Shown in pieces: positions 1 through 64,000 of a stretch of 64,000 nt of DNA. Source of the DNA: Heterotrichella gracilis (lineage: Eukaryota; Sar; Xanthophyceae; Tribonematales; Xanthonemataceae); the NCBI GenBank assembly GCA_032358255.1, contig JAULBX010027495.1, forward strand, positions 152,349 through 216,348, given 5' to 3'. The notes beneath the pieces were generated by a model. It did no database searches, had not been told where the DNA came from, and was given only the letters and a program-made list of their open reading frames with translations. Numbering within the stretch: the stretch's first letter is position 1; the number at the start of each line of letters is the position of its first letter. A program made the position numbers and the translations under genes.

Positions 1-1226
1 TGCGCGCCCAAGGGCCCGCTCCATATGCATCCTACTCCGCCACACAGCCTAGCGCGCCACCCAGACAGCTCCATATGCTGTCTCAAAGTGCTAGCTCAAA
101 ATGGGAAAGCTGTAGCAGCAGCCGCATTTTCGTGTGTGGCAAGTGGAAGGGGTTCACTTGCATGGGGCGGGAGCTGGCCTAGTGCATTGCACCATGGCAG
201 CGCCTCACCCTGGCCGCCCTAGAAGCCCCCTCCCGCATACCAGCACGCAGGGGACACAGGCATGGGCGTGATGTGCTGTGCAATGGGTGCAGTAGCACAC
301 CAAAGTAGCCTGAAGCACACGAAAATGGCGTTCTGCGCAAGCGTGCGCCAGCATTCCTCTCATTGCTGCCACAGCACACCTTCCACTGCCGTGCTAAGCA
401 CTGAGCACGCGCTTGTAAGTATCCAGCCGCCAGTAAATCATAAATACCTGAAATGGATGCATTTGGGCTAACGAAATCCCCAACCTTCTCAAGAAACCGC
501 CTGAGGGTGGTGGGTCAGTGCCATGCATGGATGCCACCTTGCATGGATGACATCACCACCAATGGGTACTGATGCCAGGCAGTAAGCAATACTGCGGGAA
601 AAGCAAAGAAAAAAATCGCCCAGTAGGGCGTGGAGTTTGTGCTTGACACACAAGAAATCGGTTCAGGGCCCAGGATTGCAGAGTTTACAGTGGCCCAAGA
701 ACCCTTGTCCAGGGTAATAATACCTGCGTGCGCGCGGAGGTGCGCGCGGTAGCACGGTCACCACGTGCGCTTAGCTTCCTGCTGCAGACAGCGGTGCGGT
801 GCTTACGGAGCAGCCCCGCTGAATCCAGCGCGCAGGTACCGCCTGAAGCCCCGTCAGCCGGAATGGGGCGCGCGAAAACGTGATGGTCAGGTGCCTTACA
901 GGTCGCTTCATGCCAGTTGCGCCCCAGCGATTGTGCGCAGCTGCGGAAAAGCAGTGCGGCCAACCACAGCGGGATAACAGCGCGTGGAGGCCCCCGTGGA
1001 CTGGCGTCCCACCCAACCGGTAGCTGTTGGAAGAAGGCACCTTTCCCTCCCTGCTGCCTTCCCAAGCAAAGGCTTGGCAACGCCCGATACTTAACCAGGC
1101 CTTGCACCGTTGCCGCGGTTAACCACCTCACCTGTTCCAGAGTCTCTTTCTCGAGCCAGTGACCCGCTACGACCATCAACTTTGGTTGCACACTTTTCCG
1201 AGACCACACACAACACACCAATCACC
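1..1226. other. Upstream flank of the LEA gene
   Basis: No convincing gene is seen here. Open frames in this stretch have no recognisable motifs and no splice-consistent continuation. Copies of CATGCATGG-type sequence lie near 517-550. The last part presumably holds the promoter and 5' UTR of the gene starting at 1227. The A/C-rich stretch just before that ATG (about 1200-1226) looks like a leader. Confidence 0.5.
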
Positions 1227-4200
1227 ATGTCGTCTGCTGTCGCAACCACCGCCATGCAGGGGTCTATGCGCCCCAGCACCACCACCCGCCTCCCCACATC
1301 CAGCTTCAAGAGCTCCAGGCGTGTGGTGGTCGCTCGCCCCACATGCGCAGCTGGCAAGAACGAGGTACTGCCACACCCTTTCCGGAACCAGGAACCTGAT
1401 GGCTGCAATGCTGGCCTTGCCGATGGGTAGCAATGTGCCACACATGGGGCCATTGTATAGCTGATGCTGTCCGTTCAGCCCCCTGCTGTGGCCTCGCATC
1501 AGGAGCAACCTATTCGTTGCTACAAGGAATATATTCCCTGTTGTCTACCTGTTTGGTAGCTGCACTTGTATTTAATAGCATGCGCCCTTCAGATTACAAC
1601 AACCTGCAAACACCGGTACATTTTGCAATGGCATAGCATATTTACACCACAATGCCAGCGTGGTACAAACTATTGGGGGTATGTTGCATGGGCCATGGAC
1701 TGGAGTATGCCCAGGCGGTGCCTGCACTTGATACCCTAATACCCTAATGCAGTGCAGCTGTCAACGTGCTGGGTGGGGTGTCAGATTTGCATAGGCTTGC
1801 ACTACATGTAAAGCCCTCTCAATTGATGACGCCTGATTCAAGCTTTAGCGTTGCCACCCACGCAAATGTAATGTTTTGGTAGGCCACTGCCCACGTGTAT
1901 CTTGGTTGTGAAAGATGTAAATTCAGGGTGTAGGGTAGTCAACTATGCCTGCGTTGCAAAGGTTTATTTACCCAGCTGTGCTCACACACGGGCTGCTGAT
2001 GCGATCACCACGAGGTGACACCTGTCAGGCAACCCAAGTGACACTCCAATGAACACAACAACTCAGGCTGAAGTCCGCTGCAGCTGGGTACTTCGTCTTA
2101 ATAATGCAACAATTCTTTGTCCTCATGCCTATGGGCCAAATGCCACAAAACCCTTGAAACCCTTGAACTTTCGCTCACTGCATTAGGCGTCGGAATTTTT
2201 TATCATCATGTCTTGTATACTGAGCTTCCCCCTCCTCTTTTCTTGCAGGATGCTGCTCCCTCCCCCCTACGCAATATCCTCAACATGGCCGCTGCCGTGG
2301 CTGCCACCGCAGCACTGATGGGGCCAATGACTGGTCTGGAGGCACAGGCAGCGGTGAGCAGCAGGCTAGCATTGCCCAGTGGTTGGTGCCTGTTGTAATG
2401 TTGCGGGATCAACACTCAGTGCTGATATGTGCACAGAATGGCCATTGTGAAATGGATTACATGCAAACTTCATGAAGCTGCTGTATCCTTGGCCTACCTC
2501 CGCTTTGTTACTCATGCAGAACATGCAATCTGGTACCAGTTACACACCCTCAATTCTAAAGCCCACTGCCCCTTTTTTTTCCAGATCCGCGCCCCCTCCG
2601 AGGCCCCCCAGGAGCAGAAGCCCCTGGTCCAGGTGGCCAGGGATGTGCTGGGCAGGAGCATTACGGTGAGGGACTGTAACATCCTACTAGGGTGTTATGT
2701 ATAGTTGCACCATGAGAATGATGTATATGCGAGGGTAGAGAGTAGTTGCTGCCCTTTCGGCTGTGTGCAGGCTGTAAAATGTGGCAGAAGTTTTGATTGT
2801 GTACAAGTACATACTGGATTATAACTTGTATTGCACTGTGATATGCTGCACAGGAAGATGCAATGCACTGCCACATGCAAGTACTTGAATGGCTGTCATG
2901 TATAGCGTGATTTACAATGCATGTCAGCAGCGCCATGTCGTCACTTTAAACTGCCATTTGCCATGGGCGGAAGAGTTTCCTTTGCGCTCCAAATCTTGAT
3001 ATGTGTCGCTAATCCCTGGTTGTCCATTGTTTTTGCAGGAGAAGGCCGAGGATGCCGGTGACGCCATCAAGGGCAAGGTGAGCTCCGACATCGACACCGT
3101 GAAGGGCAAGGTGAAGAGCGACATCGGCACCGCCAAGAGCAAGGTGAAGTCCGATGTGGGCTTTGCACAGGAGAAGGCTGGGGAGGTGCAGGGCGCTGTG
3201 GAGAAGAAGAAGGGTTGGTTCAGCGGCTTTGGCTCCAAGGCCAAGGGCAAGTCAAGCGAGGTGCAGTCAGCGGTACGTATCGTACATATATATGTGTATT
3301 GACATGTGGATAAGAATTATTAAGATGGGTGTGCATTTATGGTCCAGTTAATGGTCAGTGTATCACTGTCCTGCTTCGTAGTTTGGGCAGGAGGCGAGGG
3401 AAATATGTGCAATGACGTGATTGCTTGAACAGGTGTGAATGGATAGATTTTTCATAGAAATTTGCAAAGCTGGCCTGCTTATCTGCCATTTTACATAGCA
3501 GATCTGCTGACTAGCTTTGTGCAGCACTTACTGTTAAAATATGTGGCACGACTGGCAAGGGTGGGTGTAGGTGATATTGTGAGGCTTAAGTAATGACCTG
3601 TTAACTGACCATTTGCCTTCTGTCCACAGGCCAAGGGCAAGGCTGGTGAGGCCAAGAGCGCCATCAAGGACGCAGCCGACACAGTGGCCGACAAGGCCGG
3701 CTCCATCGGTGACACTATCAAGGACAAGGCAGATGACCTCTTCAACACTGCTGACAGCAAGGCCAACCAGGCTGGCAGGTCAATCTCCTCCAAGTCCCCT
3801 GACGTCGGCTCGGCAGCCAGCGACGCCAAGCGGGGCCTCAAGGGCAAGGTGAACGAGGCCCAGTCCGCCTTCAAGGATCAAGCCTCCTCAGCGAAGGATA
3901 CCATCAAGGACAAGGCAGGCGACCTGGGCGACATTGTCAAGGGCAAGGCTGACGAGGTGTTCAAGGCGGTGGACGACAACACCCCCAGCGCACCCAGCAA
4001 GGTGTTCTCCAGGACCACAGTGGTGGCCTCCCTGGGTGACAGGATCAGCGACAAGGTGGATGACGCCAAGCAGGGACTGAAGGACACCCTGTCCAAGGGC
4101 AAGGCTGGGGAGGTGCAGGACACCATCAAGGGCAAGGCCAATGATGCCCGCACAACCCTGGACAAGACCGCGGCTGACGCCCGCCAGACATTGTCAGGTG

Positions 4201-5032
4201 AGCAGCTGAGAGATATGTCTGTGATTACATCAGGTATTATACTGTGGCCATCGAAGATGCAGCAAATGGTATTGTAATGAAAGTACGAATTGTTCTGGCT
4301 TTGTTTGTACAGTGCTGGAAACTGTATGGCAATTACACAGCTAATTATTCTTGTACTTTTTACTGTTGTTCATTTTTCCAAAATGGAAGGGTCTGATATG
4401 GTCAAGCAATGCCCCTATCATAGCACTCTTTACTTTACAACCTGAATGTGCAGTTGACTGATTTTTTTTTTGTATTTTGCAGCCGACACCAACTTTGGCG
4501 ATGTTGGCATGGGCCGCAAGGGTGATGCTGAGGCCAACAAGATCCTCAAGGGTGCAGCCAACGATGTGCAGACCAGTGGAGTGGATGCCAAGAACGCTGT
4601 TGAGAATGTGGGCGACTCCGTGAAGGATAAGGCGCAGGAGGGCAAGAGCGCATTCTCCAAACTGGCTGGAAAGGTGGGGAAATATAACCACTAGTTGAAC
4701 TTTGTGCCATGTATGCTGAACTGGGAAGATTGTTATAAATGAATGGGGTGCTCTTGTGTGACAAATGCTGATGGATCTGCACTTCTGGGAACTGGGGTGG
4801 TTTTGTTCCAGTACCTTACCTTACCAGGGTGTGCATGTTTTAATTACTAATAAGGCTGAGCCTTGTTATATACGAAGCTGAAGTGAATATTTGCTTGAAA
4901 AATTTATATGTGCCGCATTGGCTGCAAAATAATTCTTGCAACAGTAAAGCAGAAAAATAATGCCTGTTTTGTGATGTTGTGCAGGTCCAGGATGCTGGTG
5001 AGAATGTGATTGATAGCATCAAGGGCCAGTAA
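1227..5032 (+). CDS. Plastid-targeted LEA (group 3, HIC6-like) stress protein
   Basis: Exons 1227-1364, 2249-2353, 2585-2665, 3039-3272, 3630-4197, 4483-4673 and 4985-5032 join in frame to 454 residues. All introns are GT-AG, and all are phase 0 except the one between 4197 and 4483. Residues 1-46 are rich in Ser, Thr and Arg with no acidic residue until the end, typical of a plastid transit peptide. A short hydrophobic Ala-rich stretch ending in AQA follows in exon 2. From exon 4 on, the protein is a hydrophilic repeat of 11-mer-like units built on KDKA, KGKV and KGKAD, with Ala, Lys, Asp and Gly dominant and no Cys. This is the signature of group 3 LEA proteins, which protect enzymes and membranes in freezing or drying. 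The best known algal member is the cold-induced plastid HIC6 of Chlorella. Targeting to stroma or thylakoid is inferred. Exons 4 to 6 were probably built by repeat expansion. Confidence 0.85.
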
Positions 5033-5937
5033 GCTGGGAAAAGTTGGAAATGTGATGGATGTGGAAATATGTGGCAATGAGTAGAGATATGCGCAAGTGA
5101 CAGGTTGCACTCAAATCTGATTGGAAGTGGGTAAGATTTTCTCTGAAGTGTAGACGGCAATGGCTGGTGTCAGCTGCTGTGTGTACATGGATCGTTTTTG
5201 TTGACAATTTTGCATATTTCTGTTGATTGTTGGAGGCTGTGTAGGAGATGGTTAGCTTGTGACGTTGTGCCAAGCGGCTTGATACCTCGCAAAACTCAAT
5301 GTAGGATGTAGGGCAAGTACTTTTTCACTCTGGAATGGATCTTGATTGACTGTGTCATGAAAGTTAGCATGGGAGATTGTATTGTACTCTGAAATGAGAT
5401 GAAAGTTTGCTGTGTTTATCATATGCTATAGCTTTGCACTTTCTCATTTTATTGTGTTGGCACTGATGAAGTAAAGTTGCTGCATAGCTTAAAATGTGTA
5501 CGTTTGGGTGAGACTGGTAGATAGGGTGAAATTGGCCACATATTGACTTATGCAACTGGATGAGAGATGAAAGATAAGGTAACTGTAAGTGACTTATCTG
5601 AGATATGAAATATGCAATGCAGTGCCAGTTGTTGCCCATTATACTATACACTTCATTCCCATTTCCTAAGTAGTGAATAACCTGGCGCATGCAGACATGG
5701 AATGCTACATCATTCTTTGCTGGTTACTAGCCATCAATAACAATGTTTAAACCATCCATATCTAGACAGGTTTATGCAAGCTACGCTGCCCAATTTGGAG
5801 AATGACGCAGTATGGTACTGTAAAACACCGCAAAGCATGGCATGCAGCACAGCATGACAAATAAACCAATATCCCCCTTGGGGTACTGACGTGGCTAATG
5901 CCTTCACATACTCAACCACTTATGCTGATTATGTTGC

Positions 5938-5995
5938 CCTGATACGAGCCAGTGGCCCCCTACCTCCACACCTCTGCATTCCCTTCTTTATTTTT
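5938..5995 (+). repeat. Dispersed repeat, copy A (partial)
   Basis: The stretch carries GAGCCAGTGGCCCCCTA followed by a pyrimidine-rich run ending in CCCTTCTTTATTT. The same core recurs at 17760-17808, 32483-32530, 50581-50680 and 54420-54545, always on this strand. See the finding on this family. Confidence 0.6.
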
Positions 5996-6371
5996 TTGAA
6001 AAACGGTCGCTATGATTACCGTGCTGGGTAACCATTGGGCAAATCGTGAGAATGAGGGTCTTTTGGTCGGTAATCATATGTATCACTGGCTGGCCACGTG
6101 GGGCAATCGTAACTGATTATTGAAAAAATAGTAGGGAGCTGTGTACAGTAAAAGCTGAAAATGAACATATGGTGCTTGCATGGCACCCCGATGACATCCT
6201 TGACACCGCCATACATATTTCAAGCAAGCACCACACAGCGCTGAAATTAAAAGAAATGAGGACAATGCCATATTGACCCATGCTTGTCAGCAAGGTATTG
6301 AGTGATGCTTCTGACAAAACTGTCATTGCAACCAGCCAGCAATGGAACCTGCTAAAATGATACACCCACGA

Positions 6372-6376
6372 TTACA
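6372..6376 (-). terminator. TGTAA polyadenylation signal of zinc-knuckle gene
   Basis: TGTAA on the minus strand about 150 bases past the stop at 6524. TGTAA is the usual green-algal poly(A) signal. Confidence 0.45.
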
Positions 6377-6523
6377 CTGTCTGAGCAGCTGAAGTGCAAG
6401 ATACACCCTGAGACAGTGCGGCATGTTCCAAAATGTGGTCGAGTGTGACATTGTGCTAACCCTGTTGTCCCCCCGCACACATAAATAACTCCCCTCCCCC
6501 CATCCCTTCCTTTCTCCCGCCAG

Positions 6524-9500
6524 TTACCGCTCAGCCACCCCATGCTGGGCGCGCCAGTCCGCCAGAAACCCTTCCACATCCTCCACGCCCTCGGGGATTA
6601 CCCTAGGGTGTTCGCTGCCGCCCTGCGCCAGGTGGCGCGCACACAGCTGCCGGCCCCGCACCCACTGCCCGCACCTGTGCCCCCACGCGGTGATCCCCCT
6701 GCATCGCACTGTCGCACCCCCCTGGGAAAGCCTCTGGCGCCACTTGGTGATGAAACCCTGCAGTGTGGATGGTGGGTGGGTGGTGGATGGTGGCGATGGA
6801 CGATGCAAATGGGTGAGTGCCGGGTGGTGGAAGGGGGTATCGGGGGACAGGAGGAAGCCTCTCTTTACTTCCAGCCCCACGCCCCTTCCTGCCTTGCTTC
6901 CTGCTGGTAGGGCAACACCTACCACCCTGTACATCTACAGTGAAACGGCATTCCAAGCCGAAGACGATTCTTTGGCCTGTGTACCCTCAAGAGGGTTGCC
7001 AATATCCTTGAGGGCTTGCCGGTACCCTTGAGGGGCATGCCCAAAAACCCAATGCATGGTGCACACAAGGGACGCACACCCCTGCCAATGCCTCAATGCC
7101 CTGTATAACACCACAGGCACTGGCACAGGCAGCCACCACAGCATGCACCCACCCTCCCCCCTTTCTCACCTCCACATCCTCCACCCCCTCTGGGATCACC
7201 CTGTCAGTCTGCGCCAGGTGCGTGTGGCGCCAGCACAGCACCCCCGCGCCCTCGCCTTCCTCCCCGCCGCCCCCTCTCACACCCACCCCGCACTGGCGGT
7301 TGGCTGTGGTGATGGCCCGGCAGCGCTGACTGGATCGGGCGGTAATAAGCTGCAGGCAGGGGAAGGAAAAAGGTGAAGTATGAGACGCATGCGGCCAGAT
7401 TAGCGGGGGAAATAAGAAACATCGCACAATGCTATGCACAATGCCTCCCATGTTACAGCTCGTACGCTCATAGTTCGGTGCATTGAACCAGCATGCAACC
7501 CCTTTTGTTGCAAGGGGCTTATAGCCTATGTTTCCAGCTCCCAGCTTTCAGCCTGCCTAGTCCTCCTAGCCTGGATAACAACAGACACATGTGCTCCCCA
7601 CACAATGCCCGGCTGTGGCATGCTATGGGCCCTACCTGTGGCATGACATCCCCAGTGGCAGGTGGTGACACCCCCCCGGCAGCCGCAGCCCCATAGTGGT
7701 TAGTGCACAGCCCATCAGCAGCAGCAACATGGAGGCACCTGGGGGGTGGGTGGGGGGTGAGCGGGTGGAGGAGTCGGGGGCTGGGGAGGACAGAATTTGC
7801 AGGGGAATCATGCGAGTGGCAAGGGGTCTTGACAGCATGCGCGTGTTTAAGCTGGGGTAGCAGGCATCCAGCGTAAGCCCTCAACCCTTAATATTCATCT
7901 CTGACCCCTCTGACCCCCTATCCCCAAACCCCACACCCACCGGTGCCTGCGGGGATGGTGGCAGGGCACAAGGTCTGCAGGAGCAAGCCCAATCCCCAAA
8001 CCCTACACCCTAAATCCTGGACCACAGCGCCCCACCAACCTGATCCCTGCAGAAGCAGTAGCTGAGCACCTGGTTCGCAGGAGCAAACACAAACCCTAAA
8101 CCCTAAAAATGACCCACATTGCCCCACCCACCTGGTGCACGGGAGTAGACCCAAACCCTAAACATTACACCCTGGACCACAGCGCCCCACCCACCTGATG
8201 CCTGCAGGGGTGGTAGCTGAACATCTTGTGCGCGGGAGTGAACCCGAGGCTGTTTTCTGGGCAGCCATGGCGGCCAATAGAGCAGCAGCGGCAAGGGGGT
8301 CATCGGGCAGCATGCGGATCTGGGACGGGGAGGGACAACGGGAGGTCAAGAGGGGCGGACAAAGGTGTAAGGGGAGCGACTGAATGTGGGGAAAGGGGCA
8401 GGACTGCCAGGCGCCAGATGTGCAGGGCTGACTGCCAAACTGGCTATGTTGCTGGAATGCATGTAACTAAGTACCGGGAAGGGCAAGCGCATGCGGATTT
8501 GGGACGGGTTTGTGCAGAAGGGGTACCAGCAAAGCTTCGAGTTTAAGACCCTAGGCACAGGGGATGCGCACGGGGCACTTCAAAATCATGTCACGTTCCC
8601 GCAGTAGAGGTTCAGGCATTGAAAATCCAGGGTTCAGTTATGCTGATTTGGCGCACGCGCACCTATGTCAAGCTCATGCAAAAATGCCTCCTGCACAGCC
8701 TTCCACACCTTGCGGCCTGGTTAGGGTTTAGGGTCTAGGATTTAGGTCAACTGCGCACCTGCGCTGGATTCATGAAGAAGCGCCTCCAGCACAGCTTCCA
8801 GTAGGTGGACAACTGATTAGGGTTTAAATCTAGGTTAAGGTCACAGGGTTTAGGTCAACTGCACACCTGTGCTGGGTTCATATAGAAGTGCCTCCTGCAC
8901 AGCTTCCAGTAGGTGGCGGCCTGGTTATGGTTTAAGTCTAGGGTTTAGGGTCTAGGTTCAGTCCTGCACACCTGCGCCGGGTTCATGAAGAAGTGCCTCC
9001 TGCACAGCTTCCAGTAGGTGGCGGCCTGGTTAGGGTTTGGGGTTTAGGGTTTAGGTCCTGCCTACCTGCGCTGGGTTCATGAAGAAATGCCTTCTACACA
9101 GCTTCCAGTAGGTGGCAGCCTGGCAGCACTGGACGCCCTGCGCGGTGACGGCACGACACCGCTTGGGGGCACGCACGGGGTTGGCGGCCACGCGCGCCGC
9201 CGCCTCCTCTTGGAAGAAGCGCAGCGCCACCGCGGCTGCTTCGGGATCCGTGGGGAGGATGCGCACCTGTACACAAGGGGAGGAAGTACCGTTGACACGG
9301 GTTTTCGGGGAAGGACTGGGGCATGCATGTCAGGCTTCACGGTCCCTGATTTGGGATGGGCGCCTCACAGCTACATATTAGGGTGTGGGGCTCACATGTC
9401 TGGCCAGGATTCGTGCTGTTGACGATTCAAGGTGGGTGCACCTCCCGTGGGTGCATGCGGTGGTGCTTGCCGCACAGCTTAGGAAATACTGTTAAGGCCT

Positions 9501-10781
9501 AGGGTTTAAGGCTACAACTTTGAGGTCAAGATCTAGGGTTACGAGCTAAGGGTTTAGGGCATGCGCACCTCTGCAGGGTTTATGCGGTGGGGCTTCCCGC
9601 ACAGCTTAGGATGTACAGTCAAGGCCTAGGGTTGAAGTCTACAACGTTGAGGTCAAGATCTAGGGTTAAGAGCTAAGGGTTTAGGGCGTGCGCACCTCTG
9701 CAGGGTTCATGCGGTGGTGCTTCCCGCACAGCTTCCAATGCGTTGCTGTGCGTGTGCATTGGACCCCATTGGGATTGACTGCAAGGCATGGCTGGCGTAG
9801 CTTGCGGCGTGGGGCGCGTGGGGTGGGGGGCGGGGGTGGCTTGGTGGATGTTGAGGCTGTGGCTGTGGCTGTGGGGTTGCTGATTTCATCTGAATCCGTG
9901 GTGGGGTGGGATGGTGGCGGGAGCGAGGGTGGCTCTGGCGTGCTCGTAGGGGTTGGACTGGTGGCGGGGCTGGTGGGACTGGTAGGATGGTCCCTGGCAA
10001 TGGAATCAGCACTGGCAGTGGATTGGCCATTGGCAGTGGATAGGCCATTGGCACTGCCCTCACTGACGCCATTTCCCCGGCCGAGGGTGCTGGGAAACCC
10101 TAGGGAAATATCGCCGTTGACAGTAAACCCTAGAGGAGTATCATTGCTGGTACTATTGCTGCTGCTGCCTGCAGCGCCGCTGCCAATGCCACCGCCAGTG
10201 CCCTGCGTTACATCGCTAATGCTTGGCATTGCGCCCCGAAGTTGCTCATGCGATCCGGACATGGCCTCTAGCCCAGCAAAAACAGCCTCTAGCGAGCCAT
10301 CAACTCCCCTGCCTGCTGCCACCTGGCACACTGTCGCAGGTCTGCTGGCGCAGGCTGTCTGATGGGATGCAAACGACCCACCATGGTTTGCATACCCTTG
10401 CGTAGGGTATTGACGGGCCCTGGACCCATTGCCATTTGTGGCGCTTAGAGAGGGGTTGCTGCAGGCGTGGGGGCGCAGTAGCCTCCAGCGGATGCTGCCT
10501 GGCTGTGGCTGTGGCTGTGGCTGTGGCTGTGGCTGTGCCCTGGGGATGGCGTTGCGAGGCACGTGACTGCCATGGCTGCATGGCAGCTGGCGCGTCATGT
10601 GGTGTGTGTGCTCCTGGTTGTGGTGTGTGCTGCTGTGTAAGCGCTTTGCCTCACGGGTTGACGACCTGGAGGCAACAGTGTGGACCTGAGGACCTGGATG
10701 GTGTGCATGGAGGCATGGAGGGTTACAGCCACCCAGGAGTTGTACTGCCATGACAGGGACTACAAACATGTCCGGTCCCAC
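6524..10781 (-). CDS. Protein with five WRC/DUF5763-like CCCH zinc knuckles
   Basis: Transcribed right to left: exons 10781-9696, 9266-9066, 8319-8195, 7738-7636, 7349-7170 and 6757-6524 give 642 residues with consistent phases. Residues 1 to about 320 are low-complexity and rich in Ser, Thr, Pro and Gly, with a QP repeat encoded at about 10500-10541. Five zinc knuckles follow: C332/C342/C352/H355, C399/C409/C419/H422, C462/C472/C482/H485, C515/C525/C544/H547 and C584/C594/C604/H607. Four have exact C-x9-C-x9-C-x2-H spacing; the fourth has a Gly/Glu-rich insert before its last Cys. A motif like VRILPTDPEAAA precedes knuckles 2 and 3, and VIPEGVEDVE follows knuckles 4 and 5. The spacing is close to the WRC domain of plant growth-regulating factors (C-x9-C-x10-C-x2-H) and to the DUF5763-type knuckle of phage and bacterial proteins, but the WRC core Trp-Arg is absent. 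Nucleic-acid binding is only inferred. The start at 10781 is the least certain part. Confidence 0.72.
7940..8262 (-). repeat. Four-copy partial duplication around the third knuckle exon
   Basis: The 3' end of exon 8319-8195 and its donor (…CCTGCAGGCATCAG, then GTGGGTGGGGCGCTG) recur downstream in the same intron at about 8108-8154, 8012-8093 and 7940-7992 with increasing divergence. Telomere-like TTTAGGG motifs lie between the copies. Confidence 0.65.
8655..9113 (-). repeat. Five tandem copies of the second knuckle's 3' exon half
   Basis: Units of about 95-107 bp begin near 8655, 8753, 8860, 8966 and 9061. The rightmost is the real exon end, encoding YWKLCRRHFFMNPAQ. The next two (8966 and 8860) keep acceptor-like AG, an 18-codon open frame and donor GT. 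The one at 8753 has lost the zinc-ligand His (CRRH changed to CWRR). The leftmost has an in-frame stop. Decay therefore increases away from the parental exon. Confidence 0.8.
9437..9738 (-). repeat. Three tandem copies of the first knuckle's 3' exon end
   Basis: The exon end encoding KLCGKHHRMNPAE plus its donor (about 9738-9691) is repeated at about 9610-9562 (one His replaced by Pro) and 9482-9437 (zinc ligands intact). Spacing is close to 128 bp and the intervening sequence carries AAACCCTA-type motifs. Confidence 0.75.
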
Positions 10782-11857
10782 CCAGTGAATATGCAGTCAC
10801 GGTTGGCAGCACAGTGGGTATATTGGGGCGGTGGGCTCTACTCGTTATGAAAAACCCTATCCCCCTACCAGTATACCACTGCTGGTGGGGTGGTGACTCA
10901 GGATGTTGGTGACTCAGGATGTTGGGCAAACGCACCCAGATGACACAAGACAAGAACCCGCGCACAATAATCCATCACCGAGTACCTGGTGCATCGTGTC
11001 ATGCACAAGCCTGAACTTTCAACCTGTGTCTGCAAACTGCAAGGGAGAAGACTGGCCCATGGCATGAACCGCATACCCGCCACCCACAAGCCGTTTGAGG
11101 TCAATTGAAAGCGAGATCGACACCGAAACACGCTCTATAAAAGTTTACCAACTACGGGCAAGTACCTGCCAACGTGGCAACAGTGCCGCGAGGTCAGCCA
11201 ACGCATGGATTGCTGCAACCCCCCCACATCATGTTTCGGGTTGGCTCCAGCTTGCTCCTTGCTCCCGACTGCTCCCAACCTGCTTTAGGCCTGATACAGT
11301 TGCAACCATACGCTTGAATGAAGCCGAATAGCTCGTTTAGGAGGCAAGGCAGCGTCTCGTGTTGCTTCCAAACACACACACATTCGCAGCCACACACCAA
11401 TGCATGCACATGGGCGATGGCGATGAAGTCGGGTGATATTTATGCTGGGGGTATAAGATGTGAGAGATATGGCGCTGCAGCCGTCTATTAAACACACCGG
11501 ACGTATGCAGGCGAGAAATGGGTGTGGGCTGCTCCTTGTTCGTCGCTTTCGCTACGCGCCACTCACCAGCCGGTTTGAGTTCGCAGGGTTTGGTGAAGGG
11601 TTTTGCTCTGCTCTGCAGCCGGGCTGACACTGTGGGCCACTCGACAGATATAAGTGTCGGTTGCGTGCCACACCGGCAGTGTTCTAAGAGCAGAATAGGA
11701 CCCATGTCACTCTGTACATAGTTCCCTATTACAAGCTGCACCTCGGCGCACCACCCTGGTATGCATGCACATGCAACGTCTCCTCTCAGTCCTTTCGTAA
11801 GCTGCCTTACTGCTGAAAGAGACCCGCATGCTTGTTTGAAAGCAAGTTTCAGTAGGC
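10782..11857. promoter_or_regulatory. Divergent spacer, zinc-knuckle gene and carboxypeptidase
   Basis: Head-to-head spacer of about 1.1 kb with no gene recognised. It contains a TATAAAAG at about 11138 and two ATGCATGCA palindromes (11400 and 11760), a motif found in several gene-start regions of this window. Promoter function is inferred from position. Confidence 0.4.
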
Positions 11858-14800
11858 ATGGGCGTGCGTACCGGTAGACAGGCAGCGGAGGGCAGCTGGC
11901 ATGACCACATGCAGGCATTCACAGTGACATGCATCCTGGCCATGATCCTTGCCTTGGCCCAGAGCGCCTCAACCACGGTGGTCCTCCCCAACGTCACCTC
12001 TTCTGGATATATACCCATCAACCATACGGAGGGCAGTGCTATGTTCTACGTGTATTACGAAGCTGGTGAGGTGGATGTGGGAGACACCACACCCATCGTG
12101 CTGTGGCTGCAGGTATGCATGCAAGCCAGTTTTGGCCGTATATAACCCGCTGCGTAGGCTGTGTTGTAGTTGTGCTCGTTCTTGTGTCCCCATCCCTCCC
12201 GTATACGTGGCCCCCTTGACCCTACCCAAGCCACCATGCCCAGGCAATGAGTGCATTTCATGGACCTGAAAGCAAGCAAGCAAGCACCTTAAAACGTGAT
12301 GTAGATATTGGTTCAGTACAACTGCAGCTGAACAACCATCATGAAACCCCTGCTGACAGGACTGTAAACTGTGCGTAACCCTAAACCCTGGCCCCACCTT
12401 TCCACCCACGAACCCTAGTAGGACCCTACTCTATCCTATAACCCTTGTGAAACCCTACCATGACCTGCTTCTGCACGCCGCTGCAGGGCGGCCCTGGCTG
12501 CGCCAGCATGTTTGGCAACCTGTATGAGCTGGGACCCCAAAGGGTTTCTGCCAACCTGACCCTAAACCCTAACAAGGGGTCCTGGAACCGGGCAGCGGGT
12601 CTGCTGTTCATCGACCAGCCAGTGGGCACAGGCTTCAGCCCGGAAGGTAGGGTTTCACCTAGGGTTTCAGCTTAGAAGGTAGGGTTTCCTGGGGTTCATC
12701 GACCAGCCGTTGGGCACATGGTTCAGCGGGAGGTAGGGTTTTACCTTGGGGTTCAGCCAGAGGTAGGGTTTCAGCCCGTCAGACGGGCTCCACACAGGCA
12801 CACCCTGAGCAGGTCATCTTATTATTTTATAAACACCCTCATCTATCCCCATGTGGTTTTATACATGTATCCTATAGGGTGTCACCTGGTATGATGGCTT
12901 CTGACCTGGGTACCCCGAGCCCTCAATCATACGCCCTAACCCTTACAGCTGAACCCTGAACCCTGTACCAACCCTGTTGTAGGGACGGGGCGCATCCCTG
13001 ATGACGAGATGCAGATGGCCGCTGACCTGTACACCGGCCTGCAAGGGTTTTTCAGGGAGCACGAAACCCTAGCGCCCCGCCCGCTGTTCATCACCGGCGA
13101 GAGCTACGCAGGGAAGTACATCCCCTCTATAGGTGAACACGCATAGGACCCCTTGGGAGATGTTGGAAAGATTTTCGAATGCATCCCCTCTCCTCCCCCT
13201 ACTACCCCTGGGTGATGTCTATATAGCAGCCGGATAGCGCCACCTATATATTTTCTCTCCCCCAAAGGGGCCTTCTTCCTGATGTTCACCATACATGTGA
13301 TTCCTCCCCTGCACCAGGCCATTTCATATTGCAGCTCGAGGCGGCGGCTGGCAGGAGGAACACGCACATGGCGCACTCCAGGCGACTCCCCCTTGGCTTC
13401 GATCCCCAGCCCCCCTTGTTCAATCTCCAGGGCTTGGCGATTGGGAATGGCCTCACAGACCCGATCAACCAGGTGCGGCAAACCCTGCATTTTTAAATTC
13501 AAACCTTTGGTTGGCATGCAACCGAGCAGTTTCAGGCACCAAGGTGGCGATACATGCCCTGCAGGGTACACATGTGTTTCTTTTAGAATTTATTTATGCT
13601 CCCCAAGGGGTCCTGCACTCCACACCCTACCACATCGTGCCATGTGTCCCCACATGCGTAAGAAAAATATAAATCATTATTAGGTGACAACGAATGTTGC
13701 ATACCAGCTCTTCCAATAATTTTTCATATGCAACTGAAACCCTCAATCTTTCGCATTGCTGTTCAGGTTGCGACCAATGCCGATGCAGCATACTTCCACG
13801 GCCTCATCGGTCCCCTGCAGCGCCTGTGGGCAATGCAGCACCAGCTGGAAATACAGCAGCTCATCGCGGCAGGTGGGGAGGATGACGGGGGTGTGCATTA
13901 GGGTTTTGATGGGGTGAGGGTTAGGGTTTAGGGACATGACAGAGCGGGGTTTGGGTTATGCATTTGGGGGCTTCTTTCTATTCCAACTGCACTTCAACAC
14001 TACCTTTGTAGCACAACTCAATGTATCAGTAGGGTTCAAATTCGATGCACGCGCCGGCCATACTCTGTGGAGCATGTAAGGGTGTGGCCCATAAGAATAC
14101 CCTGGTTGGACCCTGCCGTAGGGTTTTGGGAGCAAGCGCACATTGAGCGCAGCCAGCTGCTCAAGTTCATCATTGAGAACAGCGCCATTGCCACACCATT
14201 TGACATACGACGGGCGGCCGACTATGACTCCACCCTGGCAGTGGACCGCTACCTCAACCAACCAGAGGTCAAGGTGGGTGCAGGCGGCTGTGTGGGGGTG
14301 AGGGGGTAATGTGCATGTGCATGTGCCGTTGCGGCGTGTCCGCACAATCGTTGTAAAGAGTACAAGGGAACGTTCATGAGGAGGGGGTTGCACACACCCT
14401 TGACGTACAACGGGCGGCTGAATTGCTACCTCAACCCACTAGAGGTCAAGGTGGGTGCAGGAGGCGGTGGGGGCAGGGGTGGGCGCTATCAACATGAACA
14501 AATCAGGGGATCAGGGAGAGATGAAAAGTTGATGCCAAACCAAGAGGATTCATCTTTGCATCTCTCCCTGCGTGGTGAAATCACCCCCCACCACCCTCCG
14601 TTTATAATTGTGCCCCTGTGGCCGCAGGAGTACCTTGGCGTGCCTCATTCCATCACGTTTGAGGGGTGCAGCGAGCGGGTGGGGCGCGTGCTTGGCCCTG
14701 ATGTGATGAAGAGTGTGGAGTACCTGGTGCCGGACCTGCTGGCGGCATACCCAATGCTGCTCTACCAAGGTGGGCGAGGCTGCTAGGGTGTAGGGTACAG

Positions 14801-15811
14801 GGCGGCACTAAGGTGGCTTAGGGGGAAGGATTGAGCATTGAGGCTCATATCTACAATCAATGGGCAACGACATCCACCACACGTGCCTGCAGCAGTACTG
14901 TCAACCAGTCCGTAGCCCTACTGCAAAGATCATTGTCGCCCCATCCAACCTTCGCAAGCGCACATCACATCTCATCGGAGAGGACAAGGCATGACCTATC
15001 GCTTACATTGTTGCCCACCCTGTTGCAGGGCAGTATGACATCCAGGATGGGCCAGCCTCAGTGTCAGCCTGGTTGACCTCGCTGGATTGGGACCTAATTG
15101 CACCCTGGGCCGTCGCCCCCAGGAAAATCTGGGTCATTTCGGAGGAGAACGAAACCCAGGGAAATGAGCCCTTGGACCTACAGATGCCGGAATTTGTGGC
15201 GGAGAGTGAGGGTATCGGGGGCAAAAAGGGCGTGCCAGCTGGCAAGCGACTCGCGGGCTATTGGCAGAGCTATGGGGGCCTGACTCAGGTGGGGTCCTAA
15301 ACCCTAAATCCATAGCCAGTGCACACTTGGCAGATCATTACGGCACATGTTGGGGTGAGTGGCTGGGTGAAGTGCAGTTAGGGTATGCTGCTGTGCAGGC
15401 TGAGGTGCTGTGCACATTTATGCTCCCCGCTGTCATGAGATTGGCCTTCAACCTGGAGAGACGACCCCACACATCTAGCGGCATCGTTAAAACATCGCTT
15501 GCAATTGGTGAAAATGCCACCACCATGAGAGCATCAGCATCATGGTACAATGATGGAATGCTGAGTGACGTCGAGCTGCACTCCATCATTTGGCTGGCAT
15601 GGACGCAAAATTTTATTTCCATTTGATGCGCTGGGAATTACAGCTTATGGCATCATTCGTATGATAAGCATGGATACCCACGCAGGTGATTGTGAGTGGC
15701 GCGGGTCACATGGTACCACATGACCAGCCCCTGGCGGCCCAGGTCATGCTGGAGGGGTGGATGCAACAATCAATGCAACAAGGGGGGCACCAGCATGGGG
15801 AGACAATATAG
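11858..15811 (+). CDS. Serine carboxypeptidase, peptidase family S10
   Basis: Exons 11858-12112, 12487-12646, 12983-13132, 13318-13472, 13767-13872, 14122-14273, 14628-14769, 15029-15288 and 15686-15811 give 501 residues. A hydrophobic segment after Met19 ([18 protein letters not shown]) is a secretory signal, so Met19 at 11912 is an alternative start. Family blocks are complete: GGPGCAS (oxyanion hole), [21 protein letters not shown] with nucleophile Ser179, GQYD with the likely catalytic Asp377, and [11 protein letters not shown] with His468. GQYD and [15 protein letters not shown] resemble the vitellogenic-like/CPVL branch more than plant acyltransferase SCPLs. The enzyme should trim C-terminal residues in the vacuole or outside the cell. 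Asn-x-Ser/Thr sites are visible near the N terminus. Exon 2 includes a telomere-like heptamer pair translated as TLNPN. Two exons have decayed partial copies in the following introns. Confidence 0.9.
12690..12780 (+). repeat. Decayed copies of carboxypeptidase exon 2 end
   Basis: TTCATCGACCAGCCGTTGGG and the following GGTAGGGTTT repeat the end of the exon at 12607-12650. A shorter third piece (GTTCAGCCAGAGGTAGGGTTT) follows at about 12753. Confidence 0.7.
14390..14480 (+). repeat. Decayed copy of carboxypeptidase exon 6 end
   Basis: Repeats the parental exon end at 14200-14290, including TACCTCAACC and GAGGTCAAGGTGGGTGCAGG, so the donor site is copied too. Coding content between the blocks has been lost. 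Confidence 0.75.
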
Positions 15812-16384
15812 GTGTGGCGTTTATCGTGAAAGCTGTTTAATGTTATAATGTTTTGAATGCACATGTAGCCAGGCGGAGCTTTTGGGTGACGCCAAGGGTG
15901 GCCCGAGGATTTGATGTAATTTAGCCAGGCCTGGCACACATACATAATCAACCACGCGATAATTTTAAGTGCCAATATGACACGCAATGTCATGCTCCTC
16001 AAGGAGGTTGTTTTTGTTGCGCCTCTTGGTTGTTACAGAGCCCACACCTGTCAACCATACCGGGTCATTGCATAGACCTTGAAATTGCACAGGCCTCCGC
16101 TGCTGCCATCACATACAAGTTTTTTCACCAGGCTCCAAAACAGGGTGAGGTACACCGTATCCCACCGCAGTACCCATGTAGTCAACCTTTCCTTTCCAAC
16201 CTAACCTACAAATTACGCGTGCATGCCCCTGTGGTCCTAGATGTCTTTGCACGACCCCTTTCTACTCTCCCTCTAACCTCAATCAGTCTGTGCACAGCCC
16301 CTAGGGTCATCGCTCACCACCACTCCTCTTCACTTTTGCTGTTTCCGGCCCAAAACTCTGAACCCTTGAACACTACAAAAACCT
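15812..16384. other. Convergent 3' spacer
   Basis: Spacer between two converging genes. It contains the TGTAA above and a minus-strand TGTAA at about 16033-16037 that could serve the oxygenase gene. No gene is seen. Confidence 0.5.
15915..15919 (+). terminator. TGTAA poly(A) signal of carboxypeptidase gene
   Basis: TGTAA lies 104 bases after the stop codon at 15809-15811, in the convergent spacer to the next gene. Confidence 0.5.
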
Positions 16385-20981
<4,597 letters not shown>

Positions 20982-21813
20982 CCTCACCTGCGACGCAGAG
21001 CAAGGCAACAGTTGAGCGCTGCATGCATGCATATGACATGCCACAGTCCCAGACATGCACCCATGCACCCGTTGGCAGCGGTCAGCTGCGACAGACGAGG
21101 GTATAACTGACAAAAAGGGTGTTATATAAGGAAAGGAGCGGCACGTGTCCGTGCTATGGTACAGGTGTTGACTTATTATCAGCGTGGTTCTGCCGCCTAA
21201 CTCTGTGACAGGTGGAACCTGAACTGCTAGCCGCAGTGCAAAGCAGGCTACGGAGAGAGGCATAATCTCCTCTGCGGCCAATAGAGAACCATAAGGAATT
21301 TATGCTATATCCCGCTGCGGTGTACTAGCGTCCGTGGTGACGTACCTTGTGGTTTGGGGTGCGTGCCACTGCGCTAGTTGGTTGTGGGATGGCAGAGAGT
21401 GGCGATGCCGACCAGCGGTGCAGTGAGTTGGGAGGTGCAGGCGTTTAGGCTACCTTTTGAGACCTTTGTGGGCAATGTACGACAGCGCTTGGGCCTGTTG
21501 ACTGTCGAGAACGGGTTCAGGCGCCGCCAGTGACTGACTAGGGTTTCGCTTCAGGACAAACCCTACTGCAACCACCCTCGCTCCGAGCTGGCAGCAATGA
21601 TTGACCCGAGAATCTTAAGTGTTGGCAAGTCCACATACGCTCTTCCGACACGGGTTAACGGTATGTATCTTGTTGTCCTTCTCCCTACCCGCCTCCCACA
21701 GAGCCTAGCCGCAACCCCATGCATGCATCCTTATGCATGCATATAGCTCAAAGTGCAACTGCGAAACAGCCGCTAGTACATACGCAAGCCCGCGAGCCCG
21801 CACACACATATAC
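20982..21813. promoter_or_regulatory. Divergent spacer, oxygenase and PCD genes
   Basis: Head-to-head spacer of about 0.8 kb. TGCATGCATGCATATG occurs at about 21020-21035, 40 bases upstream of the oxygenase ATG, and CATGCATGCATCC with ATGCATGCATATAG at 21718-21745, 70-95 bases upstream of the other gene. A possible TATA box (TTATATAAGG) lies at 21122. No gene is seen inside. Confidence 0.45.
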
Positions 21814-23307
21814 ATGCGGCGCGCCGCTTATTGTTTGCCGCGCTTGTTCACAGCAGCACGTGGTCCTGTCCTCAGAAACCCTGTAGCATCGTTCTCGCGC
21901 GCGATGGCGGGAAATAGCGTACCATCGATTGACGAGCTGAAAGGGATGTCGTGCGTGGGGATGTGCAGCAAGTAAGGCACCGCATGTCACGTGGTGTCGG
22001 TGGGAACCACGGCGAGAAGCATGGCATGCATTGGGTGTATTTGTGTATGCATGCAACTGCAGCTTCCAGTCCAATGCCCTGAAACTTTCTAGCCCCGTGC
22101 TATCCTTGTCCCCCCCCCCTGCGTCCCTTGCCTTCCCCAGAATCACCCGAAACCCTCTCTGCGTCCACTCTCTTTACCATCACCCACCCACCCTCCAGTG
22201 CACTACCCCCAGCACCCCCACACCTCCTGGGGCCCCTTCACACTCCCACTCTCTGGCCTGGGCACTGTCAATCCCCCATCGACCCCATGCATCCCCATGC
22301 CTTTAAGAGGAGATTACAGTCCTAGGCTGACAATCTCCTCCCCTATTTCCCCAGGGACACCCCCGCTATCCCACCTGCCGAGCTGGCCACCGCACTTGAG
22401 TCGCTCCCCTTGTGGCGGTTGAGCGATGACAAGAAGTCGATCACCAGGGAGTTTGTGGCAAAGAACTTTGTTGCAGGTAGGAGCTGCTGCCACGTGATGG
22501 CTGCAAGCTTGAGCAACGTACACACCTAGGGATTGCATGTGTCCCTTAGTGTGGGTGTGGGTGTTTGGTCAGGGTGAAGTTGCCCAAAGCATGTCAGGAA
22601 TATTTCTTAACATCCCTTCATATTTTTCATTAAAATCTTATTTCATTTTTTCTCGGCGTTCCATTTTTTGTGTTTTGCTTATACGTTCTCTTCCTCCTGT
22701 CTTGCAGCCATTGACTTCTTCACCCGCGTGCGTGACCTTGCGGAGGCCGAGGCACACCACCCAGACCTGCACCTCACAAGGTGGGACGCATGGGTCATGG
22801 CACCGTGGTTTCCATACGTGCGATCTGTGAATTAGAAGCATGTTGCAGATCTTTGCAGCTCCTGGCAAGCTGAACCAGCATCATACATGATGTGCATAAA
22901 CATGACTAGCCTTGCATGCAGTGAGCCACCCAGCAGCTTGTAGGGCTTGAAAATAGCATTATGAAAAATACTGTCATGCAGTATATCCTACAGTACCCAC
23001 CCCATGAGAACAGGTGGACCAAGTCATGCACGCCACGCCTGCACACTGTTGTGTACCCCGCTGCATCCTCACCTGCTGCAGTGCTTGCCACTCGCACAAT
23101 GCACCTAACATGCTGTGCAGCGCCTGAGACATGTTCCCCCGGCTCCCCAGCTATCGCCACGTGGCGGTGACCTTGTCCACCCATGCCATTGGTGCGCTGG
23201 CGCTGCCCGACCTCATCCTGGCTGCAAAGCTGGATGGGCTGGCGGTGGAGTACAGCCCAAAGTGGCTGCGGGAGCACCCAGAGGCGCAGCACCCACACCA
23301 GTCATGA
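21814..23307 (+). CDS. Pterin-4a-carbinolamine dehydratase, probably mitochondrial
   Basis: Exons 21814-21971, 22355-22476, 22708-22780 and 23151-23307 give 169 residues. The catalytic motif of the family is complete: EAEAHHP, then six residues to Tyr, nine to His and eight to Asp (E-x3-H-H-P-x6-Y-x9-H-x8-D), spanning exons 3 and 4. The enzyme dehydrates 4a-hydroxytetrahydropterins. Plant homologues are organellar and linked to pterin recycling and molybdenum-cofactor function. The chosen start at 21814 gives MRRAAYCLPRLFTAARGPVLR, an Arg-rich amphipathic presequence. An in-frame Met at 21904 would give a cytosolic form. A degraded copy of the last exon lies about 150 bp after the stop. Confidence 0.88.
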
Positions 23308-23470
23308 AAGTCTGGATCAGATCCTGGGGAGCAGTTGGGAGTCCATTGGGCGCAGCGTGCTGCCATGCGGCATGCGCCGCGCCATGGATGGCGTGCGCGG
23401 GCGCTGCGTAATCATCGACAACCATGACATGGTGGGCCACCAGGCGGCAAACTCAGCTCAGCTAGTAGGG

Positions 23471-23475
23471 TGTAA
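23471..23475 (+). terminator. Possible TGTAA poly(A) signal of PCD gene
   Basis: TGTAA 164 bases after the stop, at the start of the duplicated segment. Confidence 0.35.
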
Positions 23476-23550
23476 ATGGATGGGCTAGCAGTCCACAGGA
23501 GGCACCTGAGTATAGGCCCAGGTGGCTGTGGGAACACCCACAGGCACATA
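23471..23550 (+). repeat. Degraded copy of PCD last exon
   Basis: GGATGGGCTAGCAGTCCACA and CCCAGGTGGCTGTGGGAACA, followed by CCCACAGGCACA, match the exon segment at 23229-23295. The reading frame is broken. It lies in the 3' flank, so it is a duplication remnant, not an intron event. Confidence 0.75.
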
Positions 23551-24555
23551 GTTTCAAACTCCTCATTTCTTTCATGCGTGGCGCTTCGTGATTGCAATAC
23601 TTTGCGCAATTGCCACGCTCCAACTGCCAGTCAGAGTAAGCGAAGTGTATGGAACAGTTCAGAGTCTTTGATGCACAGTGGTGGTGATTTACTTCAACGT
23701 TGTAGGTAAACAACAACTGCATAACGCAAAGTGAAATCAGTAGGGGTATGCCAGAGTTGCAGCTGGCCCTTGCATGCTTTTCAATGAAACTGGCTGTTGC
23801 ATTGGATTTTGGTGTGCATTACGGCGAGTACAGACTGAGTTGACAGCGCGCACATTATTTACTTTACACGCAACCAGAGCTTGGGTCCAAGAATCAAATC
23901 GTGGTAGTTATCAAAACAAATCTGACTGTCACACTCGCAACATTTTTCTGAGCAACCTCTTCAGTAATCATAAAGGCAACATTGGTGTCTTGGTGTTGCT
24001 GCTTGGCATCTCCATCAAACCAATCCCGCTGATAAAATGAACAGTGTATACAGTATTTACTACCCCTGTGCCTACAAGTTTGTGCCAGGCACAGCCTGCA
24101 CTGCCAGTAAAATGTACAAGAGTGGAGAGCGTGCACCATCACACTCAACCCTCTCCCCTTTCCCTCCCACATCCACCCACCCTCTTGCCTGCCATGGGCC
24201 CAGGGTCAGAATAAGGTACCAGAGTAAGAGTACAGGAGCAACCACACTAGAAAGCCAGATCCTACTAGAGCTTGAGCCTTTTGCGGCAGCGTGTGGCTAC
24301 TGGGTGTGTAATATCGACCTTGCCAGAAATATTTAGTATCAAGGAGACTGCAAGACCCAGCCCCCTCCTCCACAACCCGGAGAGCCTTCCCCCGCCCGCA
24401 CAATACACCCAGCTCCCCCGACCCCTCCACCCCCTGTCGCCGCCCACCTCCACCACCCCTTGCTCCCCGCCCACACCAAACACAGCAGCACCTTGAATTG
24501 AAGGGATCTGTAATCCCACCCAGGTGGAGCGGCGCGCCCACCAATCCCGGCCCCC
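23550..24555. other. Convergent spacer
   Basis: No gene is recognised between the PCD and Fe-S carrier genes. The right part (about 24350-24500) is C-rich and gives long artefactual frames on both strands. Confidence 0.5.
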
Positions 24556-25703
24556 TCACACCCCGAATGACTTCCCGCACCCGCACGTGGACTCGGCATT
24601 AGGGTTCTGGAACTGGAACCCGCCCCCGATGAGCGCGTCGCTGAAGTCCAGCTCCAGCCCAAACAGGTACAGCAACGACTTTGGGTCGCACACCAGGCGG
24701 AACTGGCCCTGGTAGCTCATCACGCTGTCGTCTGGGCCCACATTGGCCTCCTGCTCAAAGTCCATCACGTAGCTCATGCCGGAGCAGCCGCCTGCGGGGG
24801 AAAATGAGGGTTGCGGCCGTAAGGTTTTAGGGTTTAGGAGGGCGGCATGTTGAGTTGCGTTCAGTAGCCGCCTGCGGGGGAAAGCTAGAGTTTTAGGATT
24901 CAGGGTCCAGGATCTCGGGGTGCGAGAGAGCAGGCCGCGTTGTGGCCTCAAGTTAAAAGTTGAACGGGCTTGCTAGGGTTAAAGGACACCGCCCCAGTAA
25001 CTTCACCTGACTTACATCCCATGCACAGCTGCAGGTTGTCCCCTGCCTCCTCCCAACAGGAAAGCAAATATTCTCTAGGGCTGGAGGGTGCTACTCAAAG
25101 GTTTGCTAGGGTTACGGTCAGCAACTTGCGGACTACCACCAGGGTTTCTTACCTGATTTGACCCCCACGCGCAGCAGCAGGTTATCCCCAGCCACCTCCC
25201 CGCGCAGCTTGTGCAGGTGCGCGAGGGCTCGGTCGGTGATGGTGATGGCGGGCGGGGGCGGGGCAGTGGGGGCCGCGACGGCGGCTGCACACCCACAAAT
25301 TATGGGTCAGGCGGTGCATGCGGGGGGGTGCAGCGGCCATGAGTATGGGACTTAGGCGCATATATAGCGAGGCTATACCTATTCGCGACATTTAAGCATA
25401 TGTCCTAGCTTGCATATGCACGAAGTTGGGACAGCTACACAACCCTGATTGCTGTGACCTAGGCAGGCAGGCAGCATGTGCCGATGGCATCAATGCATGG
25501 TTACCGATTCCAGAGTTCCCAGCCCTACCTTCAGCAGTGCAGGTGGTGAGTACCCTGGCGTGCCTGGCCGGTGGCGCCTGCCGCCGGGCGAGGGCTCTGG
25601 TGTGTGTGTAGGGCCTGCAGCGCTGGGGCTGTGTGGCAGGGGCGGGGGCCCTAGAGGCTGTGCAGGGCTGGCTGCGAGCCGATGCTACCATGGAGAAGCT
25701 CAT
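24556..25703 (-). CDS. Plastid A-type iron-sulfur carrier (SufA/IscA family)
   Basis: Exons 25703-25529, 25284-25153 and 24791-24556 give 180 residues. The first 58 are rich in Arg, Ala, Pro, Ser and Thr with a single acidic residue, a plastid transit peptide. The HesB/IscA core follows: [47 protein letters not shown] and [11 protein letters not shown]. The three conserved cysteines are present (Cys105 in GGCSG, Cys172 and Cys174 in CGCG). Their spacing is about three residues longer than in E. coli IscA. The protein should receive or pass on Fe-S clusters, probably in the stroma with the SUF machinery. Fragments of exon edges are copied in both introns (24862-24892 and 25008-25062). Confidence 0.9.
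24862..25065 (-). repeat. Exon-edge copies in Fe-S carrier intron 2
   Basis: Within one intron are a copy of the downstream acceptor (CCCCCGCAGGCGGCT, at about 24892-24865) and a degenerate copy of the upstream exon end and donor (about 25062-25010, CTGCAGGTTGTCCCCTGCC on the plus strand against CAGCAGGTTATCCCCAGCC in the exon). Both junctions of one intron were duplicated inward. Confidence 0.65.
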
Positions 25704-27239
25704 GTTGCTTCACTGCACAAGCAAGTGGTTCAAGGTTTGAGGGAGTGGTTTGAAAGGCAGCGGGTGAGCGCTTTAAAGTTATCTTGCTGGCTTGACTTGT
25801 CTGGGTCACCTGTCACAGGCGGCAGGTTGGCAAGGCAGTCACACAGCTTTCCTTTCAACACAGCAGGAATAGAGTTCAAACAGCCCATCAGCAGCGTTGT
25901 GTTTGTGGTTTGACAGGCTCAATCAGACTATCAGAAGGAAGCTTGCTTCCAGGCATGTCACCACCACCTTGGAGCCCTCTTTGAACACCCTGTGCTGGCA
26001 AACTTTGCACCGACGTAGCACAGAGAAGTCCCCTGGTTGGTTGCAACGATAGAGGTGTTTCTTACCAGTGCAAAGGTGTCGAGGAAGTGTGAGAAGTGTG
26101 AGAAGTGCAGTCCGCCCAGGGCGATGTAGGCTGCTGTTCTAATCAAGGGCCTCGAGAGGTACCTCCCGCTGTTCACCAGCTGTCTGTCTGCGGACAATTG
26201 CAGGAGTTTCCGAAAAGAATCGGGGACACACAGGCGAGCAAACCCCCTGTCTGACAGGCGTTCGTGATGGGCTTAGTGGGCAATCACTACTACAGTTCTC
26301 GAACGGGACAACAGAGATGCGCAATCTCAGCCGACAACGACAGTCGGGGTTGTACTGGCAGACGTGTACTACCTCATCTGCCTTGTGAAGCTTTTGAAGA
26401 CGTGAGTGCTACTTTTGGAATCCTATGCATGAAAGTTCCAGCAAAGTATCCCACGATATTTCGGCCCCTTTTCCAAGACAGGATAAACCCTTAGGGTTTT
26501 ACAAGCAATACTGTGAAGCAACAGTGTTCCTTGACCCCAAATTGTAGCAACATCAAACCCTGTCTTATACCCTGACAAGCCTTCCTGCAGCACCAGACGC
26601 GTGACACAATGTGCAGATTTTACAGTTGTACCATCAAGACTGCCCAAACAGCCCAAAACTTGTTCTTTACGCCACATAGTGAAATGGAGCGCGCCTTTAC
26701 AGCATAAATTGTGTCTCAAAATTGCAGCTGTACTGTCTACCCTATTGGCGTCCGTCCACGTTCAAAAACATTGGCATTTGCAAACACCCTACTACATTGA
26801 AAACTGCAGCAAAAGAATACTGCTGGGCCCCCAACCCCCCTCATGCAAGCACGCACTCCCTTACTCCCTCCCCACACCCTGACAACAACATCACGCTCGT
26901 CAACCATATGATGGGCATATGATGGGTAGGATGCCACGGTACCTGCACGCAAGGGATGTCCTCAGCTGAACCAGCCCACACAGCCCCTGGTGAACAAGCA
27001 CATACAGTTTCAATCGCACCACATGCCACACCACACCACTCCTCTTCATCACAATTGCCACAGCAAGCAAGCAGAGCAGCAGCAACCCACCCAACCCACC
27101 CATTTGACACCCCACCACCTACACCACCAGCTGATGCATCAGCACCCTGCATGCCCCCCTTCCCTCCCCATTCCCGTCCCCAGAATCACATACCTTTTCG
27201 TCTCCCCCTTAACCCTTCCGCATGCCAAGGTACCAGCCA
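25704..27239. other. Spacer upstream of the Fe-S carrier gene
   Basis: 1.5 kb between two minus-strand genes. No gene is recognised. It includes the promoter of the Fe-S carrier gene and the 3' flank of the CreA-like gene. The 26980-27180 part is rich in CAC/CCA, giving Pro- and His-rich spurious frames. Confidence 0.5.
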
Positions 27240-30200
27240 TCACTCAGCCGCGGCCACTGGCTCCAGGGCCGACCTCGGCAGCGGCAGTGCGCACAGCGAG
27301 GTCCTGTAAGGGTTGTGCAAACCACCGTCACCCTGCCGTTCCTTTTGCACCTTCACACTACAGCGGCAAGGCAGCGGGGGAAGGGGGGGGGTGACCATGT
27401 GCCTGGCGTTGACCGACCATGCAACAACGTGCATGGGGCGTGGGGTGTGTACAATGGAAAATGGGGAAATAAAAATGATGACGTAGGGGTGTCTGCTAAG
27501 TCCAACGGGATTAGCGCTAGGCTGGCAAGGAGAGCCAATCAAGGGTGATAACAATGCAACACATAACATGATAGGGGGGAAAAAGAAGGGGAAAAACCGT
27601 GCATAAAAAAATGCCAGCAACAACAGGCATGCCCACTGCAGCAGTAACAGAATGAGCTTATGGCGCCCCACAACCACACCATGTCAATCCAGAGCACCGG
27701 ACATGCACATCGAAACAGCAGCTCGTGGAGCATGGAACCTATCAGTACAGGCAGTCGCATAGGCCAAAACAAAAGGGTGTACCCATTAGAAGTACCCTGG
27801 TAGGACTGCAATGTCATATAATCATCTGTAATGCCTCATTATCAGCAAACCCCTGTCACCCAGAATAGCTCTCTGTGTGCTCTCACCTGTACCGCCCCGT
27901 TGAAGGTGCATCCCCCTGCAAGGTTTGCACAAAACCATCAGCAACCTGGTCATACGCACCCCCACGAGAACGCCAAAGACCACTACACACAAGGGGCATA
28001 TGGCCAGCTGCATCCCACTTGCAAGGTCCCTGCATCATTGCATGCATGCCACTCATAAGCACGCTGCGCTCCGGTATGTTGGCTGTTGCGCATGTTTCTT
28101 TCAGGCAAAGAGCAACATCTTCCCTGTAGGACGCATGCCACAGCCACACAAAGCCACCTTCTACAGACACATTACGCTGCACATCTCTACAAACGCGCAT
28201 CCCACATGCTTGGAGGGCACACCCTTCGACATGGTCTCATTAGGGTATAAAAACATGAGGTTGAAGATCCTCCATTAGGGTTAAGGTTCTCACCGTGCTG
28301 AGCCGCGTGCTGTACGCCACATACAGCAGGGTGTTGCGCTCCTCGTCGTAGATGCGCCGCACGCGCTGGGTCTGGAAAATTTACACAAAGCGTTCAGGAA
28401 CGATATTCCAGAAGGCAAACCGCACGACGTGGATAATACCATCAATAATCACAAGTGTCATTTCTAAGAAAAAGATGTGCTAGTCGTCGATGTTACCCCT
28501 CGCAAGAGTGCAAGCGTATAATGAGCACTTACCACTGCCTGCCGGAATGACAGCGTCCAGTGTCTATAGGGTAATCAGCCTAGACAGTGCATGGCTTGAC
28601 ACACCCAATATGCGCTGTCAGCTGTCATACCCGCAGGGGGAGTGATTGAGCACATCACACGATCTATACTCTGTGAGGGGCAATGTAGACTACATTTATT
28701 GCTTAGAAGTGACACTCGTGATCATCAATACTATTGACACAGTTTGCCACCGTGCAGCGCCATCGTGCCAATTCAGAGCATGTGCCGCCATTTGCATTTG
28801 CTGGCAAGGTGTTCACAGGGTGAAGAGTACACCAGTGCAGCCAGTGCTGTGGCTGGCTTTTGTGATTCATCTGCGGATCACAAATCAGCAATCTAAGCTG
28901 CCCAAGTAGCCCAAGCTTATGCGTTCAGGCTATCCACCCCTGCCGCAAGGAGGAAGAGCAAAGTGTTCAAGGTTGGAATCTGGTAATGTTACAGCAAACA
29001 ATACCAACCTTGGACACAGTGTGGCAGGGTTAGCTGCACGTACTGCCACCGACATAGCTTGGCTGCGATAGACACTGCATTGACTGCTCGCATACAGCTT
29101 GACACCTGATCTTTGGGTCAGGCAGGGCGATATGCCACGCAATCTTCAGGCACTGCTGTGGTATCTGGCTAAGGGATCCTAGCTGCAGCTGTGTGCTATG
29201 CACCCGGCGCACAACAGATCCACCCTTGAGCTGGACAACACCCAATACACGTAGAATACCATGTGCGGTTGCAACCCTAGTGTAGGGTTTGCAGCGTTCC
29301 GTACCCCTTGCCTGTCCCTGACTTTGGCAGCACCATTCACAGCACTGCAGTGCGTGTGCATAAATTGCATCAAAGCTTAGCAAGGGTGGGTAGCGGCATT
29401 CTAGGGTTTAGGGTGGTCCCGAAGGGTTTTGGGCGGTTCCCTAGGGGTTTGTTCCCATTATGCGCACCTTGTTGTTGAAAAAGGCAAGGGTCTTGCGCTC
29501 CGAGAACACCTCCTTGCCCTCCGAGCCACGCACCTCATTCAGGTTCTTGATGTGCACAGGGCCGGTGATAGAGCAGGTGACAGAGGACTACAAGGGGGGC
29601 ATAAGGTGTCAAAGGGAGGGCAGGTGTGTGCACGTGTTGAAGAGGATACTCCTAGCTATGTTCGTTGTTTGTCCAATAGCAAGAGGGCACTGAACGAAGG
29701 GGGGGCAAGATCTGCGTCCAGATGCTGGCAAGAAAGAGTGTGCAGCTGACCCATGTACCACCCGTGTGCACGCCACGCATTGGCTAGGAATGGTGTTTGG
29801 TGTTATTGGGCAAGGGAAAGGCCCTAAAGTGCAAAATGTGCTGCACGGGGCCAGGAAAGATACTGGCGCCCCGTACTCCTAGAATGTACGAGCCATGGGG
29901 GGTAAACGTGGACTTGAGAATTGAAGCAGAGGGGTGTACGGTATGCACAAGCTCTTTCAGATGGGACATGGACAGCCTGGTACGCCTGCAGCTACCAGAC
30001 AGACCAGGGCTGCATGTAACGGCTTCCAGTGGGGTGCAATACCGTGCGCCCTACCTGGCTGGGGTCCGTGAAGGGGTCGGAGAAGATCTTGTCTTTGATG
30101 GAGCGCTTGAAGTCGGATATATAGATGGTCACGCCCTCAACTGCAGGGCACACAATAAGGTTCACAGGTGAGTGGGTGCAAGACTTGGCACTGATATAGA

Positions 30201-30716
30201 GATACTCACCAGGTCAGGCACCAGTGAAACGTCTCAATTACAGGCATGCTCCCATACAGACATATACGAGGAGGGTTTACAAGACCAGAGCTAGGTAGCT
30301 AGCAAGGCAGTTGCTCCCCCATAGGCCCCAGTATGAGAAAAGGGGGGGTTACAGTACTTACTGTCGGGGTCAGGGATAGCCTCCACCTCCACAGAGTCCT
30401 TGAATAGAAATCCAGAGGCAGAGAACTCTGCTATCTTGTCCTCTCCAGCTAGGGCTGCGCCAGATAACGTTATGGATAGGGCTGCAGCCAACCCCATGCT
30501 CGCCATGCGTTTAGCGCCCTCTACGGCGCTGGTACGTAGGGAGTGCCACTTTGAGGCGTCCCAAGACGCGATAGGGCTCTGCTGGAAGCTGGGTTGGCGA
30601 GTTGACTGGGTCGTTTTCGGCTGGAACGTGGCGCAACCCTTCTGTGCGCTCCGCCCCATGCTATGGCATGGTGTGGGCCGAGTTTGCTGCAAAGAGCTGC
30701 AAACGAGCGAGTTCAT
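27240..30716 (-). CDS. CreA-family protein with plastid/lumen targeting
   Basis: Exons 30716-30362, 30140-30055, 29587-29468, 28371-28294, 27915-27887 (a 29-base microexon) and 27303-27240 give 243 residues. The first ~70 residues form a Ser/Thr/Gln-rich transit peptide. A hydrophobic stretch follows, preceded by KR and ending in SGAALAGED, which looks like a thylakoid-transfer signal with an AxA site. The mature part matches bacterial CreA: DPDIEGVTIYIS, SSVTCSITGP, GKEVFSERKTLAFF, TQRVRRIYDEERNTLLYVAY and TSLCALPL. CreA is a widespread small exported protein of unknown biochemical role. In the alga it is probably lumenal and of cyanobacterial origin (inference). The microexon GDAPSTGRYR is needed to restore frame into TSLCALPL, which supports the model. 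An upstream in-frame ATG exists at 30797. Confidence 0.82.
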
Positions 30717-31353
30717 GGCGATATAGTGTGGTTGTTTCCTAGGCGAAAGATCGTATTTGGCAAAATACGGGACAGCGTCACGGAAAGCCTTGTGCAAGGT
30801 TGATGGTGGGCAATGCGTTTATGCATGCATCGATGCACGACAAAGATGAGCGAAAGTGGCCAAACCGACGAAAAGATACGACAGTGGCACACTTTCGATG
30901 GCAACCAGGAGTTGGAAGGTTGCAGTGACGGTACGTAGCGGTAAGAAAGGCTGGTTTTGGCGCAAACATACGATATCCATGCCACAGACTGCCCACTACC
31001 AAATACCTGAAAAGCGCGGGAGTTCATGCCTGTTCGAGATTAGCTTTAAAAATGTGTCACTGCTGCGGAAATTCATAACTACTCTTGCCCAAAACTTTCT
31101 TGAACGGGCACTATTCGGGGAGTCCGCGGCCCTCGAACTCGAACAGCGCGCATTGCGGCGGTTTGCAAGCCTGGTATTGAGTGGAGGCATCACCCATCGC
31201 TGAGCCTCTTGGCCTGCACTGCGACGCCAATAGCACTTCCCATAGTCCCTTTGGCACCAGCATCAAACTGCCGGTGTCCTGTACGGTTCAGCAGTACGCT
31301 TCACTGCGCTGCGAGCGTCTCGGTCACTGCCCTTGACACCAGCTGAGCCCACT
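30717..31353. promoter_or_regulatory. Divergent spacer, CreA-like and Nup50 genes
   Basis: 640 bp head-to-head spacer. ATGCATGCATCGATGCA occurs at 30821-30837, about 105 bases upstream of the CreA-like ATG. A similar ACATGCATGCATATG lies at 31486 in the first Nup50 intron. No gene is accepted here. Confidence 0.45.
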
Positions 31354-34332
31354 ATGAGCAAACGGAAAGCGGCGGAGCAACTGACCAAGGTATTGCCCAG
31401 CACCGCCTCTGTGCATACATATACATCCAGCAGCTGAATTCTAGAAGCACTCTTTGCGACAGTCGAGCCACACCAGCGGGCCTTCACATGCATGCATATG
31501 CGGACCGGCATGCCCCTGCAAGTGCTCCAAGCCAACAGCCTGTGTGGCCACAACCCGCCATATGGCATCATGCATCACATGTGTGACGTTTAACCCACTC
31601 ATCCACTCTGAGCTACTCCTGGAATGGAGCTGCATGGCACTCATACGCCTATCCCACACCCGCAGGATGAAGGCGGGCGGAGGGACACCTTTGCGCGCCA
31701 CCTCAAGGCCCTCAACAAGCAGTTCGCAGAGTGAGTGCAACAACATTCACAGCGATGCAGCACGCACAACCCACACTCCACCGCACAGCTCAACCCACAT
31801 CCCTTGCACCAGTGCAGCGATACTGACCTAGTTGCCCGCTCCATCTGTGCACGCGTTGCCCCATGTTGACCTAGGTTGGCTTCATGTACCCATCAGGCTT
31901 CAATCGCGGGGTGACGTTGCGCAGCCCTAGCTTGAACCCTCGCCGCCCACCATGGGGTTTACCCAGGCAATACGTTTACCCTACAGGCCCTAGCTTTCGT
32001 CCTCACCGCCCACCGAGGGGTTCAATCACGTCATCCACTTACCATAATAGATTCCCTAGCCTATACCCTGACCCTGCAGGTGGGTTCAGGACCAGGCAAA
32101 CGACTGCCTGGGCCAGCTGTGGACAAATTGCGCCATGGACCATGCGTGCCGCCGCAACCCTACGTGCTACACCCTAAATTGCCTTGTCCCCTAGCTGGTC
32201 AACCCCTAACACTAACCCTAATCGTGCTTTTGCCCAGGTGGGTTCAGGACCAGGCCGACGACTGCCTGGGTCAGGTGTGGACTGATGGGGTCATGGACTA
32301 TATGCGCCATGCCAACCAGCTACTTAAGGATTTTGATGACGTGGTGAAGGAGGAGGCAAGCAAGGGGGGAGAGGAGGGCGGGAGTGGAGGGGAGGCAATC
32401 GGCAAGCCTGCACCGGCGCCAGGGGGTGCGTGCACGCACCCGCCGTGCTTTACTTCAGTTTACTTCAGTATATTGTTGATAGTGGCCCCTTAACTCCGCC
32501 TTTGCGCGTCCCCCTTCTTTTTCTCTCGATTGTTTTAAACATGCTGTCAATAATCATATTATAGGGCCGGTGTGTGCATGTAGTTACAGGGTGCCATTAC
32601 CGCAGGCGCATTCCCCATGCTAGGCGGGACCCCCGCCTCCGCCCCAGCCGCACCCCCTACCCTCTCCTTTGCCGCACCCCCCACGGAGACACCTGGCGCA
32701 ACCTTCGGCACAAACGGGGCCGCCCCGCCTTTTGGTGGGAATTCCTTCGCCGCCGAAGCCACACCCACCACCCCGCTTTTCGGCGCAAAACCCGCCGCCG
32801 CGCCCGCCAGCATCCCCACCACCCCGATTTTTGGCGCAAAAACAGCGCCCGACGCCGCGCCCCTCTTCGGCGCACCCCCCACCGCCCCCACCACAGCCGC
32901 AGCACCCACCGCAATGTTTTCCTTTGGGGGGGCAGCATCCACCCCTGGGATTGGCCAACAGGGGACGGCTGCAGGGGGTGCCTCGACTGGGGGCTTTGGT
33001 GGGAGTGGCATGTTTGGGAGTGCCGGCGGGGGTTTTGGGGGTGCTGGCGGGGGTGCCACCATGTTTGCGGGGATAGGCGGGGGGGGCACCAAGCCAGGGG
33101 GGTTCAACTTTGGGGGCCCTGGCGCCAACTCCTTCTCTGCAGGTAAGCATCAGGCTGAATGATAAACAGATTAAAATAAATATGACTTAATTGTTCCACC
33201 TGTGCCCCGCTGGCAAGACTGATAATTTTGATTTCATTCTTTGAATTTGAATGAAGCAATTGCAAATAATGTTCAGAATCTAATTTTCGTTTCACCTGTG
33301 CCCGCCCTGCGCACCTAATCCTAACATCACCGGAGGTTTCCTGACTACCTACACACAAGACCCTATATGATTTTCTTGTAACCACTTGCTGCAAAAAGCC
33401 CTGCCGCAGGGTTTCTTGACCCTTTACATGTTCGCAGGCACCAGCGGGTTCAGCTTTGGCGCCACGCCCGCCCCCACCAATGGCAGCAAAACGCAAGGGG
33501 GTGATGGTGAGGATGAAGAGGAGGAGGAGGAGGAGGAGCCAGCCACCACGGTGCGCCACCTGGCGTTTTGTGCACTTGACTTCCTTATGTGTGCCCTATT
33601 ACATGTCGCATGCCACAGTGGCCAGATGAGCAGGGTGCGCTACATGCTTTGTGTCAGGCAGTCAAGTCTTGGCTGCATGTATAATATCTTGCTCTGGCAA
33701 AATTCATCACCATAGCATCATACATGAGAGCGCTGATCATAATTGAGAGCATTGAGCTATTCCTGCATCCACACAGGTGGAGGTTAAGGCCCAGAACCTG
33801 CTGTACAAGGAGAAGGCCACCCTGCACTTGCATATCAAAAGGGCCTGGGTTCCTACGTTTGACCGTAGCGAACCCTGTAAATGTGCACACCAACCTCACC
33901 ACAATCATCACATTATGGAAATCCTTGTTGAGCACCTTGAATTGACCAACTTTGCCTTTTCAGGTGGAGGTAGAGGCCCAGAACCTGCTCTACAAGGAGA
34001 AGGCCACGCTGCACTTCCAGGTGGACGGCAAGTGGACCAGCCGGGGCAAGGGGACGCTAACACTGCGCAGCGACACGGGAGGGGGGGCACCCTTCGTGGT
34101 GTTCACCTCAGAAAACGGGCGCATTTCTCTCAATGCCCGGCTGTTCAAGGGGGTGAGCATCAAGCAATTAAACCCCGAGAAGGGGTCCGGCCAGATGCTG
34201 ACCTCGCTGTATGTGGTGGAGGAAACCGAGGAGGGTAGTATACAAAAGTTGCAGCCGGTGATCCTACGGGTGGCGAGTGGGGAGAAGGCGGTGGCGTTCA
34301 TTGACGCTTTCACCAAGCACGCGCCCAAGTGA
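31354..34332 (+). CDS. Nup50-type nucleoporin with FG repeats and Ran-binding domain
   Basis: Exons 31354-31389, 31666-31730, 32238-32425, 32606-33142, 33438-33550 and 33964-34332 give 435 residues. The N terminus MSKRKAAEQLTKDEGG is the short basic motif of Nup50, which binds importin-alpha. A helical segment (QADDCLGQVWTDGVMDYMRH) follows. Exons 4 and 5 encode an Ala/Pro/Gly-rich stretch with many FG motifs (PLFGAK, MFGSAGGGFGG, FSFGAT) and end in an eight-Glu acidic run. The last exon is a RanBD1 domain (LLYKEKATLHFQVDGKWTSR, GTLTL, FVVFTSENGRISLNARLFKG). The protein should sit at the nuclear basket and help cargo release with Ran-GTP. Two exons have near-identical partial copies just upstream of their acceptors (32079-32150 and 33775-33830). 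Confidence 0.9.
31915..32050 (+). repeat. Two-copy tandem repeat in Nup50 intron 2
   Basis: CCCTAGCTTGAACCCTCGCC and CCGCCCACCATGGGGTTTA at 31924-31962 recur as CCCTAGCTTTCGTCCTCACC and CCGCCCACCGAGGGGTTCA at about 31987-32026. Confidence 0.6.
32079..32155 (+). repeat. Copy of Nup50 exon 3 start
   Basis: GTGGGTTCAGGACCAGGCAA, then ACGACTGCCTGGGCCAGCTG and TGGAC, repeats the acceptor side of the exon at 32238 with few changes, about 155 bp upstream. It loses similarity after about 60 bases. Confidence 0.85.
32483..32530 (+). repeat. Dispersed repeat, copy D
   Basis: AGTGGCCCCTTAACTCCGCC, then TTTGCGCGTCCCCCTTCTTT and TTCTC, in the intron just after Nup50 exon 3. Confidence 0.65.
33775..33832 (+). 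repeat. Copy of Nup50 last-exon start, frame intact
   Basis: From the CAG acceptor on, 53 bases match the start of the RanBD exon at 33964 with four differences (three at third positions). Encodes VEVKAQNLLYKEKATLHL against VEVEAQNLLYKEKATLHF. No donor follows in frame soon after, so it is probably not spliced as a full exon. Confidence 0.85.
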
Positions 34333-34371
34333 AGATTTTCGGAATCTTCGGAATCTGGGGTTGGAGTTGGC

Positions 34372-34376
34372 TGTAA
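34372..34376 (+). terminator. TGTAA poly(A) signal of Nup50 gene
   Basis: TGTAA 40 bases after the Nup50 stop codon. Confidence 0.5.
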
Positions 34377-35484
34377 TGGGAGTGGGGATTGGCTGTTGTG
34401 GCGGTGGGGGTTGGCTGCAGGGCCATTGGGGATTGGTTGCACTGCTAGAGGACTGGAAACTGGCAATTGCAGCATTGATTGTGTTGGGGTGGTGTTGATG
34501 AAATTTGCGTCAAGAGTCAAAGGTGCCGGGATTGATTGCACTGCCGACGGGGAAGCATTGTTGTTGTTACTGACCTATAGCGTGACGTTGCTCTGTACCA
34601 GTTGCCCTCATTCCCTATTGGTGTGATTCAGAAGGGGGATGGAAGCTAGGATGGACCATGCACCAGGTGGATACAGTTGGTTTGAGATGGGGAGTGAAGC
34701 CTCGGAGGAGTCCTTAGGATAGCTAGGCTACTGTAGCGTCACCACCTGCTTCACGCCTGACACTAGTGTGGTCCACACAGTAATGCGGGACAATCATTGA
34801 CTGCGTTCAACGCAACTTGCGCATTGGTATGAATTGTGCACGGCCTGCCATCACATGCGAGCCATACATTTCAACTGATTGGTGCTATACAGCCTTACAC
34901 GTGCTTTGAGCAGAGTTTGTAACATCACTGCTTATACCGTATTTGTGACTGATGTCCCAGCCAGTCATGGATGATACCCATGCCACTCGCCCTTGCAGGC
35001 ACAGCCGACTTGGAATGGCCTTGAAGGCCGCCTGATGATCCTGATTCAGAAGCTGTTTCACCAGTACACTACTTTTAAAAAGCTTTTAAAACTAGTGTGT
35101 TGTAGTAGTACTGTAACAGCTTTGCACCCCCTTGCGATATTCGTTGAACCTTGGAAAAGCAAAATAGAAGACAAAAAACGGCACGACTGCCCCAAACACA
35201 TGTGGGCAGCGACCACATTCAAATTGATTGAATATGAGCGACCCAGTGTTGACGCTCAGCTTCCTGAGCAATCACACGCTGCAGGGCCCAACCGCCTGAC
35301 AATGTTGGCCAGCATGCCTGCCACGCTGTTTCGTACCACTGAAATGAATGAAAGTAATACTTCTATGTTCCACGCACTCTCAGCAACTGGGCCTGGCAGC
35401 GGCTGCAGGGCCTGGTCCCGGACCAGCCCGGTTAAGTGATGATCATGCATGGCCATGCCCTACTGCTGATCCAGCTAGCCACTA

Positions 35485-35775
35485 GCTTGCTGATCATCTA
35501 GCTGAATGGCCATGATCACTGCACCATGATGATACATCTAGCCACTAGATCATCTAGCTGATTGGCCATGATCGCTGCAGCACGATATTTCATCTAGCCA
35601 TGATCGCTTGCTGATCATCTAGCTGAATGGCCGTGATCGCTGCTGGTCCATCGAGTCAACAACCTGCTGATCAGCTAGCTAATTGGCCATGATCGCTGCT
35701 GGTCAACTAGGCTGATGGCGCAACGGCACCAAACCCTAAACCCTAGCCTAATGGCGCAACGGCACCAAACCACCT
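35485..35775. repeat. GATC/CTAG-rich tandem repeat
   Basis: Four diverged units built on GATCATCTAGCTGAATGGCC, then ATGATCGCTGC, begin near 35491, 35548, 35611 and 35667 (spacing 54-66 bp). They contain internal palindromes (TGATCA, CTAGCTAG-like, GGCC). They are followed by two copies of CTGATGGCGCAACGGCACCA with AACC, at about 35711 and 35750, separated by AAACCCTAAACCCTAG. Confidence 0.7.
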
Positions 35776-35798
35776 CATCAGCCCACACTCACACGCGC

Positions 35799-38700
35799 TC
35801 ACTCGTCATTCTCAATCTCAATCTCGTTCTCGTCGCTGTTCCCATCCATGTGTGACTCAGCGTCGGTTCCCTCCCCTACCTCGGAGATGCGGCTGATACC
35901 GCCCACCTTGGCGAGCGCCGGAGAGCTCCGCTGGCGCATCAACTGTGAGAAATCCGTGGACCCCCACTCCTGCTGCCTTGACCACATCTGCGGGACAATG
36001 CCAGCCATTATCAGCATAACCAGGAACAACAACAAAGAGGTGCACATGTGATCCCACCAGTGTTCTTTGTAAAAGAGGCATGTATGGACCATCACAGTCA
36101 CATCCCTCATGCACACAGGACTCATCAAAAAACGAACAAAAGAAATGGAATGGAATGAACAGTGCCGCCATGACCTCACAAACACATAACAATAAAAATG
36201 AATTCAATGCATTCCGCCCATCCCGCACCTGCGCGTACAGCCCCCCCCTTGCCAGCAGCTCCCCGTGGTTGCCCACCTCCGCTACCACCCCTTGGTCCAG
36301 CACGATGATCTGGTCTGCATCCATCACAGTGCTCAGGCGGTGCGCCACGATGACGCTGGTGCACTGGTCCCGCAGGTCTGCCAGAGACAGCTGGATCTGC
36401 TTCTCGGTCAGGCTGTCAAGGGCGGAAGTGGCCTTGGGGGAAGGGGGTCTGGGTGTGAGTCGGGAGGTACCCCCAGCCAACGACCTGGAATTGCGCACCG
36501 TATCCAAACCCCATTGCAAACCCTCCCCAGACCCTTATCTCAACCCTGGCCTCACCTTCTCCAGCAACGGATTGCTAGGCTGGCTCAGCACCGCCTGTGC
36601 AAACCCTACCCACACCCTACTCATGCAAATGTAAACCCTTTTTACAACCCCACTAATCCCTAGCCCCACTCCTTGTCTCACCTCATCCAGCACCAGTATG
36701 TCAGGCTGCCGCAGCATCGCATGGCCAAACCCTACCCGAACTCTACTTGTGCAAAACCCTTATCAAAACCCTACCAAACCATACCCAAACCCTGGCCTCA
36801 CCTCATCCAGCACCAGTATGCCAGGCTGGCGCAGCACCGCGCGTGCAAATGCCACCCGCTGCTTCTCCCCCCCACTGAGCCTCAGCCCCCTCTCCCCCAC
36901 CTTGGTCTCATACCCCTTGGGGAAGCGGGTGCTGATGGCCTCGTGAATGTGCGCCACCTGGCGGATGGCGGGGGAGTGTTCATGCAAGCATGTGAGGGTT
37001 TAGACTTTAGGGTGGCATGCACCAAATGGATGTGAGGGTTTAGGGATTAGGGTTTCAAGTGCCACATGCATGTACGCCACATGAAAGAATCAAAGGGGTG
37101 CTGGGAGGATAGGAGGTTTTAACAGAGCCACGACAAAGACAAAGACAACAGCACCCCTCTCTCTGACCCCACCATCACCACCACCAGCACACCCACCTGT
37201 GCCGCCTGTATCACCTCCGCCCGGCTCGACCCCGGCCGCCCATACCCTATGTTGAACCCGATCGTGTCGTTAAACAGCACGGTATCCTGGGGCACCACTG
37301 CGATCCGCCTGCGCAGCGAGGCCTGGGTGACCCCCGCTATCGCCTGGCCGTCGATCAATATGAACCCCGATTGGGGGTCGTAGAACCGCAGCAGCAGGCG
37401 CAATATGGTGGATTTGCCGGACCCCGTGGCCCCCACCAGCGCCAGGGTTTTGCCCCCTGATTGAAAAATGGGAGATGGTGAGAGCACGCTCGCATGAGGA
37501 GCGGTTTTCATTTGGCAGGGCAACTTGCAACTCTCAAGTGGAACATTTTCATTTTCAAGGACGCACACGAGGGTAAGCCACACAAACATATCACATGCGC
37601 TCCTCTCGGGTGGAGTCGTTCATGGGAAGGCATGCAACCAACACACTTGCAGCCAGATTGACAGTCACCATTGTGTCTACCTGGCGCCATTATTGCATGT
37701 CGCATGCTTTTGGAAAGATGTTCAAAGCACACTTCCTCAATGAAAGGACTTTTTTACAGCGTTTTTTAAAAATTGCCAACCCTGAGTCCCCACCTGGCAC
37801 GCAGAATGACACCCCTCGCAGGACTGGGTGGGCACTGGAGTAGCCAAAGGTGACGTTGCAGAACTGAACCGTGCCTGTGGCAAGGGTGGGTGGGGGAGAA
37901 TGTATTCATATGCGGACACAGCTGAGCAGAGGACCTAAACCGTTCTAACATCCTTCCATTCTACCACTGCCATGGGCGAGGTGCATTTTCTTACTTACAG
38001 CAGCCCGAACATGTCATCCATACCAAGCAAGCCCTTCTGAGTGATGCAATGGTGCAATGAACACCCACCTTCCGTCAGCACCAGCTCAACGATCCCCGGC
38101 TTATCCAGCCCCAGGACATGACCAGCAGCCGAAACATGCTCTCCATGTCTATAACTCCTAACTTATACAGTTAGACCCAATTGCATGTGGCTAACAAACC
38201 AACAAGTGCCCTCAACCCGCTGTGACCCACATACACACACTTGGCACCCCCTATCCCCCTTAAACATCCCACTCCACCCACCTTCCGTCAGCACCAGTTC
38301 CCCCGCCCCCGGCTTATCCAGCACCTTTGGCACCGTGGCCAGCAGCTGGAACATGTTCTCCATATCAATTAGGCCCTTTTGCACGGTGCGGTAGTAGGAC
38401 CCGAAGAAATTCAGGGGGCCATACAGCTGGGTCATCATTGTGAGGAACAAGACTGTGTCGCCCACCGTGAGGGTGCGTGCCACGATGCCCCGCACGCAGA
38501 TCACTGTGCCGCTGACCAGGCCTGGAGAGGCAGGGGACGAACCAACATCGATGAAAGGATAACGGCAATACCAAGGGTAGCGCAGGCATGGGGTGGACTG
38601 AGCTGCACACTACAGCCATACAAGTGCTTCTTACTAAACCAAGGATACAGGGATGGGATTCCTTGCACGGGCATTAACACCATGCACATTTGTGCTAATT

Positions 38701-41700
38701 TCACAGCGCCAGGCAGCTCGTCTGGAAAATTAGGGTTGTGCTCAGGATTTTGGATAAGGGTTTTGCTTAGGGGTTTCCCCAGCTCACCCATTAACACCAC
38801 GCATTGACTGCGCCATGTTGAGCAGCGCCAGGCAGCTCATCTGGAGCTTTAGGGTCCTGCTTAGGGTTTTGAATTAGGTTTTCTCCGCTCACCCATGAAC
38901 ACCACGCATGACTGCGCCATGTTGAGCAGCGCCAGGCAGCTCATCTGTAGGAACTCCTGGCCCTGGTACTGGTCAACAGCGCCGCCGTAGCAGTCCAGCT
39001 CAAACCCTACACAAGGGTTCCCAAAAAAGAAAAGTTTGAGTTCAGAAATTTAAATGCAGAAAGGGAGGGAATGAAGAAAAGGAAGGCAATGCGCACAGGC
39101 GGAGTTAGGGCCCACACAAATACAGCGGTTTGGGTGTAGGATCATTGCTCGTTGCACTTTCAGGACAATGCAGGACAATTGCGGGGCATGCATTGATTTG
39201 CACATGAATTGTCATTGGCATCATTGATATTGGCATGCATTGTTATCAACATGCATGCTCACCCTCGTTGCAGAAGAACTTGACTGTCTCGTAGTTGAGC
39301 AGCATGTCCGTCGCCTTTGCCTCCCGCTCATTGTCCAGCTTGTTCATGCGCTTGCGCACCTTGCCCCGCCACTCGGTGACTATGACTGTGAGGGGGATGT
39401 AGGAGGCAACGGTGACAAGCACGATGCCAGCCACCCAGGGCTGCAAACACGGGGGGTTTGGGGGGCTTGAGGGTGGGTGATGAAAGTGGTGTGAGTGGAA
39501 ATGACTATGGCGGTCATGGGGATGTAGGAGGCAAGGGTCGAAGGTGATGTGAGCCATTGTGTCATTTCAAAAGGTTTCACATGACGTGATGCTCATTTTG
39601 TGGGGATTTAATTATAGCAACCCGTGATTTGTCGGATTTTTGCAAGGGTTTATGTTTCTGCCAGGTTTGCCCTCACCTGTAGGTTGAGGGCCAGGTACAC
39701 ACATGCCACTATGATGTCGGCCATCTGCGGAATGACGTTGAACAGCAGCACCGCCATGATGTCCTGGATGCTGCTGGTGCCTCGGTCGAGGATGCGCATG
39801 ATCTGTGGAACGGGGAGGGAATGTAGGATTTAGGAGAACCCTTAGCAAGGGTGTGAGAGTGAACAGCAGCACAGCCATGATGTCCTGGATGCTGCTGGTG
39901 CCACGGTCAAGGATGCGCATGATCTGAGAAACGGGGAGGGATATGAGAATTTAGGAGAAGTCTAGCAAGGGTATGAGAGTGAACAGCAGCACTGCGATAT
40001 TGTCCTGGATGCTGCTGGTGCCACGGTCAAGGATGCGCATGATCTGAGAAACGGGGATGGATATGATAGGATTTAGGGGAACCCCTAGGCAAGGTGGAAA
40101 GCGGCATAATTGGCAAAAACACACACACCAAAATCAGGGCAAACCACCAACCAAAAAAACCTGCAAACCCCAGTCCAGGGTCCCATTCCCCACCTGCCCC
40201 GTCTTCCGCTGCAGGTGGAACGCGTGGTCCAGGTGCAGCAGGTGGCTGAACACATCCAGGGACACGCGCTTGTAGGCGCGCTGCGTCAGCGGCACCCATG
40301 CCAGCTGGCGCAGGTTAGACAGGAGGCCCACGGAGGAGCCGCCGGCACCGCCTACAAGGAGGGCGAGTTCGGTAAGTTTTCTGCCAAGGCCTGCAACTTA
40401 CTGTTCTGGTGGATTGTATGTAGCCAACAAAGTCCAGCAACTTTTCCGTGAAGGCCGCAACATACTGTCCTTGGCTAAAGTGTGGCTAAAGGGTGGCTGC
40501 ATTGTAGCCAAGTCCGGTAAGTTTTGCAAGAAGGCCCACAAAGTACTGTCCTTGGCTAACAAGTGGCTAAAACCGTTAGCCAGGTAATTATACATTACAG
40601 GGGATATGGTGTTACCAGAGAGCAAACAGATATGCATATTTCCTGTTACTTGTTAGAATTCAAGATCGAGATAGGGTTGAGCTGCACCCTATGTCAGGGT
40701 TTCCTCCTTGGGCGCGTCCTCCTAAGGACATGCAAGGGTTTCCATCATGGCTTTTCTCCTGGAAAGGAACCCATCATCCACACCCACCCACCTTGCAGGA
40801 AATAGGCCCCCAGGTACATGGCGATCCACGGCCAAAACACCTGCCAGAATGAAAACTCCTCATCCCCCTCCGCTCCCCCCTCCCCCTCCCCACCCCACCC
40901 CAGCAGGTGTGTGGTGACGTAGGACAGTTGGTCCACCAGGCGCTTGTACAGCAGAGGCACCGCAAGGTTGACACAGCGCTCCAGAGCCACCTGTGCAGGA
41001 AACACATGCAAGGTTCTTTTCAACATGGCACTCCATCAGGGGCACCTATGCATCTCAGAACAGTGCCAAAAAGCTTATACGATACCCCTTTTCTGTTGCT
41101 TACAACATGGTACTGCATAAGGATCTGAGGCAAGACGTAAGCTGAGGTATACCCTCATTCTTGAATAAGCATCTGAGGCAAGAAGTAGGCTGATGTACTC
41201 CATTGTTGGACAAGGATCTCATGTACGATCTGGGCTGAAGTACTCACCAGCATGAAGCACAGCATGAGGCGCGCTTGCAGGGGCCCGCTGTCTGGCCACA
41301 CGTACTGGAGGCAGCCGTGGAGCAGGCGGGCGCGGGCGGTGGCCTGTGGTGGGATTGCATGGATTGTATTAAATTGGATTGACTTGGATCAGCTGATGTT
41401 AGATTGGATTGGATTGGATCGGATGAGGTGGAGAAATGAAGGCACAGTACATGGTAGGGAAGTTATGATTGCGCATACAATGGGTTGAGGGAGGCAGGGG
41501 ATCTAGGGAAAATGCACTGGCGACCTTTCCCTCCCCACTGCTTACCTGTTCTTCCTCGTCCTCCCTGCCACTGTCCACATGCCCAATGCCATTGGCCATC
41601 AGCGGCTCATAGCCATCCCCACTGACAGTTTGGCGGGCCGCTAAGACAGCGGTGACCAATGAAAGCGCCACCAGACCCGCCTCCAACCACGCCATCACAA

Positions 41701-43046
41701 ACCTGCATCGGATTACCCCGGACTTCAAAGTGGGAATGTTGCACGGCATCAGGGTTTAGGGTTTGCAGGGCACGTAGTGAGATCGCCCCGATTGCCATGG
41801 TTATTCAATTAAATGAATGCATATGATATAGGTATTGATGCCCCACGAGACCCTATGCGAAGGATACTGCCGTCGCACCTACAGCGCTCACACATGTGTC
41901 CATTGTGCTGTGTACCCAGTCCCCGTACTGCCACACAAGGTAAGCAATGCCACGATAATACCTGCTAGGCCCTACTTGTGACCCCTGCTGGCTGCATTGC
42001 TGGGATGCATGCATTCCACAAGACTGACCTGTAGCGCTCAGGCGCGTGCACCTCATGCTGTGCACGCTGTGCCCCAAACTGGCCCCAGACCACCACCAGG
42101 CGCCACGTGGACAGCGCTGTGCTGGCTGCCAGCAGGGATGCCGCGGTGGGCAGGCGCCAGGTTTCGCGTTGTAGGACCAGGACCTAGCGGGGAGGGGCAA
42201 AGCCACGCGTTAGGGTTTAGGGTTTTTAGAGGCTCGGTGTGTTGCAGGGTGGGTTGCCAAAGGTAGCAAGTCTACGGCGACGAGGCATTAGGTAGCCTGT
42301 GGGTAGGGATGGTGGGTGGGCAAGGCAAGAAGGTGCGGGGGACAGACAGAGGGGTGGGTGTGATCTGCATTGGGTGCACTGGCAGCGTGTGCAAGGGGTG
42401 AGTGGGGTGTAAGCCTGCACACAGAAACACCACCCTGAACCCTATAATGACCTTAAAAGCAGCGGCATGCTTAGCCAGGAGTGGTGTCGTGCCGTGGGTG
42501 GGCGCAGGCTGGGCTAGCGTATGGGCAATATGCATGCATATGCGCTAAACCACACCTTTGATGTCCACTTACAGACTCAACTTTATGCCCATGTGGTATA
42601 TCCACGAGATGCACCGTCACGTTGAGAGCAAGCAATGTGCAATGTGCGCAGCCAGGCAACACTGTTCAGTGTATGTATACTTACGAATTACCCCGAGCAA
42701 GGTTAGTTTCGAGACAGAGTTTGACCCATACACGTACCAATACAAACCCCAAAAACGCCACAGATAGCCCTTGGAATGCGACTTCATATCCGTTGCCCGG
42801 CGTGGCGAAGGCAGTGGCGTCTAATACCAGGCCCAACGCATGGGCTGCCGCTGCAATGCCCACAGCCCAAACAGCCAGGGTCTGTGGTAGCGAAGGGCCG
42901 TGCTTCCCACGCAGGCTTCGGCGCCAAAACACCGAAGTGATCGCTGCCCCAAGGGCGGCAGCTGTGAGCAGCGACACGCAGGAGAATGTGACAGTGTCGG
43001 TGCTTTGGCTGCCGCTTGCCCATGCCTCCCCAGGCTCGAGCTCCAT
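35799..43046 (-). CDS. HMT1/ABCB6-type half ABC transporter with TMD0
   Basis: Fifteen exons: 43046-42738, 42183-42029, 41702-41546, 41343-41248, 40990-40792, 40351-40194, 39802-39677, 39440-39263, 39006-38893, 38521-38282, 37874-37794, 37456-37197, 36957-36802, 36432-36229 and 35987-35799, giving 873 residues. Exons 1-3 encode an extra hydrophobic N-terminal region (TMD0), as in the HMT1/ABCB6 group. Exons 4-10 form the ABC transmembrane domain, with [38 protein letters not shown] and ETVKFFCNE typical of the ATM/HMT branch. The nucleotide-binding domain has Walker [10 protein letters not shown] (residues 613-621), signature LSGGEKQR (718), Walker B ILVLDE (738-743) and the H-loop AHRLST (His774). 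The last exon is an acidic tail. Relatives export glutathione, phytochelatin or porphyrin conjugates into the vacuole or across organelle membranes. The donor of exon 1 (42737) was chosen over two others to keep frame. Confidence 0.87.
36550..36735 (-). repeat. Two copies of ABC exon 13 end (Walker B)
   Basis: The exon end encoding GILVLDE plus its donor (36840-36802) is repeated at about 36725-36681 (DILVLDE intact, GTGAG donor) and 36602-36555 (decayed to NPLLEK). Period is about 120 bp. Confidence 0.85.
38065..38155 (-). repeat. Copy of ABC exon 10 end
   Basis: CACCTTCCGTCAGCACCAGC, then CCCGGCTTATCCAGC and CAGCAGC, repeats the plus-strand image of the exon end and donor at 38277-38350, with a deletion inside. 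Confidence 0.8.
38690..38850 (-). repeat. Two copies of ABC exon 9 end
   Basis: CACCCATTAACACCACGCAT, then TGACTGCGCCATGTTGAGCA and GCGCCAGGCAGCTCATCTG, at 38786-38840, and a more decayed AGCGCCAGGCAGCTCGTCTG at 38705-38725, repeat the end of the exon at 38893-38946. Confidence 0.85.
39845..40055 (-). repeat. Two further copies of ABC exon 7 start
   Basis: The segment encoding [20 protein letters not shown] (39802 leftward) is repeated at about 39923-39858 and 40043-39978, period 120 bp. Both keep the acceptor-side AG and an open frame of about 20 codons. The copies are very similar to each other, so they are recent. Confidence 0.88.
40365..40580. repeat. Three-copy tandem repeat in ABC intron 5
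   Basis: GTAAGTTTTCTGCCAAGGCC, then TGCAACTTACTGT at 40371, with related segments at about 40436 and 40516 (GGTAAGTTTTGCAAGAAGGC), each followed by ACTGTCCTTGGCTAA-like sequence. It contains GTAAGT, so it could offer cryptic donors on the plus strand only. Confidence 0.6.
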
Positions 43047-43633
43047 CTATCGGGGTTTCGGTCCTAGCCAGCCCACTGCTCCGTAGAACGAAACAACATC
43101 ACGTTGTGATACTCGGGTATGAAGGCGGTTGCCAGCTCCGACTCAGTGGGTAAAAAAGTCTTCGGCAACGGCGTCTTATTTCCGGCATGCCTCGAGTGCC
43201 CGCAAACACGGGGAGTTTGGCAGTCTGGCTTCCACCATATCCACTTCAGCCTTTTGGTTGTTCCTTTACAAGGTCGTAAACCGACGTCAGCTGGCGAACT
43301 TGTTTTGACAGCTGCAATGAACGAAAGTCGGCCTTCCGCGGTCTTGGGGCATGCATGCATGCAGAAACTAGGTCTCCATGGATGGTTTGCACCGTACTGA
43401 ACGGAGTCCTGGCCCTTAAGTAACTTTGTACCGTCGCTGGCTCGTTGCCCAGATCTGTAGCGCAAGGGTTCGTCTATATTGGTTACAGCCGGAGCCACCG
43501 ACAACACCGCAAATATGGTTTCCCACCGACAGGTACGTTTCCCACGCACTGCTACCAATAACATAAGCGTTGCTGGTATAGAAGTATCGGTGATACTTGC
43601 TGTGAGAGCTATATTATCGACGACCTGAGGCAC
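43047..43633. promoter_or_regulatory. Divergent spacer, ABC transporter and unrecognised gene
   Basis: Head-to-head spacer of about 0.6 kb. ATGCATGCATGCA lies at 43351-43363. A second palindrome (CATATGCATGCATATG) lies at 43667-43682, inside the proposed first exon of the plus-strand gene. A 189-codon minus-strand frame here was rejected. Confidence 0.4.
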
Positions 43634-46600
43634 ATGCTTTGTACTTCCTTATGTCCCTGCTATGTGCATATGCATGCATATGCACCGGGTGCGCCACCCT
43701 CCCCTCCCCTGCCTGCCTTGTTGTTGTGTGGTGAAAGCTTTTCAGTGGCTCAAAGAAACCTTCTTCACAACAAGCTCGTTGGGCATCGCGGACTACCTGT
43801 ATGCCCCCACACACCCGTGTTCATGCTCCACGCCTAGTTGTAGACGACCAAAACCCTTTCATACCCCATACCCCATACCCCAATTGTTTAGGTGCGGGTT
43901 GTGCCTGCTTCCAGTCAGGTGTTGTATACCTCCCCTGAATGTTTACACTGGTGGTCCACCCCCCTTGCTGCAGAAACTGAAGATGCTGCACGACGAAGCA
44001 GTGGTGCGCTTCGACAAGGTGGGGATCCCTGAACCCTTAACGCTAAACCCTGAAATGCATGCCACCGCGCCGGGTGCATTAGCATCGCATGGATGGTGAT
44101 TGAGCGGTCCCATGTATAAAACACAATCACATCCACATGGGCATGTCCCCGCCTCGAGTTCCTTAGCACGCACGATTGCGCAGCCAGTCCCATGCAAACC
44201 CCATGCCGAGCCGGATGCCATGGCACGCATGATTGTGTGATAACCCTGCCCCGAGTGCATCGCCACCCAAGGCGTGATAATATTTCATGCATTCAATTAA
44301 ATGTAAATTAATAGTCACCAGCAAAACATGCCGCCTGTGCCAACTCCATGCCATGCATGGGCCATGGTCTGCAACAGCTGTAACCCTTCCATTTTTTGTT
44401 GCTGAATCGTCAGGTGCATTGTACGCAATTCCGAATGGCATGTAATCCACTGGGTGCCCAAAATTGCATCTTTTGGCAAATTAACATAATAATGATGAAA
44501 CGCCCGCTGCCCAAGAAGAGAGTAATGGTCATGTGCAAAATTCGACATCCATGTGATTTGGCGCCCCTTGCCTCCCTCCTCATTACCTTGCAACATGGCC
44601 TGTGCCCCCCCTTCAGATCCTGGATGTGTTCAACGCGGTGGAGCGCCTGCACCCCTTTGGCGCTGACGACTTGCGCAAGGCCATCAAAATGGAGAAGGGG
44701 AGGTTTGCCATACGAATCGCAAGGGGCAAGCTACTGGTGCCGCACAAGGTGAGTACTATTCCTTGCATATGGGGGGAAGGGAGGGAATTCAAATTGAGAA
44801 AAGCATGTATTATTACAGTGGAATGGAGATTTTGCCTTCGGGGTTGCAAGGGGCAAGCTTGTACAACGCCACAGCACAAGGTGGTGCCCTGCCATGCAAT
44901 CCCCGAGCCCCACACCACCCCCATTGCTCCCATCCACCCGCCAACAACCCCCCCACCCCCCACCCACCCCTTGCAGGTGGATGTGGCTGAGCTGCTGACC
45001 CGCCTGCCGCTGCACCTACTCGCATGCCTGTTGGGACACCACCCACAGACGGGACCAGGGGGGGAAACGGTGAGGTGGCGAGGGGGGTGGGAGGGGAGGA
45101 TTGCAGGACGGTTTTCAACACAACCAGGTGGAATTTAAAGTCCCTCGCTGGGAGGACCATGTCTGCAAAATTTCCATGTGCATGCTTATTCACACCACAT
45201 GCCCATCCAGGCACACCACATGCCACATATGTACCACCACCACACGCGCACTTCTGCAAAGCCCCTTCAGATCACCTGCCAATTCTTAATCAGACCAGAC
45301 CATTCTTCCAACAGGAGTTGACCAACAACCCCCTCCCCTGCCGATCCCCACTGATCCACCTGTCCCGGGGACTGCACCTGACAGCTGACCTGAGCACATG
45401 GGTGCGCTGGGGGGCGCATGCGCAAATATGGGGGGAGCCAGGGGGACAGGTAAACCTCTAAAACCCTGCAAACCCTGAATCCTTATAACCCACGCACAGA
45501 TCTGGGGGGCACATGCGCACATATGGGGGGAGCTGGGAAGGGCAGAAGAATTCAAAACCCCAAACACCTGTGAAGCTTGGTAACCCATTCTGTACTTATA
45601 AAACAGAAAAATAAATCACAAATACTGGTATTTGCCTTTTGAGCCCGCATCAATGATGAGGGTTCAAGTTCACAGCACTTCGCTGTACCCTAACTCAAGG
45701 TTTTCCACCCTCACAGGCTGAGGCCACCTTCCTCACCCAGCTTATTGAGCTAGTCACCATGACCCTGCTATCAGTCTTGGGGCCAATGGCACAGCCCTCC
45801 CTGGCTGCCGCATCCACCCCCCCCCACCCCACCACCTCCACCACCGCCGCCCCACCACATGGGTCGGGACACATCGCTGCCTCGCACGTGGTGTCGGGGG
45901 CACCAGGGGGGGCGCTGCCTGCGGACTGGTATCACGGGGGGGACGTGGCGATGGATGTGGCTGCGCTGGTGCCGGCTGCGCTGCACGCCCTGCAAGAGGG
46001 GCTGCTGGGGGGGGAGGAGGCGGAGGAGGGAGGTGCGGGGGTTGGTGTGTGGGCACAGGTTCCAGCTTTAAATACTATAGCCAGGTTAGAACCGCCAGTA
46101 TGCCACACCCCATTGCAAGGGGCAAAACGTTTCCAACCACCTTTTCCATGGCAGGTTATGGCCATGCATTCGGGTTGCTTGTAATGGGGTAAGCCCATTT
46201 CAACCCCTGTTCATTCCTTGAACATTCCCACCTTGTCTACCCTCCTGTGGACAGAAGAACAGAACAACCTCTGCAGTGGGCATTAATACCCTTTTCCACT
46301 TTTGCTGCAGCGGGGCCTGATTACACGCCCTTCTCCCCCCCCATCCTGCGCCACCCCTTCGCCCCACACCTCCTGGACGCCCTCTTTGACGCACCCCGCC
46401 ACCTGTACCAAATGACACTGGCGGCCATGATGGCGCCCTCCCCTGCCCCGAGTGACAAGCCCCCCCTGGCGGTGCATTTGTCCTACTCTGCGGGGGTGTC
46501 GTTAGACCCCCTGGCCCGCCTCTGCGCCGACCCAGTCTTCTACAATGGGTAAGGGTTTAAAGGTTTCTAGGGTAAGGGTAAGGGTTTTATGTTCTTGAGG

Positions 46601-49600
46601 CAAGGGTATTATTGGATCCCTGTTTAAAGTTTCTGCGCTGATAAGTCTTCTACAAGGGACAAGGGTTTTTAGCAGAGGCAAGGGGTCTCTAGTCCAACAG
46701 CTTGACCAAATTCCCAACATTCACAAAGCCGCAAGTCGTGTCCAGCTAATTCTCCTTACGTCCCCAATTCCTCCCCAGTTTGCTCCTCCACGATCGATCC
46801 GGATCAGCCCCCTTGCGCCTCATCCTGTCGGGGCTGCAGCTGCACTCCGCCCCCTTCGCCCCCCCTCCATTCAACCCCCTGAACGAGGACGCAGCAGCAG
46901 ACATGGAGGTGGATGGCAAGCAAGGTGAGGGGGGAGGATGGGGGATTGGATGGGGAGGGAAAGTGGCCGCTGGTTTGGAGTAATCAGATTTAGATCATTG
47001 TGTCACCAGCAACTGATTGTTTGGTGTCGGTATGTCAAATATCAGTGTCATCTCTACAGTCGAGCCTTGGATGCATGGTGGTTCTGTCCTAAACCCTTAA
47101 TTTTTAGCTCTTAACCCGTTAGGCAACCACCATTGCACTGCATGGTTAGCCTTGCCGCATATCCAAGTCCCTCCCGTACCTCACCCCGCTTTCCCCCAGC
47201 CCCGTCCTCCCCCTGCCCCTATAGGCACCCCACCCCCCACAACCTCCGGCGGCGCCCTTTTCACCCCGGTCGCCTCCCCTTCCTCCCACTGCACTTCACC
47301 CCTTGGAGGGGCAGCAGAACTGCTGGCAGCCCGAAGCTGTGCCCTATTGTGTACCCTATGTGAGCATGAGGCACCCGACTTCCTGGATAGCGCTGTGGTG
47401 GAGGATGGCACTCGAGAGGTGGCGGGGAGGGTAGCGGACCAGGTGTTTGCGCACCTGGGCCTGGTGCTGCAACGGTAGGGTTTGGGGTTTGGAGCTAGCT
47501 GTAACGCTAGACTAGCTATGCTAATGCTAGTCTAGCTATGGTCATGGCCTGCCGTTAAAAAGTTGAGGCGAAGGTAATGATGTGGGTTGGCGCGGCATAA
47601 ACAGTGGGTGTCAGCAAAGGATCAAGGTAAACGTTGAGTGGCTCAATTGCAGGCTTGTTGGAACGTCGGATTTGGCAAGGAAGCTGCTCTTTGCTTGAAC
47701 AGGACCGATTGAGCTCCCAACTTGATCATCACCCACTATCCATCCCTATTCCACCCGCATTCTCCATGCACACCCTCCCCACAATCCGGCCCCCCTCTCC
47801 ACCTCTCTGTGCGCCTGCGAGGGCCAGCTGGGGGTCAAATTTTGGACACTATCACTGCCCCCACCATGGGGCATACAAACATCAATTTCCCCCCCTTGCA
47901 GGCCCTCCCTTTCCACCTCCCCCCTGTGCCCATTCGAGGGCCAGCTGGGGGTTAACCTCATGCGCGCTGCCGAGGTGCTGTGTGACGACTTAAACTTCAG
48001 GATACAGGGCATGCGGCGCCTGGCGGAGCCAGTAGCGGAGGCGCTGGCGGCGGAGGAGGGGGCGTTCAGGTCGCGCTGGTGTGCAGGTGGGTGGTGGTGG
48101 TGGGTGGTGGTCGTGGTGGTGGTGGTGGTAATGATGGTGGTGATGGTGGTGGTGGTGAACTTGCTGGTGAAATGACTCCAAATCAGGGTGAGGGGTATGG
48201 CGGAGCCGCTGGCAGAGGTGCTGGCGGTGAAGGTGGGGGCGTTCAGGGCGTGTGCAGGTGGGTGGTGGTGGTGGTGGTGGTGGTGGTGGTGGTGGTGGTG
48301 TATCCTAAGTAGGGCTTTGCTGGTGCGATGACTCACATGCAGGAATGGGGGGTATGCGGCACTGGCGGGGCAGCAATTGGAAGCAGGTGTGTGTGTGTGT
48401 GTGGACTGTGCTGATGTGCAGATTGGTGGTGGTGCTGGAGTACAAAGCCTGACCCCTTTTCCTCCCCGTTGCAGGTGACGCCGCCGTTGCCACCCACCTT
48501 GCAGACCCAGTGCGGGTTGGTGTGCCCTTCCCTGGCGCAGCCTGTGAACGCCACCATCTGCAGCAGGCAGCCGAGGTGATGACAGCTGGCAGGGGGGGCG
48601 ATGCAAGTGCGGGGAGGGGACCAGGTGCGAGCAAATGGGGGGTAGGAATCAAGTAGGGCGGGAATGCAAGCTCGCAGCACCATGCCTCGAACAAGTTAAT
48701 ATAAGAATAAGATTTATGTTGAGTACCCGCCGCGGCTTGAATAACCCTTGGGCAACACCGCTGGGACAGGGGCAGCATCCCTGCAGCGGAGGCGTGCAGA
48801 GCAAATGCGGACAATCTCCCATTGTGCAAGTTCTTTCCATCCCCACCCCGTTGCCCATCATCTCAGCATGTGCCCATCCCCATCCCCGTTGTTTTCTCAG
48901 GGGGAGCAGCACCAAAGGGCCAGCAGGGGAGGGTGGCACGAGCCCTGGCCCTAGAGGATAGCCTGTTACTGTTCAAGGTCCTGGGCAATTTGCACTTCTA
49001 TCACCTGGACAAATGTCCAGAGGAGTCGCAGGTGGGTGGTGGTGGTGGTGGTCTGCGGTTGTGGTGCCTAAGCCTGGACAGTGCACCCTAACCCTAAACC
49101 TTGGTCAGTGTAGTCCATGCCACCCCTTGTTGCTCAAGGTGCTGGACAACTTGCACTTTTACCACCTGAATAATTGCCCACAGGATGCGCATGTTTGTGG
49201 TGGGGATGGTGGATTTTCTCCAACCAGTGTCAGGCTAATTCAACCCATACCAGGGGAAACACAGCCATGCACTCTTGTACTGCCCGCTGCCAGATGCCAT
49301 TGCCACATCCACTGCATGTGTGGATGTGGGTGGGTGTGTCCCCGACCCATTGGACGCCCCTGACCCTTCCCTCTCCTACCCAATACCCCCACTTGCCACC
49401 CATCCACTTCTGTGCAACCCAATTTCCACCCCAGAACTGGCCCCCCTTTCCCGCAGAACCTGTTCCTGTCACTGCTGCACGACCACCTGCAGCGCTTGGG
49501 CCCAGGCGCGATGGACAGGGCGAGAGCGAACCTGCGGCAGCTGGCGGCGTTCCTGGGGCCGCTGGCACCGCAGGCACGTGGCCGCCACAAACCCTACACT

Positions 49601-50088
49601 CCTGAATCTAAACCCTTGACTTCAATCTGCACCACCTGGTGGTTATTCATGGGCACCACCCGCCGGCGTGCAGCACAAACCCTGAACCGTTTCTTGCACG
49701 CCCCTTGTCCTGCAGGCACGAACCTCAAAACCCTATAACAATACCATTTAAAACCCTTAACCTCGTTAACAGATACATGTATACATGCCCCCTTGGTACC
49801 CACCCTTGCCAACGGCTGCTTTCCACACCTTGTAACTGCCCACTTTCTACCTCTGCCAATTTCCGTTCCCTCACAATGTTATTTCCCCCTTGGTTCCAGG
49901 GCGATAATCCCACAGGCCAGCCTGTGCCTGACCTACTCACTTGGGAGGAGGTGGCACTGGTGGGGGGCCTGCTGGAGGCGCTGGAGGAGGAGGGGAGTGG
50001 GGATGAGGATGAGGGGGTGGGGGGTGGGGAGTTGGTGGTGGGGGTGAAGCAGGAGTGGGGGGTTGGGGAGGACAGCATGGCATTGTAG
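43634..50088 (+). CDS. Unrecognised large helical protein
   Basis: Exons 43634-43798 (start uncertain), 43974-44018, 44617-44748, 44977-45069, 45315-45449, 45717-46032, 46311-46548, 46779-46924, 47225-47474, 47902-48086, 48475-48624, 48901-49031, 49457-49573 and 49900-50088 join without stops to about 763 residues. I do not recognise the family. Leu-rich amphipathic segments (AELLTRLPLHLLACLLG, TFLTQLIELVTMTLLSVLG, LLLFKVLGNLHFYHL, NLFLSLLHDHLQRLG) suggest an all-helical, HEAT-like scaffold. They are broken by Pro/Ala/Gly-rich loops (45810-45900, 46840-46920) and end in a Glu/Gly-rich tail. No signal peptide or membrane segment is convincing. The intron after 49573 seems to use a GC donor (CAG then GCACGT), because that alone keeps frame. 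A different first exon at 43515-43532 (MVSHRQ) is possible but breaks phase. Four exon edges have intron copies. Confidence 0.6.
45490..45540 (+). repeat. Copy of exon 45315-45449 end
   Basis: CTGGGGGGCACATGCGCACA, then TATGGGGGGAGCTGGGA, repeats CTGGGGGGCGCATGCGCAAA, then TATGGGGGGAGCCAGGG, of the parental exon end about 90 bp upstream. Confidence 0.8.
47770..47848 (+). repeat. Copy of exon 47902 start
   Basis: GGCCCCCCTCTCCACCTCTC with TGCGAGGGCCAGCTGGGGGT matches the exon start GGCCCTCCCTTTCCACCTCC with TTCGAGGGCCAGCTGGGGGT. It lies 110 bp upstream of the acceptor. Confidence 0.75.
48087..48302 (+). repeat. GGT microsatellites around a copied exon end
   Basis: Two (GGT)n/(GTG)n tracts at 48087-48165 and 48257-48302 flank a copy (48183-48256) of the exon end, with GGCGGAGCC, GCGCTGGCGG-like and GGGGCGTTCAGG blocks plus TGTGCAGGTGGGTGGTGG. 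The microsatellite start was duplicated together with the donor. Confidence 0.75.
49130..49195 (+). repeat. Copy of exon 48901-49031 end
   Basis: CAAGGTGCTGGACAACTTGC and ACTTTTACCACCTGAATAAT repeat CAAGGTCCTGGGCAATTTGC and ACTTCTATCACCTGGACAAA of the exon. The donor is lost. Confidence 0.8.
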
Positions 50089-50995
50089 TGGGGAGGACGG
50101 CATGAGGTGACAGCTGCTTCCCTCTTCCTGGGTGTGGACTCCACTGGGTGCCAGTAGCTTCACATGCTCATGCTGCCCACTCCATGTACTATGGATCATA
50201 AGAACCACGAGGCTATTCACGCCCTATTCATTGCAAAAAAATTGGCAATGGCCTAGGTTGCTTTTCTGGTACTGGAGCTGCCGCCGACATGCTGCATGTG
50301 GCCGAAAGGTTGTTGTCGTCGTGTGAAGTAGTAGAGGCTAGCTTCGTACTGCACGGTGGACGAAGGGGTTATTTTTGGACCCGCTCGAATGGCCCAATGG
50401 TGGCCCTCCAATCTGCGGGGTCCTGTTTTGGGTAGCAGCTGGTGGTGTGCAAGACCAGTGCACTCCTGTCTGCCACGGTCAAAGATCGTCCGATCCGGGA
50501 TGATCCCAACCTGCCCTAGGGTCACCAGTAGGGTTTTCCCGACCACTCGGCTCAGCTCAGCTCAAGTAGGCCTCAAGGCCTATCCCTGACCAGCCGTTCT
50601 GGCTGGTGTGGTGCCCTGGTGCGAGCCAGTGGCCCCCCAACTACGCCTCTGTGCGTTCCCTTTCTTTCCTTCTCTCACCTCAGAGCTCAGCTCAGCTCGT
50701 GAGCTGTACTTTGTACACAAAAGCGTGAAGCCTGCCGCGACGATTGTCAGTTCTGGGTCGAGCAAAATGCATCACAACTTGCACCCTCGCTCTGGTAGGG
50801 ACAAGCGCTGGTGTGTGGGTGCCATGCTGATGTGCTACACTGACGTTGTGGGTTCTGACGTGGGCTTTGCCTAAACACCGAGCTAGCCCTTGCCACGGAC
50901 ACCTCAGAACGGCACTACAAGCAGCAGCAACGCAATTAACCCCTTCAAACTCCCCTGATCGGACCCAAGTCGCCTCCAGTCAACGTTAGGACAAG
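50089..50995. other. Spacer with dispersed repeat copy B
   Basis: 3' flank of the unrecognised gene and 5' flank of the ankyrin gene. It holds the repeat at 50581-50680. No gene is seen. Confidence 0.5.
50581..50680 (+). repeat. Dispersed repeat, copy B, with flanking direct repeats
   Basis: CAGCCGTTCTGGCTGGTGTG, then GTGCCCTGGTGCGAGCCAGT, GGCCCCCCAACTACGCCTCT and a pyrimidine tail. GCTCAGCTCAGCTC occurs both before (about 50550-50564) and after (about 50687-50700), which could be a target-site duplication. It shares a longer 5' part with copy C at 54420. Confidence 0.65.
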
Positions 50996-53883
50996 ATGCG
51001 TGGTGACGAGCTGCTGGGCGCTGCTGGGCAGGTGATTGGGAAGCAGTGAAGGGCTACGTGCTTCAGGGAGGGGATATCAACTATGCAGACTTGGCGGGCA
51101 ACAGTGCCTTGCACCACCTGGTGTCGGACCCCACGCTTGGCACGCGGGACAACGTCCGCCTGTTGCTCTCTCTGGGGGCCCAAGTCAACCGCAGCAACCA
51201 TGATGGGCGCACGCCACTGAACCTGGCTTGCGAGGTCAATGATGGGTACACAGTGGCTGTGGAAGAGCTCCTAGAGAGTGGGGCAGACATGGCTGTGCAC
51301 CCAAAGAGGGGCTTCAGCTGCCTGCACCACGCAGTGTATAAGGTGCGGGGCTGCTGCTTGGCACACACACAATCCCCCTTGTAGGGCCGCTGGTCCAGCT
51401 CCCCTTGCACTCTTGCTGCAGTCATCCCTTTCACCCGCAGCCCTTTGTTCTACCCACGTGCTCACACACTACTCAGCCACTACCTGTGTCCACTTTTCCA
51501 CCTGCTGACCCACCAAATAGTGACAGTGTACGCACTAGGGTTTTGACACAAACACCCTTAGGAGGGGTTTGCCCCTTCCAACCAGCGCCTACCAAAACCC
51601 TTGGAAAGGGTTTGCTCCCCACCTGGGCTATCCAGCAGTTAAACCTTGTAATCTTGTTGCCCTGCAGTCTGATGTACCCAAGGTGCGGGTCCTGCTGCTT
51701 CGGGGTGCGGATCCCAGCTGGACGAACGACGACGGCAGCACTGTGCTCCACACCGCTGCCTGGCCCCACCGCTACAGCCAGGTAAGGACTCTGTGTGGAC
51801 TGCTCACTCCCTCTCTGCCTGTCTGTCTGCTCTGATCTCGTTGTTTCCACCTCCTCCATCTGCACTCTTTTTTCCAAAGGTATAGAGCTAGGCCCCAAAG
51901 GAGAAAACACAGTGTAATAATTTTCACCATTATTCTACACTACACTAGTAATACTTGATTGCACAGAATACAGTATTCTTACTGTGTATAATATTTTTCC
52001 TCAGGCCAACGAGGAGACACTGGAGGTACTGCTGGCGCAGCCACAGGCGCAGGCCTGCTGCCAAGTGGCGGACAGGTTTGGGGCCATGCCGCTGCACCTG
52101 GCCTGCCTGTCGGGCCACGATGAGCTTGTGAGGAGGTTCCTGGAGGCCAATTTGCAGGTGAGGGGAGCAGGAAGCAGTCCCTTGCATTCAATGGTGATTT
52201 CCTTACTTTAAATGGTGATTCCCTTGCATTGAATGGTGTTTTCCTTGCATCCCTGCAGGGGGCGGTCCGTGACGTGCACGCAGCGGCAGTGGGCAGTGGA
52301 GTGTCTGCACCCCCCGCACGCACCGGCAATGCGCTGCTCCAACGGGACGCACATGGTGACTGCGCGCTGCACTACGCGTGCGCCACCCAGGCCTGCAAGG
52401 CCAGGCACGAGAAGGGTGGCGGCCAGGTGAGGGACGCTGGGTTAGGATTTAGGGTTTAGGGTTATGAGCGCTCCTCGGGCAACCTGTAGATTCGTATTAG
52501 TAAACAGTAGATTGAAATAAAAAAATATGTGTTATACAGATGATAATGGAATGAAATTATGCGAGGTAGGTGCGTGGCGACCACATGCCCAGCTGGCACC
52601 ATGGCACACCCTCCATCTTCACCCTCAATGTGTGGCTTTTTCTGGTGAATTGAAGGCGTGCTGCATCGCTCTGGCCGCACGCCACGGCAGGTGTGCGCTC
52701 GTTGTCTGCACCATCCTTGCGTTGACGAATGTAATGGGAAGTAACGAAATGGGAACTATATGTGAGAATTGTATGACCCATAGTGATTACCGACGGGACA
52801 ATTTCTCGTTGTTGGGAGCCTGTTGCAATGGTTACTTACTACGGTATGGATCATATACTTCCCACATATAGTCTCCATTTCGTTACTCCTGTGACAACGT
52901 ATAACCGTTGACCACTGCGCCTGGCTGCCACATGGCACCACAGCGGTGTTGGGCCACATCAGTCGCAGCTGGCCCACACATGTGAGAAGCACATCACCAG
53001 TGGCATGGTAAGGCAGTGCCAGCCAATTTAAACGGGCTGTAGGCAATTGTTCTGAAGCGAACACATACCGCGGAACAGAAAATGAGCGGAACATAACATC
53101 TGCCCCCATCTTCTCCGCAAAGCTACACTCACACACCCACCCACCCACCCATCCCCCGACGCAGACCTGCCACGCCGCCGCCTACCGCTCCTTTACCCTG
53201 GTGCTGGATCACCTCCAGGGGGTGGGTGTTATCCAGGTGAACGGGAAGGGGGAGACGACGCTGCATGTGGCTGCGTCTGGGGGCCACCTGGCGATGGTCC
53301 GGGAGCTGCTGAACCGCGGGGCGAACGCTAGGTGGGTGGTGGTGGGTGGTGGGTGGGGTGGGGCTGGGGCTGTGCGAAGGTAGTACAAACTGCACATTTC
53401 CCTCATGGAAATTAATGATCAGTCCTTGATCATTACTTTGATCATTAGTTTCATCCTTGGTGCTGATTGTTTTTGTTATAAACATTTATTTTGCAACAGT
53501 TGTGTATTTGTTTTTATAACTTTGCACTTGGGGTGCTCCTTTTCCACTGCCCAGATACAAGGCCTGTGTGGGTCAAGCTGCAATCCACCTTGCCACTTTG
53601 TTCTGTTGGTCTGGCTTTATAGATGTGCCCCGCAGCGTTAGTCGCGGGGCACCCACTAGTAGTTGCATTATTTTGCAGCACAATTGCATCCGCCCAGCAT
53701 CGCCCGGGTGCATGCAGGCAAAATGAAAAAGGAAAAGAAAAGAAATGCCAAAGGCGGCATAGCAATGCATCATTGGTGCGCAGGGCGTGGACACGAGCTG
53801 GCCAGACTGCAGCTGGGCTGGCAAGGCAGGAGAACCACATCCCTGTGGCGGTGTTCCTCGACCACTACATTCACGCCAATTGA
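50996..53883 (+). CDS. Ankyrin-repeat protein, start disrupted by a one-base frameshift
   Basis: Exons about 50996-51342, 51668-51781, 52005-52157, 52259-52426, 53165-53331 and 53784-53883. From 51028 on, the frame reads AGDWEAVKGYVLQGGDINYA and continues through at least five ankyrin units (NSALHHLV, DGRTPLNLACE, GFSCLHHAV, GSTVLHTAAW, AMPLHLACLSGH, CALHYACATQ, ETTLHVAASGGH, GQTAAGLARQENH). The only suitable ATG, at 50996 (MRGDELLGAA), is one base out of frame with this. One missing base near 51026 separates them, so either the assembly has an error or this allele is broken. It is probably a soluble protein-binding adaptor with no membrane segment or extra domain. Another ankyrin-like piece (RYKACVGQAAIHLA, 53557-53600) lies in the last intron and may be a skipped or dead exon. 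Confidence 0.75.
52740..52887. mobile_element. MITE-like inverted repeat in ankyrin-gene intron
   Basis: 148 bp with imperfect inverted arms of about 55 bases. The left arm begins AGTAACGAAATGGGAACTAT and the right arm ends ATAGTCTCCATTTCGTTACT, its near reverse complement. The loop is about 35 bases (52795-52830). There is no coding capacity and no clear target-site duplication. The size and terminal inverted repeats fit a non-autonomous DNA transposon remnant. Confidence 0.7.
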
Positions 53884-55118
53884 CCACCAATGCGCACCCA
53901 CTTGCCGCCCCGCTGCCACCTCCTCTCAAAGACATGGGTATTACAGCGATCATTCATTGCCCTATGCTTGGTTAGGGATGTGTGTTGTTGAATACTTTCA
54001 TTGGTACGTTTTTTGTTTTTTCCCTGCTTTTTCTACACCAAGTAGGTTGTGATGTGTACCCCTGATGGCAGATCAGAGCTTGTCTTGACAGCATGCTCCA
54101 ATTTATACGTGCTGAACCCCTACCCCCGCTAGCATGACCCCTATTGCTCATGTAACATTGCTCATTGAACTTCTCCCACCCACGCCCAGCCCCACCTCCA
54201 CCCCGCACGCACCGAGTACCGATCGTAGCCCCAGTTCCCTTTTTCCACTCCGTGATTATTGCTGTGGGCTTGACATGACGAAATTATTCTTGAGGCTATG
54301 CCTTGTAATCCATTCTTTTTCATCCCCAGCCAGGTGGAAAACAAGTTGATATCCTTGTAAAAGGATAAATTCAAATTTGCATGCCATGCATGCTGGCATA
54401 ACGAGCATAATGGTTGGCTAAGGCTTAACCACCGGCCGTTCTGGCTGGCTGTGGTGCCCTGGTGCAAGCCAGTGGCCCCCTAATTGCACCTTTCTTTCTG
54501 TTGTACCCGTGGGCGTTGCCTTTCTCGCTTTGCCTTTTTTGCCACCCTTCCCGCCAAAGTCAGCTCTACTCAACAGCGCATTGGTTGAACAAGTTAAAGC
54601 TGCGCCCAAAACATCTGATATCGATTGTCGGCTATACATCTGAGAGTTGCCCTTGCTATCTTCTATCGACAAACCCATCCAAGTCACTTGCAAGGCAACT
54701 TCCCAAACAGGTAGGCACGTAGTGCACACGCATAGCCACCCGCGAGGCCTCCAGCGCATTGCACAAGTGGCTCCACCCACACCCACCTAGGCGCACACAA
54801 TCTACCCAACCCATCTGCCAAGATATATGTGTGTGCTTTTGTGTCAAACAAGGTGTTCAAGCCCGTTTGGCGAGTCTGTATCCGGTTGGCACCCAGGTCG
54901 AGCTGGAGCGGGATGCCTGCGCAGTCTGGCCACACAGCATCTGCACGGTTGCATAAAGTCCTAGCTAGCGTTTCCCTTCGTCACACATTGTTATATTCAA
55001 CCATACCAAGTATCCAGGTGGTGTGCACACCGTTGCACAGCAGTGCGGCAGCAGGAGAATCACGGCGCGTTGCCCCACTCCCCCTCACACTTTTCACCCT
55101 CCTCCCCCTGCAGTCACC
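53884..55118. other. Spacer with dispersed repeat copy C
   Basis: 3' flank of the ankyrin gene (TGTAA at 54302 and 54354) and 5' flank of the carbonic anhydrase gene. An acceptor-like CCCCCTGCAG ends five bases before the carbonic anhydrase ATG, suggesting a 5' UTR intron. No gene is seen. Confidence 0.5.
54420..54545 (+). repeat. Dispersed repeat, copy C
   Basis: GGCCGTTCTGGCTGGCTGTG, then GTGCCCTGGTGCAAGCCAGT, GGCCCCCTAATTGCACC and a T/C-rich tail. Nearly the same as copy B over about 60 bases. Confidence 0.7.
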
Positions 55119-56213
55119 ATGGCGCCACTCAACACTGCTGTCTACGACGAGTTCGTGGCCGCCAACCAGGAATTCGTGAGCTCCTTCGACAAGGGGGATA
55201 AGCCCCTGCCCCCCGCCCGCAAGGCCCTGGTTATTGCCTGCATGGACGCACGGTGGGTGGAGGGTTTTCGTTAGGGTTTCCCTGGGTTTCAAACTTCCAG
55301 GGATTCATGCTTTTTCTCGTCAGCTGCTGCAGCTCTCAAATATAAGACATACTCTAATTTCTAGCCTCTTGCATCCACTCCACTGCCCACACAACTCCAC
55401 ACCACACATGGACACCACCCACACCACCCATACCACCCACCACCCACCATCCACACCACCCCTCTCCACAGGCTCCACCCCGAAAAGGCCCTCGGCATCG
55501 AGATCGGCGACGCCCACGTGGTGCGCAATGCGGGTGGTCGCGCCGCCGACGCGCTTCGCTCTGTGATCATCAGCCAGCGCCTGCTTGGCACTAAGGAGGT
55601 GCATATCATCCACCACACCGACTGCGGCATGCTCACATTTAGCAACGACCACATCCATGGGGTGGTGAGGGAGGATACGGGGGCGGATGTGACTGGTGAG
55701 CGGTGGGGGTGAGGGAGATGGGTGGGTGTGGGGGGAGGGGCGGGGGAAGGGTGGGTGTGAGGAAGGGTTGAGCGATCCGGCATGCGCAGGGGCAGAATAG
55801 GGGAGCGCGTGCATTACCTGCTGCAAGATAATCAATCATGCCTCTTTGGTACCTGTTGTTTGACATGCGTCTGAGGCGCCCGCTGCGGTTTGCATTTCAG
55901 CTGACGACCAATTAAGCTCCCAATTTTATTGTGTTTCCCATCCATGGATGGCACTCAAGGGGTCTACAATGCAACCAGTTGTTCCCAAGTGCAGCCATTT
56001 TCCTATAGGTTCCATTGTACACCCCATGGTCATGCCCCCCTCCCCTCCCCTGGCGCAGACATTGACTTCCTCCCCTTCCCCGACCTTGACCAGAGCGTGA
56101 AGGACGACGTGCAGCTGGTGCGCGCACACCCCGCGGTGCCTGCCGACATCCCCGTGTTTGGGTTTGTGTACGACGTGAAAACTGGCAAGCTGGAGGAGGT
56201 GGCGCGCGCGTGA
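55119..56213 (+). CDS. Beta-class carbonic anhydrase
   Basis: Exons 55119-55252, 55472-55695 and 56059-56213 give 170 residues. Zinc ligands Cys41, His93 and Cys96 (IACMDAR and HHTDCGM) are present, with the Asp43-Arg45 pair of the active site and VVRNAGGRA. The length (170) and [22 protein letters not shown] place it with the short bacterial-type beta enzymes, not the longer plant plastid ones. It interconverts CO2 and bicarbonate. No targeting peptide is visible, so it is probably cytosolic, but a 5' UTR intron could hide a longer first exon (an in-frame ATG lies at 55023). TGTAA occurs at 56299. Confidence 0.92.
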
Positions 56214-57998
56214 GCTACTGACTTACAAGTCTTCATTTGGACTAATATTCATACTGGACTGGCATTCTTAAGGTCCTCCTGCTGCTAGCATTATAAGGTG
56301 TAAATGTGTATATGCTTTTTTGTTATTTATACCCCAAGGTTTGCGCGAGCTAAGGGCTTGGTGCAGGATGACGATGCAGGCATCCAGTGCACGTTGGTTG
56401 GCAATGTAGGCAGCATGCTATCGCACCCAGTGCTCAAGCATTCGATGATCCAATCTGTGGTTTACAAATTGCTGTCATGATGCTGCAGCAGCCCGTCATG
56501 ACATGATCAACCACGTTGTGACTTCGGCCTTTTATATAATTTATATTTCACGAGTCTTGCAATATATATTTGTGATGCATCAAATGACATGACCAGCCAC
56601 TGCAGCCATGGCGTGCCCCATTAAAAACCACACTTGTTGAACTTTGAGAATATCATGAGTCATCAGATGGGAACGGCACCATTGTATACATCTATAGACT
56701 GTGGTTTGCAGCATCAGATTCTGCACCAGATGGCCAGCAACTGTCAATGGACCTGAATGGACCTCCATTATGTTTTTATTTATGTGTCAATATTTGCTGA
56801 CGGCTAGGAATGCCTTTTGCTGTAGCAGGAGGCAGCTGTAAACTGTTGTGATTGCAGTGTAGGCGACCCCCAATGCTGTGCTGTATCGATAATACGCTCA
56901 GATACGATGATAATGAATTGGCCAACCGTTCAAAGTTTGAAAAACGTTTTAATTTTTTTTTTGTCTTGGGTCACAATAATTATTCTAAGAATTCCCTGAC
57001 ACAAAGTCAACAACCATGCTTGGTAACCTTGAGCTTGCCATGCAATCGGCAGCCCAGTGGCTTGCGCTCTCCCTCATTGGCTACCTGCCAATTTTACATT
57101 CCCCAAAGATCATGATAGATGTTTGAATCTTTACAACATGCGTGTAACAGTTTAGCCCAGGGGTTCGCCAGGGACACACAGCCAAAGCTTGCGCAAGCGT
57201 GGAGCCCCTAATGGTACCACACCCGGTCCTGTCAGCATGCAACTTGCAAAAAAGCCTGATCAACATCGGTCAAATGCCCTACCAGGGGAGGTGCATTGCT
57301 GTCACAACGCAAGGCTGGAGAAAGTGCCCGCTGGAAGCAGGGAAACGGAGTAAAATGCAATTTGCGGCCAGCGGCACACAGGCAAAAAATGGTGGCCCCT
57401 GATGGGCATACACACCCAAAGCAAGGGGGGCCACGCTCACAACAGGCACCACCCAAAGTGGACAAAAGCAAAGCATAAATCATGGACAACAGTAGACCAT
57501 ACACTGCCTGTGGTCATGAACAACCTGGTAGACCGTACGCTGCTAGCGCGCTGCGTGTTGTGCGGCTACCATAGCTGGCATGCGACTGAAGCAGGGCAGG
57601 GCATGCGACACCGTGGGTGGCCATGGCCATAACATGGTCTGAACGTCGGAATGCTGGCTGAAACCCTAAACCGTAACCCCATGACACCTGTATCTAGATC
57701 TGAAGCAGGAACGTCTTTAATTCCGTCAAAAAACGTTATGTATCACGTGAACTTATATGCAGGCGATACATTGAAAGCCCTCCCAATTGATTCATGTGCG
57801 CTACCTAGGCATGATGGTGTGAATTCGTTTCAATTTGAAGCCCTAAGATTGGGATCCTGTGAGCTACTAGGCATGATGACGGGCCGCCAATGTATACTTG
57901 AAACTTGCCTGGCCCAATCTGCATCAGACGCCCCACCTGGCTAGCAACCCACCTAGGGGATCGTGCCCCTGCAAGGAGTGGTGCAACACTGCTTTAAA
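56214..57998. other. Convergent spacer, no gene seen
   Basis: 1.8 kb between carbonic anhydrase and the VTT protein. It is AT-richer near 56500-56560 and 56940-57010, with a T-run at 56951. Short open frames lack recognisable content. The TGTAA at 56299-56303 probably ends the carbonic anhydrase transcript. Confidence 0.5.
56299..56303 (+). terminator. TGTAA poly(A) signal of carbonic anhydrase gene
   Basis: TGTAA 86 bases after the stop codon. Confidence 0.5.
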
Positions 57999-60133
57999 TC
58001 ACACCTCGCTCCCCTCCGGCGATCGGGGGGTGCCCGCCAGCGCCTCCACATCGGTGCCCCGCTGCATGGGCGACTGCTCAACCACCCCTCCCGACCGATT
58101 GCTCACGTTCCCCTGGCTCAGCGCACCCCCCCCAAGCAGCGACATGCGCTCCCCCGCATCCGCGCCCCCCCCATTCCCCCCGATCCCATTACCCCCCCCT
58201 GCCAGGGGGTCGAAATCGTCCAGCACCTCCTGATCGGCGATGGCCTCCCGGATGTATTTTCGGGAAATGACTGTCGTGTACATGACCACCACCAGCAGCA
58301 GCACTGCTGACACGGCCACCATGAGGGTGGAGGTGGCCTGGCCGCGGGAGGGGGCGTGGAAGATGTCGGCAACCTGGGGGAGGGGTGGGAGTGGGGCCGG
58401 TGAGGTGGGAGGAGGTATCACCTTACATTTGCAATAAACAAAGGCCGTGGTGTACAGCAAAGGGGTTGTGCATAAAATGTATATTTGTGCATCCCCCCCA
58501 AAAATGGTATCCCCCTGCCATGCGCCCTCCTGTCCCACGCAAGCGCCGCCAGGTCCCCACCAACCGTCCCCACCGCCGCGCCCCCCCCGCACCCCCCCTT
58601 CTGCACACCGACCCCATTCACACTTAATCCTCACATTGTGCCGAGCGACCCACATACACCCTGCCACGGCGCAGCGATGTGCACAACTGGGAACCCTTGC
58701 CACATCCACCCCTAGACCCCTAACCCCACCCCTCGAATCGCACCCTTTGGGTGCCCTGGACCCACCTTTCTAACCCACCTTTTGCGCCAGCGAGCCCACG
58801 TACACAAACATGGCCAGCCAGGGCAGCACCGACAGGCAGGAGGCCCACGTGTAGGACAGCAGCGGCACCGCGGTCAGCGACAGCAGGTAGTTGAGCACGT
58901 TCCAGGGCACCAGGGGCGACAGGCGCAGCAGCAGGATGAGCTTCCAGCCCTCGCGCTCCAGCGCCTTGTCCACCGCCGCCCAGTGCGGGAAGCGGCGCTG
59001 CGTGATGTGGACCATGATGTCGCGCAGCAGGTACCTGGGGGCAGTTGAGGGTCATGATTGGATGGCTATTTAGATGGAAATTTGGGTGCAGGATTTGGTG
59101 CATTTCCTCGTGCAGGCCCTAATGTCCATGCCAAAACCCTGCCCCATCCCCAAAAATCCTGCCCCATCACAACAAACTACCCAGGATGCCGCGCAGCAGA
59201 TACATGGGGCCACTTAGCATTCATGGTTGGATGACTCCTTGGGTGCAAAGCCGGGTGCAAGATCTGGTGGATTTCCTCGTGCAGGCCCTGATATCCACTC
59301 CAAACCCTATCCTGTCCCTCAAAAGCCCTGCCATCCTATCCCCAACTCTGACCCCACCCCCGTACCTCCCCATGACAAACGCCAGCGTCTGGCCCACAGT
59401 GGTTGCTACCCAGGTGATGAGCAAGCCCTTCACAATGCCAAACAGCGCCCCCGCAGCCATGGACATCACCGATGCCGGAAACGCCAGGATCACGCCCACC
59501 ACGTACAGCCCTGCAAATGCGGCGGCACCCTGCACGCAACAGGAGTGGGGTTGAGGGTGGGAGTGGGGATGAGGGGGTGTCAGTGGCTGCATATGGTGCC
59601 TCAAGAGTGTGATTTCCAGGTGACAAGGAGGTCAGGGTGTATGGTCGGAAGAAGTGTGTGTGTTGCGCAAAGGTGTGTGCAAGAAAACCACTCATATATA
59701 GCTGGCTGTAAGTGGCGAAGATCCAATATAACGAAAGGCTACTGCTACAGCCCCCAGCCCCCGTTTGAAATGCACTGCTGCTGGTGAGTACCCACAGCCA
59801 CAGCCAGAGCCAGAGCCACAACTGCAGCCGCATGCCAAAATAAGCCTGTACTGCTGGGTTGCAACCACCCATCCCCACCCCCGCAGCCAGCACCACAGCC
59901 CCCACCTGCACTTTATTCTCCTGCACCCACTCCAGCAGCCCCTCCACACGCGTGGCGTCCATGACCAGCGCCGCCAGCACCACCACCCCCAGCAGGCTGC
60001 CCGCCAGCACCAGCCGGGGCACCCCGCACACCGCCACCACCTCCTGGCCCTGGCGCGACATGGCGCGCACCGACTTGAGGGGGGTTTTGATGGAGAAGAG
60101 GGGGGAGGAGGGGCCCGAGTCCTGGTGGGACAT
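57999..60133 (-). CDS. VTT/SNARE-associated (TVP38/TMEM64-like) membrane protein
   Basis: Exons 60133-59906, 59529-59366, 59034-58779 and 58373-57999 give 340 residues. A hydrophilic N terminus (MSHQDSGPSS) leads into a membrane segment (LVLAGSLLGVVVLAALVMD). The VTT core follows: FAGLYVVGVILAFPASVMSM, AAGALFGIVKGLLITWVATT, LLLRLSPLVPWNVLNYLLSL and WASCLSVLPWLAMFVYVGSL. A last membrane segment (AVSAVLLLVVVMYTTVIS) precedes a Gly/Ser-rich soluble tail. FPxS-GALFG and RLSPLVPWNVLNYL are hallmark blocks of the family, whose members include TVP38 and TMEM41/VMP1-related lipid scramblases of the ER and Golgi. Its exact role here is unknown. Exon 3's acceptor region is duplicated upstream in the intron. 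Confidence 0.87.
59030..59335 (-). repeat. Duplicated VTT exon 3 acceptor region
   Basis: The block from GCGCAGCAGGTACCTGGGGG through GGATTTCCTCGTGCAGGCCC-like sequence (59021-59120) recurs at about 59193-59290 (GCGCAGCAGATACATGGGGC … GGATTTCCTCGTGCAGGCCC). Unit length is about 165 bp and includes the first exon codons and the intron. Confidence 0.85.
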
Positions 60134-61500
60134 GGTGGCTGGTGGGGTGGGTGGGGGGAGCGATAGCCCCTGGGTTAGGGGTGCGAGGGCATGGTGGTGG
60201 GAGGAGGGTGGGTGTGGTGGGTAGCGCGGTGGTGGGTGGCAACCCGCTGCGACTGTGTGGTGGTTAGCTAACCGCTGTGGGTTGATGGCTGTGTTTGTGC
60301 TGGTTGGTTTTGACCACTGCGTGAGTAGGTGTATAGCCACCTATTGCATGGAAATTCTGAGGGTTTGCTGGGCCGGGCTCAGGCTAGTGACCAACCGCTC
60401 TCCCTGTGGCTGTTGCTTGCGCCATGATGGCTGGTGGTTTGGGTTAAATACCCGCTGTCATTGCCTTGAAGGCAGCAGATGACCCTGCCCTGCTCCAAGC
60501 AGCCAATCCCCTCTGATACACCCCAAGGGAGGTGAGGGCGTCCCTGTGGGGCGTTACTGCACGGCACACAACCACAGTCAAAGGACCAAGTATGCCACCT
60601 CCACGCCCCTTGGAAGGTTGTGCGTTCTGCCACAGCAACTGCTGTTCACAGCTGCAAAGCTAGAGGCAAGAGTGGAGCAACTGGCTTGGGTAGAAGGTCA
60701 CAAACGAGAGTGCCGAGGTGTGGACACCTGGCAAGGGGCACCAATGGGGTGGCTAGTTGCTGAGGGCAACCTTGACAGTTGTGCTGCAGCCAATGCAACC
60801 CTCTGAAGATGTTTTACCATGTTAACTAACATGTCTAAAAACAAGGTCTCCAACCAGGCGTTGCTGCAGGTTTGCTGGTGGCGAATAAAAGTTTCCTAGA
60901 GGGTTCCTCCCTGCGTCATTTCAAGGGCACCTTCATCACAGCAAGACACGGCTGCGATGGGTCCATGAGGTGATGCAGACTTGCGTACCTTTTGATGCAA
61001 GGGGTTGTCCTCCTATGTTCGCAAGCTCGCGTGTTAGTAATCGAGCCACGATTTAGGTACAGCAGTACCCGCCAAATTTGCCCACAAGATGCTTGAGGAG
61101 TGAGGAGTGGGCCACGAGGAACTGAACCCAGAAATAGTTGATACTCACAAGCTCGGAGTAGCAAGCTATCGATTGTTTTCAACGTTGGCTGCTAAAGTGA
61201 TGCATTTTCTGTGGAGCAGTATGTTATTTGTAATTGAATCGGGGAGGCAGCTTTGGCATGCATCTGGTGCACTTCGATCGTTCTTTTGGTGCAGTTCGTT
61301 CTGTTCTTGTCGCAGAAACGTTTACCGAGCGACGTATAACCACCACGAAAACGTCTTTGCCAGCTGTGGGTTGGTTTGTCTGCACTATTGAAGAGAACAT
61401 GTGGCAGCAGCCCAATTGGAGCTCCCAGGCGCGAACTTGAAATCGAAGTTTCAAGCAGGGGATAGCAGAGAAGCAGGCGTGTGCGACAGCTGGGGCCAAG
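60134..61500. promoter_or_regulatory. Divergent spacer, VTT and CCT7 genes
   Basis: 1.4 kb head-to-head spacer with no gene recognised. GGCATGCATCTGG lies at about 61256. Promoter content is inferred from position only. Confidence 0.4.
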
Positions 61501-63638
61501 ATGGCTATGATGGTAAGTCCCCTATGCTGTTGCTTTTGCACTCTGGCGTTGTAATCACCTCGAGTGGTATTGACATCCACCCATCAATGACGCTTGCTCT
61601 GCCTGAAGATTTGAACACACTTGTTTGAAACCGGTGTCCCTTCCTGTGCTGCAGCAACCGCAAATCATTCTTTTGAAAGAGGGCACAGACGACAGCCAGG
61701 GGAAGCCGCAGCTGATCAGCAACATCAACGCATGCGTGGCAGTGTCTGAAGCTGTACGGACCACTCTGGGCCCTCGGGGGATGGACAAACTGCTCCACAC
61801 CAACCAGGTATTTCCCATATGCATGCTTCCCTCCTGTCAACTTCTTAGTCACTAAATTATCCTCAACCTTGCTTATTGCATAGAAAAGCATACAGCTGGT
61901 CCTGTGGCACTCCTGTGTGGTGAGTCATCACCATATATACTTCTTGAACTCCCAGTGTGCATCTACCACCCAGCACCCAACCGATGCACAGCCACAACTG
62001 GGTATGCTGGTGAGGAACCCAACATGTTTTCTTCCCCTTTCCTGCTCTGGACTCCCCTGAAGCAAGCCCTGCTGCGCCCTTAGGGTGTGACCATCAGCAA
62101 CGACGGCGCCACTATCATGCGGCTGCTGGATATCGTGCACCCCGCCGCCAAGACGCTGTGCGACATCTCATTGTCGCAAGATGCAGAGGTAAGCTTCCCC
62201 ACTCCTTCCACTGCACATACCTAGCACACCTTGCAAGCACAGGCCCCATATCACCCCAAGGGGATGAGCATGAGCTGGCATTGGAGGTGGCAACCCATTC
62301 CTCTGGCATCCTACGGGGTCGCACAGAAGAGGCTTTGGGTTCAAGCTCGGGAACAGGTGGCTACCGCGACGCAGGGTACCTTGTGCGCCAGGGTTCAGGT
62401 CCCGACACCCAACCACTCGTCCATCTCTCGCCTTCATGGGGGCTTGAGCCTCCAGGGTGTACGGTGTAGGGTATTCATTTATAAGGGTTTTATAGGGTTT
62501 TCACCCCCCATTTCTCCTGCTTTATTTCAGGTGGGCGATGGCACCACCACCGTGGTCATCCTGGCGGGGGAGCTGCTGCGCGAGGCGAAACCATTCGTGG
62601 AGGAGGGCGTGCACCCACAGGTGGGGGCGGGGTGGGGAAGCTGGCGCATGGGGGGCGCTTGTCTTGCAAAATAACGCTTGGCATGTGGGGAGGAAGGGTG
62701 GATGCAGCACGCACGCGCATGGACACAGTTTAATATACTGTGTACATATACATTATGTGGCATGCGTAGAGTAATAGGCACAGAGTTTTACAATTTGGTA
62801 TGCACAGATTTGGTACAAAATAGCCCACAGCGTTGAGCGCTAAATGCATTTTACATGGCATGCATAGGGCGCTGTACGCACACATTACATGGAATGCACA
62901 GAAGACTGCACACAAACCGCATGGGATGCCAACATGGCATTTGAGATGCACAGAGGCATTTGGATGCACACCTTGGCCAAAACTCACATGCGCCTCTTTC
63001 CCCCTCCCCTGCAGAGCCTGATCAAGTCCTACCGCACCGCCGGCGAGCTGGCTGTGCAGCACGTGAAGGAGCTTGCCACCAGCATCGCTGACAAGAGCGA
63101 GGAGGAGAAGCGGGACATGCTCAAGAAGTGCGCAATCACAACGCTCTCCTCAAAGCTGGTGCGCACCTTTGACCCGAAACCCTAAACCCTACATCCTACA
63201 CGCATGGCTGTGTGTGGTTGCGGGGTTGGGAAAGTGCTTATGCGATAAAGCAACCTAAAGCACCAGCACCGCGTAGGCATGCAAGGATATGAGGCGGAAG
63301 TGCACAATCAGTAGGCTGTCCCCACGCCCTAAACGCCACGGCCCCAATCCCTTGAATTTGTCCCCTTCCTCCAGGTGTCTGGTGAGAAGGAGTTCTTCGC
63401 CGACATGGTGGTGGACGCGGTGTCCTATTTGGACCCCTCCACCTTGGACCTGCGCATGATTGGCATGAAGAAGGTGCAGGGGGGCGGCCTGCGCGAGAGC
63501 TTCCTAGTGCATGGCGTGGCCTTCAAGAAGACCTTCAGCTATGCAGGGTTTGAGATGCAGCCCAAGTCGTACGCCTCGCCCAAGGTGCTGCTGCTCAACA
63601 TTGAGCTGGAGCTCAAGGCGGAGAAGGAGAACGCAGAG
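61501..63638 (+). CDS. CCT7: Chaperonin CCT subunit eta, 5' part (runs off the window)
   Basis: Exons 61501-61512, 61655-61807, 62084-62188, 62531-62620, 63015-63158 and 63375-63638 encode the first 256 residues. The N terminus [20 protein letters not shown] is diagnostic for eta. Group II chaperonin motifs follow: [28 protein letters not shown] (nucleotide and Mg binding) and [19 protein letters not shown], specific to eta. The subunit is part of the eight-member cytosolic TRiC ring that folds actin, tubulin and WD proteins. The first coding exon is only 12 bases. The exon ending at 63638 has a donor, and the rest of the gene (about 300 residues) must lie beyond 64000. A decayed copy of this exon's end lies at 63735-63825. 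Confidence 0.93.
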
Positions 63639-63734
63639 GTGAGTGGAGGGTTCACATCAAAACCCTAAAACCATGAACCCTATACCCCAGACATAATTTT
63701 GTGGGAGGTGTGTATCAAGGGAATAGGGGTTTGA

Positions 63735-63830
63735 ATTGCTGCACAAGTCCTACGCCAGACCTGAGGTGCTTGCTGCTCGTAATTCAGCTGCAGCTCAAGG
63801 TTGAGAACGATCAGAATGCAAAGGTCCATG
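63735..63830 (+). repeat. Decayed copy of CCT7 exon 6 end
   Basis: CACAAGTCCTACGCCAGACC, then TGAGGTGCTTGCTGCT and CAGCTGCAGCTCAAGG, matches CCCAAGTCGTACGCCTCGCC, then CAAGGTGCTGCTGCT and GAGCTGGAGCTCAAGG in the exon. The frame is broken. Confidence 0.8.
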
Positions 63831-63869
63831 TATCAGATGCTTTAGTAGGAATATAACGGAATAACAGGG

Positions 63870-63995
63870 TGATACTTATAGTGCCCCTCCAACGGTCGAC
63901 CCAGCCGTTGGCTCAGCACCTGGGTTTGAGTTGAGTCTTGAGTTCAACTAAGCAAGGGGTCGCAGGTTCGAATCCGAAGGGTAGCGATATTTTTC
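63870..63995 (+). repeat. tRNA-like sequence, probably SINE or tRNA pseudogene
   Basis: GGTTCGAATCC at about 63966-63976 is a perfect pol III B box, TTGGCTCAGCACCTGG at about 63909 resembles an A box, and TTTTT follows at 63989. The T-stem does not pair (GCAGG against CCGAA), so a functional tRNA is unlikely. Confidence 0.45.
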
Positions 63996-64000
63996 GAATT

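Follow-up and report, generated by a model that had tools for sequence, protein, structure and literature searches.

Copies of exon edges in adjoining introns, with telomere-like DNA, across the nuclear genome of Heterotrichella gracilis

Introduction

Intron gain and changes in intron length are an old question with few recent cases. A first-pass annotation of a 64-kb window of the nuclear genome of Heterotrichella gracilis (64,000 nucleotides of contig JAULBX010027495.1) described ten genes in which an exon edge had been copied, together with its splice site, into the adjoining intron. Here, we ask whether such copies are real, how far they extend beyond the window, what becomes of them, and which mutational process could have placed them at splice junctions.

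Results

We compared the window and 23 further stretches of this nuclear genome, 283 kb in total, with themselves, using one shuffle per sequence as a control. At our main cut of at least 45 bits, local direct repeats formed 84 clusters. The window held 22 of these, and the remaining 62 lay on other contigs, where 17 of the 23 stretches had clusters and 6 had none. At the stricter cut of at least 50 bits, we found 98 direct pairs compared to 2 inverted pairs, with none in the shuffles; the window alone accounted for 27 direct pairs, and its shuffle gave 0. These data confirm that exon-edge copies in adjoining introns are real and genome-wide, and that they belong, as originally proposed, to the genome rather than to particular genes. 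Eight of the ten genes first listed have copies at 45 bits or more (the zinc-knuckle, carboxypeptidase, oxygenase, Nup50, ABC transporter, VTT, and CCT7 genes and the unrecognized gene or genes at 43.5 to 53.9 kb), while the PCD and Fe-S genes have only weaker pairs (39 and 42 bits). The sides are also as described, with donor-side copies downstream of the donor and acceptor-side copies upstream of the acceptor (Table 1). Junction copies within their own intron involve 30 donors and 26 acceptors, so that the two sides are affected alike.

Table 1. Exon-edge copies and other direct repeats in the window
Positions	Strand	Gene and site	Observation
7955..8260	-	Zinc-knuckle gene, donor 8194/8195	Edge copied downstream: pair 8150-8238 / 7995-8083 plus partial copy; TTTAGGG-like DNA between
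8652..9123	-	Zinc-knuckle gene, donor 9065/9066	Five-unit array including real exon edge, spacing 94-108 bp, CCCTAAA-like DNA between
9438..9734	-	Zinc-knuckle gene, donor 9695/9696	Tandem units of 127 bp, each with exon edge, donor, and telomere-like start of intron
12606..12772	+	Carboxypeptidase, donor 12646	Copy 88 bp downstream; filler GTAGGGTTT
14248..14473	+	Carboxypeptidase, donor 14273	Copy 177 bp downstream; 18-bp exon (14461-14478) called at copy by gene finder
18483..18724	-	Oxygenase (JmjC/NO66-like), acceptor 18504	Two copies upstream, spacing 81 and 91 bp
19376..19542	-	Oxygenase (JmjC/NO66-like), acceptor 19413	Copy 92 bp upstream
23248..23548	+	PCD gene	Last-exon sequence and downstream copy; weak pair of 39 bits, below main threshold
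25005..25200	-	Fe-S carrier gene, exon edge 25153	Weak pair, 42 bits (below main threshold)
32077..32301	+	Nup50-like gene, acceptor 32237	Copy 158 bp upstream that includes only 3 nt of intron
33774..34019	+	Nup50-like gene, acceptor 33963	Copy lies 187 bp upstream, with 91% identity in its exon part and 3 nt of intron; spacer single-copy in genome
35472..35699	.	Direct repeat without predicted exon	Non-coding example
36542..36858	-	ABC transporter (ABCB6-like)	Three units spaced 120-126 bp apart
38062..38369	-	ABC transporter, donor 38281	Copy 213 bp downstream
38672..38950	-	ABC transporter, donor 38892	Copies at 117 bp; telomere-like filler
39739..40094	-	ABC transporter, acceptor 39802	Roughly three units of 120 bp in tandem
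40419..40571	.	Direct repeat entirely within predicted intron	Both copies intronic
45407..45533	+	Unrecognized gene	Piece of exon copied into next intron (95 bp)
47788..47955	+	Unrecognized gene, acceptor 47901	Copy 113 bp upstream
48021..48300	+	Unrecognized gene	Copy 177 bp downstream includes exon edge, donor, and (GGT)n
48970..49212	+	Unrecognized gene, donor 49031	Copy 161 bp downstream
59012..59332	-	VTT-domain gene, acceptor 59034	Copy 169 bp upstream
63546..63825	+	CCT7, exon end 63638 (KAEKENAE), donor GTGAGT	Copy 181 bp downstream

Splice junctions were predicted by a self-trained gene finder without RNA evidence. By these gene models, 16 of the 22 clusters in the window cross a junction, and CCT7 makes a 17th: its model ends at the donor, and the last residue before it (63638) aligns with PDB CCT-eta chains, with one 1-residue gap elsewhere. 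Protein supported by homologues is kept by the outer copy across the ABC transporter junctions at 38281, 38892, and 39802 and up to the CCT7 donor. In the five-unit zinc-knuckle array, GT follows all 5 units, as judged by eye. Two of the three ABC transporter units at 36542 to 36858 were miscalled as small exons, and both fall in the unaligned 17-residue gap that separates the two parts of the ABCB6 match.

Across the whole sample, 61 of the 84 clusters span a predicted splice junction, in agreement with the original description, and 53 of these involve a high-confidence exon. For a test of placement, we used those 53 together with the 6 intron-only and 3 intergenic-only clusters, leaving out 22 (8 low-confidence junction, 5 with exon copied into intron, 3 exon-only, and 6 mixed). 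The junction-spanning share of 53/62 (85%) compares to 30 to 54% predicted by random placement, depending on the assumptions. Our first null models used the length of the aligned block; because the true segments may exceed the aligned blocks, we reran them with the spacing as segment length, and the excess persisted. The expected share was then 0.30 to 0.37, or 0.47 to 0.54 with twofold longer visibility granted, giving P values from 3 × 10^-19 to 2 × 10^-7 when clusters are treated as independent.

Among the 401 predicted introns, 53 carry a recognizable copy of their own edge. These are longer than the others (413 versus 280 bp), in line with the intron growth suggested earlier; this is not proof of growth, since long introns offer more room for copies.

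The copies had been attributed to tandem duplications of about 85 to 165 bp. The smallest spacing per cluster has a median of 120 bp in the whole sample (80 to 198 bp between the 10th and 90th percentiles). Spacing looked bimodal, with modes at 100 to 120 and 180 to 220 bp. Plain tandem duplication accounts for part of the cases only. Among 18 young pairs (exon-part identity of at least 0.90), 7 have an aligned block that covers 80% or more of the spacing, and 11 have a smaller one; those 11 contain unrelated sequence in the spacing, indicating that not all cases are plain tandem duplications. Older pairs reach 80% in 8 of 38 cases, where a head-to-tail origin could be masked by decay. The two spacers that we searched, out of all spacers, were each single-copy in the genome within the sensitivity of our search, and no source elsewhere in the genome was found for either. 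Since the spacing is partly uncopied and both searched spacers are single-copy, a break-repair model requires additional filler.

We also considered the possibility that only the exon edge and splice motif are copied, using a junction-anchored profile, and rejected it. A subset chosen by whole-block identity had 10 of 14 copies with at most 12 nt of intron (3.0 expected), but this choice is biased because blocks rich in intron score lower. Reselection by exon-part identity gave copies ending at the splice consensus in 10 of 22 cases at 0.88 or above (3.7 expected), 7 of 18 at 0.90 or above (2.8 expected), and 3 of 9 at 0.93 or above (1.2 expected; reached in 459 of 5,000 simulations), the last with a median intron part of 104 nt. 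These counts weakly suggest that some copies stop at the splice site.

We next consider the fate of the copies. Divergence within the best pair of each of the 84 clusters ranges from 2 to 30%, and the exon part of the copies measures 22 to 109 nt. In 86 partly overlapping comparisons of copy with exon, 459 changed codons comprised 208 synonymous and 251 nonsynonymous changes, with 11 stops compared to ~10.7 expected. The synonymous share of 45.3% is close to the 44.5% calculated for one constrained and one free lineage; for neutral single changes, it would be 28.6%. Gaps that break the frame occurred in 12 of the 86 comparisons. In the 24 pairs whose blocks include more than 20 nt of intron, the exon part is 87.0% identical and the intron part 79.4%, a faster divergence that is expected if both lineages are free to drift in the intron but only one of them in the exon. 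Purifying selection on the copies was not found in these codon changes (45% synonymous and 11 stops in 459). By this substitution pattern the copies evolve neutrally, which makes them relics and not spare exons, and the proposal that they are a source of new exons was not supported: the changes fit a freely decaying copy.

A telomere-repeat component of the copies and introns, absent from the first-pass annotation, is new here. Telomeric 7-mers reach 10.5 per kb in introns, compared to 1.3 in exons and 3.3 in intergenic DNA (8-fold and 3-fold, respectively), and peak at intron ends and in copy-bearing introns. Introns contain 1,420 of them, versus 95 to 240 for 19 other necklaces of the same composition. 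They are present in 41 of 53 copy-bearing introns compared to 143 of 348 others, and also occur at the ends of introns with no visible copy. Telomeric words cover 6.2% of the sequence within repeat clusters and 1.5% outside (stretches L003 and L007 included). In the genome, (TTTAGGG)3 occurs 834 times, counting overlaps, and its reversed control 0 times; the majority of the 100 matches listed sit well inside contigs. A telomerase RNA-binding domain (PF12009) was detected at C626 (54.9 and 41.2 bits).

Donor-side fillers are G-rich in 11 cases, C-rich in 9, and without majority orientation in 9, compared to 1, 9, and 16 on the acceptor side (Fisher's exact test, P = 0.024). Thus, 25 of 55 fillers have no majority of exact telomeric words, and C-rich fillers make up 9 of the 20 oriented ones on the donor side. 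The arrangement predicted for telomerase, G-rich beside the upstream copy and C-rich beside the downstream copy, appears as a weak trend (P = 0.048 overall and 0.24 for donors, with words that are not independent).

Discussion

Our best reading, held with moderate confidence, is duplication during break repair, with telomeric or other filler, tolerated by splicing and followed by decay of the relics. Short direct duplications, spaced by ~80 to 215 bp, would recur in genes of this nuclear genome, most likely originating in the repair of DNA breaks with overlapping single-strand ends, where both overhangs would be filled in and then rejoined, sometimes with telomere-like or other filler added. 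A duplicated stretch within an exon would be purged. If the stretch crosses a splice junction, the outer copy, joined to the exon body, would still code, and the inner copy would be removed with the intron and decay; such duplications would be tolerated because splicing removes the inner copy. Exon-edge copies and telomere-like sequence would consequently lengthen introns from their ends. The copies, their direct orientation, the symmetry of the two sides, the excess at predicted junctions, the neutral decay, and the telomeric enrichment are observed; break repair, fill-in, and a part for telomerase or telomeric filler are inferred. A stronger version, which we consider doubtful, is that splice junctions are hot spots of telomere-linked break repair, that telomeric repeats heal breaks at the ends of introns, where an exon-edge copy is left behind, and that the introns of this lineage were largely built and lengthened in this way. 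If true, junction hot spots would represent a genome-wide mechanism of intron growth tied to splice-site DNA or to co-transcriptional processing.

Could replication slippage or unequal exchange, acting everywhere, suffice, with the junction pattern due solely to purifying selection and to pairs with exon sequence decaying more slowly? Fully tandem pairs do occur (7 of 18 young pairs), and the faster decay of intron parts matches expectation. However, the junction share remains 53 of 62 against 0.47 to 0.54 even when twofold visibility is granted, only 9 of the 84 clusters lie wholly within noncoding DNA (6 intron-only and 3 intergenic-only) compared to 49% of random placements, and 11 of 18 young pairs have an unrelated spacer, making this explanation unlikely. 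The junction excess is unreachable by neutral filtering alone, and therefore some junction preference must be added. Such a bias might lie in the origin of the duplications, if they begin preferentially in exons or exon edges (GC-rich, nucleosome-bound, or transcription-stressed DNA) and those within exons die while junction-spanning ones survive. We regard this as a tentative alternative: it accounts for the scarcity of intron-only and intergenic pairs and for the equal use of donors and acceptors, yet exon-only survivors are almost absent (3 clusters).

Selection on the copies as alternative exons or decoy splice sites is very unlikely. Although 28 of 33 donor copies still have GT, 26 of 30 acceptor copies still have AG, and many copies retain the appearance of an exon edge, this retention is about what free decay would give by our own estimate, copy sites with an intact dinucleotide score below real sites (5.9 versus 6.8 and 5.3 versus 6.2), and the synonymous share, the stops, and the frame-breaking gaps are those of neutral decay. 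Target duplications of mobile elements are usually far shorter than the 22 to 109 nt of exon found in the copies, and both spacers searched are single-copy; introner-like elements that insert near junctions and duplicate target DNA are thus highly improbable, even though some cases do have an unrelated spacer flanked by direct repeats. The assembly is a draft of 903 contigs, some bacterial-looking, which might suggest collapsed or misjoined alleles. Misassembly is unlikely because the best pairs differ by 2 to 30% and the two tested spacers are single-copy in the genome; the pairs also occur in 17 of the 23 stretches outside the window, are in phase with splice junctions, and have a coding-versus-neutral substitution pattern, and we give an artifactual origin of the whole pattern almost no credence.

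In a potato RdRp gene, a tandem genomic duplication over an intron-exon boundary gave rise to a new intron that is spliced (Ma et al. 2016, PMC4974935). As here, the duplicated segment crosses the boundary, taking the edge of the exon and its splice site along; unlike our case of dozens of loci in 283 kb, mostly with one copy buried in an existing intron and with telomere-like DNA, it is one locus with a new intron. In the Rogers model and its Drosophila cases (PMC2891723), a short coding tandem duplication with a proto-splice site is likewise partly spliced out, but the two copies bound a new intron. Among the best pairs of our 84 clusters, no convincing new intron bounded by copies was found: donor and acceptor fall on separate copies in 1, which is likely a gene-finder error.

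Telomeric repeats inserted at double-strand breaks, some with target duplication, form short internal arrays resembling those here (PMC7215372, PMC2246262). The tables of these papers list loci with target duplication alone in horse (3 of 66), rodents (6 of 130), and primates (4 of 25), and 31% of human interstitial telomeric sequences lie in introns, compatible with random insertion. In contrast, introns here have three times the intergenic density, with a peak at intron ends and frequent duplications. In human and mouse cells with induced breaks, fill-in of complementary 3' overhangs by CST-Pol alpha yields small tandem duplications (Schimmel 2021, PMC8355091). That system is similar in making short direct duplications at breaks with machinery shared with telomeres; the parts of the paper covered tie it neither to splice junctions nor to telomeric filler. 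Among the papers listed by a literature search, with subscription journals mostly outside its scope, none had a title or start of abstract that describes, for an alga, exon-edge copies throughout the genome or introns rich in telomeric repeats.

With copies of a range of ages in 53 of 401 introns of one compact genome, and a telomere-repeat signature pointing to a repair pathway, the growth of introns, the mutations that give rise to it, and the way splicing tolerates it become countable and testable. The copies also call for caution in gene annotation, since they resemble exons: the gene finder used here called several, in the ABC transporter, in a GH20 gene in stretch L011, and in the carboxypeptidase at 14461 to 14478.

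Local direct repeats in the window and comparison stretches

To the window we added 25 stretches from other contigs of the 68.5-Mb, 903-contig assembly, chosen by contig number rather than at random. Two of these (L003 and L007), with a GC content of 0.36 to 0.38 and long open reading frames (ORFs), were excluded, leaving the window and 23 stretches (283 kb, 0.4% of the genome). L003 and L007 look like bacterial contigs within the assembly, probably from Bacteroidota. The plant-type telomeric repeat TTTAGGG, the intron-rich genes, and the gene content are compatible with a green alga.

The first-pass annotation had proposed that exon edges are copied, with their splice sites, into adjoining introns, and a shuffle control bore out that such copies are real. 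At a score of at least 50 bits and 30 to 500 bp apart, the window and 22 stretches (low-complexity pairs and L025 to L027 removed; L003 and L007 included and contributing none) held 98 direct and 2 inverted pairs, one of the latter in the window, compared with 0 pairs after one dinucleotide shuffle per sequence. At 45 bits or more, the 26 sequences contained 84 clusters comprising 127 pairs (22 clusters in the window, 62 in other stretches, none in L003 or L007). Density was uneven, with no clusters in six stretches (L005, L009, L012, L020, L023, and L024).

Gene models were predicted from sequence, without RNA evidence, by a gene finder self-trained on the sample, which returned 401 introns in 81 models (median exon, 147 bp; median intron, 292 bp). 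When ten window models were checked against Pfam, the carboxypeptidase, JmjC oxygenase, PCD, Fe-S protein, ABC transporter, VTT, and CCT models matched above the cutoff, the Nup50-like model had a subthreshold FG-nucleoporin match, and neither the zinc-knuckle model nor a further small model had any match. The ABC model aligned along ABCB6 in two parts, and two small exons that the finder had taken from copies sit within the 17 unaligned residues between them (595 to 611); a further 8-residue insertion relative to ABCB6 is not accounted for by copies.

Most copies span predicted splice junctions and decay inside introns

The repeated block crosses a predicted junction in 61 of the 84 clusters (53 with high-confidence exons and 8 with a low-confidence junction). 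Of the remainder, 5 held exon sequence copied into an intron with no junction crossed, 3 lay solely in exons, 6 solely in introns, and 3 solely in intergenic sequence, and 6 were mixed. Under a null model that places a segment of spacing length at random and removes exon-internal placements as lethal, 30 to 37% should span a junction, or 47 to 54% if constraint on one copy doubles the time over which junction pairs remain recognizable. With 22 clusters left out (those with a low-confidence junction, exon copied into intron, exon only, or mixed), 53 of 62 did so (P = 3e-19 to 2e-7, treating clusters as independent), as did 23 of 25 with a block identity of at least 88% (P = 2e-10 to 6e-5), a subset biased toward exon-rich blocks. 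Copies of an intron's own edge were present in 53 of 401 introns and involved both sides alike (30 donor and 26 acceptor junctions). Junction-copy spacing in sample introns was bimodal, at 100 to 120 and 180 to 220 bp.

Across 86 partly overlapping comparisons of exon and copy, 208 changed codons were synonymous and 251 nonsynonymous, including 11 stops, and 12 comparisons contained a frame-breaking gap. The synonymous share was 45.3%, compared with 28.6% for random single changes; our own calculation for one constrained and one free lineage gives 44.5%. The splice dinucleotide was retained in 28 of 33 donor copies (GT) and 26 of 30 acceptor copies (AG), and copy sites with an intact dinucleotide scored lower than real sites. 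The codon changes and the weaker copy splice sites indicate that the outer copy, attached to the exon body, is the gene, while the inner copy, removed by splicing, decays freely. In a hexosaminidase-like gene (named by eye) on comparison stretch L011, the MGGDEV motif, which we take to be catalytic, is intact in the outer copy, and inner copies are either frameshifted or show a D-to-N substitution.

The copies had initially been ascribed to tandem duplication across the junction, and this describes only part of the young pairs. Of 18 pairs with an exon part at least 90% identical, 7 have a block that takes up 80% or more of the spacing, whereas unrelated sequence makes up part of the spacing in 11. 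A flank comparison agrees with this incomplete tandem structure: intron-side similarity exceeded the 95th percentile of cross-pairs in 33 of 63 pairs, and several young pairs lacked it. Where more than 20 nt of intron was copied (24 pairs), identity was 87% in the exon part and 79% in the intron part, matching the prediction of two free lineages in the intron versus one in the exon. Two spacers searched genome-wide were each present once at the sensitivity of that search. A first impression that copies end at the splice motif proved to be largely a selection effect.

Telomere-like DNA and the origin of the copies

Telomeric words, counted as 14 exact 7-mers, had a density of 10.5/kb in introns, 3.3/kb in intergenic sequence, and 1.3/kb in exons. 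Introns held 1,420 of them, compared with 95 to 240 for each of the 19 further circular words with identical composition, and they were present in 41 of 53 copy-bearing introns versus 143 of 348 others. They were most abundant at intron ends; in the last fifth of introns, 219 were C-rich and 28 G-rich, and the near absence of G-rich words beside acceptors can be explained by selection on the acceptor region. In sample introns, a second increase lies 160 to 200 bp from the donor. Genome-wide, (TTTAGGG)3 occurs 834 times (overlaps counted) versus 0 for the reversed word, and the majority of 100 places listed lie well inside contigs; a telomerase RNA-binding domain was found in the genome. Inverted telomeric pairs (AAACCCT-N0..12-AGGGTTT) number 893 genome-wide versus 370 in the opposite order, and in the sample (6-base arms, spacers of 0 to 15) a 5-nt spacer is favored (9 of 22).

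CST-Pol alpha-primase, the telomere C-strand machinery, produces small tandem duplications by filling in complementary 3' overhangs (PMC8355091). In mammals, breaks can acquire inserted telomeric repeats, in a minority of cases with target duplication, and human introns receive telomeric insertions at a random rate (PMC7215372, PMC2246262). Overhang fill-in combined with telomeric insertion at breaks would yield X-filler-X, a prediction that matches the observed structure, and where X crosses a junction, splicing would render the duplication harmless. We infer that the copies originated in break repair by fill-in plus filler. Filler orientation differed between the donor side (11 G-rich, 9 C-rich) and the acceptor side (1 and 9; P = 0.024); for the sharper prediction, the position of the orientations inside the filler, there was only a weak trend, and 25 of 55 fillers lacked a majority of telomeric words. 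The excess at junctions is not accounted for by this repair mechanism; it would follow if duplications began in exons or if junctions were hot spots.

A potato study describes a single case of duplication across an intron-exon boundary (PMC4974935). Whereas that case concerns one locus, boundary-crossing duplications here are pervasive and coupled to telomere-like repeats, a combination for which our literature search turned up no genome.

Coordinates of the sequences and additional features observed
Feature	Location	Description
Window	C498:152349-216348	Stretch under study
L003	C1:20001-30000	Long, uninterrupted ORFs resembling L-aspartate oxidase and aldehyde dehydrogenase (named by eye)
L007	C180:20001-30000	Long, uninterrupted ORFs
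CCT7 donor	Window 63638	Model aligned up to the final residue before this donor; one 1-residue gap elsewhere
Repeat-rich gene model	Window 1227-5032	K-A-G-E repeats, LEA-like by eye; 33-bp tandem repeats inside exon
Dispersed repeat	Window 50575-50648 / 54420-54491	75 bp, 84% identical, 3.8 kb between copies
Inverted repeat	Window 52740-52887	Arms of 43 nt
Tandem array	L027 2631-2996	Intron only, with telomere-like DNA; assembly N run inside array
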